A stretch of 64,000 nt of DNA from Candidatus Thiodiazotropha endoloripes (GTDB lineage Bacteria > Pseudomonadota > Gammaproteobacteria > Chromatiales > Chromatiaceae), in contig NZ_LVJW01000003.1 in the NCBI RefSeq assembly GCF_001708965.1, positions 1,178,001-1,242,000 of the forward strand, read 5' to 3'. Shown in pieces: positions 1 through 64,000 of the stretch (the stretch's first letter is position 1; every line of letters starts with the position of its first letter). The notes below the pieces were generated by a model. The model ran no database searches and had not been told where the DNA came from. It saw only the letters and a list, made by a program, of their open reading frames with translations. Made by a program: the position numbers and the translations under genes.

Positions 1-1
1 C

Positions 2-553
2 TGTGCCTGGCAGCCCGACCACAACTGGTGTGTAACCACGACGGCTTTGACTTCCAAGATCTGGCTGATCTATGAGGATCAACAGGGTGAATGGCAGGCT
101 GAAGCGGTTGCCGATGTCGGTGATGCCTCGAAGGTACCTCTGCCGGTGGATATCTCTATCAGCTCGGATGACAGTCGCCTCTGGGTCAACACATTCATGG
201 ATGGTAAGACCCGGCTGTTCGATATGACCAACCCCCATAAACCGAAACAGGTCTATGAGAAGGTGATCGGCCGACAGGTCAACATGGCCTCATCCAGTTG
301 GGACAGCACCCGTATCTACTACACCTCTTCATTGCTGGCCAACTGGGACAAGAAGGGTGAGGACAATGAGCAGTACTTCAAGAGCTACGTGTGGAATGGA
401 GAACAACTGGTTGAGAAGTTCGCCATCGATTTCAAGGCGCTCAAACTCGGTCGGGCACATCAGATGCGATTCGGTGCCTACTCCCTGTATGGTCAGGTCA
501 GACCAGAGGATAGGCAGATCTCTGTAGCCGGTCTGGATAACACAGGCAAGTAG
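2..553 (+). CDS. mtoX: methanethiol oxidase (SBP56 family), 3' part
   Basis: The reading frame is open from base 2 to the stop at 551-553, so this is the C-terminal part of a gene entering from the left. The sequence resembles the C-terminal beta-propeller of SBP56/selenium-binding proteins: a WQPDHN segment near the left edge, then VDISISSDDSRLWVN, FDMTNP and GRAHQMRFG. Members of this family in methylotrophic and marine bacteria are periplasmic copper-dependent methanethiol oxidases, converting CH3SH to formaldehyde, sulfide and peroxide. The assignment is strengthened by what follows: SCO1 and MauG genes are the known neighbours of mtoX. The N-terminus and any signal peptide lie outside the window, so export cannot be checked. 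Confidence 0.85.
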   Translation, partial: CAWQPDHNWCVTTTALTSKIWLIYEDQQGEWQAEAVADVGDASKVPLPVDISISSDDSRLWVNTFMDGKTRLFDMTNPHKPKQVYEKVIGRQVNMASSSWDSTRIYYTSSLLANWDKKGEDNEQYFKSYVWNGEQLVEKFAIDFKALKLGRAHQMRFGAYSLYGQVRPEDRQISVAGLDNTGK

Positions 554-591
554 TCTCTGTCCGATGCGGATCTCTGACTGGGATCCGCAAA

Positions 592-630
592 TGACAATCC
601 CGGTTACAAGTCTGTGAGCCGGGATTGTCA
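592..630 (+). promoter_or_regulatory. 12-bp inverted repeat between mtoX and the SCO1-MauG gene
   Basis: TGACAATCCCGG (592-603) is exactly complementary to CCGGGATTGTCA (619-630), with a 15-nt loop. The hairpin starts about 40 nt after the mtoX stop and ends 16 nt before the preferred ATG of the next gene. There is no U-tract, so it is more likely an mRNA-processing or stability hairpin or an attenuator than a full terminator. It contains an in-frame GTG at 614, an unlikely start. Confidence 0.6.
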
Positions 631-646
631 GCGCCTGGGAGCATGT

Positions 647-2605
647 ATGGTTTTTCGATTTATCAAAACTTTTCTGTTTGCGGCAATCGTCGTATCAACG
701 GTTGACGCCGATTCAATCAACCCTTCGATCATCTCCGCACCTGGTTATGGTGAATTGACTTACAAGCTGCCTGAGGTAGGCAGTTACCAGCTGCCACCTT
801 TAGGTGAGGCATCGAATGGTGAGGTTCTGATTGCCGAGGGAGAACGGCGAACACTGTATGAGCTTTTCAATGACAAGTATGTGTTGCTGGCATTTATCTA
901 CAGCACTTGCAGTGATGTTAACGGCTGCCCACTGACTTCTCACGTCTTTTACAAGGTCAAATCGGCCATGAAACGGGATCAAGAGCTGGCCGGCAGGCTG
1001 AAATTGATGAGTCTCAGTTTTGATCCGGAAGTCGATACTCCATCGGTAATGGAGCTATATGGCAATAACTTTCGCTATGCAGGAAGTGCTGGTGAGTGGC
1101 AGTTTGTCACCACTGCCTCACATCAGAACCTGGAACCGATTCTGAAATCCTATAATCAGGTGATCTTACGTGAGACCGATAGCAGTGGCAGGATGAATGT
1201 GGGATACAGTCATGTGCTCAGAGTATTCCTCATCGACCCAGAAAAGAAAATTCGTAACATTTACAGTGTCGATTTCCTGCATCATGATCTGATCATCAAC
1301 GATTTAAAGACAATACTTCAACAAGAGCAGAGGCGGGGTGAGACCATCAAGCTTGCAATGGTTTCGCAGCAAACTTCCCAGCTCTCGAAGCCGGGAGATA
1401 ACAAACTGGGATATGAACTCAGCAGTTACGTCACCGATTCACAGGATTTGGCGTTGAGAAAGGGTGAAAAGGCGGATCTGCTGGCAATCGCCAACAATCC
1501 CCCATTGGGACTGCCGGCAATCCCGATACCGGCTGACAATCCATTGTCCCGGGAGAAGATCGATTTGGGCCGAAAGCTGTTTTACGATCGCAGGCTTTCG
1601 CTCAACGATACTTTCTCCTGTGCCATGTGTCATGTGCCGGAACAGGGATTTACCAGTAATGAACTGGCCATGGCAGTGGGCATCGAAGGGCGTTCGGTAA
1701 GACGCAACTCTCCCTCGGTCTACAACTCAGCCTACAGCAATCTGCTGTTCCATGATGGTCGGGAGGAGACTCTTGAACAGCAGGCCTGGGGGCCTTTGTT
1801 GGCGAACAATGAAATGGCCAATCCATCGATCGGTTATGTGCTCAACAAAATCCGTCAGATCGATGACTACCATGGTCTGTTCGAAGCGGCTTTCGATGGC
1901 AGAGGTGTATCGATGGAGACACTGGGTATGGCGCTGGCCAGTTACCAGCGTGCTCTGGTTTCCGCTGACTCCCCATTTGATCGTTGGCGTTATGCGGGCG
2001 ATGAAGCATCGCTCTCCAAATCGGCAAAGCGGGGGTTTGGGATTTTTACCGGTAAGGCTGGGTGTGTCGCCTGCCACTCAATCGGAGTACAGAGTGCTCT
2101 GTTCATGGATGATCAACTGCACAATACCGGAATCGGTTATCGCGAGTCGATGAGGATTTTCCCGGACAAACAGCAGGTGACAGTTGCCCCAGGGATTACC
2201 ATCGATATCGATCGTGCGATCATCGATCAGGTGGGAGAGAAACCACCCACGGATGTGGGTCGCTATGAGGTGACTCAGAATCCTCATGATCGCTGGAAGT
2301 ACAAAACCCCCAGTCTGCGTAACGTGGATCTTACCGCTCCCTATATGCATAACGGTTCGCTCAGCACTCTGCACGAGGTAGTCGATTTCTATGATCAGGG
2401 TGGGGTGCCCAATGAGCTACTCGATCCATTGATCAGACCGCTCGGTCTTTCATCCCAGGAGAAATCGGATCTGGTTGATTTCATGCGATCTCTGACCGGC
2501 AGTAATGTGGACACCCTGGTTGCGGATGCATTTGACGCTCCCATAGGGGATGTGGGGGAAGGGGATCCCAGCTGGGTGCATGGCAGCGAAGTGGAACTAC
2601 GCTGA
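647..2605 (+). CDS. SCO1/SenC-MauG (di-haem cytochrome c peroxidase) fusion protein
   Basis: ATG 647 is chosen because GGGAG at 637-641 lies 5 nt upstream and the protein then opens with a signal peptide (MVFRFIKTFLFAAIVVSTVDA). The first ~230 residues are a SCO1/SenC thioredoxin-fold domain with copper-binding cysteines C88 and C94 (a longer C-x5-C spacing than the usual CxxxC) and a distal His in GYSHVLRVFLID. From about residue 280 on it is a MauG/CcpA-type di-haem peroxidase, with haem motifs CAMCH (C325) and CVACH (C473) and the C-terminal APYMHNGSL segment typical of this family. Separate SCO1 and mauG genes normally flank mtoX; here they are one periplasmic polypeptide. Likely role: copper delivery plus oxidative maturation of methanethiol oxidase (inferred). 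Confidence 0.88.
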   Translation: MVFRFIKTFLFAAIVVSTVDADSINPSIISAPGYGELTYKLPEVGSYQLPPLGEASNGEVLIAEGERRTLYELFNDKYVLLAFIYSTCSDVNGCPLTSHVFYKVKSAMKRDQELAGRLKLMSLSFDPEVDTPSVMELYGNNFRYAGSAGEWQFVTTASHQNLEPILKSYNQVILRETDSSGRMNVGYSHVLRVFLIDPEKKIRNIYSVDFLHHDLIINDLKTILQQEQRRGETIKLAMVSQQTSQLSKPGDNKLGYELSSYVTDSQDLALRKGEKADLLAIANNPPLGLPAIPIPADNPLSREKIDLGRKLFYDRRLSLNDTFSCAMCHVPEQGFTSNELAMAVGIEGRSVRRNSPSVYNSAYSNLLFHDGREETLEQQAWGPLLANNEMANPSIGYVLNKIRQIDDYHGLFEAAFDGRGVSMETLGMALASYQRALVSADSPFDRWRYAGDEASLSKSAKRGFGIFTGKAGCVACHSIGVQSALFMDDQLHNTGIGYRESMRIFPDKQQVTVAPGITIDIDRAIIDQVGEKPPTDVGRYEVTQNPHDRWKYKTPSLRNVDLTAPYMHNGSLSTLHEVVDFYDQGGVPNELLDPLIRPLGLSSQEKSDLVDFMRSLTGSNVDTLVADAFDAPIGDVGEGDPSWVHGSEVELR

Positions 2606-3172
2606 ATGATGCGGGCCGACAAAAAGCTCTGGCTGGTGCTGCTGTTCACCATTCTGTCTGTGACCATGGCATCAGCCGGTACGGAAGAGATCGGTGGGGA
2701 TTTCACACTTACGGATCATAACAACGACACCTTTCGATTGAGTCAGCTTCAGGGCAAACTGGTACTGCTCTCTTTCGGCTATACCTATTGTCCGGACATC
2801 TGCCCCACGGAACTGGCCAAACTCGCGGTGGTATTCGATACGCTGAAGAGCGAGTCGGATCGGCTTCAGGGGCTTTTCGTCTCTCTGGACCCGGCTCGCG
2901 ATACCCCGGCTGTGCTGCGTGATTATGTGGGCTATTTCAATCGTGAAATCGTTGCTTTGACCGGTAGTGAAATAGCGGTGGATCAGGTGGCACGACAATA
3001 CCGGGTGAAGTATCAACGCAATGAGAAAGCCGGGGGAGGGTACAGCATCGATCACTCGGCCAATCTCTACCTGATTGATCAGATGGGGGAGCTGGCGGCG
3101 GTAATTCCCTATGGTATGCCGGTTGAACACATCATGGATGTGGTGCGGGGCATGTTGTCAGAGGATGGTTGA
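2606..3172 (+). CDS. SCO1/SenC family copper chaperone
   Basis: 188 residues with an N-terminal signal peptide (MMRADKKLWLVLLFTILSVTMASAG) followed by a complete SCO fold: FTLTDHNNDTFRLSQLQGK, the copper-binding YTYCPDICPTE (CxxxC), and the third ligand in SIDHSANLYLID. SCO proteins reduce or metallate periplasmic copper sites such as CuA. The ATG directly follows the TGA of the SCO1-MauG fusion without spacer, so the two are translationally coupled. This is the second SCO domain in the operon and has the canonical CxxxC spacing, unlike the fused one. It may serve cytochrome oxidase or supply methanethiol oxidase with copper; the position favours the latter. Confidence 0.88.
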   Translation: MMRADKKLWLVLLFTILSVTMASAGTEEIGGDFTLTDHNNDTFRLSQLQGKLVLLSFGYTYCPDICPTELAKLAVVFDTLKSESDRLQGLFVSLDPARDTPAVLRDYVGYFNREIVALTGSEIAVDQVARQYRVKYQRNEKAGGGYSIDHSANLYLIDQMGELAAVIPYGMPVEHIMDVVRGMLSEDG

Positions 3173-3269
3173 TCAAGATTATGTGTCCCAGGGAATTGTT
3201 AAAAATGAACATTCGTTCTGTTCTTCCCGAAGGCTCGACCAGTCAGGTTGACCGGTTTTCAGGCGCTGG

Positions 3270-3830
3270 ATGTATCCGGTGAACCCGGTATGTCTCCTCG
3301 GCAGCGCTGTTTCCGGTTTGACTTGGTCGATCCTGTTTTTTTTGCTGCTGAACATATCCTCCCATAATCGCTTGGAGGCAGCTGAGCATCGCCTTTCTCC
3401 GGTTGCACCGATACCGGCACTGCCGTTCAGGTTGCTGAATCTTGATGGTGAGTATAAGCAGCTGCGGGACTACCGGGGCCAGGTGGTGGTAGTCAACTTC
3501 TGGGCCAGCTGGTGTACCCCGTGCCGTGCCGAGCTGCCCTCCATGAACCGAGCCTGGGAGCGCCTGAAATCCAGTGGGATGGCGATGCTGGCAATCAATC
3601 TGGGGGAGGACCGGGAGGCGATCAACGCTTTTCTGCGTGATTATCCCATCGATTTCGAAGTACTGATGGACGAACGTGGTCGTATCAGTCAGCGATGGCG
3701 AGTCAGAGCTCTGCCCACCACTTTGGTACTGAACAAGCGGGGGCAGATCATCTACCAGGTGGTTGGTGAGCGTGAATGGGACCAACCGGTTCTGATTGAA
3801 CTCATCGAATCACTACAGTCTGGTTATTGA
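3270..3830 (+). CDS. TlpA/ResA-like thioredoxin-fold protein
   Basis: 186 residues. A hydrophobic N-terminal stretch (about residues 14-30) acts as signal or anchor, followed by an AhpC/TSA-TlpA fold: LRDYRGQVVVVNFWASWC, then the active site WCTPC, and the cis-Pro region ALPTTLVLNKRG. Such periplasmic thiol oxidoreductases keep cysteines of SCO proteins or apocytochromes reduced. It lies 97 bp after the SCO1 gene on the same strand, so a role in reducing the SCO cysteines or the CxxCH motifs of the MauG domain is plausible but inferred. No strong Shine-Dalgarno sequence is visible before ATG 3270. Confidence 0.8.
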   Translation: MYPVNPVCLLGSAVSGLTWSILFFLLLNISSHNRLEAAEHRLSPVAPIPALPFRLLNLDGEYKQLRDYRGQVVVVNFWASWCTPCRAELPSMNRAWERLKSSGMAMLAINLGEDREAINAFLRDYPIDFEVLMDERGRISQRWRVRALPTTLVLNKRGQIIYQVVGEREWDQPVLIELIESLQSGY

Positions 3831-3955
3831 GTGTCGCTTAAATTTTCCGATTCTTTACTGTCCCGCATTATCCACAGCGTTTGTGAAGGTTAATCAAGAT
3901 CCTGTTCTATTTCCCTGAGTATCCAGGGTCTTCAACCAGGGCGGGCGATCAGGCC

Positions 3956-4459
3956 CTAATCAGGCGTCTCATATCGTACATCGGTGATCCAGTATTTGGT
4001 TACCCCGGCCGGTGTCTCCACAACAACCTGATCGTCAAGGATGCGTTTCAAAAGCGCTTGCGCCAGTGGCGAGTCGAGGCTGATATAACTGGGGTGACGA
4101 TCGATTTCGTCTGGCCCGACGATACGATACTCCTGTTCCTCACCATTCTCTGATTCGAGTTGAACCCAGGCGGCAAAGAAGACCTGTTCTGAATTGGCCG
4201 GGGGTTGATTGACAACTTTGAGACTGGGCAGTCGTTTCTGCAGATAGCGGATTCTGCGGTCGATCTCACGAAGCTCTTTCTTACGGTAGATGTACTCTGC
4301 ATTTTCTGACCGGTCACCTTCGGCTGCAGCTGCCGCCAAGGCTTTGGTCACGTCCCGGCGTCGCAGCCACAATCCCTGCTGTTCAGTTTTCAGGCTTTCA
4401 TATCCCTGTCGGGTGATATAGGGTGATTTCGGTGGAGCAGGTGGTCTGTATCTTCCCAT
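3956..4459 (-). CDS. greB: transcription elongation factor GreB
   Basis: The start at 4459 gives MGRYRPPAPPKSPYIT, the usual GreB N-terminus; 21 in-frame upstream residues do not look like the family. The product is 167 residues: an N-terminal coiled coil with the acidic tip (AAAEGDRSENAEYIYRKKE) and a C-terminal FKBP-like domain ending YWITDVRYETPD. GreB inserts its coiled coil into the RNA polymerase secondary channel and stimulates cleavage of backtracked transcripts. The stop codon TAG is the complement of CTA at 3956-3958, inside the sequence AGGCCCTA. This matches the termini of the MITE-like family described at 23476-23743. Confidence 0.93.
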   Translation of the reverse strand: MGRYRPPAPPKSPYITRQGYESLKTEQQGLWLRRRDVTKALAAAAAEGDRSENAEYIYRKKELREIDRRIRYLQKRLPSLKVVNQPPANSEQVFFAAWVQLESENGEEQEYRIVGPDEIDRHPSYISLDSPLAQALLKRILDDQVVVETPAGVTKYWITDVRYETPD

Positions 4460-4541
4460 GGTCTGTTTGACTGAGAGTGTGACTGTTAAGAATTTGTTAC
4501 TGGCCAAAGAATAAGAATCCAATTCTTCAAATTAACTTCAT

Positions 4542-4568
4542 TCAGGGCCTGTTAATACAAAACCAATC
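4542..4568 (+). mobile_element. solitary end of the TAGGGCCTG MITE family
   Basis: AGGGCCTGTTAATAC followed by an ACCAATC segment matches the terminal inverted repeat of the complete element at 23476-23743 with a few changes. No matching right end lies downstream in the next kilobase, so this is a remnant or solo end. It sits upstream of greB and of the protease gene. Confidence 0.45.
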
Positions 4569-4724
4569 ATCCTTACTTGGAATGTTGTTAACAAACACTA
4601 GTATTGCACAATCACCAATTCATGGGATCAAGGTGACATATTCACCATTGAAATGAAGTTTGAATACTCTAAAATCAGCCAGATACAAATCATAACGGAT
4701 TTATATAACAAGGGGACAATTGGC

Positions 4725-7331
4725 GTGGCAAAGATGAAACTCACAGAAAAACTGTCAAAAATATTTCTAACCCTGCTGGTTTCCGGGATCATTGCAGCAT
4801 GCGGTGGTGGTGGCGGTGGTTCGGATGATGACGACGGAGGTGATAGTGGCGATGGTGGTAGTACCAGCGGCAGTATCAGCGGTCTGATATCAGTTCCTGG
4901 CTATGTGGTAACCGACAGTGATGTCAATGATGATCAAACCACGCCCGTCGCCAATCAGCCGGCGAACAATGCACAGTCCGTACCCAACCCTGTCAATATC
5001 GGTGGTTATGTCAATGTGGCCGGGACAGGCGCTGCCGGTAATCTGAGAGCTTCCGGAGATCCGGATGATTACTACCTGGTCAATCTGACATCGGGCCAGA
5101 CCCTGGTGCTGAATATCGGTGATATCGATGTGGGTGGTGTCGACTTGGATCTCTACCTGTTTGATGTGAACGATCTGACCAATCCAGTCGCCAGTTCAAT
5201 CGGTACATCAAAATTCGAAACCATCGTGGTGCCATCCGATGGACAGTACTATGTCATCGTGCACGCCTACAGTGGAGCCTCAAACTATCTCTTGTCCATT
5301 GGTTTGACCTCCTCTTCAATCCTTCCACAAGGCGGCATGAGCATCACCGATGATTTTGTACCCGGTGAGGTACTGGTCAAGTTTGATAGTGCTTCCGCCC
5401 AGGCGAAAGCTCTGGATACCGGCCTCAGCCATTACAGCTTCAGCCAATCCCCGGAGAATGAGATCGGCATTCAGCGACTGACTCTGAATGATCAGTTCGT
5501 CAGTAGTGCGGCTGCCCGTCCTGGCATTTATGCTCAGATGGACAGCGAAGCTCAGCTGAAGCTGGATACCATCATGGCGATCAAAGAGCTCAACCAGCGA
5601 AGCGACGTGGTCTATGCTCAGCCCAACTACATCTATCACGCCTCGGCGACACCGAATGACGAGTATTACAGTCTGCAGTGGCACTACAATCAGATCAATC
5701 TGCCACAGGCCTGGGACATTACCACCGGTGATACCAGCGTCATCGTCTCGGTCATCGATACCGGCGTGTTGTTGAACCATCCTGATTTAAGTCAGCAGCT
5801 GGTGGCCGGTTATGACTTCATTTCCGATGCCGGGAATGCAAACGACGGGGACGGCATCGATGCCAATCCGGACGATGCGGGTGACGAGATCCAGAACGGG
5901 GTGTCCAGTTTTCATGGTACCCACGTAGCCGGAACCGTAGCCGCCAGAAGTAACAACTCCACAGGTGTTGCCGGTGTGGCCTGGAATGTGCGAATCATGC
6001 CGATCCGTGTGCTGGGCAAGCAGGGTGGTTTCAGTAGCGATATCATCGAGGGCATTCTCTTCTCAGCCGGCCTGTCCAATGCATCCGGTACAACACCGAG
6101 CCAAAGAGCGGATGTCATCAACATGAGTCTGGGTGGCGCTTCGCCCGACCAGGCCAGTTTTGATGCGATTACCGCGGCACGCAATGCCGGTGTTATCGTG
6201 ATTGCCGCAGCAGGTAATGAAAACACCTCACAACTCGCCTATCCCGCATCCTACACCGGTGTGGTCTCGGTAAGCTCGGTTGATCAGAGTCGTACCCGGG
6301 CTCCCTATTCGAATTACGGTACTGAGATCGATGTGGCTGCCCCTGGCGGTAACACTCAGGCTGACGTGGATGGTGACGGTAGATCTGACGGTGTGCTCAG
6401 TACCCTGGGTGATGACTCCCAGGGCGGCACCAGCTTCACCTACAACTTCTACCAGGGCACCTCGATGGCGGCACCTCATGTGGCGGGTGTAGCCGCATTG
6501 ATGAAATCTGTCTACGCTGGTCTGACACCGGCCGAGTTCGACAGCATGCTCTCCTCAGGGGAGCTGACGAACGACATCGGCAACAGTGGCCGGGACGACC
6601 TTTACGGACATGGTCTGATCGATGCCTACAAAGCCGTGGTGGCCGCACAACAGCGGGGTGGTGGTAACACACCCACTGATCCCTCATTGAGTGTCAATCC
6701 GCAGAGCCTCAACTTCTCCAATTCACTGCAGTCCACCTCTCTGTTTGTGGAAGAGATTGGCGGTTCTGTCGGTACTGTCCAGATCACTGAAAACATCTCC
6801 TGGTTGTCGGTTGCGGCAAATCAGGTGAATGGTTCGGGTATCGGCAGTTACACCGTCAGTGTCGACCGCAGTGGCCTCTCACCGGCAACCTATACAGGTA
6901 CCATCCAGGTGAGTGCCGGAACCTCCAGCGTCGATGTGAATGTGATCATGCAGGTATTGGATAGTTCGATTTCCGGTGACGCCGGTCGACACTATGTACT
7001 GCTGGTCGACAATGCAACCAGTCAGCCTGTTCAACAGGATGAAGTGAATACCAATACAGGCAGTGGTAGTTACAGTTTCAGTAATGTGAGTTCAGGTGAC
7101 TACTACATTGTTGCCGGATCAGATATGGATATGGATAATCTGATCTGTGATAACGGTGAGTCCTGTGGTGCCTATCCCACTCTCTCCCAACCCAATGTCA
7201 TTACTGTTGGGTCCGGGGCACAAAATGGGCTGGATTTTTCAGCTACCTACGAGTATCAGACACCGACTTCCAACGCTCTGTCTGCGGAAGAGAGTGTTCA
7301 AGAGCTGATGGTTTACCCACGTCAGGACTGA
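4725..7331 (+). CDS. subtilisin-like (S8) protease lipoprotein with PPC and BACON-like domains
   Basis: The GTG at 4725 is preferred over the ATG at 4653 because AGGGGA (4711-4716) is 8 nt upstream. It gives a lipoprotein signal (SGIIAAC) followed by a Gly/Asp-rich linker. In order: a pre-peptidase C-terminal-type beta domain (DPDDYYLVNLTSG), a prodomain-like segment (FVPGEVLVKF), the S8 catalytic domain with D345 (VIDTG), H397 (HGTHVAG) and S580 (GTSMAAPHVAG), a BACON-like Ig domain (LSVNPQSLNFS) and a C-terminal beta domain. All three catalytic residues are present. It is probably an outer-membrane-anchored or surface protease degrading extracellular protein. The stop overlaps the ribosome-binding site of the following PrcB-like gene, so the two form an operon. 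Confidence 0.9.
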   Translation: MAKMKLTEKLSKIFLTLLVSGIIAACGGGGGGSDDDDGGDSGDGGSTSGSISGLISVPGYVVTDSDVNDDQTTPVANQPANNAQSVPNPVNIGGYVNVAGTGAAGNLRASGDPDDYYLVNLTSGQTLVLNIGDIDVGGVDLDLYLFDVNDLTNPVASSIGTSKFETIVVPSDGQYYVIVHAYSGASNYLLSIGLTSSSILPQGGMSITDDFVPGEVLVKFDSASAQAKALDTGLSHYSFSQSPENEIGIQRLTLNDQFVSSAAARPGIYAQMDSEAQLKLDTIMAIKELNQRSDVVYAQPNYIYHASATPNDEYYSLQWHYNQINLPQAWDITTGDTSVIVSVIDTGVLLNHPDLSQQLVAGYDFISDAGNANDGDGIDANPDDAGDEIQNGVSSFHGTHVAGTVAARSNNSTGVAGVAWNVRIMPIRVLGKQGGFSSDIIEGILFSAGLSNASGTTPSQRADVINMSLGGASPDQASFDAITAARNAGVIVIAAAGNENTSQLAYPASYTGVVSVSSVDQSRTRAPYSNYGTEIDVAAPGGNTQADVDGDGRSDGVLSTLGDDSQGGTSFTYNFYQGTSMAAPHVAGVAALMKSVYAGLTPAEFDSMLSSGELTNDIGNSGRDDLYGHGLIDAYKAVVAAQQRGGGNTPTDPSLSVNPQSLNFSNSLQSTSLFVEEIGGSVGTVQITENISWLSVAANQVNGSGIGSYTVSVDRSGLSPATYTGTIQVSAGTSSVDVNVIMQVLDSSISGDAGRHYVLLVDNATSQPVQQDEVNTNTGSGSYSFSNVSSGDYYIVAGSDMDMDNLICDNGESCGAYPTLSQPNVITVGSGAQNGLDFSATYEYQTPTSNALSAEESVQELMVYPRQD

Positions 7332-7343
7332 GAGGGATAAAAA

Positions 7344-7838
7344 ATGAAACGTTTTAACACATTGAAATGGCTGGGGCTGTCAGCCCTTTGTATCACTATG
7401 ACCGCATGCAATACCCAGGATAATTCAGTTTCCGTCGTCAAAGACGGTGTTGTCTGCTCCAATAACCAGGCGGCCGGTATGCAGCTGGTCAAGGAGGGGA
7501 TCATCAAAAACGTCGGCGGCGGCGTGGTGATGAGTGATAAGTCCCTCAAGCCTGGCGAGGAGGGCAAATCTGACGCGGAAGAGAGCTGGCTGGTCCGGGT
7601 CGATATGGGACAGCAGCCTAGTGGTGGTTATGCTTTGAAACTGCTCTCTGACAAGTTGGCGATTGAGGAACAGACGGCAACTTTGGCGCTGCAGTGGAGT
7701 AAGCCGGAGCCTGGCATGGCACAGGTGCAGATGATTACCTTTCCATGTCTCTATCTGAAAGTTGCCAAAGGTGATTACACTCGTCTGGCAGTGGTTGATG
7801 AAGAGGGTAATCTGAAACACAGCCTGGATCTGCCTTAG
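7344..7838 (+). CDS. PrcB-like lipoprotein, partner of the upstream S8 protease
   Basis: 164 residues with a lipobox (SALCITMTAC, mature Cys about 22). The C-terminal half (QQPSGGYALKLLSDKL, then FPCLYLKVAKGDYTRLAVVDEEG) resembles the PrcB C-terminal domain, known from PrcB, the accessory lipoprotein of the spirochaete dentilisin (subtilisin-type) protease complex. The gene starts 12 nt after the protease stop, with AGAGGG at 7331-7336 as its ribosome-binding site, so co-expression is very likely. A role as stabiliser or regulator of the protease follows from the family and the pairing. The assignment rests on pattern recognition, not a search. Confidence 0.7.
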   Translation: MKRFNTLKWLGLSALCITMTACNTQDNSVSVVKDGVVCSNNQAAGMQLVKEGIIKNVGGGVVMSDKSLKPGEEGKSDAEESWLVRVDMGQQPSGGYALKLLSDKLAIEEQTATLALQWSKPEPGMAQVQMITFPCLYLKVAKGDYTRLAVVDEEGNLKHSLDLP

Positions 7839-7892
7839 CGCGATAAACTGAACTTATCAAACAGCCATTGATGCTGACATCAAGCTGACAGC

Positions 7893-7931
7893 TTATCGAC
7901 CCGGTAATCTCACTTTTTACCGGGTCGATAA
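7893..7931 (+). terminator. terminator hairpin after the protease-PrcB operon
   Basis: TTATCGACCCGGTAA (7893-7907) and TTACCGGGTCGATAA (7917-7931) form a perfect 15-bp stem with a 9-nt loop, about 55 nt after the PrcB-like stop. There is no long U-tract, so it may work together with Rho or act bidirectionally. Confidence 0.6.
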
Positions 7932-8139
7932 ATGCTTGGTGGTTTTCACTCCCCGCTACCGATTACTCACACCCCCCTGTGCTTTTCCCGAAGATACCTG
8001 CAGATTATCCGTTTTCAACCGGAAATAAATGGATTGTTTTTCAAGAGTCAGGGCAATCTCAGCCTGGCTTGTAAACTCGCATTGATGAATGCCCTATTGT
8101 GACTCTTGGTCTACTGTCAATAGGAGTACAGAAGCTTTG

Positions 8140-8247
8140 ATGAATTCTCTTTATGATCTCCCAGTTCTGTTGACCAATCCAGCGATGAGAGATGAATGGA
8201 TTGAGATTGTTCGGAGTGACGGATTGATCAAGTCACCTTGTATCTGA
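8140..8247 (+). CDS. possible 35-residue small protein
   Basis: ATG 8140 to TGA 8245-8247 encodes a 35-residue peptide starting MNSLYDLPVLLTNPAM and ending GLIKSPCI. AGGAG at 8122-8126 is rather far upstream (13 nt). I recognise no family. It is the only sizeable frame in this gap and could equally be chance. Confidence 0.2.
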   Translation: MNSLYDLPVLLTNPAMRDEWIEIVRSDGLIKSPCI

Positions 8248-8296
8248 TATCAGGAATAGCTTTTAATAGAGACAGCTGAGCAAAAGGGCATGACAT

Positions 8297-8755
8297 ATGA
8301 GCAGTAACAGCCGTTTTACCATCTCTTCCGTAGAGAGGAGTGACTTTGACAAAATGGTCGATCTGCTGAGACAGCTGTTTTCAATTGAAGCGGATTTCAA
8401 TGTGGATCCGGATAAACAAAGACGGGGTTTGGAACTGCTGCAGGAGTCTGAATCAGCAGAGATCTTTGTTGTCAGAAATGATAATCAGGGGGTTGTCGCG
8501 ATGGCGACCCTGCAGCTGGTCGTATCCACTGCTGAGGGAGGGTTGGTTGCTTGGTTGGAGGATCTCGTAGTCGACACCGACCATCGCGGTCAGGGTATTG
8601 GAGAGTTACTGTTATCCCATATTAACCAGTGGCTGGAGAACCGGGGGGTAAAAAGAGTTCAACTGGTTGCTGACCGGGATAATCGATTAGCCCTCGATTT
8701 CTATAAAAAACAGGGATGGCAGGAGATCAATTTAAATGTACTTCGTCGTAAGTAG
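8297..8755 (+). CDS. GNAT family N-acetyltransferase
   Basis: 152 residues forming a complete GNAT fold. The acetyl-CoA-binding motif A is visible as LEDLVVDTDHRGQGIGELLL (R/Q-x-x-G-x-G/A form), and the C-terminal DRDNRLALDFYKKQGWQ is the typical last helix-strand. It transfers an acetyl group from acetyl-CoA to an amine; the substrate cannot be told from sequence. It stands alone, with GGG about 8 nt before ATG 8297. Confidence 0.85.
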   Translation: MSSNSRFTISSVERSDFDKMVDLLRQLFSIEADFNVDPDKQRRGLELLQESESAEIFVVRNDNQGVVAMATLQLVVSTAEGGLVAWLEDLVVDTDHRGQGIGELLLSHINQWLENRGVKRVQLVADRDNRLALDFYKKQGWQEINLNVLRRK

Positions 8756-8963
8756 CGGTTCGACTATTAACCCGGCAATACAATAATTCACTTTTCATCA
8801 CCGGGTTAGCAGTTGCGTAAAGTGTGTGAGTTTAGGATAATTGCAGGACAAGGAAGCACTGTGTTTGTTGGGCTCAGGGAGCTCCTATCAATACCCGAAA
8901 ATTGATTGGCTCCTGACCGTTTCGATGCAGATTACAAAGGATTTTAGGTAGACGGGTAAAACT

Positions 8964-9365
8964 ATGCTATCGAAGAACGCTATTGCGGGCTTGGATGCCC
9001 CCCATCCAGCTGCACTGTGGGTTGAGAATGTCTCACTCGACCCGCTGCAGATCGATTGTGTCACAGCGCAGATGCTGGCAATTCTTGATAATCACAGCAA
9101 GTTGGGATTGGAAGAGCAGATTACGCTGATTGCGATTTACGGTGTGGTCAAGGATCGCCCAGGTTTGATTTTCGATCAGGTTGTGCACAACCTCATAGAC
9201 AAAGCCAGAACGCAAAGTGATGCCAGAATCATGCAGGAACTGCATGATCTGAGATTAACCGCTGAGCAACGTATACCCAAACAGATCATGAGACATTTCA
9301 AACTGTTTCTAGCTGAATCACTGAACGGATTTGATAATTCTCTCGACGCTAGAAGTCTCATTTAA
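8964..9365 (+). CDS. hypothetical protein, 133 aa
   Basis: I do not recognise this family. The product is a soluble, probably all-helical protein of 133 residues with no signal peptide, membrane segment or cysteine cluster. Features are a helix-like LGLEEQITLIAIYGVVKDRP and an amphipathic KARTQSDARIMQELHDLRL. Codon use looks like its neighbours. It stands alone between the acetyltransferase and a gap of about 350 bp; there is no strong ribosome-binding site before ATG 8964. Confidence 0.55.
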   Translation: MLSKNAIAGLDAPHPAALWVENVSLDPLQIDCVTAQMLAILDNHSKLGLEEQITLIAIYGVVKDRPGLIFDQVVHNLIDKARTQSDARIMQELHDLRLTAEQRIPKQIMRHFKLFLAESLNGFDNSLDARSLI

Positions 9366-9718
9366 GACACCCGAGAATAACTGCTCCTGATGTCCTGTGC
9401 GCTTACGGCTGTAGCGGGATCACACCTTATCGCTTGTTGAGGTCAGTCTGCTAATGGCCTCAAAGAGAGGCCGATCACCGCAAACACTCGCCAAAGGCAA
9501 ACGGGAATATGGGGAAAACTCTTGACCATCCTGGCATCTGTCAGGAGCCGGGAACTTCCAACAGATGAAGGTCATACCTGCCAGTATTGAAATCACAACC
9601 TAACTGAAGATTTTGGATCCAAATTGTGAGTTTCAGAACTGGCGATTCTGGTGGTATGGGATTATCTATACGCCCCCTGCCGTAGCAGGGGGGTGTCAGC
9701 TCTACAGATTGTCTGAGA
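9366..9718. other. 353-bp gap with two small hairpins
   Basis: GGCCTC-AAAGA-GAGGCC at 9456-9472 is a 6-bp hairpin about 90 nt after the orphan gene. The stronger hairpin at 9673-9692 is listed separately. No gene is visible. Confidence 0.45.
9673..9692 (-). terminator. hairpin after the DUF1521 gene
   Basis: CCCCCTGC (9673-9680) pairs with GCAGGGGG (9685-9692) around a CGTA tetraloop: a very GC-rich 8-bp stem 26 nt past the stop of the minus-strand gene. Only a weakly AU-rich stretch follows on that strand. Confidence 0.5.
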
Positions 9719-10678
9719 TCAGCGATCCCAGTTCCAATTCATGAGACCTGTGTTCAGGAACAGCCCCAGGGCACGGCCGAACTCCTGGCTGAACTCATAG
9801 GGTTTCTCTGCACCCGGTTTGGTGATATTGAAATCCTCTTGAGTGGCCATCTCGCCGGTTTCTGGATTGATCCAACCTTCTCCGTCGGCATTTTCCTGAA
9901 CCACAAAACCATCCGTGACCAACAGATCCATCAACTGCCCACCCCGGTCACTCTGGTGAATCTGCATATCACCCTTTTCATTCTGACTCAGGCCGGTTAC
10001 CTGGATCACTTTGTCGCCTTTGGTGATAGTAATGTCATTGGCAACAAACATGTCGTTGTTTTTGAATTTCTCTGTGTCGATGGTGATCTTGGTGCCATCT
10101 TCCAGTTGAAAGGTGGTTTTTTCCCAGAAATTCACGTCGGTTTTGCCGTCACCATTCCAATCCACATGGGGATCACCCCAAATGTTGGTCTCTTCCCCGG
10201 TCTCTTTGTTGCGAACGACGATCTGTGATTTGTTCTCATTCAGGACCAGCTCATATTTGTCGCCAAGGCCGATGGTCGCCTTACCGTCACACGGCTGAGT
10301 CACAGTCCATTCCTGGTCGCTTGGACATGTCTCAGGAGGGCATGGCTCAGGAGGACATGGCTCAGGACCAGGCTCTGGAGGAGCCGGTTCAGGCGGACAG
10401 GGAGTCGGCGGTGTGGGTCCTGGAGGACAAGGTATGAAAGGGGGAGGTATGGGTGGTCCAGGCATTGGTGGAAAAGGCAGCTCTCCTCCGGACGGACAGG
10501 GTGGCTTTGGTCCTGGCATGCAAGCCGGCAGTTGCGGCATATGGGGCTTGGGCAAGGGGGTTCTGCCGCAACGTATTTTGAATAGTGAGGGCAGTGAGAA
10601 GTTCATCGAGCCCTGCTTGTCCGATAGTGCGCTTAACCCGGCGCTTGCGAGTCCATTCATCGGGGGTAAAGACGACAT
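9719..10678 (-). CDS. proline-rich protein with DUF1521 (metal-inducible self-cleavage) domain
   Basis: 319 residues in two parts. Residues 40-120 are a Pro/Cys-rich region with PEPCP repeats. Residues ~125-315 match DUF1521, marked by IWGDPHVDWNGDGKTDVNFW around 166-185. DUF1521 of the rhizobial type III effector NopE1 cleaves itself in the presence of calcium between Asp and Pro in GDPHVD; the same hexapeptide is present here at 168-173, so cleavage is predicted after D169. The Asp-rich NGDGKTD just behind is a plausible calcium loop. There is no Sec signal peptide, as for NopE1, but no type III secretion genes are in the window. A divergent gene for another unusual Cys-containing protein follows 192 bp away. 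Confidence 0.8.
   Translation of the reverse strand: MSSLPPMNGLASAGLSALSDKQGSMNFSLPSLFKIRCGRTPLPKPHMPQLPACMPGPKPPCPSGGELPFPPMPGPPIPPPFIPCPPGPTPPTPCPPEPAPPEPGPEPCPPEPCPPETCPSDQEWTVTQPCDGKATIGLGDKYELVLNENKSQIVVRNKETGEETNIWGDPHVDWNGDGKTDVNFWEKTTFQLEDGTKITIDTEKFKNNDMFVANDITITKGDKVIQVTGLSQNEKGDMQIHQSDRGGQLMDLLVTDGFVVQENADGEGWINPETGEMATQEDFNITKPGAEKPYEFSQEFGRALGLFLNTGLMNWNWDR
10326..10370 (-). repeat. three tandem 15-bp units in the DUF1521 gene
   Basis: Units at 10326-10340, 10341-10355 and 10356-10370 share the core CTCAGGA and differ at a few bases. They encode the repeated Pro-Glu-Pro/Thr-Cys-Pro pentapeptides of the proline-rich region, so length variation between strains is likely. Confidence 0.7.
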
Positions 10679-10757
10679 GCTGACACTCCTTTGTAATTGA
10701 TATTTAAAACTCCAAACTCATTATTCATCCGAAGCCAATCTCAACAAGCTGGGAATG

Positions 10758-10782
10758 TCCCTAGTACGCGTTATCCCTAGTA
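10758..10782. repeat. 9-bp direct repeats in the divergent promoter region
   Basis: TCCCTAGTA occurs at 10758-10766 and 10774-10782, a 16-bp period, between the divergent genes at 9719-10678 and 10871-11446. This could be a pair of regulator half-sites; no regulator is known. Confidence 0.35.
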
Positions 10783-10870
10783 GCGAAATCGCAATGCAAG
10801 TGTTAGTTTTTTGATTAACAGAGATTTTGAGTACAGTCGGTATTCATAAATCAGGGAAAGGTAAACGGTT

Positions 10871-11446
10871 ATGACTGAAGGTATATCAGGTGCTTCCGGT
10901 GGCGTCGGTCAGTCAGGCGATGGAAACAGTCGTGGCGCAGAGCCGTCCCAATCTACCCAAGCGCTGGATGGTATGACGACCGAAGATCGTTTGAAATCCA
11001 CCCCTACCGAATTGGATCGCGCACTCGGGCAGCCTTCAGACACTATGGCGGCGGCGGAGGAAGTGAGTAACTCTGTTAAACACTCTCCGAAGCAGGACAA
11101 TGTACAGATCTGTTGCCGTCCCGCTCAGATTGCCATGGGCCTTGTGGAACACTGTTGGGTGCGGACAGATACCAGGGATGTGGGACTTGGTGGAAATCCC
11201 GATGCACTGCCCGGTGAAGTCTATGAGAGTCCCTACGCTACCGAAACCTATGTGATCGACCACTCCCAGGATATGCCAGAGTATTGTATGGCAATGAATA
11301 ATGTCGATGAATCCTGTGTGAATGGAATTCTTGATAATGAGCTCAACCAATCCCAAGGCGGTTTCGGCTTACACAATAATTGTCAGAGTTATGCCTACAG
11401 TGTGGTCAACCGTTGTAGGACCGGTCCTCAAATACCGATGAAGTAA
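10871..11446 (+). CDS. hypothetical protein with His...NC motif (possible NlpC/LRAT-like fold)
   Basis: 191 residues, no signal peptide. The first ~75 residues are Gly/Ser/Thr-rich and probably disordered. The remainder is a compact Cys-rich domain with EHCWVRTD (H94) and, near the end, LHNNCQSYAYSVVNRC (C171). A His followed much later by N-C at the head of a helix resembles the permuted NlpC/P60 (LRAT-type) papain-like fold; this is a weak fold guess, not a family match. It is divergent from the DUF1521 gene and followed after 7 nt by a two-helix membrane protein, which would suit an effector with a cognate membrane partner. GGGAAAGG lies upstream of ATG 10871. Confidence 0.5.
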   Translation: MTEGISGASGGVGQSGDGNSRGAEPSQSTQALDGMTTEDRLKSTPTELDRALGQPSDTMAAAEEVSNSVKHSPKQDNVQICCRPAQIAMGLVEHCWVRTDTRDVGLGGNPDALPGEVYESPYATETYVIDHSQDMPEYCMAMNNVDESCVNGILDNELNQSQGGFGLHNNCQSYAYSVVNRCRTGPQIPMK

Positions 11447-11453
11447 CAGCCGA

Positions 11454-11717
11454 ATGTCATCCGGGCCAGCTCAACATCCCCGATTCTTTTTGAGAGCCAT
11501 CATGGCTTTGGGCTCACTTGTCCTGGGAATCTATTTTGCGCAGTTATCCCTGTTCAATGCCTGGCAGACAGCTTTTGAACAACTCGAGCCCCACTATCAA
11601 TGGTTTGAGATTCAGTTTTGGCTGTATGCCATGTTGAGTGCCGTTTGCATCGGTTTTTTTATCTGGTTGACCAGAGATACCATCAAACATCTCAATTCAA
11701 TAAATACTAAGAATTAA
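11454..11717 (+). CDS. small two-helix membrane protein
   Basis: 87 residues with two predicted membrane helices (about 14-32, RAIMALGSLVLGIYFAQLSL, and 53-70, FWLYAMLSAVCIGFFIWL) joined by a ~20-residue loop, and a Lys/Asn-rich tail. I recognise no family. The ATG lies 7 nt after the stop of the preceding gene, so the two are co-translated. A partner or immunity role for the upstream protein is possible, but only from position. Confidence 0.55.
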   Translation: MSSGPAQHPRFFLRAIMALGSLVLGIYFAQLSLFNAWQTAFEQLEPHYQWFEIQFWLYAMLSAVCIGFFIWLTRDTIKHLNSINTKN

Positions 11718-12035
11718 CCGGCCATTAGGTGTGAGTGCCTGAAATCCTGCCGGTTATCTAAGCTGCCGACAAAGCAGATCAAGTTGGAAGCTATCCAAAA
11801 GCTGGATAGTGGCGAGAGTGATTTCTCGACTGCACGGCAAATTGCATTGGAGCTGGGAGGGTCCTGATCAATGCACTTCGCATATCCATCATGTCTGCGT
11901 CCGCTTTCATATGAATGGACTCATCTGTGGACATATATGTCTTCTCTCAAAGCGAGTCGTAATGGTGATTTACGATCATGAATAGCCAATACGATCAGGT
12001 ATACGGTTGCTAGGGTGCGGTTAAAGACTGAGAAA
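11718..12035. other. 318-bp gap with weak hairpin, palindrome and a possible gene remnant
   Basis: AACCGGC (11716-11722) and GCCGGTT (11749-11755) could form a stem directly after the preceding stop. GACATATATGTC at 11930-11941 is a perfect 12-bp palindrome. An open frame without start from about 11763 to 11868 reads PTKQIKLEAIQKLDSGESDF and on to LELGGS, and looks protein-like; it may be the end of a degraded gene. Confidence 0.35.
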
Positions 12036-12611
12036 TTAAGAAGAGCTGTTGGGTAGCATTGAGAAGGGTAACCACATCAATGAGGGTTCCTCATTCTCTG
12101 CCAGCTCCTCTTTAAGGATCACATGACCCGTGTTGGTTGACCAGTGCAGTACGCTGTCGGGGCCTCGTTTCACTTGTGGTTGATCCGAACCTTCTGCAAT
12201 GGGGCTGCCCATCTGATGCCAGAGCTGGGTCTTGAGCTGGGTGTGGTAGTTTTTACGATATCCGATTTTTACGCCATTGACCCATTTGTCATGGAAAAAG
12301 ACAGTCACATAGTGGGCCGGAATACCGTTGAAGACACCGATTTTTGAAGCACAAAGGCGATTGCCAAAGGGACTTACCTGATCCTGACACTGCCACTCGA
12401 TGTCGGGAAAGACTTTCATGAACTCCTCTTCGGTGACCTGGTTATCCAGAGCCTGAAGATTCAGTTTGATCTCATCCTCACCCCAAAGGGTCAATACCAC
12501 CGTATCGGTTCGGCGTTGTCCGTCTTCGGTGAAAACCAACCAGAAAATCGGTCCGATCACTGCTACGAATGCCAGCAGGCGTTTATAAAGAGTCGGCACT
12601 TTAAAATTCAT
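12036..12611 (-). CDS. hypothetical membrane-anchored protein, 191 aa
   Basis: I recognise no family. One N-terminal membrane helix (about residues 11-28, RLLAFVAVIGPIFWLVF) anchors a soluble domain, probably periplasmic, with two cysteines (WQCQDQ and RLCASKIG) that could form a disulfide. The gene precedes the acs terminator region on the same strand, about 80 bp past the acs stop, but no functional link to acetate metabolism is visible. It ends in a Ser-rich tail. Confidence 0.55.
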   Translation of the reverse strand: MNFKVPTLYKRLLAFVAVIGPIFWLVFTEDGQRRTDTVVLTLWGEDEIKLNLQALDNQVTEEEFMKVFPDIEWQCQDQVSPFGNRLCASKIGVFNGIPAHYVTVFFHDKWVNGVKIGYRKNYHTQLKTQLWHQMGSPIAEGSDQPQVKRGPDSVLHWSTNTGHVILKEELAENEEPSLMWLPFSMLPNSSS

Positions 12612-12693
12612 CTGATGGCTGTTTCCGAGATCGTTGAAGCGTGATGGGTGAAGAGGGCGGTGATCAACACCGCCCTCAGTCAGGGATGCCGGA

Positions 12694-14640
12694 CTATCGG
12701 TTCTCTCGGTTGTCGATCAGATTATCGACCACACTGGGATCCGCCAGGGTTGAGGTATCCCCCAGGGTATCCAACTCATTGGCGGCAATCTTGCGCAGAA
12801 TACGACGCATGATTTTACCGGAGCGGGTTTTCGGCAATCCGGGTGACCACTGAATCAAATTGACCTTGGCGATCGGACCGATTTCAGAGCGGACCAGCTT
12901 CACCAGTTCGGTTTTCAGTTCATCTGTCCCCTCTGTACCAGCCATCAGGGTGACATAGGCATAGATGCCCTGGCCAGTCAGGTCATGGGGATAACCGACA
13001 ACCGCTGCTTCAGCAACTGAATCATGTAACACAAGAGCAGATTCAATTTCCGCAGTACCCAAACGGTGGCCGGATACATTGAGCACGTCATCCACACGTC
13101 CGGTGATCCAGTAATAGCCGTCTTCATCACGACGGGCGCCGTCACCAGTGAAGTAGTACCCCGGATACATGGCAAAGTAGGTTTCGAAGAAACGCTTGTG
13201 GTCACCATATACGGTACGCATCATGGAAGGCCATGGTTGCTTGATGGCCAGGTTGCCTTCGGCCGGATTGCCTTCGATTTCATTACCCTGGTCATCCAGC
13301 AATACGGGCTCGACACCAAAGAATGGACGCGTGGCAGATCCTGGCTTCAGCGGTGTTGCGCCAGGCAGAGGGGTCAGCATGTGGGCTCCGGTTTCGGTCT
13401 GCCACCAGGTGTCAACGATCGGGCAGCGTTCATCACCGACCACCCGGTAGTACCACTCCCAGGCCTCGGGGTTGATCGGCTCGCCAACGGTGCCGAGCAG
13501 GCGCAGGCTTGAGCGTTTGGTCTTCTTCACCGGCTCTTCACCGGCACCCATCAGAGAGCGGATGGCGGTCGGTGCGGTATAGAAGGTTGAAACATTGTGC
13601 TTGTCGCAGACCTGCCAGAAGCGTGAGATATCCGGATAGGTCGGGATGCCTTCGAACATCAGGGTGGTGGCACCATTGGTCAACGGGCCATAGACGATGT
13701 AGGTATGACCGGTCACCCAGCCCACATCGGCGGTACACCAGTAGACCTCACCATCCTTATAGTCGAATACTAGCTTGTGGGTCATGGCTGCCTGCAGCAG
13801 ATAGCCACCGGTGGTGTGCAGCACGCCTTTCGGCTTGCCGGTGGAGCCTGAGGTGTAGAGGATGAACAGCGGATCATCCGCATCCATCTCTTCAGCCGGA
13901 CAGTCATCAGAGGCATCGGCCATCGCCTCGTGATACCAGACATCACGATCACTATCCCATTCAACCGGATCGCCACCACGCTGCACAACGATACTGGTGT
14001 GAACATTGGGGCATTGGGCAATAGATTTATCCGCATTGGCCTTCAATGGCACTTTCTTACCACCGCGCATCGATTGGTCGGAGGTGATCACCACTTTACA
14101 GTCGGAGTCGAGGATTCGGTCACGCAGTGCATCGGGAGAGAAGCCACCGAAGACAATGGAGTGCACCGCACCGATACGGGTACAGGCCAGCATCGCAACC
14201 GCCGCTTCCGGAATCATCGGCAGATAGAGGGAGACCCGGTCCCCTTTATTGACGCCACGTGACTTCAGGACATTGGAGAACTTACAAACTTCCTGGTGCA
14301 GTTCACGGTAGGTGATGTTGCGGGACTCATCCGGGTTGTCACCTTCCCAGATGATCGCAACCTGGTCCCCCCGGCTTTCCAGGTGGCGATCAAGACAGTT
14401 GTATGAGACGTTGAGTTTTGCACCTTTGAACCACTCAATATGCAAATCGTCTTTGCCAAAACTCCAATCCAGCGCTTTATCCCACTTCTTGAACCAGCTG
14501 ATGTACTGATCAGCCTGTTCAGACCAGAATCCTTCTGGATCGCTGATGGAACGTTGGTACATCTCTTGATACTGGGCATCGTTAACGTTGGCCTGGGCTG
14601 CAAAATCAGCCGGGACGGGGTAGACCTTGTTTTCAGACAT
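12694..14640 (-). CDS. acs: acetyl-CoA synthetase
   Basis: 648 residues, full length for Acs. Visible motifs are the adenylate-forming P-loop [11 protein letters not shown], the DTWWQTETG motif (A5), [20 protein letters not shown] (A7/A8) and the C-terminal [16 protein letters not shown], whose Lys is the acetylation-controlled catalytic residue. It activates acetate to acetyl-CoA through acetyl-AMP. It begins the acetate block with the symporter and signalling genes further right on the same strand. A palindrome-like TTGTTATTTAAACAA lies at 14695-14709 in its upstream region. Confidence 0.97.
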
Positions 14641-14694
14641 TGAATTCTCCTCAATGGTGGTTTTTCGTTATCAACTGCCGGGTTAGGCTTCAGC

Positions 14695-14709
14695 TTGTTA
14701 TTTAAACAA
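14695..14709. promoter_or_regulatory. palindrome-like site upstream of acs
   Basis: TTGTTATTTAAACAA has 5-bp arms (TTGTT/AACAA) and lies 55-69 bp upstream of the acs start. It resembles the stronger palindrome upstream of the symporter-kinase operon (26885-26907), but the match is looser. Confidence 0.3.
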
Positions 14710-14817
14710 TGCTTGTGGTTATTAGGCATTGCTTTATATCAAGCACGCTAGGGTTCAGTGATGATCGTTAAAAACCCTATTTATTGCTTTTTGCTCAACC
14801 CCTTATTCTATTCCTTG

Positions 14818-15510
14818 TCATTGCGTTATAAAACGTCTCAGTTGGCATTGACTGGGATTAGGAAACATATCTGTCGCCATAGCAAGAAACAGCTCAGCTG
14901 TGGCAACAGCATCACTTAAGGCATTGTGTGCCTTGTAATTCGGTAAATTGTACTGAGGCCTCAGGTTGAACAGACGAAGGTTCCCCGGTTGAAAGGTGTG
15001 ATTTCGTCGCTCAAAAAGCCGTCTTGCCAATACAAGGGTGTCAATGATCGGGATCACAAATGGTGCCCCATAGAGTTTACGGCAGGCCGCATCGAGAAAA
15101 TTCTGTTCAATCGAGGCGTAGTGGACCAGCATCACCTTACCCGCCAATTGACGGAGTAGGATCGGCATCGCCTCTTCCAGTGGGATGCCGGTGGCTGCCT
15201 GGTCATCGGTGATCTGATGGATTACCGCCGACTCCTCAGGGATCTCTTCTTCGATGGAGATCAGCTGATGGCTTGAGTGGGCCAGTCTGACAGTCATGTG
15301 GCTGACTTCGACAAATCCATAGCTGAGAATCTTATCCTTTTTCGGATCGAGTCCTGTAGTTTCGAGATCGAGTGAAACGATAACCAGATCTTCACAAACT
15401 GTGTTCTTATCGACCATCGGTGTAGACAGGTAGTCATGATACACGCCACCGTCGGCCTTCTTCAGGGCCCGTTTACGTTGAGACTCTTTGCTGAGGAATC
15501 GACTTAACAT
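14818..15510 (-). CDS. DEDDh 3'-5' exonuclease (DNA polymerase III epsilon-like)
   Basis: 230 residues with the three exonuclease motifs: Exo I as VSLDLETTGLDP (D and E), Exo II as VHYASIEQNFLDAA, and Exo III as HNALSDAVATAELF (H and D). In Exo II the usual Asp is replaced by Glu, a conservative change. The gene lies 2 nt after the stop of the DUF294 gene, so they are one transcript; this exonuclease/DUF294 pair beside an acetate symporter is a recurring arrangement. Substrate unknown: DNA trimming or nucleotide-signal degradation are both possible. Confidence 0.85.
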   Translation of the reverse strand: MLSRFLSKESQRKRALKKADGGVYHDYLSTPMVDKNTVCEDLVIVSLDLETTGLDPKKDKILSYGFVEVSHMTVRLAHSSHQLISIEEEIPEESAVIHQITDDQAATGIPLEEAMPILLRQLAGKVMLVHYASIEQNFLDAACRKLYGAPFVIPIIDTLVLARRLFERRNHTFQPGNLRLFNLRPQYNLPNYKAHNALSDAVATAELFLAMATDMFPNPSQCQLRRFITQ

Positions 15511-15512
15511 GA

Positions 15513-17381
15513 TTATCGGAATCGACCCCCCTGGTAGCGGTTTTCCAGGGTCTCCTGCATATCCTGTATGACCCGGAAGGCGTCTTTGAGATGTCTGCGT
15601 TCCAGATCTGATAGTTCGTCCGGAGACATGTAGTTGTCAGCATCGATCCCATTGCCGATCTGTTCTGCCTGATGATTGATTCGCATGCTGGCGATGAACT
15701 CCAACGCATCAATCAGGTTCTCACCCATCTCCTGACTGAGAATCGAGGTTTCGGCTGCGGCCCGAAGCCGATTGGTTGTGTTGACCTGAGGCAGCCCCCG
15801 GTCGAGGGCAAACACTCGGGCGATATCGGTGATCGGGACAATCCCCCTGTGTTTGATATCGAAGGTGTCATCGTGATCGCCGCCATGGATCAATACGAAA
15901 GTACGAAAAAAACCGAGGGGTGGACGATGCTGCAAGGCATTCGCGGCCATATAGGCGGTAAATATGCCGTTACCCCGGGTTTTGCCCAATATCTCAGACT
16001 GCAGCTCTTCAAAAAGCTCGAATTCCCCATGTACCGGACGGAGATCGAAGAAGATACTTGAAAGCATCAGTGCCATCGGTTCAGGTTTGTTGATCCAGGT
16101 ATTGAAATACTTCTTCCAGATCTGCAGTGTCTGACGCCATTTCGGGTTCATTGCCATGGCATCACCCGGACAGTAGATATATCCGCAGGCGTTCAATCCA
16201 TCGCATACCCGCTTGGCCAATTGTTCGAAATAGTCTGCATGCTCCGGCTTCATCTCATCGGAGATCAACAGGGCGTTGTCCTGATCTGAGTGTGACGTCT
16301 GCTCCCTGCGAGCCTGAGAGCCGCCGCTTAGCCAGACGTAGGGTACGGGGGCAGGTCCGAGTTCCATTTGCGCCAGTTCAATCAACCTGCTGGTTATCGA
16401 ATCGGTCAGGGAGGAGATGGCATCACCGATATGCAGGGCGGTAGCGCTGGAGGAGGCCAGCTGGTACTGAAGTTCCGGCAGGCGCTCACTTATGCTCGCC
16501 AGATTATCCAGGCTTTCCGCCTTGCGTATATCGGCTGCGAAGAAGGCCGAGTTGGTCGACTGGTGTCTGGCCAGATCTGTTGCGGTCACCATGCCCACCA
16601 CCTTGTCTCCGCGCATTACAGGGAGATGGTGTACTCGCAATTTGGTCATGATCATCAGAGCCTGGATGATCAGGGTGTCTTCCTGAACCGTTTTAAGATC
16701 GGATGTCATAATCGCGCTGACTGGGGCATCAGGGGAGACACCGGCGGCGACACAGCGTTTACGCAGATCCCGGTCAGTGATCATACCAACAAGCTGTTCA
16801 TCCTTCATCAGCATCATGGAGGAGATATTCTTTGCACTCATCACCAGGGCGATTTCACGAATGCTGCTCTCCACATCGGCAGTGACTGGCGCTTTTTTCA
16901 GCAGATCCTGAATCTCACCGGTCAGAATCTCCATGGGATTGTTGTTGTTGCTGACCTTCAGGGTGTTGACCGCCTGTTTCAGACGGTCGCGCATCGATTC
17001 GCTGAAGTGTTCGTTAAACGATGGCTCGGCATCCCGCAGGGCCTGCAAGGTCTTGCAGGACATCACGTAGAGCAGGGTATCCTCTGTTGCAACTCCCTGG
17101 GAGGCCCGGCTGATATCGATTAACTGGCACTGGGTCGTGTAGATACCGCCTTCACCCAGTTTCTCAACCAGGTTGTCATCTTCATCGTGCAGTTCCACCG
17201 CACCGCTGCGCAGGATATAGAGATGGTTGCTGTTCGTGCCTTCGGGTGGAAAAGCGCTGTTGCGGCGAAGGTAACGGATCTCGAGCTGTTTGGGCAACAG
17301 ATCGAGCTGTTCCTCGGTGAGGGCATTGAAGGGTGGGCGTTCAGCCAGAAAGTCACGTATCTCGATCAGTTCGATTTCCAT
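15513..17381 (-). CDS. cNMP-binding/CBS/DUF294 nucleotidyltransferase-like signalling protein
   Basis: 622 residues in four modules: an N-terminal cyclic-nucleotide-binding-like domain (about 15-130), a CBS pair (about 165-290; ISSMMLMKDEQLVGMITDRD and LRVHHLPVMRGDKVVGMVTA), a DUF294/GlnD-like nucleotidyltransferase domain (about 330-470) with the signature GGSQARREQTSHSDQDNALL, and a helical substrate-binding domain at the C-terminus. It probably modifies a partner protein or nucleotide in response to adenine nucleotides. Its genomic position between the exonuclease and the acetate symporter suggests control of acetate uptake or activation; this is inference. Confidence 0.88.
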   Translation of the reverse strand: MEIELIEIRDFLAERPPFNALTEEQLDLLPKQLEIRYLRRNSAFPPEGTNSNHLYILRSGAVELHDEDDNLVEKLGEGGIYTTQCQLIDISRASQGVATEDTLLYVMSCKTLQALRDAEPSFNEHFSESMRDRLKQAVNTLKVSNNNNPMEILTGEIQDLLKKAPVTADVESSIREIALVMSAKNISSMMLMKDEQLVGMITDRDLRKRCVAAGVSPDAPVSAIMTSDLKTVQEDTLIIQALMIMTKLRVHHLPVMRGDKVVGMVTATDLARHQSTNSAFFAADIRKAESLDNLASISERLPELQYQLASSSATALHIGDAISSLTDSITSRLIELAQMELGPAPVPYVWLSGGSQARREQTSHSDQDNALLISDEMKPEHADYFEQLAKRVCDGLNACGYIYCPGDAMAMNPKWRQTLQIWKKYFNTWINKPEPMALMLSSIFFDLRPVHGEFELFEELQSEILGKTRGNGIFTAYMAANALQHRPPLGFFRTFVLIHGGDHDDTFDIKHRGIVPITDIARVFALDRGLPQVNTTNRLRAAAETSILSQEMGENLIDALEFIASMRINHQAEQIGNGIDADNYMSPDELSDLERRHLKDAFRVIQDMQETLENRYQGGRFR

Positions 17382-17490
17382 GGCTTTGACTCAAATAGTT
17401 TTGTTTACAAAAAAATATCAACGTATTGGGGCTATATTAACAGGCCCGCAGAGAATCAGAAGCCAATACGTTGAGATTCTTTACCTTGAT

Positions 17491-17518
17491 GATGAAAAGG
17501 CCCCGCCGAAGCGGGGCC
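17491..17518 (-). terminator. Rho-independent terminator after the symporter gene
   Basis: On the minus strand, GGCCCCGC-TTCG-GCGGGGCC (17518 to 17499) is followed directly by TTTTCATC. A stable UUCG-loop, 8-bp GC stem plus U-tract 25 nt past the symporter stop is a textbook intrinsic terminator. Confidence 0.9.
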
Positions 17519-17542
17519 GATTTGCAGATTTGGCTTTAGATC

Positions 17543-19327
17543 TTAGTGATCAGAAGCGGCACCTGCGCCTTTAGGCACACGAATGTCCTCAACCAGATGC
17601 TGGATGTGTTCCGGTGGGGGAGCAGTGACCTTGGATACCATGGCGGCAACCGCAAAGTTGACCACAGCACCTACCGCACCAAAGGCGTTCGGGGAGATGC
17701 CCAGGAACCAGTTGGGGCCCATGTCACCCAGGAAGGAAGTACCAGGTACGAACATGATGCCTTTGTGCTGGAACACATAGAGCATGGTGACACCGATACC
17801 GGAGATCATGCCCCAGATCGCACCTGCGCGGTTCATCTTCTTATAGAAGATACCCATCATCAGCACAGGGAAGATGGAGCTGGCCGCCAGACCGAAGGCG
17901 ATGGCCACGGTGCCGGCTGCGAAATCCGGTGGATGAAGACCGAAGTAACCCGCCAGACCGATGGCACCTGCCATGGCGATACGTCCAGCCATCAGCTCGT
18001 TCTTTTCTGAGATATCGGGCATGAAAACACCCTTCAGAAGGTCATGAGAGATGGAGGAGGCGATCGCCAGCAGCAGACCGGCAGCGGTAGAGAGCGCAGC
18101 CGCCAGACCACCGGCAACAACCAGAGCGATAACCCAGTTAGGCAGTTTCGCGATTTCCGGGTTGGCCAGTACCATGATGTCACGGTCAACCTTGGTCATC
18201 TCATTGCCTTTCCAGCCCCAGGCTTCAGCCTTGGCGACAAACTCGGCATTCTTGTCGTTGTAGTACTGGATACGACCGTCGCCGTTCTTGTCTTCCCACT
18301 GCAGCAGACCGGTCTTCTCCCAGTTCAGCATCCACTGAGGAACGTTGGCGATTTCGATGTTGCCTTCAACACTACCGACTTCACCAGTCTGAATGGTATT
18401 CATCAGGTTCAGACGAGCCATGGAACCTACTGCAGGTGCAGTGGTGTAGAGGATGGCGATGAAGACCAGCGCCCAACCGGCTGAAGAACGAGCGTCCTTA
18501 ACCTTGGGTACGGTGAAGAAACGGATGATTACGTGAGGCAGGCCAGCGGTACCGATCATCAGGGAGAGGGTGTAGACAAACATGTTGAGTTTGCTACCCA
18601 TTACCTGGGTCGTGTACTCCTTGAAGCCTAGGTCGGTTACCACCTGATCCAGCTTATCCAGCATGAAGGTGCCGGAACCGTCTGCCATGGCGCTACCAAT
18701 ACCCAACTGAGGGATCGGGTTACCGGTGATGTTCAGAGAGACGAACACGGCCGGTACGGTGTAGGCGAAGATCAGTACGCAGTACTGTGCGATCTGGGTG
18801 TAGGTGATACCTTTCATACCACCCATAACCGCATAGATGAATACGATACCCATGCCGATGAACAGACCGGTGTCGTAATCAGTCTCCAGAAAGCGGGAGA
18901 AGGCTACACCGATACCCTTCATCTGACCGATTACGTAGGTTACCGATGCCAGAATCAAGCAGATAACCGCCACGATTCGGGCAGTACGTGAGTAGTAACG
19001 ATCACCGATGAACTCAGGCACGGTGAACTTACCAAACTTACGCAGGTAGGGTGCCAGCAGCAGTGCCAGCAGTACGTAACCACCTGTCCAACCCATAAGG
19101 AAGACGGAGGCACCATAGCCGTTGAAAGCAATCAGGCCGGCCATGGAGATGAATGACGCAGCGGACATCCAGTCAGCAGCGGTGGCCATACCGTTGGCAA
19201 CGGGATGTACACCACGACCAGCCGCATAGAATTCACCGGTTGTTCCGGCACGTGCCCAGAAGGCGATGCCGATGTAGAGGGCAAAGGTAAAGCCCACTAC
19301 GATATAAGTTAATGTTTGCAGATCCAT
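17543..19327 (-). CDS. actP: sodium/acetate (solute) symporter, large subunit
   Basis: 594 residues of a sodium:solute symporter (SSS) protein with 13 or so membrane helices. Conserved blocks include AADWMSAASFISMAGLIAFNG and the family signature region GLAAALSTAAGLLLAIASSISHD. It belongs to the branch that pairs with a small DUF4212 subunit, which is encoded 16 bp upstream; this branch is assigned to acetate or other short-chain carboxylates. Context with acs supports acetate. A hydrophilic insert around 330-380 (ENKDGNGDGRIQYYNDKNAE region) contains an EF-hand-like NGDGR stretch, possibly a calcium-responsive loop. Confidence 0.92.
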   Translation of the reverse strand: MDLQTLTYIVVGFTFALYIGIAFWARAGTTGEFYAAGRGVHPVANGMATAADWMSAASFISMAGLIAFNGYGASVFLMGWTGGYVLLALLLAPYLRKFGKFTVPEFIGDRYYSRTARIVAVICLILASVTYVIGQMKGIGVAFSRFLETDYDTGLFIGMGIVFIYAVMGGMKGITYTQIAQYCVLIFAYTVPAVFVSLNITGNPIPQLGIGSAMADGSGTFMLDKLDQVVTDLGFKEYTTQVMGSKLNMFVYTLSLMIGTAGLPHVIIRFFTVPKVKDARSSAGWALVFIAILYTTAPAVGSMARLNLMNTIQTGEVGSVEGNIEIANVPQWMLNWEKTGLLQWEDKNGDGRIQYYNDKNAEFVAKAEAWGWKGNEMTKVDRDIMVLANPEIAKLPNWVIALVVAGGLAAALSTAAGLLLAIASSISHDLLKGVFMPDISEKNELMAGRIAMAGAIGLAGYFGLHPPDFAAGTVAIAFGLAASSIFPVLMMGIFYKKMNRAGAIWGMISGIGVTMLYVFQHKGIMFVPGTSFLGDMGPNWFLGISPNAFGAVGAVVNFAVAAMVSKVTAPPPEHIQHLVEDIRVPKGAGAASDH

Positions 19328-19343
19328 GAATCAGTTACCCCCG

Positions 19344-19598
19344 TTAATCCTCATGGACGTCGAATTCGACATCCAGAGCGTTCATACGCTTTGTATAGAC
19401 ATAGATCAGCACCAGGAAGGTATAAATCGAGCCGTTCTGGGCAAACCAGAAACCCAACCCTACACCACCAATTTTGATGGTATTGAGAGGCTCAACCAAA
19501 ATGATGCCGAAAAGAAACGAGCAGGCAAACCAAATCACCAATAATATGGATACCAGGCGAATATTGGCTTTCCAATACTGTTCAGCAGTTTTGTTCAT
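19344..19598 (-). CDS. DUF4212 small subunit of the symporter
   Basis: 84 residues with two membrane helices (about 14-35 and 48-67) and the signature GFWFAQNGSIYTFLVLIYVY, typical of DUF4212 proteins encoded directly before VC_2705-type sodium:solute symporters. It is functionally comparable to YjcH of the E. coli acs-yjcH-actP operon. The short spacing to the symporter gene indicates a shared transcript. Role: assembly or regulation of the symporter. Confidence 0.9.
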   Translation of the reverse strand: MNKTAEQYWKANIRLVSILLVIWFACSFLFGIILVEPLNTIKIGGVGLGFWFAQNGSIYTFLVLIYVYTKRMNALDVEFDVHED

Positions 19599-20121
19599 GT
19601 CATGATCACTCCGCCGTAATTAATCAAGTATTTGTCATTTAATGAAGTGTCTGTGATCCCACTCGACGTCCTGTCGTACCGTTGTACGCTTAACCAACCA
19701 CCTGAAGCGAGACGGTGGGATTGACACCCACTTGTGTGTTACCGCAGAAAAAAGGGTTACACATTGCACTATTTTGTGGCGCTGATGTTTATAAAGTCAA
19801 ATAAAACAATAGGTTAACTCTAGTTTTCTTATGCTGCATGGCAGCATAAGTGTTACCTTAGGTAGCATTGTGGAGGGTGTGCGTTACCAATAGGATCGTG
19901 TTACGTTTCCATTGGTAAGAAAAATTTTTTTTTGCCTGGATAACCCGCTTTTTTTAGCGTTTTTCCTGCACCATGTTGCAAGCTGCATGAGCCATTCAAG
20001 CCCCGGTCTCGAAAAAGTCCTGGTAAACAGACATGATGAATGAGATATCTATTTGTTCCTGCTGATATTAATCCCAGCTGTCTGCAAAGCCGCTTCGCTA
20101 AGCAGTTTCAGGTGAAAGTTT
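19599..20121. promoter_or_regulatory. 523-bp divergent regulatory region of the symporter operon and terB-like gene
   Basis: Contains three inverted repeats in about 90 bp: CTTATGCTGC-ATG-GCAGCATAAG at 19828-19850 (10-bp arms), TTACCTTAGGTA at 19853-19864, and TTACCAAT...ATTGGTAA at 19884-19918 (8-bp arms, 19 bp apart), followed by an A/T-rich stretch. Such density is unusual for this window and points to a control region. Confidence 0.6.
19828..19850. promoter_or_regulatory. 10-bp palindrome upstream of the symporter operon
   Basis: CTTATGCTGC and GCAGCATAAG are exact reverse complements with a 3-nt centre. It is a likely operator for a dimeric regulator, about 230 bp upstream of the DUF4212 start. 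Confidence 0.5.
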
Positions 20122-20577
20122 ATGCTGAAAAGTGTTTTAGAATATTTTAATTTGCATCTACTGCCGGAGGCAGAAGCCGCTGCCGGGGAGACTCAGGCAC
20201 AACTCAGATTGGCGGTGGCGGTTTTGCTGATTGAGATTGCCGAGTCCGACTTTGAACGGGCGCCAGAAGAGAAGTCGGCCATTCTCAATGGCATCAAATA
20301 TCAATTCGGGCTTGAGTTTGAAGAGGCTCAGACGCTGATGGATCTCGCTGAACAGGAGCATCGTCACTCAACAGACTATTTTCAGTTCACTAGCCTGATC
20401 AACAAAAACTACAGCTATGAACAGAAGATTCAGGTCATTGAGAGCTTATGGCGGGTCGCGTTCGCCGACCGGCAGCTGCACCACTATGAAGAGCATGTGA
20501 TCCGGCGACTGGCCGATTTAATCCATGTCTCACACGGAGACTTTATCTCAGCAAAACATCGGGTTATGTCTGATTGA
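20122..20577 (+). CDS. TerB-like (tellurite resistance/Co-chaperone type) protein
   Basis: 151 residues, all helical. The TerB core is visible: LAVAVLLIEIAESDFERAPEEKSAI with acidic metal-binding positions, and the second half repeat ESLWRVAFADRQLHHYEEHVI. Stand-alone TerB-like proteins of this size are common in proteobacteria; function is unproven (membrane-associated metal or stress sensing). It is divergent from the acetate symporter operon and followed by a response regulator gene on the same strand. Confidence 0.8.
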   Translation: MLKSVLEYFNLHLLPEAEAAAGETQAQLRLAVAVLLIEIAESDFERAPEEKSAILNGIKYQFGLEFEEAQTLMDLAEQEHRHSTDYFQFTSLINKNYSYEQKIQVIESLWRVAFADRQLHHYEEHVIRRLADLIHVSHGDFISAKHRVMSD

Positions 20578-20685
20578 CGGTTTTTTTTACCGGTTCCTGG
20601 CAGTTTGGTGACTCCCTTTCCCATCTATTGAGCCAGTTCATGGTATATTCCTCAATGAATAAGAACACACTGAAGATGTAAAGCT

Positions 20686-22080
20686 ATGTCTAATCTGAGT
20701 GAATCCGGCGGTCAAAAGGGGACATCCACTAAAAAAGGGTGTGTGTTGATCGTAGATGATGAAGCACGGCATGCTGAAAGCCTTGCCACCTTGGTTGAAA
20801 GCTGGGGCTACGAAGTCGCTACGGCGTCGGACGGTGCCAAAGCAGCCGGACTGCTGGTGACGCGTCGCTTCGATCTGGTTCTGCTCGATCTGCATATGCC
20901 GGTTGCCGATGGTTTTCGGGTGATGGAGTTTGTGCGCAAGCGCAGCCTGCATACCCGTATCATCACCATTTCCGGTGACCCCTCCCTTGATGACGCCATC
21001 AACTCCCTGAAAAAGGGCGCCGATCACTTCATTCGTAAACCGGTAACCCCGGTTGAACTGCTGAAGGCAATTGATGAGAGTCTGCGTAAACAGGTTAAAG
21101 ACGAAAAGCTGAATCGGGTCAAAAAGAAAACTGAAATTCAGTCCACTTTGCACCGGATGATGTTCGATGTTGCCCCGAATATACAGTTTCTGCTCGACAC
21201 CAAGGGTAAGTTCCGTATGGTGAACAGTGTTTTCACCAAAGTTACCGGTTATCCTAAAGAGAAGATTCTCGGTCAGCACTGGAGTTCGCTGGTGGAATCG
21301 GATCAGGTGGATCGTATCCATCATGTGTTCGAGGAGCGGCGCAGCAGTCCTGATCGCTTTCCCGAGGTCGAATTACGATTACGTTGCTATGACCGTCCGG
21401 GCGGGCAGAATGAGGTCAAGTCAAAGAGTATTCTGGTGGCATTGCAATCGAAGAGGCTCTATTCACGCAGTGGTGAGAAAAAGGTTTTCTTCGGTACCTA
21501 CGGGGTTGCCAGGGATATCACTCAGTACAACAAGCTGGAAGAGCTGAACAAATATCAGGAGTTCCATGACAATCTGACTGGGTTGCCCAACCGGGTACTG
21601 TTCGATGATTATCTCAATTTCGCACTGACACAGGCCAAGCAGGAGGCGGGTATGCTCTGTCTGCTGAATATTGTGGTTGTGGACTTGAAACAGGTGAATG
21701 AGGCCTATGGACACTCGGTAGGGGATAGCTATCTGCAGAATATGGCAACCAGACTCAAAAAACTGATTCGTAAAGGGGACATTCTGGCGCGTGTCGATGG
21801 GAGTGAGTTTGTCGTGCTGCTATCGCATATCAAGCAGGAAAAATCTGCCATCCATATCTCCGAGAAGATCCGCGCCGGCCTGAGTCAATCCCTGCTGGTC
21901 AATGGTCAGAATCTGTCACCCCAGCTGAGCATCGGATCCTCAGTTTATCCCAAGGATGCAGAGAGTAATGAAGAGCTGCTGAGATTTGCGCAGTCAAATC
22001 ATGGGATCAATCTGCAGAGTAAACAGCGCCACCTGATGCAGAGCTCGAACTGGATCAAATTGATCAAGAAACAGTCCTAA
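20686..22080 (+). CDS. response regulator with PAS and degenerate GGDEF domains
   Basis: 464 residues: REC (about 15-130, phospho-acceptor in FDLVLLDLHMP), PAS (about 160-285, PNIQFLLDTKGKFRMVNSVF) and GGDEF (about 300-460, DNLTGLPNRVLFDDYL). The GGDEF active-site loop reads RVDGSEF, replacing the essential third-position Asp/Glu by Ser, and the metal-binding region reads VVVDLKQVNEAYGHSVGD instead of the usual D-x-D/FKxIND form. Diguanylate cyclase activity is therefore doubtful; a GTP-sensing or protein-interaction role is more likely. There is no EAL domain. Confidence 0.88.
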   Translation: MSNLSESGGQKGTSTKKGCVLIVDDEARHAESLATLVESWGYEVATASDGAKAAGLLVTRRFDLVLLDLHMPVADGFRVMEFVRKRSLHTRIITISGDPSLDDAINSLKKGADHFIRKPVTPVELLKAIDESLRKQVKDEKLNRVKKKTEIQSTLHRMMFDVAPNIQFLLDTKGKFRMVNSVFTKVTGYPKEKILGQHWSSLVESDQVDRIHHVFEERRSSPDRFPEVELRLRCYDRPGGQNEVKSKSILVALQSKRLYSRSGEKKVFFGTYGVARDITQYNKLEELNKYQEFHDNLTGLPNRVLFDDYLNFALTQAKQEAGMLCLLNIVVVDLKQVNEAYGHSVGDSYLQNMATRLKKLIRKGDILARVDGSEFVVLLSHIKQEKSAIHISEKIRAGLSQSLLVNGQNLSPQLSIGSSVYPKDAESNEELLRFAQSNHGINLQSKQRHLMQSSNWIKLIKKQS

Positions 22081-22106
22081 CATGATTGGGTCGGTTGACT
22101 ACCGAC

Positions 22107-23444
22107 TCAGTTTTTCCTGCCTTTCTTCTCTCTGGGTATACCGAAACGCTGACGCCTTTCCCACAGAGCTTTGCGGCTGATGCCCAGCTTTTTCGCCAGT
22201 TCCGTCTCTGTCATATGATCCTGGTTATCCAGCACGAAGTGTCTGAAGTACTCTTCAAGAGAGAGATTGTCGTTTATATTCTCCAGTTTATGCTGACCAC
22301 TGGTGATGTGATGGTCGATTGCCAGCAGTTCCGGAGTGATACTCTCGCCTTCACAGAGGATGACTGCTCTTTCGATGGTGTTGGCAAGTTCTCTGACATT
22401 ACCGGGCCAGTGGTAGCGTCGAATCGCTTCCAGGGCACTGCGGCTCATGCTCAAGGCAGGACGATTGAGCTGCTTACTGGATTTATTCAACAGGTATTTG
22501 GCCAGCGCCTTGATGTCATTACCCCGTTCACGAAGGGGTGGTAGAGCCATCTCTACGACCCGCAGGCGAAAATAGAGATCACTGCGAAAACTCTGCTGCT
22601 GCACAAGTTTTCTGACATCCTGATGGGTGGCGGCAATGATGCGTATATCTGAACTGTTTTGGTCGCCCTCCTGGCGGGGGGCGTATTCATCTCCCTGGAG
22701 TACCCTTAACAGTCTGGCTTGAGCGGCCATCGATAGTTCGCCAACCTGATCCATGAACAGGGTACCGCCCTGGGCTTTTGCCAGGAGTCCACCGCGTCCG
22801 TTCTGTCGCTCGTCCTGCTGGCCGAACAACTCCGCCTCCACCTGATGTTCCGGCAAAGCGGCGCAGTTGAATACCACAAATGGAGATTGGCTGCGGTGGC
22901 TTCGCTCGTGCAGTGCCCGGGCAACCAGCTCTTTCCCGGTTCCCGATTCACCGAGAATCAATACCGTGGCGTCGGTTGGCGCCACTTTGTCTATGCGTCG
23001 GAATACATCGACCATCGCCGAGCACTCTCCGATCATTCCTCGGACCGGATAGCTCTTTTCCACTTCCGATTTGAGTACTTCCTGTTGCCGAAGCTGGCGG
23101 TCTTGTTTTATCACCCGCTCAACCACCATCAACAGTTCATCGTGATCGAAAGGCTTGGCGATATAGTCGATGGCGCCGAGCTTCATGGCATCCACTGCTG
23201 AGCGGATACTCGCATAACTGGTCATGATCAATACCGGTGTGGGTGTGGCGATATCGATGATTTCCGTACCGGGGGCGCCTGGTAAGCGGACATCGCTGAT
23301 GATCAGGTCAAAGTTCTTCAGTGGCAGTTGCCTGGCTTCCTCCACCGATCCGGCCTCGACTACCACATAGTCGTTGCGTTCCAGCAAGCGTTTCACGGCC
23401 CGGCGGATAACGGATTCATCTTCAACAATCAATATTTGGTTCAT
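22107..23444 (-). CDS. NtrC-family response regulator lacking GAFTGA
   Basis: 445 residues: REC (phospho-acceptor D51 in FDLIISDVRLPG), AAA+ domain with Walker A GESGTGKE, and Fis-type HTH (ETELAKKLGISRKALWERR). Between ELFG and GGTLF, where GAFTGA normally stands, the sequence is QQDERQNGRGGLLAKAQ: about four residues shorter and without GAFTGA. The Walker B motif is FMDQVG instead of FLDEIG. It therefore probably cannot remodel sigma-54 and may act through sigma-70, as some NtrC/TyrR-type proteins do. The symporter-kinase gene upstream on the same strand is its likely partner, although a MITE now separates them. Confidence 0.9.
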   Translation of the reverse strand: MNQILIVEDESVIRRAVKRLLERNDYVVVEAGSVEEARQLPLKNFDLIISDVRLPGAPGTEIIDIATPTPVLIMTSYASIRSAVDAMKLGAIDYIAKPFDHDELLMVVERVIKQDRQLRQQEVLKSEVEKSYPVRGMIGECSAMVDVFRRIDKVAPTDATVLILGESGTGKELVARALHERSHRSQSPFVVFNCAALPEHQVEAELFGQQDERQNGRGGLLAKAQGGTLFMDQVGELSMAAQARLLRVLQGDEYAPRQEGDQNSSDIRIIAATHQDVRKLVQQQSFRSDLYFRLRVVEMALPPLRERGNDIKALAKYLLNKSSKQLNRPALSMSRSALEAIRRYHWPGNVRELANTIERAVILCEGESITPELLAIDHHITSGQHKLENINDNLSLEEYFRHFVLDNQDHMTETELAKKLGISRKALWERRQRFGIPREKKGRKN

Positions 23445-23475
23445 GGGGTCATCCGAGCTCTGTGGTCTGTTGTGT

Positions 23476-23743
23476 TAGGGCCTGTTAACACCAATCCAAT
23501 ACGCCCTGCTGGGTCTGTTTTGTGTCCAGCAAGGCAGAATGAGCGTAGTGTAGTTATTCTACATGAGCGAATGATAACGCCGCTGGGTGCAAAAACAGTC
23601 CCAGCACTTCGGGTTGCTCTTGAAAAAGCGCCACTCGGCGTTGCTCGTCGCTCATTTGGAACAACCAAACTACGCTCCTCGCGCCTTGATTGGCGCTTTT
23701 TCAGGCGCAACAGGGTGCATTGGATTAGTGTTAACAGGCCCTA
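23476..23743. mobile_element. complete MITE-like element with TAGGGCCTG terminal repeats
   Basis: The left end TAGGGCCTGTTAACAC followed by CAATCCAAT and the right end, its complement ATTGGATT followed by AGTGTTAACAGGCCCTA, differ at one position in about 25 bp. The ends fit insertion at TA (TA-GGGCC...GGCCC-TA). The ~268-bp interior has no credible gene. It carries a second inverted repeat, TGAAAAAGCGCC (23621-23632) with GGCGCTTTTTCA (23692-23703), and GCGCC-TTGATT-GGCGC followed by five T, a likely bidirectional terminator. The right end supplies the TAG stop of the symporter-kinase gene. Confidence 0.8.
23681..23701 (+). terminator. intrinsic terminator inside the MITE
   Basis: GCGCC (23681-23685), loop TTGATT, GGCGC (23692-23696), then TTTTT. 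Together with the A-run at 23622-23627 it can also form on the minus strand, so it probably insulates the symporter-kinase gene from the regulator gene downstream. Confidence 0.55.
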
Positions 23744-26689
23744 AACCACTTTGTCATGAAAGTTCCTGGGCAGGTCCATGATCACCCGGGTACCCTCTCC
23801 CTGTTCTGAATCGATGGTGATTGCACCTTTATGATCAGAGACGATTTTATAGGCAATCGCCAATCCGAGACCGGTTCCTTCTCCCGGTGCCTTGGTGGTG
23901 AAAAAGGGCTCGAACAGATAACCCAGATTCTCCTCCGATATGCCTACACCCTGATCGACGACCTGCAGTCTGATCAGGTCTCCGATCTCATCGGCTTTGA
24001 TCTCCACTGATGATCCGGAGGTGGAGGCATGACAGGCATTGGTCAGCAAGTTGACCAATACCTGGGAGATTGCCTGGCGATCCCCCTCGATCGACCACTC
24101 TGAGTCACAGTTATTGATAAAGCGGACCTGGCGTCCATCATGGGTGAGTTTGACCAGCCTGATCGCCTCCTCGACAACATTGTGCACAATGAAGCTTTGA
24201 GTGTCCGCGCCAAGCCCACCGCTGCGGCTGAAGTTCATCAGTGTTTTAACGATGTCGGTGATTCGTTGAGTTTGGTTGAGAATCTCGTTGATACTCTCTT
24301 TGATTAATTCAGGATCATCTTCATGGCGAAGATTTTGTGCCAATGAAGCGATACCGGTTACCGGATTACCAATCTCATGCGCCACACCGGCAGCCAGTCG
24401 GCCGATGGAGGCGAGTCGTTCACTGTGTGCCAGCTCAGCTTCCAGGGTCTCCAGGTCGGTCAGATCCTCCATCAGCATGACCTGGCTGGTGCGAGCTTCC
24501 TCTACCGGATGGTCCATCGGCAGCGGCGCCGGGATGGCGGCTTTATGCAGATTGAACCAGCGGCTCTTGTTGCCATGGGTTACTTCCAGGTGGTGAATAT
24601 GCTCATCCGCCGCGGAGGCAAAACCACCCAGCAGATGTCCCCAGGGTTCAGGCAGACGGTGCAGTGAGACACCGATTGCATCCCGTGCATTTACCCCAGT
24701 CATCACTTCCATGGCCAGATTCCAGATGGTGACCGTACGCAGCCTGTCGATGGTGCAGACTCCAAGGGGTAGATCGAGCAGGATCTGTCTGTGGTAGCGG
24801 CGCAGGTTATCCAGATCCGCACTCAGACCGCGAAGCCGGGTGCGGGAGTGCTCCAGTTGATCCTCGATGAAACGCATCGAATCCGCCAATGCGGTTTGGG
24901 TATGGATATCGAGTTGCAGTCGGCGGTTGATGATCATATGTGCCAGCTGAGGGCCGAGCAGTCCGGAGAGATTTCGTTCAATTCGCTCGCGCAAGCGCCG
25001 CAATTGGGAAGGTCGGGTCTCCGAGCGGGTAAGACTGAGATCGCGCAGGGCTTGCTCCACCTCCCGTTGGGCCGCTTCATGTCCCAGCATCTGGGCAAGC
25101 TGCTTGGTGAATTGGGCGGTTGAGCCGGCGCTTACCATACCGCCCATAGGCACCAGGGATTCACTGCAGCAGGCGTTAGCGGCCTCTTTCTCTCCAAGTG
25201 ACTGTTTACTGAGCAGAGAGCCGAAGACGAACAATAGGGTATTCAAGGCCAGAGACCAGAAGGTGGCAAACTCCCACTGGTCCATACCCGATGCGAGTCT
25301 CAATCCGGGTATATCGAATTCGGTGCGTATAAAACCGGAGTTTTCCAGCAGGGGGAGAAGCAGGGTGGCAGACCAGATGGCAATTCCGGCCAGTAACCCA
25401 AGGATGAATCCCATCCGGGTGGCCCGGCGCCAGTAGAGCAGACCCACAACACCGGGCAGGAACTGGGCGACCGCAACAAAGGAGATCAGGCCGAGTTGCA
25501 CCAGCCCCTGATGTTTTTCCAGCAGGATATAAAAACCGTATCCGGCCATAATGATCAGTGCGATCAACAGGCGCCGGCCGAGTAGCAGCCAGCGGTATAG
25601 ATTGACCGCCGGATCGGGGAAATTGGTCGGCAACAGAATGTGATTCAGGGTCATCGATGAGAGGGCCAGGGTGGTGATGATCATCATCGCACTGGCTGAT
25701 GATACCCCACCGATGAAGGCCAGCACCGGTAACCAGCTTGGACCCTGTTCCAGACTGATGCCAAGAGCGAAAAAATCGGGATGGATCGGCAGCTCGATCG
25801 CCTTGCCAGCCCAGAGAATGATCGGGATCGGCAGATTGATCAGCAGCAGAAAAAGTGGGAATGCCCAGCTGGCTGTGCGCAGTGCCTTGGGTTCAAGGTT
25901 CTCGGTAAACAGCATGTGAAACTGGCGGGGCAATAGAAACGCTGCAGCAAATGCCAGCAGTATGAGAGTTGCCCAGGGACCCTCTCTCACCGGTGCATAG
26001 AGTTTATCCAGAGCTTCCGGGTGGTCGGCCAACCACTGTTCCAATCCGCCAAAACCACCAAATACGCCAAACAGGGCGGTCGCTCCAATCACCAGCATGG
26101 CGACCAGTTTGACCATCGATTCAAACGCGATGGCCAGTACAAGTCCCCGATGTTTCTCCCGGCTGGTGCTGTGTCTTGCACCGAAAAGTATGGCGAACAG
26201 CACCAATGTACTGCAGAAGATCAGAGCCAGAATTCGTGGCGCGACGGTCTGGCTGGCAACCTGAAGTGAATCGGTGACCGCGCGGATCTGCAGCGCGATG
26301 TAGGGCAGAGTGCCCAACAGCATGAACAGGGTGACCAGTATGCCGGCAAGCTGGGAGCGATAACGGAAAGCGAACAGATCCGCCAGCGAGGTCAGCTGAT
26401 ACTCTCGGGTCAGACGAAGAATCGGCTGAAACAGAATCGGGGTGAGGGCGAATGCCAGAGTCACTCCAAGATAGATGGTTAAAAACAGATAGCCCTGAGT
26501 CTCTGCAAAACTGACGCTGCCATAGTAGGTCCAGGAGGTGGCATAGACACCGAGTGACAGCACATAGATGCTGGGGTGCCTGATAAACCGTTCAGGAATT
26601 CTGCCACTGTCCGCGGCAAACGCGATGAGAAACAGGATTGCCAGATAGACAACGCTGATGCCGAACAGTAGCCAGAGTTCATGGTTCAT
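23741..26689 (-). CDS. sodium:solute symporter-linked sensor histidine kinase (CrbS-like)
   Basis: 982 residues. The N-terminal ~480 residues are an SSS-type transporter domain with about 13 helices (e.g. LGVYATSWTYYGSVSFAETQ). Then comes a PAS-like segment (about 630-740), HisKA with H771 (AAGVAHEIGNPVTG) and HATPase with NLLTNACHAS, DQGVGIS and GEGTGLGLAI. The architecture is that of CrbS/MxtR-type kinases that control acetate metabolism genes. Here the neighbouring regulator is NtrC-like, not the LuxR-type CrbR. The stop codon TAG coincides with the last bases of the adjacent MITE, so the C-terminus may be slightly altered relative to the ancestral gene. Confidence 0.92.
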   Translation of the reverse strand: MNHELWLLFGISVVYLAILFLIAFAADSGRIPERFIRHPSIYVLSLGVYATSWTYYGSVSFAETQGYLFLTIYLGVTLAFALTPILFQPILRLTREYQLTSLADLFAFRYRSQLAGILVTLFMLLGTLPYIALQIRAVTDSLQVASQTVAPRILALIFCSTLVLFAILFGARHSTSREKHRGLVLAIAFESMVKLVAMLVIGATALFGVFGGFGGLEQWLADHPEALDKLYAPVREGPWATLILLAFAAAFLLPRQFHMLFTENLEPKALRTASWAFPLFLLLINLPIPIILWAGKAIELPIHPDFFALGISLEQGPSWLPVLAFIGGVSSASAMMIITTLALSSMTLNHILLPTNFPDPAVNLYRWLLLGRRLLIALIIMAGYGFYILLEKHQGLVQLGLISFVAVAQFLPGVVGLLYWRRATRMGFILGLLAGIAIWSATLLLPLLENSGFIRTEFDIPGLRLASGMDQWEFATFWSLALNTLLFVFGSLLSKQSLGEKEAANACCSESLVPMGGMVSAGSTAQFTKQLAQMLGHEAAQREVEQALRDLSLTRSETRPSQLRRLRERIERNLSGLLGPQLAHMIINRRLQLDIHTQTALADSMRFIEDQLEHSRTRLRGLSADLDNLRRYHRQILLDLPLGVCTIDRLRTVTIWNLAMEVMTGVNARDAIGVSLHRLPEPWGHLLGGFASAADEHIHHLEVTHGNKSRWFNLHKAAIPAPLPMDHPVEEARTSQVMLMEDLTDLETLEAELAHSERLASIGRLAAGVAHEIGNPVTGIASLAQNLRHEDDPELIKESINEILNQTQRITDIVKTLMNFSRSGGLGADTQSFIVHNVVEEAIRLVKLTHDGRQVRFINNCDSEWSIEGDRQAISQVLVNLLTNACHASTSGSSVEIKADEIGDLIRLQVVDQGVGISEENLGYLFEPFFTTKAPGEGTGLGLAIAYKIVSDHKGAITIDSEQGEGTRVIMDLPRNFHDKVV

Positions 26690-26870
26690 GGCGTCGTCGG
26701 TTTACCCAGGCGATGAAAAAGATGACGGCCAACCAGAGCAGGTAGGGCAGGTACCAGTGACGACCAGGAGAGGTCCACCACATCATTACTGGAGTGGAGA
26801 AGAGCAGAATGATCAGCAGAACAAGTGCCAGGGTTCTGTCAATCTGTCGATCCGGGGGTGTCTCAGGCAT
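26679..26870 (-). CDS. small two-helix membrane protein before the symporter-kinase
   Basis: 63 residues with two predicted membrane helices (LALVLLIILLFSTPVMMWW and LPYLLWLAVIFFIAWV) and a basic tail RRRHEP. Its 3' end overlaps the start of the symporter-kinase gene by 11 nt, so the two are translationally coupled. Small proteins encoded before SSS proteins often act as accessory subunits (compare DUF4212 before the acetate symporter in this window); family not identified. Confidence 0.7.
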   Translation of the reverse strand: MPETPPDRQIDRTLALVLLIILLFSTPVMMWWTSPGRHWYLPYLLWLAVIFFIAWVNRRRHEP

Positions 26871-26884
26871 TAAAGAAGCCTAGC

Positions 26885-26907
26885 AGTTGTTACTTAAGGT
26901 AACAACT
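26885..26907. promoter_or_regulatory. 9-bp palindrome upstream of the symporter-kinase operon
   Basis: AGTTGTTAC (26885-26893), TTAAG centre, GTAACAACT (26899-26907): perfect 9-bp arms, beginning 15 bp upstream of the start of the 63-aa gene. The core TTAC-N5-GTA also occurs upstream of the acetate symporter operon at 19853-19864. A possible operator for negative or autoregulatory control. Confidence 0.5.
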
Positions 26908-26995
26908 ATCTTCTGCGCAGCGGGGGCTCTTTTAGGTGATTGAGACGGAAATGCAAATAGAGGGGCGCCCCACTCAAGGCGTCCCCCGGTTTGGA

Positions 26996-27958
26996 CTATT
27001 TTTGGCCGTTGATGTTATCGACCATTTCGTGGAGTTTTGCAGAGAGCTCATTGGGTTCAAATTTAGGTACATAGGCATCGGCACCAACCCCTTTACCCAA
27101 GGCCATGTTGGCATCGGCGGAGAGTGAGGAGTGCATGATGATTGGAATGTCGCTGAAGCGGGCATCCTCCTTGATCTTTTTGGTCAGTACATAGCCATCC
27201 ATTTCAGGCATTTCAACATCGGTGAGGATGATCTGCACAAAGTCACTCGGCCTGTGATCGGTTGCGCTGGCTCGTTCGGCAATCTCCTTGAGCTTATTCC
27301 AGGCTTCAGCGCCATTTGAGGTGCTGATGTATTTCATGCCCATATGATCGAGGGTACGCATGATCTGATCCCGGGCCACCGCTGAATCATCTGCAAACAG
27401 CAGGGTGACATCGCTGTCCTCGACCTGTTTGATGCCATCGAAGATATCCGAACCCTGACCAAATCCTGAGGTCTGGCTCAGCACCATCTCCACGTCCATG
27501 ATCATAACCAGGCGACTATCTTTCAGTTCTGTCACTGCGGTAACCAGGCCACCATGCTGCTGGGCCATCATCGGTGGAGGGACTTTCACATCCTCCCAGG
27601 CCAGACGTTCGATGGTATCCACGGCATGCACCAGAAAGCCCTGAACATTTTTGTTGTATTCAGTGACGATCAGAATACCCGGCTTCTCTTCAGTCTGTAT
27701 TCCGCAGAAGTCAGGCAGGTTGATGACTGGAATCATATTACCGCGCAAACTGACCATGCCTTCCACCGAAGCCGGCATGTCCGGCGCGTGGGTAATCTCC
27801 GGCACGAGCATCACTTCGCGTACCTTGAATACATTCACACCGTAGGTCTCTTCACGACCTGTTCTGACATCCTTTCCAAGGCTGAAAAGGAGAACCTCTA
27901 AACGATTTGTACCGGCAAGGCGTGTGCGGTCGTCTACAGATTTAATAAAATTGGACAT
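26996..27958 (-). CDS. cheV: chemotaxis protein CheV
   Basis: 320 residues: a CheW-like domain (about 20-165; FKVREVMLVPEITHAPDMPA, SLRGNMIPVINLPDF) followed by a REC domain (about 185-315; acceptor in IILTDVEMPEMDGY). CheV couples receptors to CheA and is modulated by phosphorylation, often as a phosphate sink. It is a stand-alone gene here, as in many gammaproteobacteria. Behind the stop on the minus strand, GGGG-A-CGCC can pair with GGCGCCCC (about 26956-26982), a possible terminator. Confidence 0.95.
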   Translation of the reverse strand: MSNFIKSVDDRTRLAGTNRLEVLLFSLGKDVRTGREETYGVNVFKVREVMLVPEITHAPDMPASVEGMVSLRGNMIPVINLPDFCGIQTEEKPGILIVTEYNKNVQGFLVHAVDTIERLAWEDVKVPPPMMAQQHGGLVTAVTELKDSRLVMIMDVEMVLSQTSGFGQGSDIFDGIKQVEDSDVTLLFADDSAVARDQIMRTLDHMGMKYISTSNGAEAWNKLKEIAERASATDHRPSDFVQIILTDVEMPEMDGYVLTKKIKEDARFSDIPIIMHSSLSADANMALGKGVGADAYVPKFEPNELSAKLHEMVDNINGQK

Positions 27959-28327
27959 TTTTAGTTACTCAGAATTTTGTCGCATTTCAGGATTGTGGGT
28001 AATTTGAGCACGCCAAAACGACTCTTCCCGACTGATGTTTGTAGCGGTCGATTTGGGCAAAGCTTTAGTCGCAGCCGCTTCCACAGGCCAATCCGGGTGA
28101 GTTGATGGTTGTGTCGGTATGAGAGAATCTCAAATTCCAATGTGGCTGCTTGGAAAATTCTTATGATTTCGGTTAATAACTCAAGATAAATAACTGGAAA
28201 AAGGCTATATTTTACCCCAAGATCAGTGAATGCAGCTGTTTTGCCGGATTAAGATCAAGATACATTGATGATTCCAGGGCCAGGCCCGAATGCAAACCGG
28301 CAATCAGCTATTTAGAGGAGAATGCGT
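27959..28327. other. divergent intergenic region, cheV / K+ channel operon
   Basis: About 370 bp, holding the promoters of both divergent units. I see no strong palindrome or conserved box; a TATATT at about 28207-28212 could be a -10 element for the rightward operon but lacks a good -35. Confidence 0.3.
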
Positions 28328-28711
28328 GTGAATCCGGAAAAGGTACTGTTTGGTTTTTTTATTGTACTTGCCCTGACCCTCAATTTCGGTTTTTTTGTCG
28401 GTGAACTGGACAATCCGGACCATCACCATGTCTATGAACTGTTCGCCGTGGTCGTGGTAAACCTGGTTGCCACCGTTCTCAAATTCGGCGACCGCACCCA
28501 GATGGGGGCTGTGCTGCTGGCCACCAGTCTGGTTGCGCTGCTACAGCTTTTCGCCGCGGCTTTGGTGTGGACTGTCGCGGTACATGTCACTGAAACCGGA
28601 CTGACAACCGTTACCATGGCCAGCATCGTTTCCCTCTCCGGTGGCGCCATGCTGGCTAATGTGGTTTCAGTGGTTCTGTTGATCATTGAAACGGTGATGC
28701 TACGTCGCTGA
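28328..28711 (+). CDS. four-helix membrane protein encoded with a K+ channel
   Basis: The GTG at 28328 is preferred: GAGGAG (28315-28320) is 7 nt upstream, whereas the ATG at 28322 would be only 1 nt from it. The 127-residue product has about four membrane helices (KVLFGFFIVLALTLNFGFFV; YELFAVVVVNLVATVL; an Ala/Leu-rich third; a C-terminal one) and a His triplet in DNPDHHHVYE. It may correspond to the family listed as DUF6394, found next to K+ channel genes, but I am not certain. The K+ channel gene starts 12 nt after its stop. Confidence 0.7.
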   Translation: MNPEKVLFGFFIVLALTLNFGFFVGELDNPDHHHVYELFAVVVVNLVATVLKFGDRTQMGAVLLATSLVALLQLFAAALVWTVAVHVTETGLTTVTMASIVSLSGGAMLANVVSVVLLIIETVMLRR

Positions 28712-28723
28712 CGCCGGCAAACG

Positions 28724-30427
28724 ATGAACAACATCATCTTTCTGATCTTTCGGCGCATGCGGGCGCCACTGCTGACCCTGGTACTGGCTTATTCAGTGGC
28801 GGTGCTGGGCCTGGTACTGATTCCCGGCCGGGATGGTGATGGCAATGTCTACTACATGGATTTTTTGCACGCCTTCTATTTTGTCAGTTATATGTCCAGT
28901 ACCATCGGATTTGGCGAATTGCCCTATCCATTCACTGCAGCTCAGCGCTTGTGGGTCACTCTGTCGATCTTTTTCACGGTGGTTGTCTGGCTCTATTCCA
29001 TCGGTACCGTGTTGGCTCTGCTCAAGGATGAAACCTTCCAGAAGGCACTGACAGAACGAAGATTTGCAAGAAAAATCAGTAGATTGAGGGAGCCTTTTTA
29101 TCTGGTATCTGGTTATGGGCAAACCGGGGAGGCGCTGGTTAAGGCATTGACCGATCGTAGTCAGCATGCGGTCGTAATCGATATTCTGCAGGAAAGAGTG
29201 AATCTGCTGAAGCTGGAGAACCTGCGTGAGTATGTACCCGGTTTGTGTGCGGATGCGCGTCTACCGGAGCATCTGCTGGAGGCTGGTCTGAAACACCCCC
29301 TGTGTGAGGGTGTGGTGGCATTGACCAACTCCAATGAGACCAATCTGAAGATTGCGATTACCGCCAAACTGCTGCATCCCGATATCGAGGTGATCTGCCG
29401 GGCCGACTCCCACGATATTGAAAAGAATATGGCCTCATTCGGCACCGACTACATCATCGATCCCTTTGATGCGTTCGCACTCTATCTGGCGACGGCAATC
29501 CAGGCACCCTGTCTCAGCCTGATGCAGGACTGGCTCTCGTTGGGGTTTAATGACCTGCTCAGTGATCCGATTCATCCGCCAAAAAAAGGATTGTGGGTAA
29601 TTTGCGGGTATGGTCGTTTCGGTAAAGCGGTATACGATAAACTGGTCAAAGAGGATCTCGAGGTGGTGGTGATCGAGGCTGAACCCAGCCAGACCGGTAC
29701 CCCGCAGACACAGCTGGTGGTCGGCAGGGGAACAGAGGCCGATACCTTGATGGAAGCAAGTATCGAGCGTGCCGTAGGACTGGTGGCCGGCACCGACAAC
29801 GATGCCAACAATCTTTCGATTATCATGACCGCACGAGAGTTGAATCCGGATCTGTTTGTGATACTGCGGCAGAATCGTAAATACAATGACCCGGTGATAC
29901 ATGCGGTGGGTGCTGATATGGTGATGTTGCCGAGTGAGATCATCGCCAACAGAATTCGGGTGTTGTTGGGTGTTCCGATGCAGCATCAGTTCGTCAAGTT
30001 GGCGATGCACCAGGATGACGAGTGGGCCTGTCAATTGATCAGTCGTATCTCAGCATTGGTTACCGAGCATGCTCCGGATGTCTGGGAAGTTGCTTTCACA
30101 GAACAGGATACCCATGCGGTATGTCAATATGTTCGGGAGGGACGGAACCTGACCTTGGGAGAGTTGACCACCGACCCCCGGGATCGAACCAGTCCATTAC
30201 CCTGTATTCCTCTGATGTTCTTGAGGCACAATGATTATACCTTACTGCCGGGTGAGGATCTGGTTGTGCAAAAAGATGACCATTTTCTATTCTGTGGTAG
30301 GGTGTCGGCTAAACACAGGATGGAATGGACCCTGCAAAATGAAAACGCCTTGAACTATATTCTAACGGGTGAGACCAGACCACAGGGCTGGATCTGGCGA
30401 AGACTGCAAAAAAGAGAGGTGACATGA
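28724..30427 (+). CDS. potassium channel with two RCK/TrkA-N domains
   Basis: 567 residues. Two membrane helices (about 14-33 and 70-100) flank a pore loop with selectivity filter TIGFGE (60-65), a bacterial variant of TVGYG. Behind it are two Rossmann RCK domains, the first with SGYGQTGEALVKAL (about 128-141) and the second with CGYGRFGKAVYDKL (about 294-307), and a TrkA-C-like tail (YTLLPGEDLVVQKDDHFLF). Nucleotide binding to the RCK domains gates such channels. The ATGA overlap with the following hemerythrin gene shows translational coupling. Confidence 0.9.
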   Translation: MNNIIFLIFRRMRAPLLTLVLAYSVAVLGLVLIPGRDGDGNVYYMDFLHAFYFVSYMSSTIGFGELPYPFTAAQRLWVTLSIFFTVVVWLYSIGTVLALLKDETFQKALTERRFARKISRLREPFYLVSGYGQTGEALVKALTDRSQHAVVIDILQERVNLLKLENLREYVPGLCADARLPEHLLEAGLKHPLCEGVVALTNSNETNLKIAITAKLLHPDIEVICRADSHDIEKNMASFGTDYIIDPFDAFALYLATAIQAPCLSLMQDWLSLGFNDLLSDPIHPPKKGLWVICGYGRFGKAVYDKLVKEDLEVVVIEAEPSQTGTPQTQLVVGRGTEADTLMEASIERAVGLVAGTDNDANNLSIIMTARELNPDLFVILRQNRKYNDPVIHAVGADMVMLPSEIIANRIRVLLGVPMQHQFVKLAMHQDDEWACQLISRISALVTEHAPDVWEVAFTEQDTHAVCQYVREGRNLTLGELTTDPRDRTSPLPCIPLMFLRHNDYTLLPGEDLVVQKDDHFLFCGRVSAKHRMEWTLQNENALNYILTGETRPQGWIWRRLQKREVT

Positions 30428-30981
30428 GTCAACTACTAGAAAAACTGCATCGGGACCACATCAATCTCGCTCGTCTACTCGACCTGCTCTCTGCAGAACT
30501 CGACGCACTGGCTGCTGGCCACGAATCGAACTTCGATCTGAAGATAGAGATGTTGGATTACATCGAGCACTATGCCGAACAGTCGCATCATCCTACCGAA
30601 GACCAGATCAATGCGGTCGCCTTCAAGAAAAAATCGATGCAGCCCCATGCTGCCCTCTATGAACGGGTCTGTCGTGAACATGTCAGCCTGCTGGGGCTGG
30701 CCAGTCGTTTCCGAACCACGCTGGAGGGAGCGATGCAGGGTGAAGTGTTGCTTCGTGATGAAGTCGAGACACAGGGACGGGAGTTCGTAGCCTTGCAACG
30801 CCAGCATATCGACCTGGAAGAGGAGGAGGTATTCCCTCTGGTAGATGAGGCCTTGAGTGAGAAGGATTGGCAAAAGCTCGAAGCGGAGATCACTCATGGT
30901 GAAGATCCGGTATTCCATCGAGAGGATTACAATCGCTTTCGCAGTCTGATCGACTATCTGAAGGCCCATGAGGATGAGTAG
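30424..30981 (+). CDS. hemerythrin-like (HHE) domain protein
   Basis: 185 residues, all helical, with the iron ligand pattern of hemerythrins/HHE proteins: HRDHINLARLLD, DYIEHYAEQSHHPTED (a His-His-x-x-E/D arrangement), REHVSLLGLA and QRQHIDLEEEEVFP. It binds a di-iron centre for oxygen, NO or peroxide sensing, or storage. Its ATG overlaps the TGA of the K+ channel gene (ATGA at 30424-30427), so it is made together with the channel. An oxygen or NO input into channel gating would be a new idea and is inference. Confidence 0.85.
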   Translation: MSQLLEKLHRDHINLARLLDLLSAELDALAAGHESNFDLKIEMLDYIEHYAEQSHHPTEDQINAVAFKKKSMQPHAALYERVCREHVSLLGLASRFRTTLEGAMQGEVLLRDEVETQGREFVALQRQHIDLEEEEVFPLVDEALSEKDWQKLEAEITHGEDPVFHREDYNRFRSLIDYLKAHEDE

Positions 30982-31221
30982 CAATCCGAATCAGTAGCCA
31001 ATGGAGGGTTTCAGCCGAATATCTCCGGCATAGCTTCCGTTTCGATGCCATTGGGGAAATCCAAAGGGCTGATTGGATTATTTCTACCTGATTGATCAGA
31101 AAGAGTGCCGGGGTTGTGGCTTTCCACAATAAAGAATCCAGACGGGTTGGCCGATAGGTAACTCAAATAGCGGATTATTTTTGATCGGCAAATTTCAATC
31201 CATATCTACGTTGGTCGGACG

Positions 31222-32133
31222 ATGTTGGCTTCTCTGCAATCAAAAGGACGGGGGGTTTTTCTACTAGGTATCTTGCTGATGCTTGGTAGGCCTGATTTGG
31301 CCCTGTCTGGTGCCATGCCATTGGAGTCGCAGATCTATATGGCAGGACTGCATGAATCAGAATGGGTATTTGCCGGGTCTGATATCAGCTGTGAACTGCG
31401 CCACAAAGTACCTCAGTTCGGTCAGGCCATCTTCCGCCGTATTGCCGGTGACGACCTGTTTTTTCGAATCAACAGTTTCCAACCGATTCCCGAAAAACTG
31501 GAAGGGACCTTAAGGGAGGTCTCTCCCGCCTGGGAGCATCACTTACCGGATGATCTGCAGCAGCATCTGGTGATCCACACCGGTATGCGACCCATCCGAT
31601 TGGGACGCAAACCGGCCGGTTGGTTGTTGACCTCACTCTCCAAGGGACAGGTCGGCAGTTTTGACTTTCTCGATTGGGACGACAGTCGCCGGCAGGTGCA
31701 TGTGCGGCTGTCACCAGTGAAGTTCCAGAAACCCTATCGGGAGTTTAAACAGTGCCTCAGCCAACTCTCAACCGAGGGCTTCGAGACATTGAAGGAGTCA
31801 ACCGTACTGTTTGCCCTGGATGTCCACGATCTGGACAAAAAGGCAAAACAGCGGCTGGATCGCCTGGTTAAATATATCCTGGCGGATGAAAAACTGGTGG
31901 GTATCACCGTAGCCGGCCATGCGGATGATCAGGGGAGTCGCCGCTACAACAAGAAGCTCTCGGCCAGAAGAGCGGCAACAGTCTCCAACTATCTGGTCTC
32001 CAAAGGTGTCGATGCAGGCATTATTCGCAAGCGCCATTACGGCGAATCCAGACCGGCAATCCCGAAACGGAGTGAGCGGGCGAGGGCGGCCAACAGGCGA
32101 GCAAAAATCAGTCTCACCCGTGGTGACAGGTGA
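31222..32133 (+). CDS. MotY-like OmpA-family protein
   Basis: 303 residues with a signal peptide (GVFLLGILLMLGRPDLALSG). The N-terminal half (MPLESQIYMAGLHESEWVF, ISCELRHKVPQFGQAIF) resembles MotY, the T-ring protein of sodium-driven polar flagella. The C-terminal half is an OmpA peptidoglycan-binding domain (VAGHADDQGSRRYNKKLSARRAATVSNYLVSKGV). MotY anchors the PomAB stator around the flagellar rod. No other flagellar genes are adjacent, which is usual for motY. The start ATG 31222 gives a slightly long n-region; the codon is not certain. Confidence 0.85.
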   Translation: MLASLQSKGRGVFLLGILLMLGRPDLALSGAMPLESQIYMAGLHESEWVFAGSDISCELRHKVPQFGQAIFRRIAGDDLFFRINSFQPIPEKLEGTLREVSPAWEHHLPDDLQQHLVIHTGMRPIRLGRKPAGWLLTSLSKGQVGSFDFLDWDDSRRQVHVRLSPVKFQKPYREFKQCLSQLSTEGFETLKESTVLFALDVHDLDKKAKQRLDRLVKYILADEKLVGITVAGHADDQGSRRYNKKLSARRAATVSNYLVSKGVDAGIIRKRHYGESRPAIPKRSERARAANRRAKISLTRGDR

Positions 32134-32510
32134 TCAGAGGAGTCAGATCCTTCAACCTTGATTCTATTCAGGTTTAATCAAGCCAAACCGTGCTGCGTAG
32201 CTTTGGTCATGCTTCTTGACTAGAATCATGGCTAGGGCCAGTTGATACGAATCCAATCAGCCCTTGGAGTTGTGCCAGAAATTGCACTGCTCGCCGTCCT
32301 TTTCACATAACCAAACTTCTAACCTCGCGCATTGACATGCGCATTTTCGGAGGCAGCAGGGTCGATTGGATTCGTTAAAACAGGCCCATACAGGCTTGTT
32401 CAAACAATTAATAACCTGATCAGGGGAGTATTTGTACTTCCGGCACACCATGTGCAGGGTGACCTATATATCTGAACAACGATAATCACAAAATTTGAGG
32501 AGACAGACTT
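32134..32510. other. 377-bp gap between motY-like gene and phbB, holding a MITE
   Basis: Apart from the MITE at 32233-32390 it contains the phbB leader with GAGGAG at about 32498-32503. No gene is visible. Confidence 0.5.
32233..32390. mobile_element. short diverged copy of the TAGGGCCTG MITE
   Basis: Left end TAGGGCCAGTTGATAC, then GAATCCAAT; right end ATTGGATTCGTT, then AAAACAGGCCCATA. The ends match those of the element at 23476-23743 with several changes, and this copy is shorter (158 bp). Inside, GCGCAT-TGAC-ATGCGC followed by ATTTT parallels the terminator of the longer copy. No coding capacity. Confidence 0.7.
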
Positions 32511-33233
32511 ATGGCACGTGTTGCACTCGTGACTGGTGGTACCCGGGGTATTGGAGAGGCGATCAGCCTGGCACTGAAAGAGGCTGGTTATACTGTGGCT
32601 GCAAATTATGCGGGTAATGACAAGGCGGCAGAGGCCTTTACCCAAGCTACCGGTATTCATGCCTATAAGTTCGATGTCAGTGACTATGAGGCGGTTGCAG
32701 CGGGGATTCAACAGATCGAACAGGACCTCGGGCCAGTCGATGTGCTGATCAACAATGCGGGCATTACCCGTGATGCAACCATGCACAAAATGTCTTTTGA
32801 AAACTGGGACAAGGTGATCCAGACCAATCTTGCCTCCTGTTTCAATACCTGTCATGCAGTGATCAACGGCATGCGCGAACGGGGATTTGGACGCATCGTC
32901 AACGTTGGTTCGGTCAACGGACAGGCCGGACAGTATGGGCAGGTGAACTATGCCGCCGCAAAGTCTGGTATTCATGGCTTTACCAAGGCACTGGCAAAAG
33001 AGGGGGCAGCCAAGGGCATAACCGTCAACGCGGTGGCGCCAGGTTATGTTTCAACCGATATGGTCAGGGCGGTGCCGGAGGATGTACTGGCGAAGATTAT
33101 CAAGACGATTCCAGTTGGCCGCTTGGGTGAGCCGGAGGATATTGCCCGCTCAGTGCTGTTTCTGGTTGCCGATGAGGCCAGCTTCATAACCGGATCCACG
33201 TTATCGGTGAATGGCGGGCAGCATATGTATTGA
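32511..33233 (+). CDS. phbB: acetoacetyl-CoA reductase
   Basis: 240 residues of a classical short-chain dehydrogenase: NADP-binding TGGTRGIG, NNAG at 81-84, catalytic S134, Y147 and K151 (NYAAAKSG). The ITRDATMHKMSFENWDKV segment and the C-terminal TLSVNGGQHMY are typical of PhbB rather than FabG. It reduces acetoacetyl-CoA to (R)-3-hydroxybutyryl-CoA for polyhydroxyalkanoate storage, a natural companion of acetyl-CoA surplus. phbA and phbC are not in the window. Good GAGGAG ribosome-binding site. Confidence 0.92.
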   Translation: MARVALVTGGTRGIGEAISLALKEAGYTVAANYAGNDKAAEAFTQATGIHAYKFDVSDYEAVAAGIQQIEQDLGPVDVLINNAGITRDATMHKMSFENWDKVIQTNLASCFNTCHAVINGMRERGFGRIVNVGSVNGQAGQYGQVNYAAAKSGIHGFTKALAKEGAAKGITVNAVAPGYVSTDMVRAVPEDVLAKIIKTIPVGRLGEPEDIARSVLFLVADEASFITGSTLSVNGGQHMY

Positions 33234-33698
33234 GGCCTTGTTGTCTGTCGTATGAAATCCTGACAATTGGGTCTATCTTCCAACACGGGCCCAGGATGTC
33301 GTTCATCCTGGATGCCTGAGCATGACGGTGCTTTAATCATCCGTTTTGTGGGACCCTGTGTCCGCAGACGCCGGGTGATTTTTTGAACACCCTATTTGTT
33401 AAAAAAAGCCTACATAATCTGCTGTTTTCACCAGCCATCCCAGATCAAGGATCGGTAATTTTTGCCGCTATGTTTAAGAGTACAGTTTTAAGGAATCTCT
33501 GAATAAGTCTGAAGCGACATCTTGTCGCCAAAATGCACCGCTTCTGCGTTGCAGATTTTCGCAATAGCGGGCTATTACGTGCGATCTGAGCCTTGAATCG
33601 GCACATTTTGATCGACAATCTGTTCGGTCCAGACTTATTCAGAGGTTCCTTAAATAGTAAATTGGACTCCAAACCATAACATCAAGAATTGGCACGCC
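33234..33698. other. 465-bp gap between phbB and chemoreceptor gene, with hairpin and second MITE family
   Basis: CCAGGATG-TCGTT-CATCCTGG at 33291-33311 (8-bp stem) may end phbB transcription. The MITE at 33487-33654 fills most of the rest and stops 44 bp before the chemoreceptor start, so it has replaced or separated its promoter region. Confidence 0.5.
33487..33654. mobile_element. MITE of a second family (25-bp terminal inverted repeats)
   Basis: The left end (TTTAAGGAATCTCTGAATAA, then GTCTG) and the complement of the right end (TTTAAGGAACCTCTGAATAA, then GTCTG) differ at one base in 25. The 168-bp element has no coding capacity. The GGAACCTCTGAATAAG type of terminal repeat resembles non-autonomous elements that I have seen widely in gammaproteobacteria; no transposase is in the window. 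Confidence 0.8.
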
Positions 33699-35273
33699 AT
33701 GAAAATCAATACTCCAGTCACCGATCGAAATGTTGATGTCCGCAATGATCAAATTATTTTATCGACCACGGACCTCAAGGGCAGTATCACCTATATCAAC
33801 CAGGATTTTGTTGATATCAGTGGATTTCAGAGTGATGAGCTGATTGGTAAGAATCACAACATCATCCGGCATCCGGACATGCCGCCCGCCGCCTTTGAGG
33901 AGCTGTGGACAAAGATCAAAGCGGGTAAACCGTGGATGGGAATTGTCAAGAACCGATGTAAGAACGGGGATCATTACTGGATCGATGCCTTCGTTATGCC
34001 GATTCTCAAAGATGGTGCCGTGGTGGAGTATCAGTCGGTGCGCTACCGGGCAAAATCCGATTGGGTGGACCGCGCCAAACCGATCTACAAAGCGCTGCTC
34101 GATGGAAAAGCCTTCAAACAGGGTTTGCTCTCCCGCCTCTCTTTGACCAACAAACTGATTGTTGGAAATCTGTTGGCACTGATTCCGGTGCTGTTGACCA
34201 TGTTGGTGCCGGGCTTGAACGCCTTCAGTCCACTTGGGCTGCTGGTTACTGCATTGCTCTCGATTGCAATCAACTGGTCTTTGCTTGGAGGTTTCAGGAA
34301 ACTGGTGCAACGAACCCAGGAGGTTGTTGATCAACCGGTTATGCGACATATCTATACCGGATCAGATGATGAGACCGCACAGGTGGAGCTGGCATTGAAG
34401 ATGTATGAATCGCAGATCAATGCGATTGTCGGGCGGATGACCGATGCCACCCAGAAAATGCATACAGTGGCCGATATCAATGTGCAAACCTCACAACAGA
34501 CCCGTCAGGGGATGGATACTCAACAGAATGAGCTGACTCAGGTTGCGACCGCCATGACCGAGATGGCTGCCACGGTACAGGAGATCGCCGCGAATGCCTC
34601 GGCGGCGGCCGACTCAACCCGTATCGGCCAGAAACAGGCAGGTAGTGGCAAGCAGGTTGTGGAAAAGACGATCAAAGCGATCAATGTCCTGGCGGTAGAT
34701 ATTCAGCATACCTCAGAGGTGATCCAGAAACTCTCCACCCACAGTGAAGAGATCGCCAAGATTCTGGAAGTGATCAAGGGAATTGCGGAACAGACCAATC
34801 TGCTTGCCCTGAATGCAGCCATCGAGGCGGCGAGGGCCGGTGAGAACGGTCGTGGATTTGCTGTTGTGGCCGATGAGGTCCGAACCCTGGCGAGTCGCAC
34901 CACGGAATCTGCCAGAGAGATCGAGGAGATGATTGAGCTGCTGCAGAATGGCAGTAAAGAGGCGGTTGGCGCGATGGACAAAAATCGTGAGAAAGCGGAA
35001 TCGAGTGTCGATCTGGCTGCCAAGGCGGGGGAGGCCCTGGAAGCGATCTCTGGTGCAATCGATACGATCACCGAGATGAATACACAGATTGAAACCGCCT
35101 CGGAAGAGCAGAGCACTGTGGCTGAAGAGATGAATAAAAATGTACTTAACATCAGTCAGGTGGCCGACAGCACTGCGGTTGATGCAAAACAGGTTGATGA
35201 AAAGACCCGTGAGACCCTGGGTACCATTGAACAGCTCAGTCATCTGGTGGGGCAGTTCATGCATAAAGGTTGA
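33699..35273 (+). CDS. Aer-like methyl-accepting chemotaxis protein with PAS domain
   Basis: 524 residues. An N-terminal PAS domain (about 15-120; [39 protein letters not shown]) matches the FAD-binding Aer type. Two closely spaced membrane helices follow (about 150-190), then HAMP-like and signalling regions with the invariant hairpin [20 protein letters not shown]. There is no C-terminal methyltransferase-binding pentapeptide. It probably senses redox state or oxygen from the cytoplasm and signals to CheA. Confidence 0.92.
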
Positions 35274-35597
35274 TCTTACTGGTCTGGATTTGCCCTTCTT
35301 GGCCCAGTTGCAATCTCAGTCATCGCTTTGGAAACAGATGAAGTAAATCGTCTGGTCTGTGGCTCATACAGCAACTTCTCTGTTACTGTACTGAGAACTG
35401 TCGTGATGTAATGAGAATGGACTCAGCTCGGAACTGAGCCGGATTCCATTCTGGCCATCTGGCCATTTCATCGATTCTCCGCAATATTCAGCAAAATATC
35501 AGTTTGTTACGCTAGACTCAGATACAGGGTGCTTGCCTATCTGAGTATTCAGAGTCAAAAGCAGCTTGTGTTATAAATCTGACCCAAGATCACGATT
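35274..35597. other. 324-bp gap with composite inverted repeat
   Basis: AGAATGGA (35414-35421) pairs with TCCATTCT (35445-35452), and inside it CTCAG (35422-35426) pairs with CTGAG (35434-35438). This is a probable terminator after the chemoreceptor gene. The remainder holds the promoter of the two-component operon, not precisely located. Confidence 0.45.
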
Positions 35598-36263
35598 GTG
35601 AAAATACTATTGGTAGAAGATTCCGTACGTCTGCAGCGTTCACTATCTGCCGGCCTCAAAAGGCATGGATTTTCTGTGGATCAGGCATTTGATGGTGAAC
35701 AGGCGCTGACATACATAAGACATAATCAATATGACACGATCATACTCGATTTAGTGTTGCCTAAGATCGATGGTTTGAATGTGCTTTCAACCATGCGTAA
35801 TGAGGGCAAAAACAATCAGGTGCTGATCCTGTCAGCGAATGACCAAACGGAAGATCGGATACGCGGCCTGGATCTTGGTGCGGATGACTATATGGTAAAG
35901 CCTTTTTCATTCGATGAACTGGTTTCCCGTCTTCGCGCACTGAACAGGCGACACTCCGGCATAAAGAATCCTGTACTTGATATATCTGGTGTCAAAATAG
36001 ATACAGTGTCGCGCCTGGTAAGATTCAATGAAAGGGTGGTCAATCTTACGCCGCATGAGTTTAAATTACTCGACTATCTTGCCCACAGGAGAGGGCGGGT
36101 ATTTTCTCATGATCAACTCATTGATCAGCTATACGATGCCGCCAGCTACGTAACGCGAAATGCGGTTGAAGCCCATATCAGTTCGTTAAGAAAGCGTCTG
36201 AAGGCATCCGGTGCGCCAGGGCTTGTGAAAACAAGACGCGGTTTCGGTTATTTGGTTGAATAG
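35598..36263 (+). CDS. OmpR-family response regulator
   Basis: 221 residues, GTG start. REC domain (1-120) with acceptor D51 in IILDLVLPKIDG and switch Lys in MVKPFSFDEL, followed by a winged-helix DNA-binding domain (TPHEFKLLDYLAHRRGRVFS ... VEAHISSLRKRL ... TRRGFGYLV). Most like the QseB/PmrA group. It is 6 nt from the sensor kinase gene, forming a two-component operon. Flanking genes for a PepSY protein and an outer-membrane protein are likely targets. Confidence 0.95.
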   Translation: MKILLVEDSVRLQRSLSAGLKRHGFSVDQAFDGEQALTYIRHNQYDTIILDLVLPKIDGLNVLSTMRNEGKNNQVLILSANDQTEDRIRGLDLGADDYMVKPFSFDELVSRLRALNRRHSGIKNPVLDISGVKIDTVSRLVRFNERVVNLTPHEFKLLDYLAHRRGRVFSHDQLIDQLYDAASYVTRNAVEAHISSLRKRLKASGAPGLVKTRRGFGYLVE

Positions 36264-36269
36264 ATTCCC

Positions 36270-37697
36270 GTGAAATCGATCCGCAGCAGGCTAAATCTTA
36301 CAATTATCGGTACCTTGGTGTTGATTTTGACGCTCACCGCGGTATTTCTCTATTTTCGTATCTCACAGCATGTGATCAAGGTTTATGACAGTGCCTTGTA
36401 TGATAAAGCCAATGCGTTGATTTCCCTGACCGAGCTTGATGAAGAGGGTCTGGAATTCGATTTTTCCGAAGATGGTGTGATGAGTGAGTTCGAACTGGGG
36501 GAACATGCACACTACTATCAGCTTTGGGAACTTGGCCGTGATTTATTGATTAAATCCCCGTCGCTTATGGACTCAGATCTGCTATTGACAGGAATTGCCC
36601 TGGGAAAACACCATTTTGCTGATCTTACTCTGCCGGACGGCCGTGCAGGCCGTCTGATAGAGATCAATTTTATGCCTCGTGTCGAGATGGATGATGAGGA
36701 GGAAATCGTTGTAATTCCAGAGCCAAAACCGATCTCTTTGGTCTATGCCCGAGAGCGAAAAAAACTTGACGATACACTATTCGCTATTGGAGTGACCATT
36801 TTCAGTATTGTCGTTATCGTGCTTCTGGCAACTGCACTGCTGGTCTGGCATCTGGTGGGTAGAGGGCTATTGCCACTTTCGACATTGGCCAGGCAGGTGA
36901 GTGAAATCGATGAATCGAGCTTGAGTGCGCGACTGCGTCAACCAGGTAATCAAAGTCTTGAGATTACACCAATTGTAGACCAGTTGAATCATCTTCTGCA
37001 GAGACTGCAATCTGCCTTTGAGCGGGAGAAGCGCTTTTCATCCAATGTTGCTCATGAGTTACGTACTCCACTTTCTGAACTGAGAAGCCTTTCAGAAGTT
37101 GCGCAGATGATGCCGGATGACAGGCAGCAACTCATCAAGTTCTTCAAGGATGTGGGGGATATATCCAACCAGATGGAGAAGGTTGTCATCACAATGCTCG
37201 AATTGGCAAGATCGGACGCTGGCCTATTACAGAGTGATCCCGAAGAGATCAAACTGTCAGACATTTGTGACTCAGTTTGGCAGATGGCGATTAATGATTA
37301 TGGTTTTGGCAAGAAACTGGTGAAACATATTCCTGAGTGTCTGATCATCTCCACAGATCGTGAAAAATTTTCGATGATACTGAGTAATATTTTTGTCAAT
37401 GCGATCAGCTACAGTCCAGAAGAGGCGGAGATCGAATTGAGCGTGGAAATTCAGAGTGAGAACTTGGTTATCAAGGTCAAGAATAGGGCGACAGACTTGA
37501 GGCCAGAGGATATCGTACACATGAAAGATCGTTTCTGGCGTAAGAATAAATCACAAGGTGAAACCAGTCATTCTGGCCTGGGGCTGACATTGGTCTATGC
37601 ATTGGCCAGAATTCTGAAACTTGATATCAGTCTGGATCTTGATAACCAGAGTATTTTTATGATTACGATCTCTGGAGTACCGCTGGTAGTGGAATAA
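36270..37697 (+). CDS. sensor histidine kinase (QseC-like)
   Basis: 475 residues, GTG start. Two membrane helices (about 11-30 and 168-190) enclose a ~140-residue periplasmic sensor region rich in acidic residues (LDEEGLEFDFSEDGVMSEFE), followed by HAMP, HisKA with H262 (SSNVAHELRTPLSE) and an ATPase domain (NIFVNAISYSPEEAE ... HSGLGLTLVYALARIL). The acidic sensor could bind cations. Paired with the OmpR-type regulator just upstream. Confidence 0.93.
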   Translation: MKSIRSRLNLTIIGTLVLILTLTAVFLYFRISQHVIKVYDSALYDKANALISLTELDEEGLEFDFSEDGVMSEFELGEHAHYYQLWELGRDLLIKSPSLMDSDLLLTGIALGKHHFADLTLPDGRAGRLIEINFMPRVEMDDEEEIVVIPEPKPISLVYARERKKLDDTLFAIGVTIFSIVVIVLLATALLVWHLVGRGLLPLSTLARQVSEIDESSLSARLRQPGNQSLEITPIVDQLNHLLQRLQSAFEREKRFSSNVAHELRTPLSELRSLSEVAQMMPDDRQQLIKFFKDVGDISNQMEKVVITMLELARSDAGLLQSDPEEIKLSDICDSVWQMAINDYGFGKKLVKHIPECLIISTDREKFSMILSNIFVNAISYSPEEAEIELSVEIQSENLVIKVKNRATDLRPEDIVHMKDRFWRKNKSQGETSHSGLGLTLVYALARILKLDISLDLDNQSIFMITISGVPLVVE

Positions 37698-37747
37698 CGG
37701 CTCACTGGTAAGTTGCAGCACCTGAGGCATAAACTAAATAACAGTAA

Positions 37748-39094
37748 CTAGTGAAATTTATAGACAAAGTCGATACCGACATAATCAAGATTTTTTTCAG
37801 GGTAATCAGCAAATGCTCTGCCAGGCTTGAATTTGGCGTAAGTGAAAAACAGCTCTAGGGTCTCTTCATGCTCTACGCTAAGGATAAGATCCAGCTCGGT
37901 ACCCAGATTTCGACTGTTTCCGGAAGGCTCCACTTCAATACTGGCATTGCGTATCTCATCGGACAACACCTCCTGCCTGTAGTCAAAGCGCATCAATTCT
38001 ACTGACATATCCTCAGCAAACCGCCATTGTAGGCCGATCATGTCGACTTTAAGGTTGGATAATTCCGGCTGAAACAGTTCACCATAGGATTCAGAGTCAC
38101 CTTGCAGTCCTGTCTGGCGGTATGATCTGTTATCCCGGTCATCCAGATTTGCATCACCAGACCCTCTGGCGCCGGCGATTATCAAAGATAACTGGTCATA
38201 TAGGTAGGGCGTCCAGCGCAGCAAGTAGCCGCTGGCAGATGCATCAACATCCTCATGCATCTTTTCGCTGACTTCGACAACATCTGCAGAGAGTTCCTCT
38301 AACTCATAGAGTGTCGATCTGCCCTGTATCTCAGAGTAGTGCAGTTCCAAATCAATCTCTCCAATCAACTGAAGTTCGATATCTGCAACATAACTGAGTC
38401 CCTTCCAGGTCAGGTCTGCATCCTCTTCATCGATTCTTGAATACTCCTCAGTGTCGCCGATGTGATATGCCGAAGAGTTATCACTCTGTTTGAGGTAATA
38501 AAAGTTCAGAATCTGTCCATCCAAGATTTCCCAACTCATACTCAGCACAAGCCGTTGAATCTCATCCATTTCAGGATCGATAAAATCTTCATCTGTGGAC
38601 TCCACCGCCTGCTGTTCAGCTATGGCAACAAATGCCTCGAGGTCTTCATACCACATCTGGAGACTGATGATATCCAGTTCGTCATCCCACCAGGACCACC
38701 AGTGGCTGATACTCTCATATTCAACACGACCAAGTTTTAATTCAGAATCAATGACATCACCGAACAAGTAGGCAATGCCGAGCTCTCTGAACTCCAACCC
38801 TGAGTGGTTGGTTTTAATGTCTGCGCTTTTTATGATTTCGCTTTCATCCATCAACGCGCCAGTGAAAAATAGACTGAGCTGATCATCATGGCGGTATTCC
38901 AAGTCGAACTCGATTTCCCTATCCTGCTCTACAAGTTTATTGTTCAGGTTGTCTGCGCCGAGACTTAATCCATCTAATACGTTGAATTCAATGCCAATTT
39001 CAATGTCACTGTAAAGCTGGCCACCATTTTCGGCCGACGCTGATGATAGATGAAAAAGGCAGGTAAAAATCGTGTACGGAAGTAGTCGCCGCAA
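37748..39094 (-). CDS. outer-membrane beta-barrel protein (AlgE-like)
   Basis: 448 residues with a signal peptide cleaved near ASA-ENGG. Alternating strands with many acidic and aromatic residues and a terminal aromatic residue (VGIDFVYKFH) indicate an outer-membrane beta-barrel. The overall pattern (LGRVEYESISHWWSWWDDELD, GLQWRFAEDMSVELMRFDYR) resembles the AlgE/alginate-export family. The gene is convergent with the two-component operon (50 bp gap). Unusually acidic for a porin; substrate unknown. Confidence 0.65.
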   Translation of the reverse strand: MRRLLPYTIFTCLFHLSSASAENGGQLYSDIEIGIEFNVLDGLSLGADNLNNKLVEQDREIEFDLEYRHDDQLSLFFTGALMDESEIIKSADIKTNHSGLEFRELGIAYLFGDVIDSELKLGRVEYESISHWWSWWDDELDIISLQMWYEDLEAFVAIAEQQAVESTDEDFIDPEMDEIQRLVLSMSWEILDGQILNFYYLKQSDNSSAYHIGDTEEYSRIDEEDADLTWKGLSYVADIELQLIGEIDLELHYSEIQGRSTLYELEELSADVVEVSEKMHEDVDASASGYLLRWTPYLYDQLSLIIAGARGSGDANLDDRDNRSYRQTGLQGDSESYGELFQPELSNLKVDMIGLQWRFAEDMSVELMRFDYRQEVLSDEIRNASIEVEPSGNSRNLGTELDLILSVEHEETLELFFTYAKFKPGRAFADYPEKNLDYVGIDFVYKFH

Positions 39095-39360
39095 TGCTCA
39101 TTCCTCAGGTTATCTTCAGATAGATGAATTAAACTCTCCAGGAACTATGTGGCTGGCAGGCCTGTGTCTCTAGCTGGTATTGGATCGCCAGCTATTTGAT
39201 TATTATTGTATGAGGGTGTTATTCGTATAGATAGAGCATAACAAAAACAATCTTTTATAAAAACAAAAAATGCTGCTGATCAACACATTGATCAGCGGTT
39301 TGGGCAGCTATTGCTCTCTCTGTTTGACCAGGCATGCTTGGTTACCGGGTCAATACCTTT

Positions 39361-39606
39361 TCAATCATCGATATCGACCTTGAGTATCGTACCGTCGAGC
39401 TCAATGATGGCTTCAAGTCTTTTGCCATCGTGTACAAAGTCGACTTCATAGATCCTCTTTCCCTTATAGGTCTCTTTTTCAACTTCAGTAATTCTCGCAC
39501 CAGGATAGGCTGCCTCGACGATCTTTCTTACATCGCTTTTACTGATTGCCAAAGCGTGGCTGGTAAAAAATACAAGTCCAATGAAAAGCAGGGGGGTAAT
39601 TTTCAT
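39361..39606 (-). CDS. small periplasmic PepSY-domain protein
   Basis: ATG 39606 (MKITPLLFIGLVFFTSHALA) gives a clean signal peptide, better than the ATG 13 codons upstream. The mature ~60 residues are one PepSY domain (SKSDVRKIVEAAYPGARITEVEKETYKGKRIYEVDFVHDGKRLEAIIELDGTIL split over three strands and one helix). Such single-domain PepSY proteins are typical companions of QseBC/PmrAB-like two-component systems and are thought to modulate the sensor or a protease. Confidence 0.85.
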   Translation of the reverse strand: MKITPLLFIGLVFFTSHALAISKSDVRKIVEAAYPGARITEVEKETYKGKRIYEVDFVHDGKRLEAIIELDGTILKVDIDD

Positions 39607-39765
39607 ATACGGCTTCCTAACAAAAGGTTTTGACAGTATCGACACGAAAGATAATTAAATTCAGTCAAATTTCAGTTTTCCATCAGCCTAACTTCAGACC
39701 GAGAGTAGAAAATATCTTATGCATGGAGCATGAAAATATCAATTAACAACAGAGGAGAATATCAG

Positions 39766-40527
39766 ATGAAGCAAGTAACACTACCCCTATATCTTGTTAC
39801 TGCAGGCATTATTCTAGCGTCAACTCACACTATTGCCGGTGATGATGTACCATTTGATGAAGCAGAGCTTTTTTTCGAGTTAAACGACACCGACGGTGAT
39901 TTGGGTATTCACGGCAAGGTTGACGGTGATGAGTGGAAACGCCTTCAAATTGAGGATCCATACGATCGTCGCATGATGTCGGTACGGGCTAATGGACGCC
40001 TCAAACGACAGGGAATCACAGAGCTCTTTTTCGAGAGTGCTGAACCGACATTTGATGAGTTGGACCCTACGGATTTCTTTAAAAGATTCCCGGAAGGTAT
40101 CTATGAGATAGAGGGTATCACTCTGGATGGGGAGGAACGAGAAAACGAGGTCTTTCTGTCTCATGTCATTCCCGCTGCACCTAATAATGTAACCATCAAT
40201 GGAGTGCCCGCGGCTGAGGATTGTGACGCAGATCTGTTACCTGTTGTGACTGCGCCTGTAACCCTGGCCTGGGCTCCTGTAGTTGATTCACATGCCTGGC
40301 TGGGAAAGGGTGGTAATGTTGAGGTGCGTTACTACGAGGTTGTTATCGAGATCGATGATACCGACTACAAATCAACCAGTATCATTCCAGGTGATCTGAC
40401 ACAGTGGACCGTATCCGATATGAATTTCTTCACACTGTCAGAGGAGGGTGAATATAAGTTTGAGATTCTTGTCAGGGCGGAGAGTGGGAATAAATCCGCT
40501 GTTGAAAGCTGCTTTATTGTTGAATAG
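39766..40527 (+). CDS. secreted protein of unknown function with C-terminal Fn3-like domain
   Basis: ATG 39766 has AGAGGAG 8 nt upstream and yields a signal peptide (QVTLPLYLVTAGIILASTHTIAG). The mature ~230 residues begin with an acidic stretch that contains LNDTDGDLGIHGKVDGDEWK, an EF-hand-like acidic loop, and end in a beta-rich domain (VTLAWAPVV ... VRYYEVVIEID ... YKFEILVRAESGNKS) typical of fibronectin type III. Family not recognised. It is divergent from the PepSY gene and lies 44 nt before the HEAT-repeat gene. Confidence 0.6.
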   Translation: MKQVTLPLYLVTAGIILASTHTIAGDDVPFDEAELFFELNDTDGDLGIHGKVDGDEWKRLQIEDPYDRRMMSVRANGRLKRQGITELFFESAEPTFDELDPTDFFKRFPEGIYEIEGITLDGEERENEVFLSHVIPAAPNNVTINGVPAAEDCDADLLPVVTAPVTLAWAPVVDSHAWLGKGGNVEVRYYEVVIEIDDTDYKSTSIIPGDLTQWTVSDMNFFTLSEEGEYKFEILVRAESGNKSAVESCFIVE

Positions 40528-40544
40528 TTATTATTAATCCGAAC

Positions 40545-40562
40545 CCCTCCCGTCAGGGAGGG
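40545..40562 (+). promoter_or_regulatory. hairpin that hides the ribosome-binding site of the HEAT gene
   Basis: CCCTCCC (40545-40551), loop GTCA, GGGAGGG (40556-40562). The right arm is also the Shine-Dalgarno sequence of the GTG start at 40572. It could be a terminator of the upstream gene or a translational switch for the downstream one. Confidence 0.5.
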
Positions 40563-40571
40563 TGTTACTAG

Positions 40572-41351
40572 GTGAGCCAAACCACAATGAATGTAACTCA
40601 AACTCTGTTGCTGATATTGTTTTCACTTGGTGCTGCTTCTTGGTTGTACAATTCTCAGGATAACAAAGTCGAAGTTGGATCTGATCAGACTACAGAACAA
40701 GATATTATTTTGACCACTGTAGAGAAAACTGTTTTATCAGAAATAACTCATTTGCAAACTGGTTCCACTACTAAAGCATCTGACTCATCGACTATCATCA
40801 GCCGGTATCCTACAGAAAAAATGGTTGGCGTTGATTATGAATCGATAGAGATACTGGAAGAAGAAAAGAGACCTGATGATCATACGATTGATGAGTTAAA
40901 ATACTTATTAAGCCATAGTGATCCAATCCGGCGTCTCGCTTCAGTTTATGCAATTGGCGAATATAAGATTCATGATGCCATCACAGATCTTATGCAAGCC
41001 CTATATGATCCTGACCCGCGCATCAGAGTGGCCGCTGTTGAGTCACTCGCGATGCTGGGTCACGATACTGAGATTGGCTATCTCGAGCCTGCACTCTATG
41101 ATTCTGACAATCAGGTGAGAATAACGGCTGTATGGGCCATCGCAGATGTTGAAAATGAACAAGGTATTTATCTGTTGGCACCACTGTTGTCTGACAGCAG
41201 TGCGGAGATTCGAATTAACGTCGTGGCAGCACTGGGTGAAATTGGTAACACAGCATCAATACACTACCTTGAGAACCAGCTGAATGATACTGATGAAAGG
41301 GTACGTTGGAGTGCGGCTGAGATTTTGAAAGAAATGGCAGCCGACTATTGA
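40572..41351 (+). CDS. membrane-anchored HEAT-repeat protein
   Basis: 259 residues from GTG 40572 (GGGAGGG 9 nt upstream). An N-terminal membrane anchor (TQTLLLILFSLGAASWLY), a ~80-residue Ser/Thr-rich linker and four to five HEAT/PBS-lyase repeats from about residue 105 (DPIRRLASVYAIGEYKIHDA, DPRIRVAAVESLAMLGHD, DNQVRITAVWAIADVENEQG, SAEIRINVVAALGEIGNTAS, DERVRWSAAEILKEM). HEAT repeats bind protein partners; the likely location is the periplasm. Codon use is more A/T-rich than in neighbouring housekeeping genes. Confidence 0.8.
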   Translation: MSQTTMNVTQTLLLILFSLGAASWLYNSQDNKVEVGSDQTTEQDIILTTVEKTVLSEITHLQTGSTTKASDSSTIISRYPTEKMVGVDYESIEILEEEKRPDDHTIDELKYLLSHSDPIRRLASVYAIGEYKIHDAITDLMQALYDPDPRIRVAAVESLAMLGHDTEIGYLEPALYDSDNQVRITAVWAIADVENEQGIYLLAPLLSDSSAEIRINVVAALGEIGNTASIHYLENQLNDTDERVRWSAAEILKEMAADY

Positions 41352-41426
41352 AGGCGTCTACAGAAAAACACACGACTGGCCTGATGTTGTATCGGTGAGA
41401 CAGGCTGAATTCACCTTGGAAATAGT

Positions 41427-41502
41427 TGGTGGGCACAACAGGGATCGAACCTGTGACCTCTGCAATGTGACTGCAGCGCTCTCCCAGCTGAGCTATGCGC
41501 CC
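41427..41502 (-). tRNA. tRNA-Val(CAC)
   Basis: On the minus strand, GGGCGCA/TGTGCCC acceptor arms, D-arm GCTC/GAGC, anticodon stem CTGCA/TGCAG with loop GTCACAT (anticodon CAC) and T-arm ACAGG-TTCGATC-CCTGT. The CCA end is encoded. 76 nt. Confidence 0.95.
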
Positions 41503-41515
41503 GAAGTGGAAACGC

Positions 41516-41544
41516 ATTCTAGATCTACAGCCACTTTACGTCAA
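41516..41544 (-). promoter_or_regulatory. sigma-70 promoter of tRNA-Val
   Basis: On the minus strand, TTGACG (41544-41539), a 17-bp spacer, TAGAAT (41521-41516), and 13 nt to the mature 5' end of the tRNA. Confidence 0.75.
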
Positions 41545-41652
41545 TTGTCCAAAAATTATACAAAATCAGCATTCTCCACTGATTAAGCTTACGATTCACT
41601 CCTGGTCTGTTAGAATTTCCGATTTGCTGCAACTGGATGAATTCACCGGATC

Positions 41653-43065
41653 ATGACTGTTCGTACTCGATTTGCCCCCAGCCCAACCGGCTATCTTCAT
41701 GTGGGCGGTGCCCGCACCGCACTGTTTTCCTGGCTCTATGCGCGTAAGCATGGGGGGAAATTCGTCCTGCGTATCGAGGACACGGACCTTGAGCGTTCCA
41801 CCGCTGAGTCGGTGAATGCCATTCTGGAAGGGATGACCTGGCTGGGGCTGGAGTATGACGAAGGCCCTTTTTATCAGACCAAACGGTTCGATCGCTATCA
41901 TGAGGTGATTGAAGAGCTGCTGTCGAAGGGGCTGGCCTATCGCTGTAACTGCAGCCGTGAGCGGCTTGATGACCTGCGGGAAGCGGCGATGAATCGTAAA
42001 GAGAAGCCCAGATACGATGGCCATTGCCGCAACCATGATGTCAGTCCCGATGAGCCCCACGTAATCCGCTTTCGCAATCCGGATAGTGGTGTGGTGCTGG
42101 TCGATGACCTGATCCGCGGTCGGGTCAGTTTCAACAATGAGGAGCTGGACGATCTCATCATCCGTCGTACCGACGGTTCCCCTACCTACAATCTGACGGT
42201 GGTGGTGGATGATCTCGATATGCAGATCAGCCATGTGATCCGCGGTGACGACCACCTGAACAATACCCCCAGACAGATCAATATCCTCAAGGCGCTCAAC
42301 GCTGAGCCTCCGAAATATGGGCATGTACCGATGATATTGGGGGATGATGGCGCACGGCTCTCGAAACGTCATGGCGCGGTCAGCGTGATGCAGTATCGGG
42401 AGGATGGCTACCTGCCTGAGGCACTGCTCAACTATCTGGTGCGCCTTGGGTGGTCCCATGGGGATCAGGAGATCTTTTCCATCGATGAGATGATAGAGTT
42501 GTTTGATATCGATGGGGTCAACAAGGCGGCATCCAGTTTCAATACCGATAAGTTGCTGTGGTTGAATCAGCACTACATCAAGCAGGATGATGCGAAGCGC
42601 ATCGCCCATCTGCTGAGTCCCCATATGGGGGATCTGGGCATCGATCCCGCTCAGGGTCCTGACCTGACAAAGGTCGCAGAGGCGCACCAGGAGCGGGCAC
42701 GGACCCTGGTAGAGATGGCGGAAATGAGTGCCTTCTGCTATCAGGATTACGATGAGTTCGAAGAGAAGGCCGCCAAGAAACATCTGAGAGGTGTGGCCAG
42801 AGAGCCTCTGCAACGGATGCGCGATGCCCTGTCCGAATTGGAAGATTGGCAGGAAGAGGCCCTGCATGGGATCGTGGAGCAGGTCTCAGAGGCGCTGGAA
42901 CTGAAGATGGGGAAGGTTGCCCAGCCACTCAGGGTGGCGGTGGTAGGCCGGGCAGCATCGCCAGGCATCGACACAACCCTCTACCTGGTTGGCCAAGAGG
43001 CCTGTCTGAGACGCATCGATAAAGCTCTCGACTATATTACCCAGCGTGAAGCGGCTGCAGGCTAG
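41653..43065 (+). CDS. gltX: glutamate-tRNA ligase
   Basis: 470 residues, the usual bacterial GluRS length. The class I motifs are [18 protein letters not shown] (HIGH-type, 7-24) and LSKRH (236-240, KMSKS-type). The anticodon-binding domain fills the C-terminal part. It charges tRNA-Glu. It lies directly before glnS on the same strand (58 bp to the glnS ATG), an adjacency of two paralogous synthetases. No cysteine cluster typical of the zinc-binding form was noted beyond the CNCSRERL segment. Confidence 0.96.
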
Positions 43066-43123
43066 GCAAAGGCGCCACCAAAGCTGAATTTTGAAGAGAA
43101 AACACTTTCAAGAAGCCAGAGTA

Positions 43124-44827
43124 ATGAGCGAATTGGATCAGAGCGACAACACACCGACGAACTTCATTCGACAGATCATCGACCAGGATATCGAGCAGGG
43201 CAAGCACGATGGTCGGGTACACACCCGTTTTCCACCGGAGCCCAACGGTTATCTGCACATCGGTCATGCCAAGTCGATTGTGCTTAATTTCGGCATTGCC
43301 AGGGATTACGAGGGGCTTTGCAATCTGCGCTTCGATGATACCAATCCGCACAAGGAGAATATGGAGTTTGTCGAAAGCATTCAGCAGGATGTCCGCTGGC
43401 TGGGATACGACTGGCAGGAGCGTCTCTTCTATGCCTCAGACTATTTTCAACAACTCTACGATTTCGCGGTGGAGCTGATCAAAGCTGGCAAGGCCTATGT
43501 CTGTGATCTGGACGGGGAGCAGATGCGTGCCTACCGGGGAACACTGAAGGAACCAGGCCAGGAGAGTCCCTATCGCAGTCGCTCCGTGGAGGAGAACCTG
43601 GATCTGTTTGCGCGTATGAAAGCCGGTGATTTTGCTGATGGAGAGCGGGTGCTCCGGGCCAAGATCGACATGGCTTCGCCGAATATGAATATGCGGGATC
43701 CGACCCTTTACCGGATCCGCCACGGGGTGATTCATCACCAGACAGGCGAAGCCTGGTGTATCTATCCCATGTATGACTACACCCATCCGGTTTCAGATGC
43801 CCTCGAGGGGATTACCCACTCCCTTTGTACCCTGGAGTTTGAGGATCATCGTCCCCTTTATGACTGGGTCCTGGATAACATCACCATCCCATCTCATCCC
43901 CAGCAGATCGAGTTCTCACGACTCAATCTTGAATACACGGTATTGAGTAAGCGTAAGCTGACTCAGCTGGTGGACGAGGGCTTTGTGGAGGGCTGGGATG
44001 ACCCACGCATGCCGACAATCGCCGGGATGAAGCGCCGGGGGTACAGCGCGGCCTCGATCCGCGAGTTCTGTCGACGCATTGGCATCACCAAATCCGACGG
44101 TCTGGTCGAGATTGGCATGCTGGAGACCTGCATCCGTGAGGATCTGGATGCCCGAGCGCCCAGGCGTATGGCCGTGATGCATCCACTGAAACTGGTGATC
44201 GAGAACTATCCGGACGATCAGCAGGAGATGCTGGAAGCCGCCAACCATCCCAAGGATGAGTCGATGGGGGTTCGTCAGATCCCCTTCAGTCGGGAGATCA
44301 TCATCGATCAGGCCGATTTCCGTGAACAGGCGAACAAGAAGTTCAAGCGTCTGGTAACCGGCGGCGAGGTGCGATTGAGAAATGCCTATGTGATCAAATG
44401 CGAAGAGGTGGTGAAAAACAATCAGGGTGACATTGTTGAGATTCGCTGTAGCTATGACCCTGATACTCTTGGGAAAAATCCCGAAGGGCGTAAGGTTCGC
44501 GGGGTTATACACTGGGTCTCTGCCAAACATGGCGTGAAGGGTGAGGTTCGACTCTATGACCGACTCTTCAAGCAGGCGAATGCCGATAAGGTTGAAGAGG
44601 GTGGTCGCTTTACCGATAACCTGAATCCCGATTCATTGCGCACCCTGACAGAGTGCTATTTCGAGCCTGCACTGGTCGATGCAGAGGTCGAACAGGCCTA
44701 TCAGTTTGAGCGGGAAGGCTATTTCATACTCGACAGTGTTGAAGCGGGTCGCCAGCCGATGGTCTTCAATCGGGTGATCACCCTGCGGGATTCCTGGGCA
44801 AAAATTGAAAAAGGCGGCGGTAAATAA
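43124..44827 (+). CDS. glnS: glutamine-tRNA ligase
   Basis: 567 residues from ATG 43124 ([20 protein letters not shown], the standard GlnRS N-terminus); an in-frame TTG 33 nt upstream is unlikely. Class I motifs: [14 protein letters not shown] (H45) and VLSKRK (about 274-279). The beta-barrel anticodon-binding domain follows ([16 protein letters not shown] ... [19 protein letters not shown]). Its presence with a complete GluRS means the transamidation route is not needed for Gln-tRNA. Confidence 0.97.
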
Positions 44828-45006
44828 TCGCCTGACCAGATTGCTCACAGTTATGGTTTCAGGCAGGTTCTGAGCGAGATAGGGTTGGTAGAGAGATTTT
44901 GCCCCGTACTAAGGTTGATCACAGCTTGAGAAGCGGCAGAAACCCTTGTCGGTTGATTGACAGGGATTTGCATTGAAATATCCGCTGAAGATGTGAAAAA
45001 AATCAG

Positions 45007-45035
45007 TGGACAAGCGGGAGATAATCCCCTAATAT
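45007..45035 (+). promoter_or_regulatory. sigma-70 promoter of tRNA-Ala
   Basis: TGGACA (45007-45012), exactly 17 bp, TAATAT (45030-45035), then a GC-rich discriminator GCCCGGC before the tRNA at 45048. A GC-rich discriminator is typical of stringently controlled stable RNA promoters. Confidence 0.75.
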
Positions 45036-45047
45036 GCCCGGCTTTCC

Positions 45048-45123
45048 GGGGCCATAGCTCAGCTGGGAGAGCGCAACACTGGCAGTGTTGAGGTCGGCGG
45101 TTCGATCCCGCCTGGCTCCACCA
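45048..45123 (+). tRNA. tRNA-Ala(GGC)
   Basis: Acceptor arms GGGGCCA/TGGCTCC, D-arm GCTC/GAGC, anticodon stem CAACA/TGTTG with loop CTGGCAG (anticodon GGC), T-arm GGCGG-TTCGATC-CCGCC and encoded CCA. 76 nt. Confidence 0.95.
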
Positions 45124-45222
45124 AATTTGATTAAGATTGGCCCGGATTCATTCCGGGCTATCTTTTTCAGGGTTATGCTGGCCTCCCAAGGTCATCTCTC
45201 GATTGCCCGACGGGGTAGCGGT

Positions 45223-45711
45223 ATGCTCTGGATCGACATTCTGATTATCGCCATCATTGCACTCTCGGCTATCATCAGCCTAATCAGAGGTTTTGTGCAG
45301 GAGGCGTTGTCTCTCGCCACCTGGATCGCCGCATTCACAATCGCCTGGCTATTCTTTCGTCCTCTCGCCGTGGAACTGACTCCCTGGATCGATGTGCCCT
45401 CGATACGGCTTGGTGTGGCTTTTGGGCTTATTCTGATCGGTATTCTGATCCTCGGTGCGATTATCAACCACTTCATGAAGGTGCTGGTCGCCTCAACCGG
45501 GTTGAGTGGCACAGATCGGATGATCGGTATTTTTTTCGGAGTGGCCCGTGGTGCGGTCATGGTGGCAATTCTGGTCCTGTTGGCCGGTCTGACACCGTTT
45601 CCGAATGATCCATGGTGGAGTGAATCCCGCCTGATTCCCTATTTTCAGGATATGGCGCTCTGGTTGAAAGGCTTTCTGCCCAGCGACATTGCTGATAACT
45701 TCCACTATTGA
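45223..45711 (+). CDS. cvpA: colicin V production protein CvpA
   Basis: 162 residues from ATG 45223 (MLWIDILIIAIIALSAIISL); upstream in-frame codons run into the tRNA and are rejected. Four membrane helices and the family signature SLIRGFVQEALSLATWIAAF identify CvpA. The protein supports envelope integrity and, in the original host, colicin V export. As usual it precedes purF (108 bp gap). Confidence 0.93.
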   Translation: MLWIDILIIAIIALSAIISLIRGFVQEALSLATWIAAFTIAWLFFRPLAVELTPWIDVPSIRLGVAFGLILIGILILGAIINHFMKVLVASTGLSGTDRMIGIFFGVARGAVMVAILVLLAGLTPFPNDPWWSESRLIPYFQDMALWLKGFLPSDIADNFHY

Positions 45712-45819
45712 GTGACAGGGATTGGTCGAAATGAATAGTTTGGGAATTTGCGCAGGCCAAGGACTCAATAAACTGTCCCGGCCATCGCTGGCTCCCATGC
45801 AGACCCTGGAGAACTGAAT

Positions 45820-47334
45820 ATGTGCGGTATCGTGGGTATTGTCGGTAAGACACCGGTCAATCAATCCCTTTATGATGCATTATTGGTGCTACAACATAGA
45901 GGTCAGGATGCTGCAGGTATCGTGACCTGCCATAAGGGCAAGCTCTATTTGCGCAAGGCAAACGGATTGGCCCGTGATGTGTTTCATACCCGTCATATGC
46001 TGCGGCTGAAAGGCAATATGGGACTTGGGCATGCCCGATACCCCACCGCCGGATGTGCCTCCTCAGCAGAAGCTCAGCCCTTCTACGTCAATTCACCCTA
46101 TGGGATTACCCTGGCACACAACGGCAATCTCACCAATGCCAAGGAGTTGACAAGGGATCTGTTCGTCGAGGATCTGCGTCATATCAATACCTCGTCAGAT
46201 TCCGAGATCCTGCTCAACATCTTCGCTCATGAACTGCAGATGCAGAATAAACTGCGGATTGCGCCTGAAGACATTTTCAAAGCGGTTGCCGGAGTGCATC
46301 GCCGCTGTCGGGGTGGATATGCAGCGGTTGCGATGATTCCCGGTGTCGGCTTGATCGGCTTTCGCGATCCCTACGCAATACGTCCGATTGTCTATGGCAA
46401 GCGGGAAACGGATCAGGGTACGGAGTACATGATCGCTTCTGAAAGTGTTGCCCTGGATGCCTTGGGTTTCGAACGGGTACGGGATCTGGAACCGGGCGAA
46501 GCGATCTTCATCAGCAAGGGGGGGCAGTTCTACGCCCAGCAGTGCGCTGCCAATACGGTGAAATCCCCCTGCATCTTTGAGTTCGTCTACTTTGCCCGTC
46601 CCGATTCCATAATCGACAATGTGTTTGTACACAAAGCCCGTTCCAGAATGGGCAAAAAACTGGCCAAGAAAATACTCAGGGAGTGGCCGGATCACGATGT
46701 GGATGTGGTGATACCAATTCCGGATACCAGCCGAACGGCCGCATTGACCCTGGCCAATGAGTTGAAGGTGCGCTATACGGAGGGTTTCATCAAAAACCGC
46801 TATATCGGCCGTACCTTTATCATGCCTGGGCAGACTGTGCGTAAAAAGTCGGTCAGACAGAAACTTAATGCCATCGATCTGGAATTCAAAGGCAAGAATG
46901 TTCTGCTGGTGGATGATTCCGTGGTGCGTGGCACCACATCTCAACAGATTGTGCAGATGGCAAGGGACGCCGGGGCCAAAAAGGTCTATTTTGCCTCTGC
47001 CGCACCACCGGTGATCTACCCCAATGTGTATGGCATCGATATGCCCTCTGCAAGTGAACTGGTAGCACACAACCGTACCATTGAGGAGGTGGAGGGGCTC
47101 ATTGGGGCTGATCGCATGATCTATCAGGATCTACAGGATCTGATCGATGCGGTGATGAAGAAAGGCAAAACCGATATCGATCGATTTGATACGTCGGTAT
47201 TCAATGGTGACTATGTCACCGGGGATGTGAGTGACACCTATCTGGAGCAGCTGGAACTGTTGCGTAACGATGGGGCCAAATCCCAGAGTGAGATGGCGGA
47301 CAAAAGTGTCATCGATCTTCACAACGATAGCTGA
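45820..47334 (+). CDS. purF: amidophosphoribosyltransferase
   Basis: 504 residues. Begins MCGIVGIVG, so Cys2 is the glutaminase nucleophile after Met removal. The glutaminase domain covers the first ~230 residues ([22 protein letters not shown]). The phosphoribosyltransferase domain follows, with the PRPP loop [19 protein letters not shown]. It makes phosphoribosylamine from PRPP and glutamine, the first step of purine synthesis. Confidence 0.97.
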
Positions 47335-47357
47335 GTAGTGATCAAAGTATCTGTGCC

Positions 47358-47396
47358 CCCCAGCAGGGCGTATTGGATTCGTGTGGACAGGCCCTA
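47358..47396 (-). mobile_element. solitary MITE end at the TauD stop codon
   Basis: Read on the minus strand, TAGGGCCTGTCCACAC, then GAATCCAATACGCCCTGCTG, matches the left end of the element at 23476-23743 over about 36 bp with three changes. The first three bases are the stop codon of the TauD-like gene. Confidence 0.65.
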
Positions 47397-48323
47397 GCCG
47401 GTACCCGCGTTCCGTTGCGCGCTATTACTCAACCTGGGTTCACAGCCATGGAGTCGGTCGAAATAGCGTGCCCGGTAGATCAGTCGGGGAGTCTCCCCAT
47501 CCTCGAAACCGCTTCTGGTATGTAGCACGTTATTACAGATCAATCCCTGACCCGCCATCAGTTTTCCCCTGAAGTGCCACTCCGACGGAGTGTGCAGGAT
47601 CGATTTCAGGAAACTGACCGCTTCACTCAAACAGGCATCCTCACGCCAGGCGATACTGCGACTTCGATCCGTATAACGCATGTGCAGATGACCATCGGGA
47701 TAGATGGCGAAGACAGGGCCGCTTCGGGCTGGCCTGATCTCTTCGCCATCAACCACATTGGCTGGTATCGTCATCGCCTGCGGATGCATCAATGCCCGGA
47801 TGTAGTCCGGGTTTTCATCCATGATACGAATGAACACGATCTCATGGTCCAGCAGGTCGTTCTCTCCACCCGTTGCGGCAGGATTTACACAATGCAGCAG
47901 CAGTCCGTGGATCTGGTGTTGCAGATCGTTGTAGTAGCCATCAGTGTGCCAGGCGATGGGGCGATCGGAATAAGGGATATAGCCTCTATGCAGGGCATCA
48001 GACTGCACTGTCAATGAGGTGATGGCGTCATTGTCGGCACACATATTGTGATCCAATCGCTGCAGGCCGAATCGACTCCCCAGCTGCCGAATGATCTGTT
48101 TGTCTGCATCATGACCGGAAAGCCCTGCCCAGATTGCCATGTTCGACTTGCGGCAAAGCTGCTGGATTCTGTCATGCTCCGCCTGTGTGAGGTTGCGGGG
48201 GTCACCGATCTCCACGATCAGCGCTTCCAGCGAGCTCGGGTAGTGCCTCAGTTTTGCATCCCGCCAGGCTGCATAGCTATCTGAATTATCAGGATTAAAG
48301 GGTGATAATGCTTGGCTTGGCAT
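47394..48323 (-). CDS. TauD/TfdA-family Fe(II)/2-oxoglutarate dioxygenase
   Basis: 309 residues. The facial triad is visible: IAWHTDGYYND supplies the H-x-D pair and NVLHTRSGFED the distal His; an Arg for 2-oxoglutarate follows (LIYRARYF). The family hydroxylates or cleaves small molecules such as taurine or carnitine-like compounds; substrate not evident here. It is a lone minus-strand gene. Its TAG stop is the first triplet of a MITE end (47396-47394), so the last residues (NAGTG) may be non-ancestral. Confidence 0.85.
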   Translation of the reverse strand: MPSQALSPFNPDNSDSYAAWRDAKLRHYPSSLEALIVEIGDPRNLTQAEHDRIQQLCRKSNMAIWAGLSGHDADKQIIRQLGSRFGLQRLDHNMCADNDAITSLTVQSDALHRGYIPYSDRPIAWHTDGYYNDLQHQIHGLLLHCVNPAATGGENDLLDHEIVFIRIMDENPDYIRALMHPQAMTIPANVVDGEEIRPARSGPVFAIYPDGHLHMRYTDRSRSIAWREDACLSEAVSFLKSILHTPSEWHFRGKLMAGQGLICNNVLHTRSGFEDGETPRLIYRARYFDRLHGCEPRLSNSAQRNAGTG

Positions 48324-48370
48324 GGTCTGGATTTTCGCACATTCAATGAAGTACTGATATGATACTGCGG

Positions 48371-48402
48371 TTAGCCCAGGCCTGCTAACATTAATCCCAT
48401 TG
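48371..48402 (+). mobile_element. diverged solitary MITE end
   Basis: TTAGCCCAGGCCTGCTAACA, then TTAATCCCATTGG, shows partial similarity to the TAGGGCCTGTTAACAC, CCAATCCAAT end. It lies between the divergent TauD-like and ubiT genes. Confidence 0.4.
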
Positions 48403-48434
48403 GCCTGTTTAAGGAAAAGATCAATTTTTTACTG

Positions 48435-48926
48435 ATGAGGCTCTTTGCCATGTATGCCGTATCCAGACGCCCATTGATGCCAAAAGCTTTGACACTGCCG
48501 TTGAAGATTTTGCCAGTTAAAGCCCATGGTTTGATATTGAGTGCCTTACTCAATCGGGTATTCCGCATACAGCTGGCTGAGGGCGAGCTCGATTTTCTCG
48601 AAGCAAGGGTGGTACAGATCAAGGTCAGTGATGCAGCGTTGCGTTACGCCTTGACCATGCAGAATGGCAGACTCACAGAAGCAGGAGGCCAGCCGGCCGA
48701 CTTGACGATTTCCGGTTCTGTTTACGATTACCTGTTGTTGATCGCAGGCAGGGAAGATCCCGATACACTGTTTTTTCAACGTCACCTGGTGATGGATGGG
48801 GATACCGGCTTGGGGGTTCATCTCAAGAATATGCTGGCGGCTGTTGAGCCTGAAGAGCTGCCCATACCCCGGGAATTCAGAGCGATGGTGGAGCGGGGGT
48901 TGCAGCTCTACGAGCGGGTGCTTTGA
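48435..48926 (+). CDS. ubiT: ubiquinone biosynthesis accessory factor UbiT (SCP2 domain)
   Basis: 163 residues with an SCP2 lipid-binding fold; the signature EDPDTLFFQRHLVMDGDTGLG is close to the E. coli UbiT (YhbT) segment. UbiT binds the polyprenyl intermediates in oxygen-independent ubiquinone synthesis, with UbiU and UbiV, which are encoded 7-9 kb away on the other strand. In E. coli ubiT is divergent from ubiUV; here they are separated. The start may be ATG 48435 or 48450. Confidence 0.9.
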   Translation: MRLFAMYAVSRRPLMPKALTLPLKILPVKAHGLILSALLNRVFRIQLAEGELDFLEARVVQIKVSDAALRYALTMQNGRLTEAGGQPADLTISGSVYDYLLLIAGREDPDTLFFQRHLVMDGDTGLGVHLKNMLAAVEPEELPIPREFRAMVERGLQLYERVL

Positions 48927-48935
48927 AACGACGGC

Positions 48936-48956
48936 AACCTGCCTGAAGGGCGGGTT
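48936..48956 (+). terminator. hairpin between convergent ubiT and murI
   Basis: AACCTGCC (48936-48943) pairs with GGCGGGTT (48949-48956), one G-U pair, loop TGAAG, followed by CTTAACTTT. A likely terminator for ubiT, possibly bidirectional. Confidence 0.5.
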
Positions 48957-48985
48957 CTTAACTTTCCGCGTTCGGATTACTGGCC

Positions 48986-49786
48986 CTAGTCCAGTTCAGG
49001 CAGTAATTGCACTTGGACCGGAACCTTCAGTAGGCGCTCTATCCTTTTCTGAGTCTGCTCGGGAGGGGCGCTGCACCAGTACGCTTCACGGCCGGGCTTA
49101 GCTTCCTCAGTCAACAGATCGTGTGCGGACAACTGCCGTTGGAGTTGTTTGGCAACAGCAGGTCCGGTATCGATGATGGATATGCCGGCTCCGGCTTCAT
49201 CGGCAATCATCTGTTTCACGAAAGGGTAGTGAGTGCAGCCCAGCACCAGGGTATCGACACCACGCTCAAGAATCGGTTGCAACTGTTGAGAGACAATCTG
49301 CCGTGTTGTCTGGTGATCGTGTCCATTCCGTTCAATGGCTTCTACCCAGCCATGACAGGGACAGATGATGATTTCAGATCCATCGGAATGTTGCTGAAGC
49401 AGGGCTTTAAACTTATGACTGTTAAGCGTGCCATGGGTGGCCAATACGCCAACCATGCCACTTTTACTCAGTGATATAGCCGGTTTCACACCTGGTTCCA
49501 TGCCGATAATCGGTAACCTGTACGTCTCTCGAAGATCCTTGACGGCTGCCGCTGTTGCGGTATTGCAGGCGATAACAACCGCTTTTACATTTTGTGAAAT
49601 CAAGAATTGTGTGATTACCCGGCTTCTATGAAGAATGTAATCCTTGTCTTTCTCACCATAGGGCAGGTGAGCCCGGTCTGAGACATAGACCAGATTCTCA
49701 TTCGGCAGAAGCGAGCGGACATGTTCCAGTACGGATAAACCGCCGATGCCTGAATCGAAAATCCCAATCGCTGCATCAGACGGCAT
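48986..49786 (-). CDS. murI: glutamate racemase
   Basis: 266 residues from ATG 49786 ([20 protein letters not shown]); TTG and GTG codons just upstream are less likely, since GAGG lies about 8 nt before this ATG. Catalytic cysteines C74 ([12 protein letters not shown]) and C184 ([10 protein letters not shown]) are both present. It supplies D-glutamate for peptidoglycan. Its start overlaps the end of the hybrid kinase gene by 11 nt, so it may be read through from the TonB-receptor operon. Confidence 0.96.
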
Positions 49787-52517
49787 CACCAACCTCGTAT
49801 TTCATTAGCCTTTCAATCTCATGCTCCAACTGTATATAACTGGCAAGGAGTTGATCGGTATTCTCCTGTTTACAGATCTTTTCAAACTCTTTAACTCTAT
49901 AGTCGAGTGCCGGTACGCCACAAGAAGAGGTGGAACCATGGATTTTGTGGGCAAGTTCTTTGAGGTTGTTCCAGTCAGATTGATCGATGAGTTTTTTGAT
50001 GGTTAAAAGTTGCTGAGGCAGTTCCAGGCAGAGTTGCTTGAACATTTCATCGGCAAGTCTTTGGTCACCACCGGTTATTGCCAGCAGTTTATCCATATCC
50101 CTGACCGGAAGTTCACTGAACGACATAACAGACTCGGATGTTTGCTGCTGAGATACGATCATTGAGTCGCTGGAATCCTGTGAAAATATCGTATTGATCA
50201 CAGACCACATTTGGGGTTCATCAATCGGTTTCAGCAGATATCCATCCATGCCGGACTCAGCTATCTGGTTTCGAGTCGCAGGTACAGCGTCTGCGGTCAA
50301 TGCAATAATCGGGGTGTGGCTCGAATCCTGCTCATTTCGCCGAATGATCTCAGCCGCCTCAGTACCTTTCATCTTCGGCATATGAATATCCATCAATATC
50401 AAATCGTAGCGGTTGTTTTGTGTTTTCGATATGGCACTTAAACCATCATAGGCCTCTGTAACGATTGCGCCTTTGCCTCTCATTAACGTACTGATCAGTT
50501 TGAGGTTGATGTCGTTATCATCGACTACAAGAATATTATAGTTTTCCAGGCTAGGTTGAGTGGTGTCTGCACTCTGTTTAGTGAGAAAGTCCGGTTGCCG
50601 CGCTTTGGTGGCAAAAATGGTCCTCAGGCTCTCTTCAAGTTTACTGGTGCTGAATGGTTTTGATAGATAGGTGTCATTACTCAATGACTGAAACTGTTCA
50701 ATAACGGTTCTTTCCGAAGCACTGAGAAAGGTCAGTATTGGTATCTTACAGTGGGATTTCAGGCGTTGAATTTCAAATTCCGCAATACCTGAGGTGATTT
50801 CCGTATGTGAAAAGCCAAGTACAATCAGTTGAATGTCAGCTGTGCAGTCTATGGGAAACTGCCCGTCGATCACCTCTATCTGATAGGACTCCAAGGTATG
50901 TTTGAGAGCCAGATAGGAGAGTCTATGGTTGTCGATCAAAAAGGCACGTTTATGAAAGCCAAATGCTTGTTCATTGTTTAGGCTGCTGCTGGGTTTTGGC
51001 AAAGGAATTGAGACGATGAAATTAGAGCCTTTGCCAAGGCTGCTGAACAGTTCAATGTCACCATTCATCGATTGAGCCAGTTTTTTACAAATACTCAGTC
51101 CAAGGCCTGTGCCGCCATACATTCGACTGGTGGATGAGTCAGCCTGTTGAAATGATTCGAACAGCATGTTTTGTGCTTTATTGTCGATTCCTATTCCAGT
51201 ATCGGTAATGGAAAACTTCAAAATACATCGACTGTTGGTTTCAGCGTCTATCATTACGCGGATAACAACTTCACCTTGATGTGTGAATTTAATTGCATTA
51301 CTGATCAGGTTGACCAGGATTTGACGTATTCTTGGCTCGTCTCCGATCAGAATTTTCGGTACATCTGAATAGACCAACAATACCAGTTCGAGTCCTTTGT
51401 CATGAGCCGATGGTGAAAGCAGAACGGTAGGATCCTCAAAGCACTCTCTTACATTGAAGGGAGCGGTTTCCGGTTCAAGCTTGCCATATTCCAGTTTTGA
51501 GTAGTCGAGGATTTCATTGATGATGTCAAGCAGGTTAATCGCGGATTTGGATATTGTGCTGACCAGATCGCGCTGCTGTTGAGATAAGTCGGTCTTCAGC
51601 AATAGATTGGTAAAACCCAGTACGCCATTCATCGGTGTGCGGATTTCATGGCTCATGTTAGCCAGAAATTCAGATTTTGCCTTGCTCGCGGAGAGCGCGC
51701 GTTTCTTTGCCAGATCCAGTTCCACATTCTGTATTTCAATCGCTTCCATGGTCTCAGTAAGCTCTGCGGTGGCCTGGTTGATCTGTTGCTGCATGGTTTC
51801 GTGAGAATGCAGAATCCGGCTTGTCATCGCATTGAAGCCTTCCTCAAGGCTGCGGATTTCACCTTTTGATATCTCAGGTACACGTGCAGACAGGTCGCCG
51901 TCACGCATACGTGAAACGGCCTGGGTCAAACGGGCAATTGGATTAATTACCGAGCGACTGAGTGCAAGTGAGAAGAAAGCGGTAATAACCAGGCCCACTA
52001 CCAGCATGATAATGGTATTTCTTATGATGCTGGTTTTGTTTTGGTTAAGCCTGGTTTTACTTAAGGTAAGGATAACATTACCCATACTCTTGGTGGTTTC
52101 AGTGCTGTTCTCCTGCAGTTGGTCCGGGTAATCGGTGATTTCAATATTTTCAATGATATAGATTGCTGGCGCGCTGAACTGGGTTAAGTTGCTGCTCTTT
52201 TCAATCACCTTCTTGTTCATGTGGGAGAGCAGTGCACCTGAGGCGTCGAAAACCTTGATACTGTGAACATCATCCTGGAGAAATACCGGTCTCAGGCTCA
52301 TCTCAAGAATGGTTTTATCTCGGGTAAATATGCCATATACACTGATAGCCGCAGATTGATTGGCGATCGATTCACCGCGCTCGTTGAAGAGTTCGTTTAA
52401 CTGCTCCAGCTGTGTGCTGATCAGGTAGATCGTCAACATCAGCGCCAAAATAAAGGCCGGCAATAGGCCAATCATCAAAGCCTGAAATTTCAGTGATCTG
52501 AGTTTAGTCAAAATCAT
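49776..52517 (-). CDS. BarA-like hybrid sensor histidine kinase
   Basis: 913 residues: two membrane helices (about 12-33 and 165-187) around a ~130-residue periplasmic sensor, HAMP (about 187-240), HisKA with H290 ([14 protein letters not shown]), ATPase (GGTGLGLSI), a pseudo-receiver (about 525-640, no clear acceptor Asp), a true receiver (about 655-775, [13 protein letters not shown]) and a C-terminal Hpt domain ([13 protein letters not shown]). This is the BarA/GacS order, with the first receiver degenerate. The 14-nt overlap with the binding-protein gene suggests that the periplasmic protein feeds this kinase. Confidence 0.92.
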
Positions 52518-53565
52518 GTTCTATATAATCCATCATTCGTGATTTCAGTTTTGATTCAGACTTGATAGGAAAGCCTAAGGAGCGGGCAACATCGGTGTTG
52601 AAAAGTACTGAAAAATACTTGCCCATCTGTTGTTCCTTCGGAATTGTCTGCAAACTGAACTCAGCAACGATATTATCCCTCACCTGATAAGCGAGATCCT
52701 CAGGTGATGAGTAGACTGAAGCCAACGCGCCTGCTTTGACATAAGCAGAAGAGAATCCTATCAACGGAATTCTCTGTCTGTAGGTCGAAAGCAAAATATT
52801 CGAAACCGTAGACCTGTTGTGGATTTTTGTATCAGGTGTCGCAAGAAAGATATCGATTTTTTCGAGTATACTGTTTAGTGCTGTTCCCACATACTCGCTG
52901 GATGAGACCTTTTCGGTTTGTAAATTGAGATCTAATTTCATTGCGGCATGTTGTAGTGATTCCACAGTGCCAAGGTCTTTACTGTCGACTACAACGCCAA
53001 TTTCCTTAAATCGACTGGATAATGTCTTGATTAAAGCCAGGCTATGGCTAAGAGGCTGATCAATGTAGATGAAATGTTGGTTTGAATTGGCTCCGAGACT
53101 CTCCTCTATCAAAACGTTGTTTTTGGGAATCAGAGCAGAGATGATGGTTATATTGTTAGAGCTTTTTCCTAAGGCTAATGCGGCATGTGTTCCCAGTGTC
53201 ACAATAACGCGGTAATTCCTATGAGATTGATGGTCATAGTTTGAGATGTGAACGATGTCGTAATTACTGTTCTGGCATTCGAGCTTTTGATTTCGACAAT
53301 ATTTGATCGTCGAGTTCGTGATTGTCGTGGCAACATCTAGATAGACATCCTTGTTGTCACTGAGCAATATTAAAATATTATTTCCCTCATCCTGCGGAAT
53401 TACTGGCGCAGGTATAAATGAAAATAAAAATAGTAGAGAACCAACAAGTAGAGAGTGTTGTGTTGGTATTCTCTTAAAATTGTGATTGGCAAAAATACTC
53501 AGGGCATAGCGATAGAGACCGCTGTTGCAGCTCGATTGAGAAAAAATTTTCCCTGAATTTCTCAT
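52504..53565 (-). CDS. ABC-type periplasmic binding protein (ABC_sub_bind-like)
   Basis: 353 residues. A hydrophobic segment (about 40-58, [19 protein letters not shown]) serves as signal or anchor, after a long n-region, so a later start is possible. The mature part follows the two-lobe pattern of the ABC_sub_bind (PF04392) family: [74 protein letters not shown]. No permease or ATPase follows; instead a hybrid kinase does, so it more likely acts as a ligand sensor than as a transport component. Confidence 0.8.
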
Positions 53566-53581
53566 AAAAAACTAGCTGATA

Positions 53582-55819
53582 CTAGTAGTTTAATTTAGCC
53601 TGAACGTATGCCCGTCTTTCCCAGATGTTGTACTCTTCATGCCTATCGCTGTTGTAAAAATCGATATTTTTCCCATGAATATTCTGCAGAATCAGGGCAA
53701 CATCCAGTTTGCTTTGTTGTAATTTTAGTCGCTTGTTGAATTTTACGTCCAGGCGACTGTAATTTGGCACCGAATCTCCCTCTCCAGGCCACTGCATCTC
53801 GTCTGTGAAATAGTAGCCCAGGCTCATGGTAACCCCGTCATCGAAGGCGTGACTAGCCAATAGACTGAATGTACGCTGGGGTATTTTTACGTCAGCATTC
53901 TCCCGATAGCTGTAGACACCGTCTTTAAGACGCTTAATCTCATTACCGCTTACGTTGAGATAACTGAATCCAAGAAACACCAAATCTCTGTTAGTCGGTC
54001 TGAAATCCATTTCAAATTCGATGCCATTAACCTCAACTTTTCCGAAGTTTGTGTAGGTAAACGCACCTCTTTGATAAAAGCTGTTAAATTGATTGAGTAT
54101 AGCTAAGTCAATTGGGTCCGTGATACCCCTGTCCGGGTCGGGTATGTCAAAATTGACGTACTGGTCGATAATGTCGCTATATTCCTCGTGCAACAGGCAA
54201 ATATCAAAATTTAAACCGTAGTCTGTGAAATGTCCGAAGTAGCCTACCTCTATACGATCAATTTTTTGCGGGTCAAGATCTTCAGTACTGATTATCCAGG
54301 TGTTCAGGGGATCCTCATCGGATGCATGATAGAGCGAGAGATTGACATTGTCCTCAAACAAGGTTGGCATCCGGTAAGCCCTGGAGCCACTGATTCTCAG
54401 AGTGTTTTCTGGTGTTAAGTGATAATTGATACCCAATCTTGGCGAAAGGACTCTACGCTTGCCTTCAAACTTTTCCAGCATAGTTCCGGCATTGACTACG
54501 ATGTCATCAGCGGCATACCACTCACTATTAATAAACAGTCTGTATAGATCCCTTGAAACAGTCTCATCGTTTTGAAACAGCCAACGGCTCTTGCCGCTGT
54601 CATGACGTGCCCCGACACCCCAGGCAATCCGCAAATCATCAAATGGTTCGAGGGTGTGTTCAACCTCTAAATCGTAACGATGAGATTCAAGCCCAATCCA
54701 GGAGAAGATTAGTGGTGAGTCAGTCAAGTTTAACGCTTGCAACAGTGAATCAAAATCGTAAAGTCCGTTAGAGATGAAGGCGGCAAATACATCAGGTCTC
54801 AGCTCCTCATCGAATTCCTGAAACTCGTCAATCGATATGATCTGCTCTGAAATTGTAGGCGTGTAATTAACATCATCTACTTCGTAGTAGTTGTGGTAGA
54901 ACTGAACGCTGAGCTTGTTGCTTTCAGAGACAATATGATCCCAAGTCAGTTGTTGGTAGTTGTATTTTGTTTCCAATATTCTGTTTTCCTGGAGCGGATT
55001 GGAAAACTTCTCATCATAATCACCATTCACGGCGGCAACTTCAGCATTTAGGCTGTTGTGTTCGTTGAAATGGTAATCACCGGCAAGCTTCAGCCATTTT
55101 GTTCGACCGGCATCTTCTCGATTATCAAAACCTTCATCCTCTTTGTAACTGGCAGAGAGGCTGTAATCCAGTTTGCCTTCTGTGGCGGAGTGCTTTGCAT
55201 CGATATATCGGGTCTTACCATATCCAATGGTAGATGAGATCATGGTACCCAACATGTCTCTGTTTCGATCAGTAACAATATTGATTACACCAGCATAGGA
55301 ATTGGATCCGTAAGCTGCAGCATTGGGTCCTCGAATCACTTCAATTCTCAATATCTCATCAAGACTTAATGGGATCTCTGACCAGGGTATACCGCCATAA
55401 ACAGGGTCATAGATTGAGCGACCATTGATCAGTACCTGCATGTCTCTGGCGTATTCATCTGCATGTCCATGGTAGGTAACAGTCGCCCTTGAGCCTGCGT
55501 AGAACCCAACTGTGAAGCCGGGGACTAATCTCAACAGGTCAGGGATATTCAGTGCCGTGCTGGCTTGGATCATTTTCCTATCGATCACCGTCATCGCTGT
55601 TGGCGTATCGGACTGTGACTGACTCAGCCGGGTTGCCGAGAGGACCACGGGTAGCTCATCATAGAAGTAATCTTCTGAGAAATTATCGAGATGATTGTCT
55701 CCATAGAGGCTAGAGGATGAAAGAATGGCACCTGTATAGAAAAGAGACAGGAGGAGAGGTTTGTGATGTTCTCGATTATGCATACGAAGACCTTGTATGG
55801 ACTGATTCATATATTTCAT
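53582..55819 (-). CDS. TonB-dependent outer-membrane receptor
   Basis: 745 residues. After a signal region the plug domain is clear (NIPDLLRLVPGFTVGFYAGS, LINGRSIYDPVYGGIPWSEI, RIEVIRGPNAAAYGSNSYAG, VINIVTD), then a 22-strand-type barrel ending in a terminal aromatic (RAYVQAKLNY). The start is uncertain: ATG 55819, or an internal Met such as MHNREHHKP. It heads an operon with the binding protein (16 nt gap) and the hybrid kinase, which would allow uptake and sensing of one ligand. Ligand not evident; no iron-siderophore genes nearby. Confidence 0.9.
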   Translation of the reverse strand: MKYMNQSIQGLRMHNREHHKPLLLSLFYTGAILSSSSLYGDNHLDNFSEDYFYDELPVVLSATRLSQSQSDTPTAMTVIDRKMIQASTALNIPDLLRLVPGFTVGFYAGSRATVTYHGHADEYARDMQVLINGRSIYDPVYGGIPWSEIPLSLDEILRIEVIRGPNAAAYGSNSYAGVINIVTDRNRDMLGTMISSTIGYGKTRYIDAKHSATEGKLDYSLSASYKEDEGFDNREDAGRTKWLKLAGDYHFNEHNSLNAEVAAVNGDYDEKFSNPLQENRILETKYNYQQLTWDHIVSESNKLSVQFYHNYYEVDDVNYTPTISEQIISIDEFQEFDEELRPDVFAAFISNGLYDFDSLLQALNLTDSPLIFSWIGLESHRYDLEVEHTLEPFDDLRIAWGVGARHDSGKSRWLFQNDETVSRDLYRLFINSEWYAADDIVVNAGTMLEKFEGKRRVLSPRLGINYHLTPENTLRISGSRAYRMPTLFEDNVNLSLYHASDEDPLNTWIISTEDLDPQKIDRIEVGYFGHFTDYGLNFDICLLHEEYSDIIDQYVNFDIPDPDRGITDPIDLAILNQFNSFYQRGAFTYTNFGKVEVNGIEFEMDFRPTNRDLVFLGFSYLNVSGNEIKRLKDGVYSYRENADVKIPQRTFSLLASHAFDDGVTMSLGYYFTDEMQWPGEGDSVPNYSRLDVKFNKRLKLQQSKLDVALILQNIHGKNIDFYNSDRHEEYNIWERRAYVQAKLNY

Positions 55820-56133
55820 CCATGAGTGACGACTCGCTCCGGTTGATCAACGCCAGTATAGAATGTCATTGATTCATAAATCTATTTTTGTTGATGGCGC
55901 TGCTTTGCACTGAGCCACATTGAATGGCTTTTTTACAATCGTAATTAAATCATGCTGCTGAAACCTGCTGCTACCAAGCAGGCAGAATATCAATATTACA
56001 ATGATTTATAGGAGTTTGGGCAGAATCTAAATACTATCTGAAATCAATAAAATAGGCTTGATCCAAGTGCACAACCCAGATTTGGTTCACATCAAAGTGA
56101 AATCGCAGGATGCTTAAATGGGATTAGCTGGGA
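55820..56133. other. 314-bp gap upstream of the TonB operon
   Basis: Holds the promoter of the TonB-receptor operon and the 3' region of ubiV. AGCCA-CATTGAA-TGGCT followed by T5 at 55913-55934 could end transcripts entering on the plus strand. I see no gene. Confidence 0.4.
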
Positions 56134-57015
56134 CTAAATGTTGCCGCTTTTACCGTGCCAGTACCCGTCGCAGCTCCCCAACGGGATATATTTCTGCAGA
56201 TCTTCGGATTGATTTCCTGCCAATGCTTGTGCATAGGCATCTGCAATTTTATCAGTGTGTCTGTATTGCGGGCTGATGCGCAGAATATCGACCTGCAGCT
56301 GCTTCATATCAGCCAGTTCCTGGAGCAGGTTACAGCTCTTTGCTGAGACGGTTTGAATGCCATTCAAAGCCAGTAAGGGCTCTCCATCCTGGGTTGAGAG
56401 GAGTCTGCCGTCTGGGTAGTCGATACATTTATATTGGCAGTCATCCTTTGGCAGGTTGTGAGAGCGGGCGGTGAAGCAACGGGCGGACAGGGTGAGTGGC
56501 ATCCGACCGTAACAGAAAATTTCCGTCTCTACGCCTGCCGGTCGTTGCAGTTGCATTTGCTGCAACGTCTCCCTACCCAGTTCAAGCGGCATCACCCAGC
56601 GGATGAGCCCCTTCGCGGCAAGATGTTTCAGGGTTTCCGCATTGTAGATATTTATGCTGGGGCCGGTAGTGAAAGGCAAATGTCTTTGATGCAGGATCTG
56701 TACGGCACCGATGTCGTTGGCTTCCACGGTAAAGCGGCCATTTTCACAGATCTTTCTGAGGGTCTTCAGTTCGGATTCTGCCTCGAGCAGTGCCAGCGTG
56801 GAGAGCACGATCTGTTTGTCGCTCTGCTCACTCAGCTTGGTTGCGATGTCGATCCACTCCTGGGTCTTCAGGCTGCGGCGCTTGGAACAGACGGTTTCAC
56901 CCAGGTAGATGATGTCCACCGGCATTTCTGCCGCCTGCTCATAGAACTGGTAGATCTCATCTCTTGACCAGTAGAACAGAATGGGTCCGAGTGACAACTT
57001 GGGATTGGTGCTCAT
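56134..57015 (-). CDS. ubiV: ubiquinone biosynthesis protein UbiV (U32 peptidase-like)
   Basis: 293 residues of the U32 family. The four cysteines that hold the [4Fe-4S] cluster of UbiV are recognisable: one in LGETVCSKRRSL near residue 43 and three in LSARCFTARSHN and DDCQYKCIDYP. With UbiU it forms the O2-independent hydroxylase of ubiquinone synthesis, using prephenate as oxygen donor. The ATG lies 3 nt after the ubiU stop. Confidence 0.93.
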   Translation of the reverse strand: MSTNPKLSLGPILFYWSRDEIYQFYEQAAEMPVDIIYLGETVCSKRRSLKTQEWIDIATKLSEQSDKQIVLSTLALLEAESELKTLRKICENGRFTVEANDIGAVQILHQRHLPFTTGPSINIYNAETLKHLAAKGLIRWVMPLELGRETLQQMQLQRPAGVETEIFCYGRMPLTLSARCFTARSHNLPKDDCQYKCIDYPDGRLLSTQDGEPLLALNGIQTVSAKSCNLLQELADMKQLQVDILRISPQYRHTDKIADAYAQALAGNQSEDLQKYIPLGSCDGYWHGKSGNI

Positions 57016-57018
57016 GGA

Positions 57019-58047
57019 TTATTGCCAGGGTCTGTAATAGGGGCCAAGGGTGGTTGAATTTCCTTCTGAAACCTGGTCGAGGGCACTCTGCCAGGCGGCT
57101 TGTGGCTGATAGCCTTGCGGGTCACGCTGACAGGCATCGATGGCGGCACGCCAGATTTTGGCAACCTGGGCAACATAGGCCGGCGCCCGCTGTCGGCCTT
57201 CGATTTTGATCGCTCTGACTCCGGACTCATAGAGTTGAGGCAGGAGTTCCAGTGTATTCAGGGAGGTGGGCTCCTCGATGGCGTAGTAAGTGTTGTCACC
57301 TACGGCAAAACGACCTTTGCATATCGTAGGATAACCGGCCTGTTCATCCCGGCCGTAGCGGTCGGTGAGGATACCGTTTAGGCGGGATTCCAGTCCCTCA
57401 CTTGTCTCCCGATATTCAACAAATTGTGCCGGGGAGCAGGCACCGTGGGTGTTGGGTGATTCGCCGGTAACATAAGAGGAGAGTATGCAGCGGCCCTCAA
57501 CCATCACACAGAGGCTGCCAAAGCCGAAAATCTCTATCTCGACCTGGCTGTTTTCGATTACCTGCCTGACCTGGCTGAGTGATAACACCCGAGGCAGAAC
57601 AGCCCGCTTGATGCCAAATGAGTCGGCATAAAATGCCAGCGCTTCATAGTTGGTACTCGAGGCTTGAACGGAAAGGTGCAGGTTGAGGTCGGGATAGGTG
57701 CGATGGGCATACCCCAGGATACCGATGTCGGCGCAGATCAGGGCATCAACACCGAGTGACGCAGCGCTGTCCACCGCCTGACACCAACGCTCCCAGCCCT
57801 CAGGCCTTGGAAAGGTGTTGATCGCCATGAAGACCCGTTTACCACGGGATTTTGCATAACTGATCCCTTCACGGGCCCGTTTCAGATTAAAGTTGAGCCC
57901 GGGAAAATGGCGGGCGTTGGTATCATTTTGCAGCCCAAAGTAGACCGCGTCAGCGCCGTTATCGACGGCAGCTTTCAGAGAGGGCAGATTGCCGGCAGGG
58001 CAGACCAGTTCCATATTGCTTCTCATAGTTAATAATCCGGCGAGCAA
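57019..58047 (-). CDS. ubiU: ubiquinone biosynthesis protein UbiU (U32 peptidase-like)
   Basis: 342 residues. Typical start MELVCPAGNLPSLKAAVDNGADAVYFG lies 11 codons in, so the true start may be the ATG at 58014. The Fe-S cysteines are in SLCVMVEGRCILSSY, HGACSPAQFVEYR and PTICKGRF. It is the partner of UbiV and in the same operon, behind two radical SAM genes. Together with ubiT in this window, the oxygen-independent pathway is complete. Confidence 0.93.
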   Translation of the reverse strand: MLAGLLTMRSNMELVCPAGNLPSLKAAVDNGADAVYFGLQNDTNARHFPGLNFNLKRAREGISYAKSRGKRVFMAINTFPRPEGWERWCQAVDSAASLGVDALICADIGILGYAHRTYPDLNLHLSVQASSTNYEALAFYADSFGIKRAVLPRVLSLSQVRQVIENSQVEIEIFGFGSLCVMVEGRCILSSYVTGESPNTHGACSPAQFVEYRETSEGLESRLNGILTDRYGRDEQAGYPTICKGRFAVGDNTYYAIEEPTSLNTLELLPQLYESGVRAIKIEGRQRAPAYVAQVAKIWRAAIDACQRDPQGYQPQAAWQSALDQVSEGNSTTLGPYYRPWQ

Positions 58048-58058
58048 TTCATATCAGT

Positions 58059-58985
58059 TCAGGCAACGTTTCGGCAACTCTGGCGGCGACGTTGCAGTTC
58101 CCGGGCGATTCCATTTAACACCTGCCATTTGAATGCACACCAGGCGGGTGTCAGCAGAATTGTTTCGGAAGCGGTGCCGGTCAGTCTGTGCCAGACGATG
58201 TTGTCAGGCGCCTGTTCCACCAGATCGGCAGCGATCTGGATATAGTCGTTCATCGTCAAAGGGGTGTATTCGCCGTTTCGCCAACTGTTTGCCAGCCGGG
58301 TTCCTTTGACCACATGTAGCGGGTGCAGCTTGAGGCCGTCTGTACCGAGCGCTGTGACCCGCCGCAGACTCTCCCGGTTATGCTGGGAAGTTTCACCGGG
58401 CAGGCCGGCAATCAAATGGGTGCAGACCTTGATGCCCCGGCTTCTTGCTCTGAGTACCGCATCCTGGTATTCGGCGAACCCATGTCCCCGGTTGACCTGT
58501 TCCAGGGTCTCATCAAAAGCGGATTGCAGACCCAGTTCCAGCCAGATCTCATAGCCTTGTGTCTTATAACCGGAGAGTAGTTCCAATACCCCGTCGGGAA
58601 CGCAGTCAGGCCGGGTTCCGATCGAGAGTCCGATGACATCCTGCTCGGCAAGCGCCTCATCATAACGCTCCGCCAACCGATCGAGAGAGTCGTAGGTATT
58701 GGTATATGCTTGAAAATAAGCAAGATATTTATTCGCCCCGGTACGCTTTCGAATAACCTCCCGGCCGGCTTGCAACTGTTCACTGATCGGTTTGGGACGA
58801 CGGCCATTGGGGCTGAATGAGACATTATTACAGAAAGTGCAACCACCAAGCCCTTTGGTACCGTCTCTGTTAGGGCATGTGAACGCTGTATCAAGCGCAA
58901 TTTTGTGCACTCTCTCCCCATAGCGATTGAGCAGATATTGCCCGAATGTGGGGAGTTGTTCAGCCAGGGTGGTCATGCGAATCAA
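58059..58985 (-). CDS. YhcC-like radical SAM protein (TIGR01212 family)
   Basis: 308 residues. Cysteines in TAFTCPNRDGTKGLGGCTFCNN give the CxxxxxxxxxxxxCxxC arrangement of the YhcC/TIGR01212 branch of the radical SAM family. Other blocks are GLSIGTRPDCVP and LHVVKGTRLA. It overlaps the upstream radical SAM gene by 4 nt and precedes ubiU by 11 nt. Function unknown; it may act in an anaerobic modification. Confidence 0.88.
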   Translation of the reverse strand: MIRMTTLAEQLPTFGQYLLNRYGERVHKIALDTAFTCPNRDGTKGLGGCTFCNNVSFSPNGRRPKPISEQLQAGREVIRKRTGANKYLAYFQAYTNTYDSLDRLAERYDEALAEQDVIGLSIGTRPDCVPDGVLELLSGYKTQGYEIWLELGLQSAFDETLEQVNRGHGFAEYQDAVLRARSRGIKVCTHLIAGLPGETSQHNRESLRRVTALGTDGLKLHPLHVVKGTRLANSWRNGEYTPLTMNDYIQIAADLVEQAPDNIVWHRLTGTASETILLTPAWCAFKWQVLNGIARELQRRRQSCRNVA

Positions 58986-59662
58986 CCCACTACATTGAGT
59001 TCGCGGCGACGAAATTTCACTTTCAGTTGTCTTGCGATACCTTCACAGGCTTCGATATCGACCCCATCCAGGCCATCGATCGCTGTGGCGGTCACATCAG
59101 GGATATATTTTGTTGCCCGATCAAGAAATGCCAGCATAGCCTGATAGGAGCCAGGCAGGTTGGGGCGGCAGTGTAGATCGTAAATCTCACTGTTTTGCGC
59201 ATTCAACGAGACCGACAGGGCATCGACGCATTGCGCCAGTTCAGGCAGGGTATCTTGTTTGTGCACCAGGTTGCAGAGTCCATCCGTATTGACCCGCACA
59301 CGTCCGCCGTGCTGTTTGACATAGCGAGCAACCTCCAGCAGTACATTGAGCCTGAGTGTGGGTTCGCCATAGCCACAAAAGACAATCTCATCATATTTGG
59401 AGACATCGCCAATGGATGTGATCACCTCTTCGGCAGTAGGGCGGTGGTGAATGGTCAGGTCATAACCCTGTACCGTCATGTCACCCTGGGTCTTTGGGCA
59501 GAAAGCACACTCAAGGGTGCAGCGGTCGGTAATGCTGAGATAGAGATTGTTGCCGATTTGGTAGCTGATCTGCTGTTGCACGATGCTCTCATAGAGTGAG
59601 TTTAGAGAGGCTATCCTAGCGTTTGAAATGAGCGAAACAATGACTTTGGTCAAGACAATCAC
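58982..59662 (-). CDS. TatD-associated radical SAM protein
   Basis: 226 residues with the radical SAM motif LSITDRCTLECAFCPKTQGD (CxxxCxxC) and the glycine-rich EIVFCGYGEPTLRL that binds S-adenosylmethionine. This is the TatD-linked branch, often encoded with or fused near tatD genes; no tatD is present here. It begins the minus-strand operon with yhcC-like, ubiU and ubiV genes. The first ~35 residues before NLYLSITDRC look non-conserved, so a later start is possible. Confidence 0.8.
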   Translation of the reverse strand: MIVLTKVIVSLISNARIASLNSLYESIVQQQISYQIGNNLYLSITDRCTLECAFCPKTQGDMTVQGYDLTIHHRPTAEEVITSIGDVSKYDEIVFCGYGEPTLRLNVLLEVARYVKQHGGRVRVNTDGLCNLVHKQDTLPELAQCVDALSVSLNAQNSEIYDLHCRPNLPGSYQAMLAFLDRATKYIPDVTATAIDGLDGVDIEACEGIARQLKVKFRRRELNVVG

Positions 59663-59701
59663 TGAGATAAAAAACTCAGTACAAGCAGATTATTGGTACG
59701 T

Positions 59702-59715
59702 AATCAGATCTGATT
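59702..59715. promoter_or_regulatory. 14-bp perfect palindrome upstream of the radical SAM-ubiUV operon
   Basis: AATCAGATCTGATT lies 40-53 bp upstream of the first gene. It is a possible operator; it does not match the FNR site TTGAT-N4-ATCAA. Confidence 0.4.
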
Positions 59716-59761
59716 GAGTAATCGGTTCTAAGGGCGGCGTTCAGCGGTAATCGTGCAGTGC

Positions 59762-61276
59762 TTATTTGCCGCCACCCATTGTTTTCATCATTTTCTGGCA
59801 GATTACCTTGAAGTTTTCGAACTGCTGGCGAGTTACCCCTGGCCCACTTAAGCCGTTATCCGCGTAAAAAAGTCCCACCGGTTTGTTACGGATGAAGATC
59901 GACATGGAGACGAATCCACTGGTGTTGATCTGTTCTTTTGCCTCTTGGGGGATCATGGGAAGGTATTTTTCAGCATTATCCTTATTCAGAATAACAGCTT
60001 GAGGTTTGTTTAATAATATCTTGAATAAACTAGGTTTTTTTGTGTCAAGCGCAAAGCCTTTCAGGGACAGCTGCTGTTCTGACTCTATGACCAGGCGGGA
60101 TCTGATCATGGCGCGATCGGGTGTAAGCATGGCAAACATGGTGCGGCTCAGGCCAAGATCCTCGTGCATCTGTTGCAGGGCGCTGTTGAGCATCTCCTGT
60201 AATGGGTTGCTCTTTTGTGCCGGTGGCGTGTCGCTGACAGCTGCGGGTTTTTGCTGTTTCACTGCAGGTGTTTCTGTTTCAGGGGGCGATTTGCTGGTGC
60301 TGGGTTGTGTCTTCTGATCTGGCGCCGGTTGAGGTTTTTCCAGCGCAGCCTTTTGGGACGGGGGTGTGTGCTTGGTCGGTTGTTCCGCTTTTCTACTGGC
60401 AGACTTTGTGACGGGCTTCGGATCGCCGCTGATGATATAGAAGCCCGGCAGTGGCAGGGGGAGGGCATGCAGATCCCGCGCGGCCTCTGCGGCCAATCGG
60501 TGTAGCGCTGAAATGGCATTTTCCTGGGGGATTTCCAGGAACTCGGCCAGCAGTTCCATATCCCCTAAGGTCTTTTCCCGCTGCCAACCCAGGCTGGTTT
60601 CCCGGGCGATTGCAGAGGAGAGCATCACCGAGAGGGGTTTGGGCAGAAAACTGTTGGAGATACCCTGTGACTCTTTGATCAGATCCGGCAGTTGCCAGCG
60701 TTCGCTCAAGTGGATATTGAGTGTCTCGAATGTGCAGCCCAACTCGGCTTTGGCAACACTCTCCCGGTCATCCCCGCTGAGAATTTTGTTTTGCACACGC
60801 TGCATCTCATCCGGAACCACAGACCACAGGGCCATCTCGCCGATATCGTGCAGCAGGGCCCCGGTATAGAGTCCATCCGTGTCCGGCAGATTACGCATCT
60901 TGGCCAGACTGCGGACATAAAGTGCTGCATGAGCCGCCCGACTGTAGCAATTGTAGAGACCGCGTCTTGGGGGACCTTTCAGTTTATCCTCGAGGGAAGG
61001 CAGGGTTTTACTGGCCTGTTCGATCAACTCCATCCCCAGCATCGGGATCGCCAGTGTGATTCGGGTGATCGGCTCCTTGGGTTGATTGGGAAGCTGACTG
61101 AGCTTTTGCATCACATACAGGCTGAATCCCGGATCTCGCGAGATCACTTCCGAAAGCCGGGTATGGTTAACGCTGGATTTGTTGAGTAGGTCTCTGACCT
61201 GGGTCAGGGTGCGCTGCATGACGGGGATGGATTCGGACGAGATCTGCCGTACCCACTCTTCAACGGTCTGGGACAT
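59762..61276 (-). CDS. HDOD-domain protein with proline-rich linker
   Basis: 504 residues from ATG 61276 (MSQTVEEWVRQ); a TTG three codons upstream is possible. The HDOD domain (about 15-265) includes GLYTGALLHDIGEMALWSVV. A Pro/Lys/Thr-rich linker (about 285-350) leads to a C-terminal GAF-like domain (LQQMHEDLGLSRTMFAMLTPDR ... SGFVSMSIFIRNKPVGLFYADN). Such proteins act as output or scaffold elements in signalling; no catalytic HD pair is kept intact with certainty. Confidence 0.85.
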   Translation of the reverse strand: MSQTVEEWVRQISSESIPVMQRTLTQVRDLLNKSSVNHTRLSEVISRDPGFSLYVMQKLSQLPNQPKEPITRITLAIPMLGMELIEQASKTLPSLEDKLKGPPRRGLYNCYSRAAHAALYVRSLAKMRNLPDTDGLYTGALLHDIGEMALWSVVPDEMQRVQNKILSGDDRESVAKAELGCTFETLNIHLSERWQLPDLIKESQGISNSFLPKPLSVMLSSAIARETSLGWQREKTLGDMELLAEFLEIPQENAISALHRLAAEAARDLHALPLPLPGFYIISGDPKPVTKSASRKAEQPTKHTPPSQKAALEKPQPAPDQKTQPSTSKSPPETETPAVKQQKPAAVSDTPPAQKSNPLQEMLNSALQQMHEDLGLSRTMFAMLTPDRAMIRSRLVIESEQQLSLKGFALDTKKPSLFKILLNKPQAVILNKDNAEKYLPMIPQEAKEQINTSGFVSMSIFIRNKPVGLFYADNGLSGPGVTRQQFENFKVICQKMMKTMGGGK

Positions 61277-61499
61277 AGCCTGCAAGTATTATGGTTGATG
61301 AGGTTTTCTGCATTCAGAAACACCCCTGGGTTAATCGTTTATCGCTCCAAGATAAAACCTATGTGGTGCGCTGGCAAGGTCTGATTGGCACTACAACACC
61401 CAATCCGCCTCTCGGCCGGTAGGGGAAATTACTTGGTTTCTGCGGGAACGGGGGGGTGTTAAACTAACCGGTTTGAATATTCGGTATTGAGAGGTTTGT

Positions 61500-62246
61500 A
61501 TGGCAGGACACAGTAAGTGGGCCAATATCAAGCATAAAAAGGCTGCAAATGATAAAAAGCGCGGCAAGATCTGGACCAAATTGATCCGTGAGATCACAGT
61601 CGCTGCCCGCATGGGGGGCGGTGATCCCAATGCCAATCCCCGATTGCGTCTGGCAATGGACAAGGGCCTTGGCGCCAACATGCCCAAAGATACCATTGAA
61701 CGTGCGATCAAACGGGGTGCCGGCGGCAGCGATGGCGAGAACTACGATGAGATTCGCTATGAAGGTTATGGGCCCGGTGGTACGGCCGTCATGGTGGATT
61801 GTATGACCGACAATCGCAATCGCACAGCCTCTGAAGTACGTCACGCATTCAGCAAGCTGGGTGGTAACCTTGGAACGGATGGATCGGTCGCCTATCTGTT
61901 CACCAAACAGGGCATCATCAGTTTTGCAAGCGGCTCCGATGAAGAACAGGTTATGGATGCGGCGCTTGAGGCCGGCGCTGAGGATGTGGTCACCAATGGT
62001 GACGGCTCCATCGATGTGATCGCCACACCGGAGAGTTTCTCCGAGGTGAAGGATGCCCTGATTCAGGCGGGATTAGAACCGGAAAATGATGAGGTTACCT
62101 ATGTGGCTTCGACCCAGGCGGAGCTGGATGAGGGGGATGCGGACAAACTGCTGCGCATGATCGATATGCTTGAAGATCTCGACGATGTGCAGAATGTCTA
62201 CACCAATGCAGAGATTTCAGACGAAATTCTCGATGCAGTTGGCTGA
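61500..62246 (+). CDS. yebC: YebC/PmpR-family transcriptional regulator or translation factor
   Basis: 248 residues, start [20 protein letters not shown], the invariant family start. Conserved blocks include [20 protein letters not shown] and [17 protein letters not shown]. Recent work links YebC proteins to translation of proline stretches, older work to DNA binding. It forms one unit with ruvC (0 nt gap), ruvA and ruvB. Confidence 0.97.
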
Positions 62247-62759
62247 ATGCTAAGGATAATCGGCATTGATCCGGGTTCCCGGATTACCGGGTTTGGATTG
62301 ATCGAATCCGATGGTGTACACACCACCCATCTGTTTCATGGTGTGTTACGCCTGGAGGGCGAAGCCCTGGCGCCCAGACTGGGACAGATATTTACCGGCA
62401 TCAGTGAAGTGATCAACGAGTACCAACCTGAAGTGATGGCGATTGAGCAGGTCTTCGTTTCGAAGAATCCTTCATCGGCACTCAAACTGGGCCAGGCCAG
62501 AGGCGCGGCGATCTGTGCTGCGGTCAATCAGGGACTATCGGTGGCGGAATACTCACCCAGAGGTATCAAGCAGGCTGTCGTGGGCACCGGTCGGGCTGAA
62601 AAAACCCAGGTCCAACACATGGTGCAGATGTTGCTGAAGCTGCAGAAAAAGCCACAGGCCGACGCAGCAGATGCCTTGGCAGTGGCATTGAGCCATGCCC
62701 ACAGTAGCAGGATTGGATATGCAAAGCGTAACAATGGTATGAGAGGTTTTCAGCCGTGA
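62247..62759 (+). CDS. ruvC: Holliday junction resolvase RuvC
   Basis: 170 residues. The acidic catalytic residues are D8 ([13 protein letters not shown]), E in [11 protein letters not shown] and the paired Asp in [14 protein letters not shown]. It cuts Holliday junctions. The ATG follows immediately after the yebC stop and the end overlaps ruvA by 4 nt. Confidence 0.97.
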
Positions 62760-63364
62760 TCGGTCGTCTAAGAGGCGAACTCGCCGCTAAGCAGGCACCC
62801 CATCTGTTGCTGGATGTGGGTGGTGTCGGATATGAAATCGAAGCGCCACTTTCGACCATATTCTCACTCCCGGAAATCGGTCAGAAGGTCACCTTGCTGA
62901 CCCATTTGATCGTTCGGGAAGATGCCCATGTACTGTATGGCTTCAGTAATGAAACAGAGCGAACTTTGTTTCGTAACCTTCTGAAAGTAAATGGTGTGGG
63001 AGCCAAGATGGCATTGACGATTCTCTCCGGCATGAGTGCCGATGAGTTTGCCCGCTGTGTCGAGTTCGAGGATGTCGCTGCACTGGTCAAACTGCCGGGT
63101 ATCGGTAAAAAGACTGCCGAGCGGCTGATCATCGAAATGCGTGACCGATTAGCGAAATTGTCCGCTTTCAGTGTCTCCGGTTCAGGGACTCAATCCGTGA
63201 CAGCGGATCAGCCCGCCTCAGCCAATGCGGATGCCGTGTCGGCACTGGTGGCACTTGGATACAAACCACAGGATGCCAGCCGTATGGTTAAAAGTGTGGA
63301 ACAGCAGGATATGGACAGTGAAGCACTTATCAGGGCGGCCCTTCAGGGTGCGGCTAAAAAATGA
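62756..63364 (+). CDS. ruvA: Holliday junction branch migration protein RuvA
   Basis: 202 residues, GTG start overlapping the ruvC stop (GTGA). OB fold at the N-terminus, helix-hairpin-helix motifs [13 protein letters not shown] and [13 protein letters not shown], and a C-terminal RuvB-binding domain ([21 protein letters not shown]). It binds junctions as a tetramer and loads RuvB. Confidence 0.97.
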
Positions 63365-64000
63365 CAGGATCACCGGTGAACGAAGAACCCAGACTGATCG
63401 ATGGTGCGGCGACAGGAGATGATGATCTACTGGAGCGGGCCATCCGGCCCAAACAGTTGTCCGACTATGTGGGGCAGGCGGCTGTCTGTGAGCAGATGGA
63501 GATCTTCATAACTGCGGCAAGGGGGCGCGAAGAGGCCCTCGATCACGTACTGATTTTTGGTCCCCCCGGATTGGGCAAGACCACTTTAGCGCATATCATC
63601 GCCAACGAAATGGGGGTCAATCTTCGACAGACATCCGGGCCGGTACTTGAGAAACCCGGGGACCTGGCTGCCCTGTTGACCAATCTGGAACCCCATGATG
63701 TGCTGTTTGTCGATGAGATTCATCGCCTCAGTCCGGTGGTGGAAGAGGTGCTCTATCCGGCGATGGAGGATTTTCAGCTCGATATCATGATCGGTGAAGG
63801 CCCTGCCGCCCGTTCCATCAAGCTCGATCTGCCTCCCTTCACCCTGGTCGGTGCAACCACCAGGGCGGGACTGCTGACCTCACCGCTGCGGGACCGTTTC
63901 GGGATCGTACAACGCCTGGAGTTCTATGATGCTGAGGATCTGGCACGAATCGTCAGTCGATCTGCGGGAATCCTGAATATCGGTATCGACGCTCCAGGTT
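63361..64000 (+). CDS. ruvB: Holliday junction helicase RuvB, 5' part
   Basis: ATG 63361 overlaps the ruvA stop (ATGA). The 213 codons present encode [12 protein letters not shown], Walker [10 protein letters not shown] (G67, K73), Walker [23 protein letters not shown] and sensor-1 region GATTRAG. The frame is open at the right edge, so about the last 130 residues are outside. It is the AAA+ motor of branch migration. Confidence 0.97.

What the first reader, a model, noticed from the sequence alone, without database searches (positions are those of the whole stretch)
3949..48402. MITE-like family whose end supplies the TAG stop codon of three genes
Ends of the type TAGGGCCTGTTAACAC occur at about six places: 3949-3958, 4542-4568, 23476-23743 (complete), 32233-32390 (complete, short), 47358-47396 and 48371-48402. 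On the minus strand greB (stop 3958-3956), the symporter-kinase (23743-23741) and the TauD-like gene (47396-47394) each end exactly with the TAG of TAGGGCCTG. The TA-GGGCC...GGCCC-TA ends suggest insertion at TA. If it inserts into the TA of a TAA or TAG stop, the stop is regenerated and the element brings a terminator along (GCGCC-TTGATT-GGCGC-T5 at 23681). Stop-codon targeting would be a harmless niche for an element. The greB case rests on about 10 bp only.
Basis: partly seen in the sequence, partly recalled or inferred. Interest (0 to 1): 0.72.

Follow-up and report, generated by a model that had tools for sequence, protein, structure and literature searches.

The report
Collapsed MITE scars marking replication direction
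A small hairpin-forming mobile DNA element sits hundreds of times in the genomes of clam-symbiont bacteria, sometimes exactly in the stop codon of a gene, and many copies seem to have shrunk to a 33-base scar whose direction shows which way the DNA is copied there.

Summary
The repeats are real: the 16-base end occurs 6 times in the window (0.26 expected) and 281 times in the genome (reversed-pattern control 27). The family is a TA-inserting MITE, about 268 bp, nearly one long palindrome, found across Candidatus Thiodiazotropha. An ~810-bp two-ORF IS5-family (IS427-like) element with the same ends exists in a relative and is the likely kind of parent.

The stop-codon claim is partly right. In the 37% of the genome examined, 10 of 66 non-coding TA ends coincide with a called gene's stop (1.2-2.6 expected). 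At two sites with an empty ortholog, a TAA stop became TAG at the same codon. CTAG/YTAR targeting plus tolerated insertion is enough to explain this; greB is doubtful.

New here: a 33-bp scar, one arm end fused to the far terminus, is a common short form. Of 61 non-redundant scars, 56 have the retained arm on the strand opposite the G-rich leading strand (p = 6e-12), whatever the neighbouring gene direction; near-full copies show no consistent bias (31 of 54). Best explanation: collapse of the palindrome by slippage during lagging-strand synthesis. A rival, fork-oriented insertion of already-short elements, is not excluded.

The parts
23476..23743 (.). complete 268-bp MITE copy, near-palindrome, TA...TA
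   Evidence: TIRs exact; DNA fold -75.2 kcal/mol, z -10.4; RNA-parameter fold z -13.7; near-complete copy at the same site in G002, its left terminus damaged
23741..23743 (-). TAG stop codon of the 982-aa histidine kinase, supplied by TA + first G of the element
   Evidence: ORF end, HisKA/HATPase_c
32233..32391 (.). degenerate two-ended copy of about 158 bp
   Evidence: left end 3 mismatches; orthologous degenerate copy in G002 C24 about 61.8-62.0 kb
47359..47396 (-). one-ended remnant (left arm about 38 bp)
   Evidence: 2 mismatches to the end; empty site with TAA in G002
47394..47396 (-). TAG stop of the TauD-like gene; TAA at the same codon in G002
4543..4568 (+). one-ended remnant, conserved in G002
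3949..3958 (-). greB stop plus TAGGGCCTGAT: weak, possibly an old decayed end
   Evidence: conserved as TAGGRCCTGAT in G002, G009, G021; more end-like only in G002
48371..48402 (+). old degenerate scar-like sequence with counterparts in G002, G021 and G011
   Evidence: flank of the TauD loci L171, L172, L173, L175; not counted in the statistics (more than 3 mismatches)

Best explanation
This is a non-autonomous, IS5-type (IS427-like) MITE of the clam symbiont genus Candidatus Thiodiazotropha. Step 1 (shown): it inserts at the TA of CTAG/YTAR sites and duplicates TA. Because it begins with G, a gene whose TAA/TAG stop is hit keeps a stop (TAG) at the same codon; such insertions are tolerated, hence the excess at stops. 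[quoted passage not shown] The polymerase copies the outer ~33 bases of the first arm it meets, reaches an internal GGGCC-type repeat, and its nascent end slips to the matching repeat at the far base of the hairpin, which has just lost its pairing partner. The interior is skipped and a 33-bp scar, one arm end plus the far terminal CCCTA, is left. As the first-met arm depends on fork direction, the scar's orientation records replication direction. Shown: polarity, lack of consistent polarity in near-full copies, two hybrid junctions, direct repeats. Inferred: slippage itself; no site was caught as full copy in one genome and 33-bp scar in another.
For: Scars: 56 of 61 non-redundant on the strand opposite the leading strand, p = 5.6e-12; where both neighbouring genes lie on the lagging strand, 14 of 14 follow replication, not gene direction. 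By set, before removing 5 duplicates: G000 16 of 20, G002 7 of 7, G005 7 of 7, G008 8 of 8, named loci 23 of 24 (locus skews). In none of the 61 does an arm continue beyond base 33. Near-full copies: 31 of 54, p = 0.34. The direction is the one the slippage model gives by my own derivation. Two scars checked with their flanks end ACGCCCTA (G000 C3:1873170; G011 C193:16487 in L205), joining the dinucleotide of the commonest intact arm (ACGCCCTG, 12 of 31 arms) to the outer TA. The other expected product, the 22-bp TAGGGCCTGTTAACAGGCCCTA from the TGTTAACA direct repeat, the longest that the script reported in 25 of 25 full copies, is also present. Two-ended copies form a size series of 22, 63, 64, 98, 162, 194, 219, 268 and 287 bp. 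One site is near-full in G010 and a different remnant in G000 (L206 versus G000 C3:1815608). Slippage at a hairpin with short direct repeats is described in vitro for archaeal polymerases (PMC4134008, abstract and passages).
Against: No orthologous site was found as full copy versus 33-bp scar; scar sites compare to empty TA sites instead, as for a directly inserted short element. The longest direct repeat, TGTTAACA, should favour 22-bp scars, yet these are rare. Intact copies with the GGCCCT repeat survive in G009 and G005, so the repeat does not doom a copy quickly. 5 of 61 scars go against the polarity. Of 9 near-full copies with at least 7 kb for the skew, 8 lie in the other direction, a hint that full copies may have their own bias. 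With free switch points the positions alone in two single-contig genomes are not significant (G008 8 of 8, 2313 of 20000 shuffles; G005 19 of 23, 269 of 3000 shuffles). Of seven hybrid-looking 33-mers, one (G009 C26:3595) continues as an arm and is no scar; four could not be checked. The window's own remnants at 4543 and 48371 run against the polarity.
Confidence: 0.64

Rival explanations
1. The 33-bp form is itself the mobile unit: transposase supplied in trans inserts it directly at YTAR sites with a preferred orientation because insertion is coupled to the replication fork (for example through the beta clamp), as known for Tn7, IS200/IS605 and several IS families.
For: Scars sit at precise TA sites that are empty in relatives (521286 and 563381; L309 and L305). 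Fork-linked insertion orientation is known for several transposons (PMC5371812, passages). In G000 and G002 together 15 of 27 scars carry AGGCCCTA, while ACGCCCTG is the commonest intact arm (12 of 31) and only 1 of 31 arms was seen with AGGCCCTG in the lists shown, as if scars came from a separate subfamily.
Against: The right end has only 7-8 bases of the terminal repeat. Near-full copies show no consistent orientation (31 of 54). Two checked hybrid ACGCCCTA ends break even that short repeat. 20 of 20 scars in the G000 sample are distinct sequences.
Confidence: 0.24
2. The element actively targets stop codons, and its end is adapted to supply TAG plus a terminator.
For: 10 of 66 (G000) and 6 of 35 (G002) non-coding TA ends are at stops, p = 2e-4 and 7e-4 against YTAR sites. 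The IS copy in L099 also ends a glyoxalase-like gene.
Against: The target preference is YTAR (24 of 27 scars). 56 of 66 ends are not at stops. An insertion within the 3' part of a gene also creates an apparent stop, so the count is an upper bound. The terminator faces the wrong way at the kinase.
Confidence: 0.06
3. Polarity arises after the event by selection, scars in the wrong orientation being removed because of transcription or replication conflicts.
For: Genes on the leading strand predominate in the sampled regions, so strand-linked selection is conceivable.
Against: Polarity is independent of neighbouring gene direction (14 of 14 with both genes lagging). A 33-bp scar with a stem of at most 11 pairs has little obvious cost. 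Near-full copies are not consistently polarised.
Confidence: 0.04

Closest known systems
IS5 family, IS427 group, and MITEs derived from it
   Same: The L099 element is about 810 bp, with two overlapping ORFs matching the IS5 profile NF033580 and Pfam PF13340 and PF01609, and a 2-bp TA duplication. IS427-group elements in Paracoccus are listed at 832-865 bp with mostly 2-bp repeats, some with overlapping ORFs (PMC3281130, passages).
   Different: The MITE is almost entirely one palindrome rather than a deleted transposase gene with two short ends, and many of its copies are collapsed.
IS870 (recalled, not read)
   Same: Recalled: requires CTAG and obtains its transposase stop codon from the target. 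The L099 transposase ORF also ends at the TAG formed with the target TA.
   Different: Here host genes also regain a stop. The search did not list the IS870 paper.
REP/REPIN elements of Pseudomonas
   Same: Many short intergenic inverted repeats with singlets regarded as remnants of a paired mobile unit; deletion between the two arms is named as one route (PMC3116915, passages).
   Different: TA target and an IS5-type DDE partner rather than a RAYT; the passages that I saw describe no replication polarity of singlets.
Palindrome deletion by slippage on the lagging strand (Trinh and Sinden; Weston-Hafer and Berg; Leach: recalled, not read)
   Same: Short direct repeats, hairpin, strand preference.
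   Different: Laboratory plasmids and phages; here a natural, repeated record in many species.
Fork-oriented transposons (Tn7 TnsE, IS200/IS605, beta-clamp-binding IS)
   Same: Orientation correlates with replication (PMC5371812, passages).
   Different: Here near-full copies are not consistently oriented; the collapsed forms are.

Membership tests
MITE | terminal inverted repeats and target duplication, no coding gene | tested here: met
   exact 16-bp TIRs; TA duplication against empty sites; the one ORF of 120 aa or more across the window copy (138 aa, + strand) is judged spurious
MITE | mobilised by a related autonomous element | tested here: inconclusive
   L099 (G165, same family) carries the same ends around an IS5 transposase; no match to its first ORF in G000, and only partial or distant matches in 2 of 22 genus genomes; activity not testable
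IS5 family, IS427 group (partner element L099) | DDE transposase of the IS5 family | tested here: met
   NF033580 E 8e-30 and 3e-28 for the two ORFs, 104.2 and 99.3 bits, each below the whole-protein cutoff of 110; I put this down to the split gene; PF01609, PF13340 above cutoff
IS5 family, IS427 group (partner element L099) | about 0.8-0.9 kb, 2-bp duplication, overlapping ORFs | tested here: met
   812 bp TA to TA, ORFs overlap at 1646-1676, C-TA...TA-G flanks; frameshift itself not tested
REP/REPIN with RAYT | Y1 transposase (RAYT), no target duplication (definition recalled) | tested here: not met
   TA is duplicated at insertion; RAYT genes not searched
IS200/IS605-type ssDNA element | hairpin ends, no target duplication (recalled), lagging-strand insertion | tested here: not met
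   TA duplication; near-full copies not consistently polarised
Lagging-strand palindrome collapse | product polarity follows replication direction | tested here: met
   56 of 61
Lagging-strand palindrome collapse | full-length precursor seen at the same site | tested here: not met
   none for 33-bp scars in the sequences held; one other remnant has a near-full ortholog

The most novel reading that the evidence does not exclude
The 33-bp form is itself a transposing unit, inserted at TA with its orientation set by the replication fork. It would then be among the smallest mobile DNA elements, moving with one good terminal repeat and one of 7-8 bases, and would double as a marker of replication direction in uncultured genomes.
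Probability: 0.22. Interest if true: 0.8.

Novelty: new variant of a known kind. Interest (0 to 1): 0.6.

Why it matters
If the collapse reading holds, these symbiont genomes hold a natural, repeated record of how bacterial replication removes long palindromes: dozens of scars of one form, 56 of 61 with the predicted polarity. That makes a mechanism known from engineered plasmids (recalled) testable by comparative genomics, explains why one-ended fragments outnumber complete copies in the sampled genome, and gives a sequence marker of replication direction. The stop-codon cases show a simple way for an insertion to be neutral: TA + G always restores a stop.

Tried and rejected
Strand bias read from the place list was dropped: that list is truncated per strand. 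The main counts use complete stretches, the loci that searches returned, and the 24 loci. Functional-RNA reading: no Rfam match at gathering threshold besides two tRNAs. Terminator function: no more than a consensus match, on the wrong strand for the kinase. Bias caused by gene direction: rejected by the context table. Switch points fitted to positions alone in two single-contig genomes: not significant (in one search I had picked 22 G005 sites by eye and missed one, mended). Search for a full copy versus a 33-bp scar at one site: none. My first 'mini33' class included some intact arms ending GGCCCTG and was replaced by the stricter definition (33-mer within 4 mismatches, last base A, no second end within 420 bp; 1 two-ended case excluded in G002). 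The 4-mismatch limit admits doubtful members: two of the four G000 exceptions (866361, 1862184) look poorly formed; I left them in. On re-checking, the hybrid-junction evidence shrank from seven 33-mers to two checked with flanks, with four unchecked and one refuted; I lowered the main odds from 0.66 to 0.64 and raised the rival accordingly.

Paper searches listed no report of MITE remnants polarised by replication; several listings were off topic, and many subscription papers are not held. DasGupta/Weston-Hafer/Berg 1987 and Trinh/Sinden 1993 were not held.

Full report
Check of the observation. The 16-base end TAGGGCCTGTTAACAC (up to 3 mismatches) occurs 6 times in the window against 0.26 expected, and 281 times in the 4.46-Mb genome against 27 for the reversed control pattern. 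The exact 16-mer is in 22 of 22 genomes of the genus and in 41 of 194 of the family sample. The copy at 23476-23743 is complete (268 bp) and folds nearly end to end: DNA parameters -75.2 kcal/mol against a shuffle mean of -37.4, z -10.4; RNA parameters z -13.7.

Where it lives. An exact scan for the 33-base form (T at base 17) among named species genomes hit 24 stretches: 22 from Candidatus Thiodiazotropha (endoloripes, taylori, endolucinida, others) or gammaproteobacterial symbionts of the clams Ctena and Stewartia, one Sedimenticola and one Chromatiales MAG. The unnamed close relative G002 has contigs of 1221007 and 1203156 bases, the lengths of two T. endoloripes G_E contigs, so I take it to be that genome.

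The element and its parent. In G165, a family member, the same two ends stand 812 bp apart around two overlapping minus-strand ORFs. Both match IS5-family profiles: NF033580 for both, PF13340 and PF01609 for one each. The flanks are C-TA ... TA-G. The transposase ORF stops at the TAG made by the target TA, and the neighbouring glyoxalase-like gene (my reading of its sequence) also stops at the TAG at the other side. G000 itself has no match to the first ORF, and 2 of 22 genus genomes have partial or distant ones, so the current source of transposase is unknown.

Insertion site. Empty orthologous sites show TA duplication. G002 full copy at C7:794737 against TTTAGG in G000; G010, G021 and G009 copies against CTAG sites in G000 (L201, L202/L209); scars in G000, T. 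endoloripes and the Stewartia symbiont against CTAA, TTAG, CTAA and TTAA sites. Of 27 scars in the G000 and G002 samples, 24 have Y before and R after the TA.

Stop codons. In the 1.66 Mb of G000 that I examined (window plus 80 stretches, 37% of the genome) there are 100 ends; 72 begin with TA, 66 of these outside called coding sequence, and 10 coincide with the stop of a called gene on the same strand. Expected: 1.2 if all non-coding TA are equal, 2.6 for YTAR only. G002: 6 of 35. Two of the G002 sites are orthologs of G000 sites, so the 16 are 14 sites. Genes were called by my own codon-usage script, and an insertion inside the 3' part of a gene would also create an apparent stop, so these are upper bounds. 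Two sites have an informative empty ortholog: TauD (TAA in G002, TAG in G000; the last residues before the stop differ but the stop is at the same place) and a 161-aa gene (TAA in G000, TAG in G002, last 15 residues alike). The other 12 were not resolved. The kinase copy is present in both genomes, so no empty site is known there. greB is doubtful.

Remnants. Most ends do not belong to complete copies. By my first classification the G000 sample has 10 ends in two-ended copies, 25 in the 33-base-like class and 65 one-ended, the last class including chance matches. The 33-base form is TAGGGCCTGTTAACACNAATCCAATNGGCCCTA: one arm end joined to the far GGCCCTA. With the stricter definition there are 20 in the G000 sample, 7 in G002, 7 and 8 in the G005 and G008 loci, and 24 in the named loci; 66 in all, 61 after removing duplicates. 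In none of the 61 does the arm go on after base 33.

Polarity. Taking the strand with more G than C as the leading strand (up to 20 kb either side, 3-8 kb in all for short loci), 56 of 61 scars have the retained arm's 16-mer on the other strand (p = 5.6e-12). Exceptions: four in G000, one in L308. When both neighbouring genes are on the lagging strand 14 of 14 scars still follow replication; both leading 15 of 18; mixed 26 of 28; 1 of unknown context also follows. The bias was first noticed in G000, so the other sets are the cleaner tests (G002 7 of 7, G005 7 of 7, G008 8 of 8, named 23 of 24; these share 5 duplicates). The broader one-ended class is weaker: 41 of 65 in G000 and 21 of 28 in G002. 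Near-full copies, oriented by their interior, are 31 of 54 (p = 0.34), though the 9 with a long skew window are 1 of 9, which I cannot explain. Positions alone in G005 and G008 do not give significance when the two switch points are left free.

Mechanism. In a fork moving left to right the top strand is the lagging template; its polymerase meets the right arm first. Copying the outer 33 bases of that arm frees the left terminus from its partner, and the nascent end, now a copy of the internal GGGCC repeat, can pair there. The product keeps the right arm, a minus-oriented scar. That is what is seen where the top strand is leading by skew. This step is my inference from the slippage model; slippage at a hairpin with short direct repeats is described in vitro for archaeal polymerases in a paper of which I saw abstract and passages (PMC4134008). 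Two scars checked with their flanks end ACGCCCTA (G000 C3:1873170; G011 C193:16487), what joining an ACGCCCTG arm to the outer TA would give; of five more such 33-mers one is an intact arm and four are unchecked. The 22-base palindrome fits deletion between the two TGTTAACA copies, the longest direct repeat reported in 25 of 25 full copies, but is rarer than repeat length alone would predict.

What remains open. No site was caught as full copy in one genome and 33-base scar in another among the sequences held. A rival in which the 33-base form is inserted directly with fork-linked orientation is therefore alive; such orientation is known for other transposons (PMC5371812, passages). I give collapse 0.64 and that rival 0.24.

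Novelty. MITEs of IS5 type, TA targets, stop codons supplied by a target (IS870, recalled) and lagging-strand palindrome deletion (recalled) are each known. The listings of my searches showed no report of MITE scars polarised by replication; the library is incomplete. I class it as a new variant of a known kind.

Noticed in passing
L099:1278-2090: The IS5-type element in G165 obtains the stop codon of its own transposase from the target TA and also sits exactly at the stop codon of a glyoxalase-like gene.
   Followed up: partly
G177 and G009 contigs (lists): A number of draft contigs begin about 60-170 bases before an inward end, suggesting that assemblies break at this hairpin repeat.
   Followed up: no
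window 48371-48402: A scar-like sequence beside the TauD gene has counterparts at the same place in G002, G021 and G011, in the orientation against the polarity.
   Followed up: partly
G000 and G002 two-ended copies versus scars: ACGCCCTG is the commonest internal repeat of two-ended arms (12 of 31), AGGCCCTA that of scars (15 of 27): survivors may lack the better direct repeat, or two subfamilies exist.
   Followed up: partly
near-full copies with at least 7 kb of flank: 8 of 9 are oriented opposite to the scars, five of them in G002 C7; small sample, unexplained.
   Followed up: no
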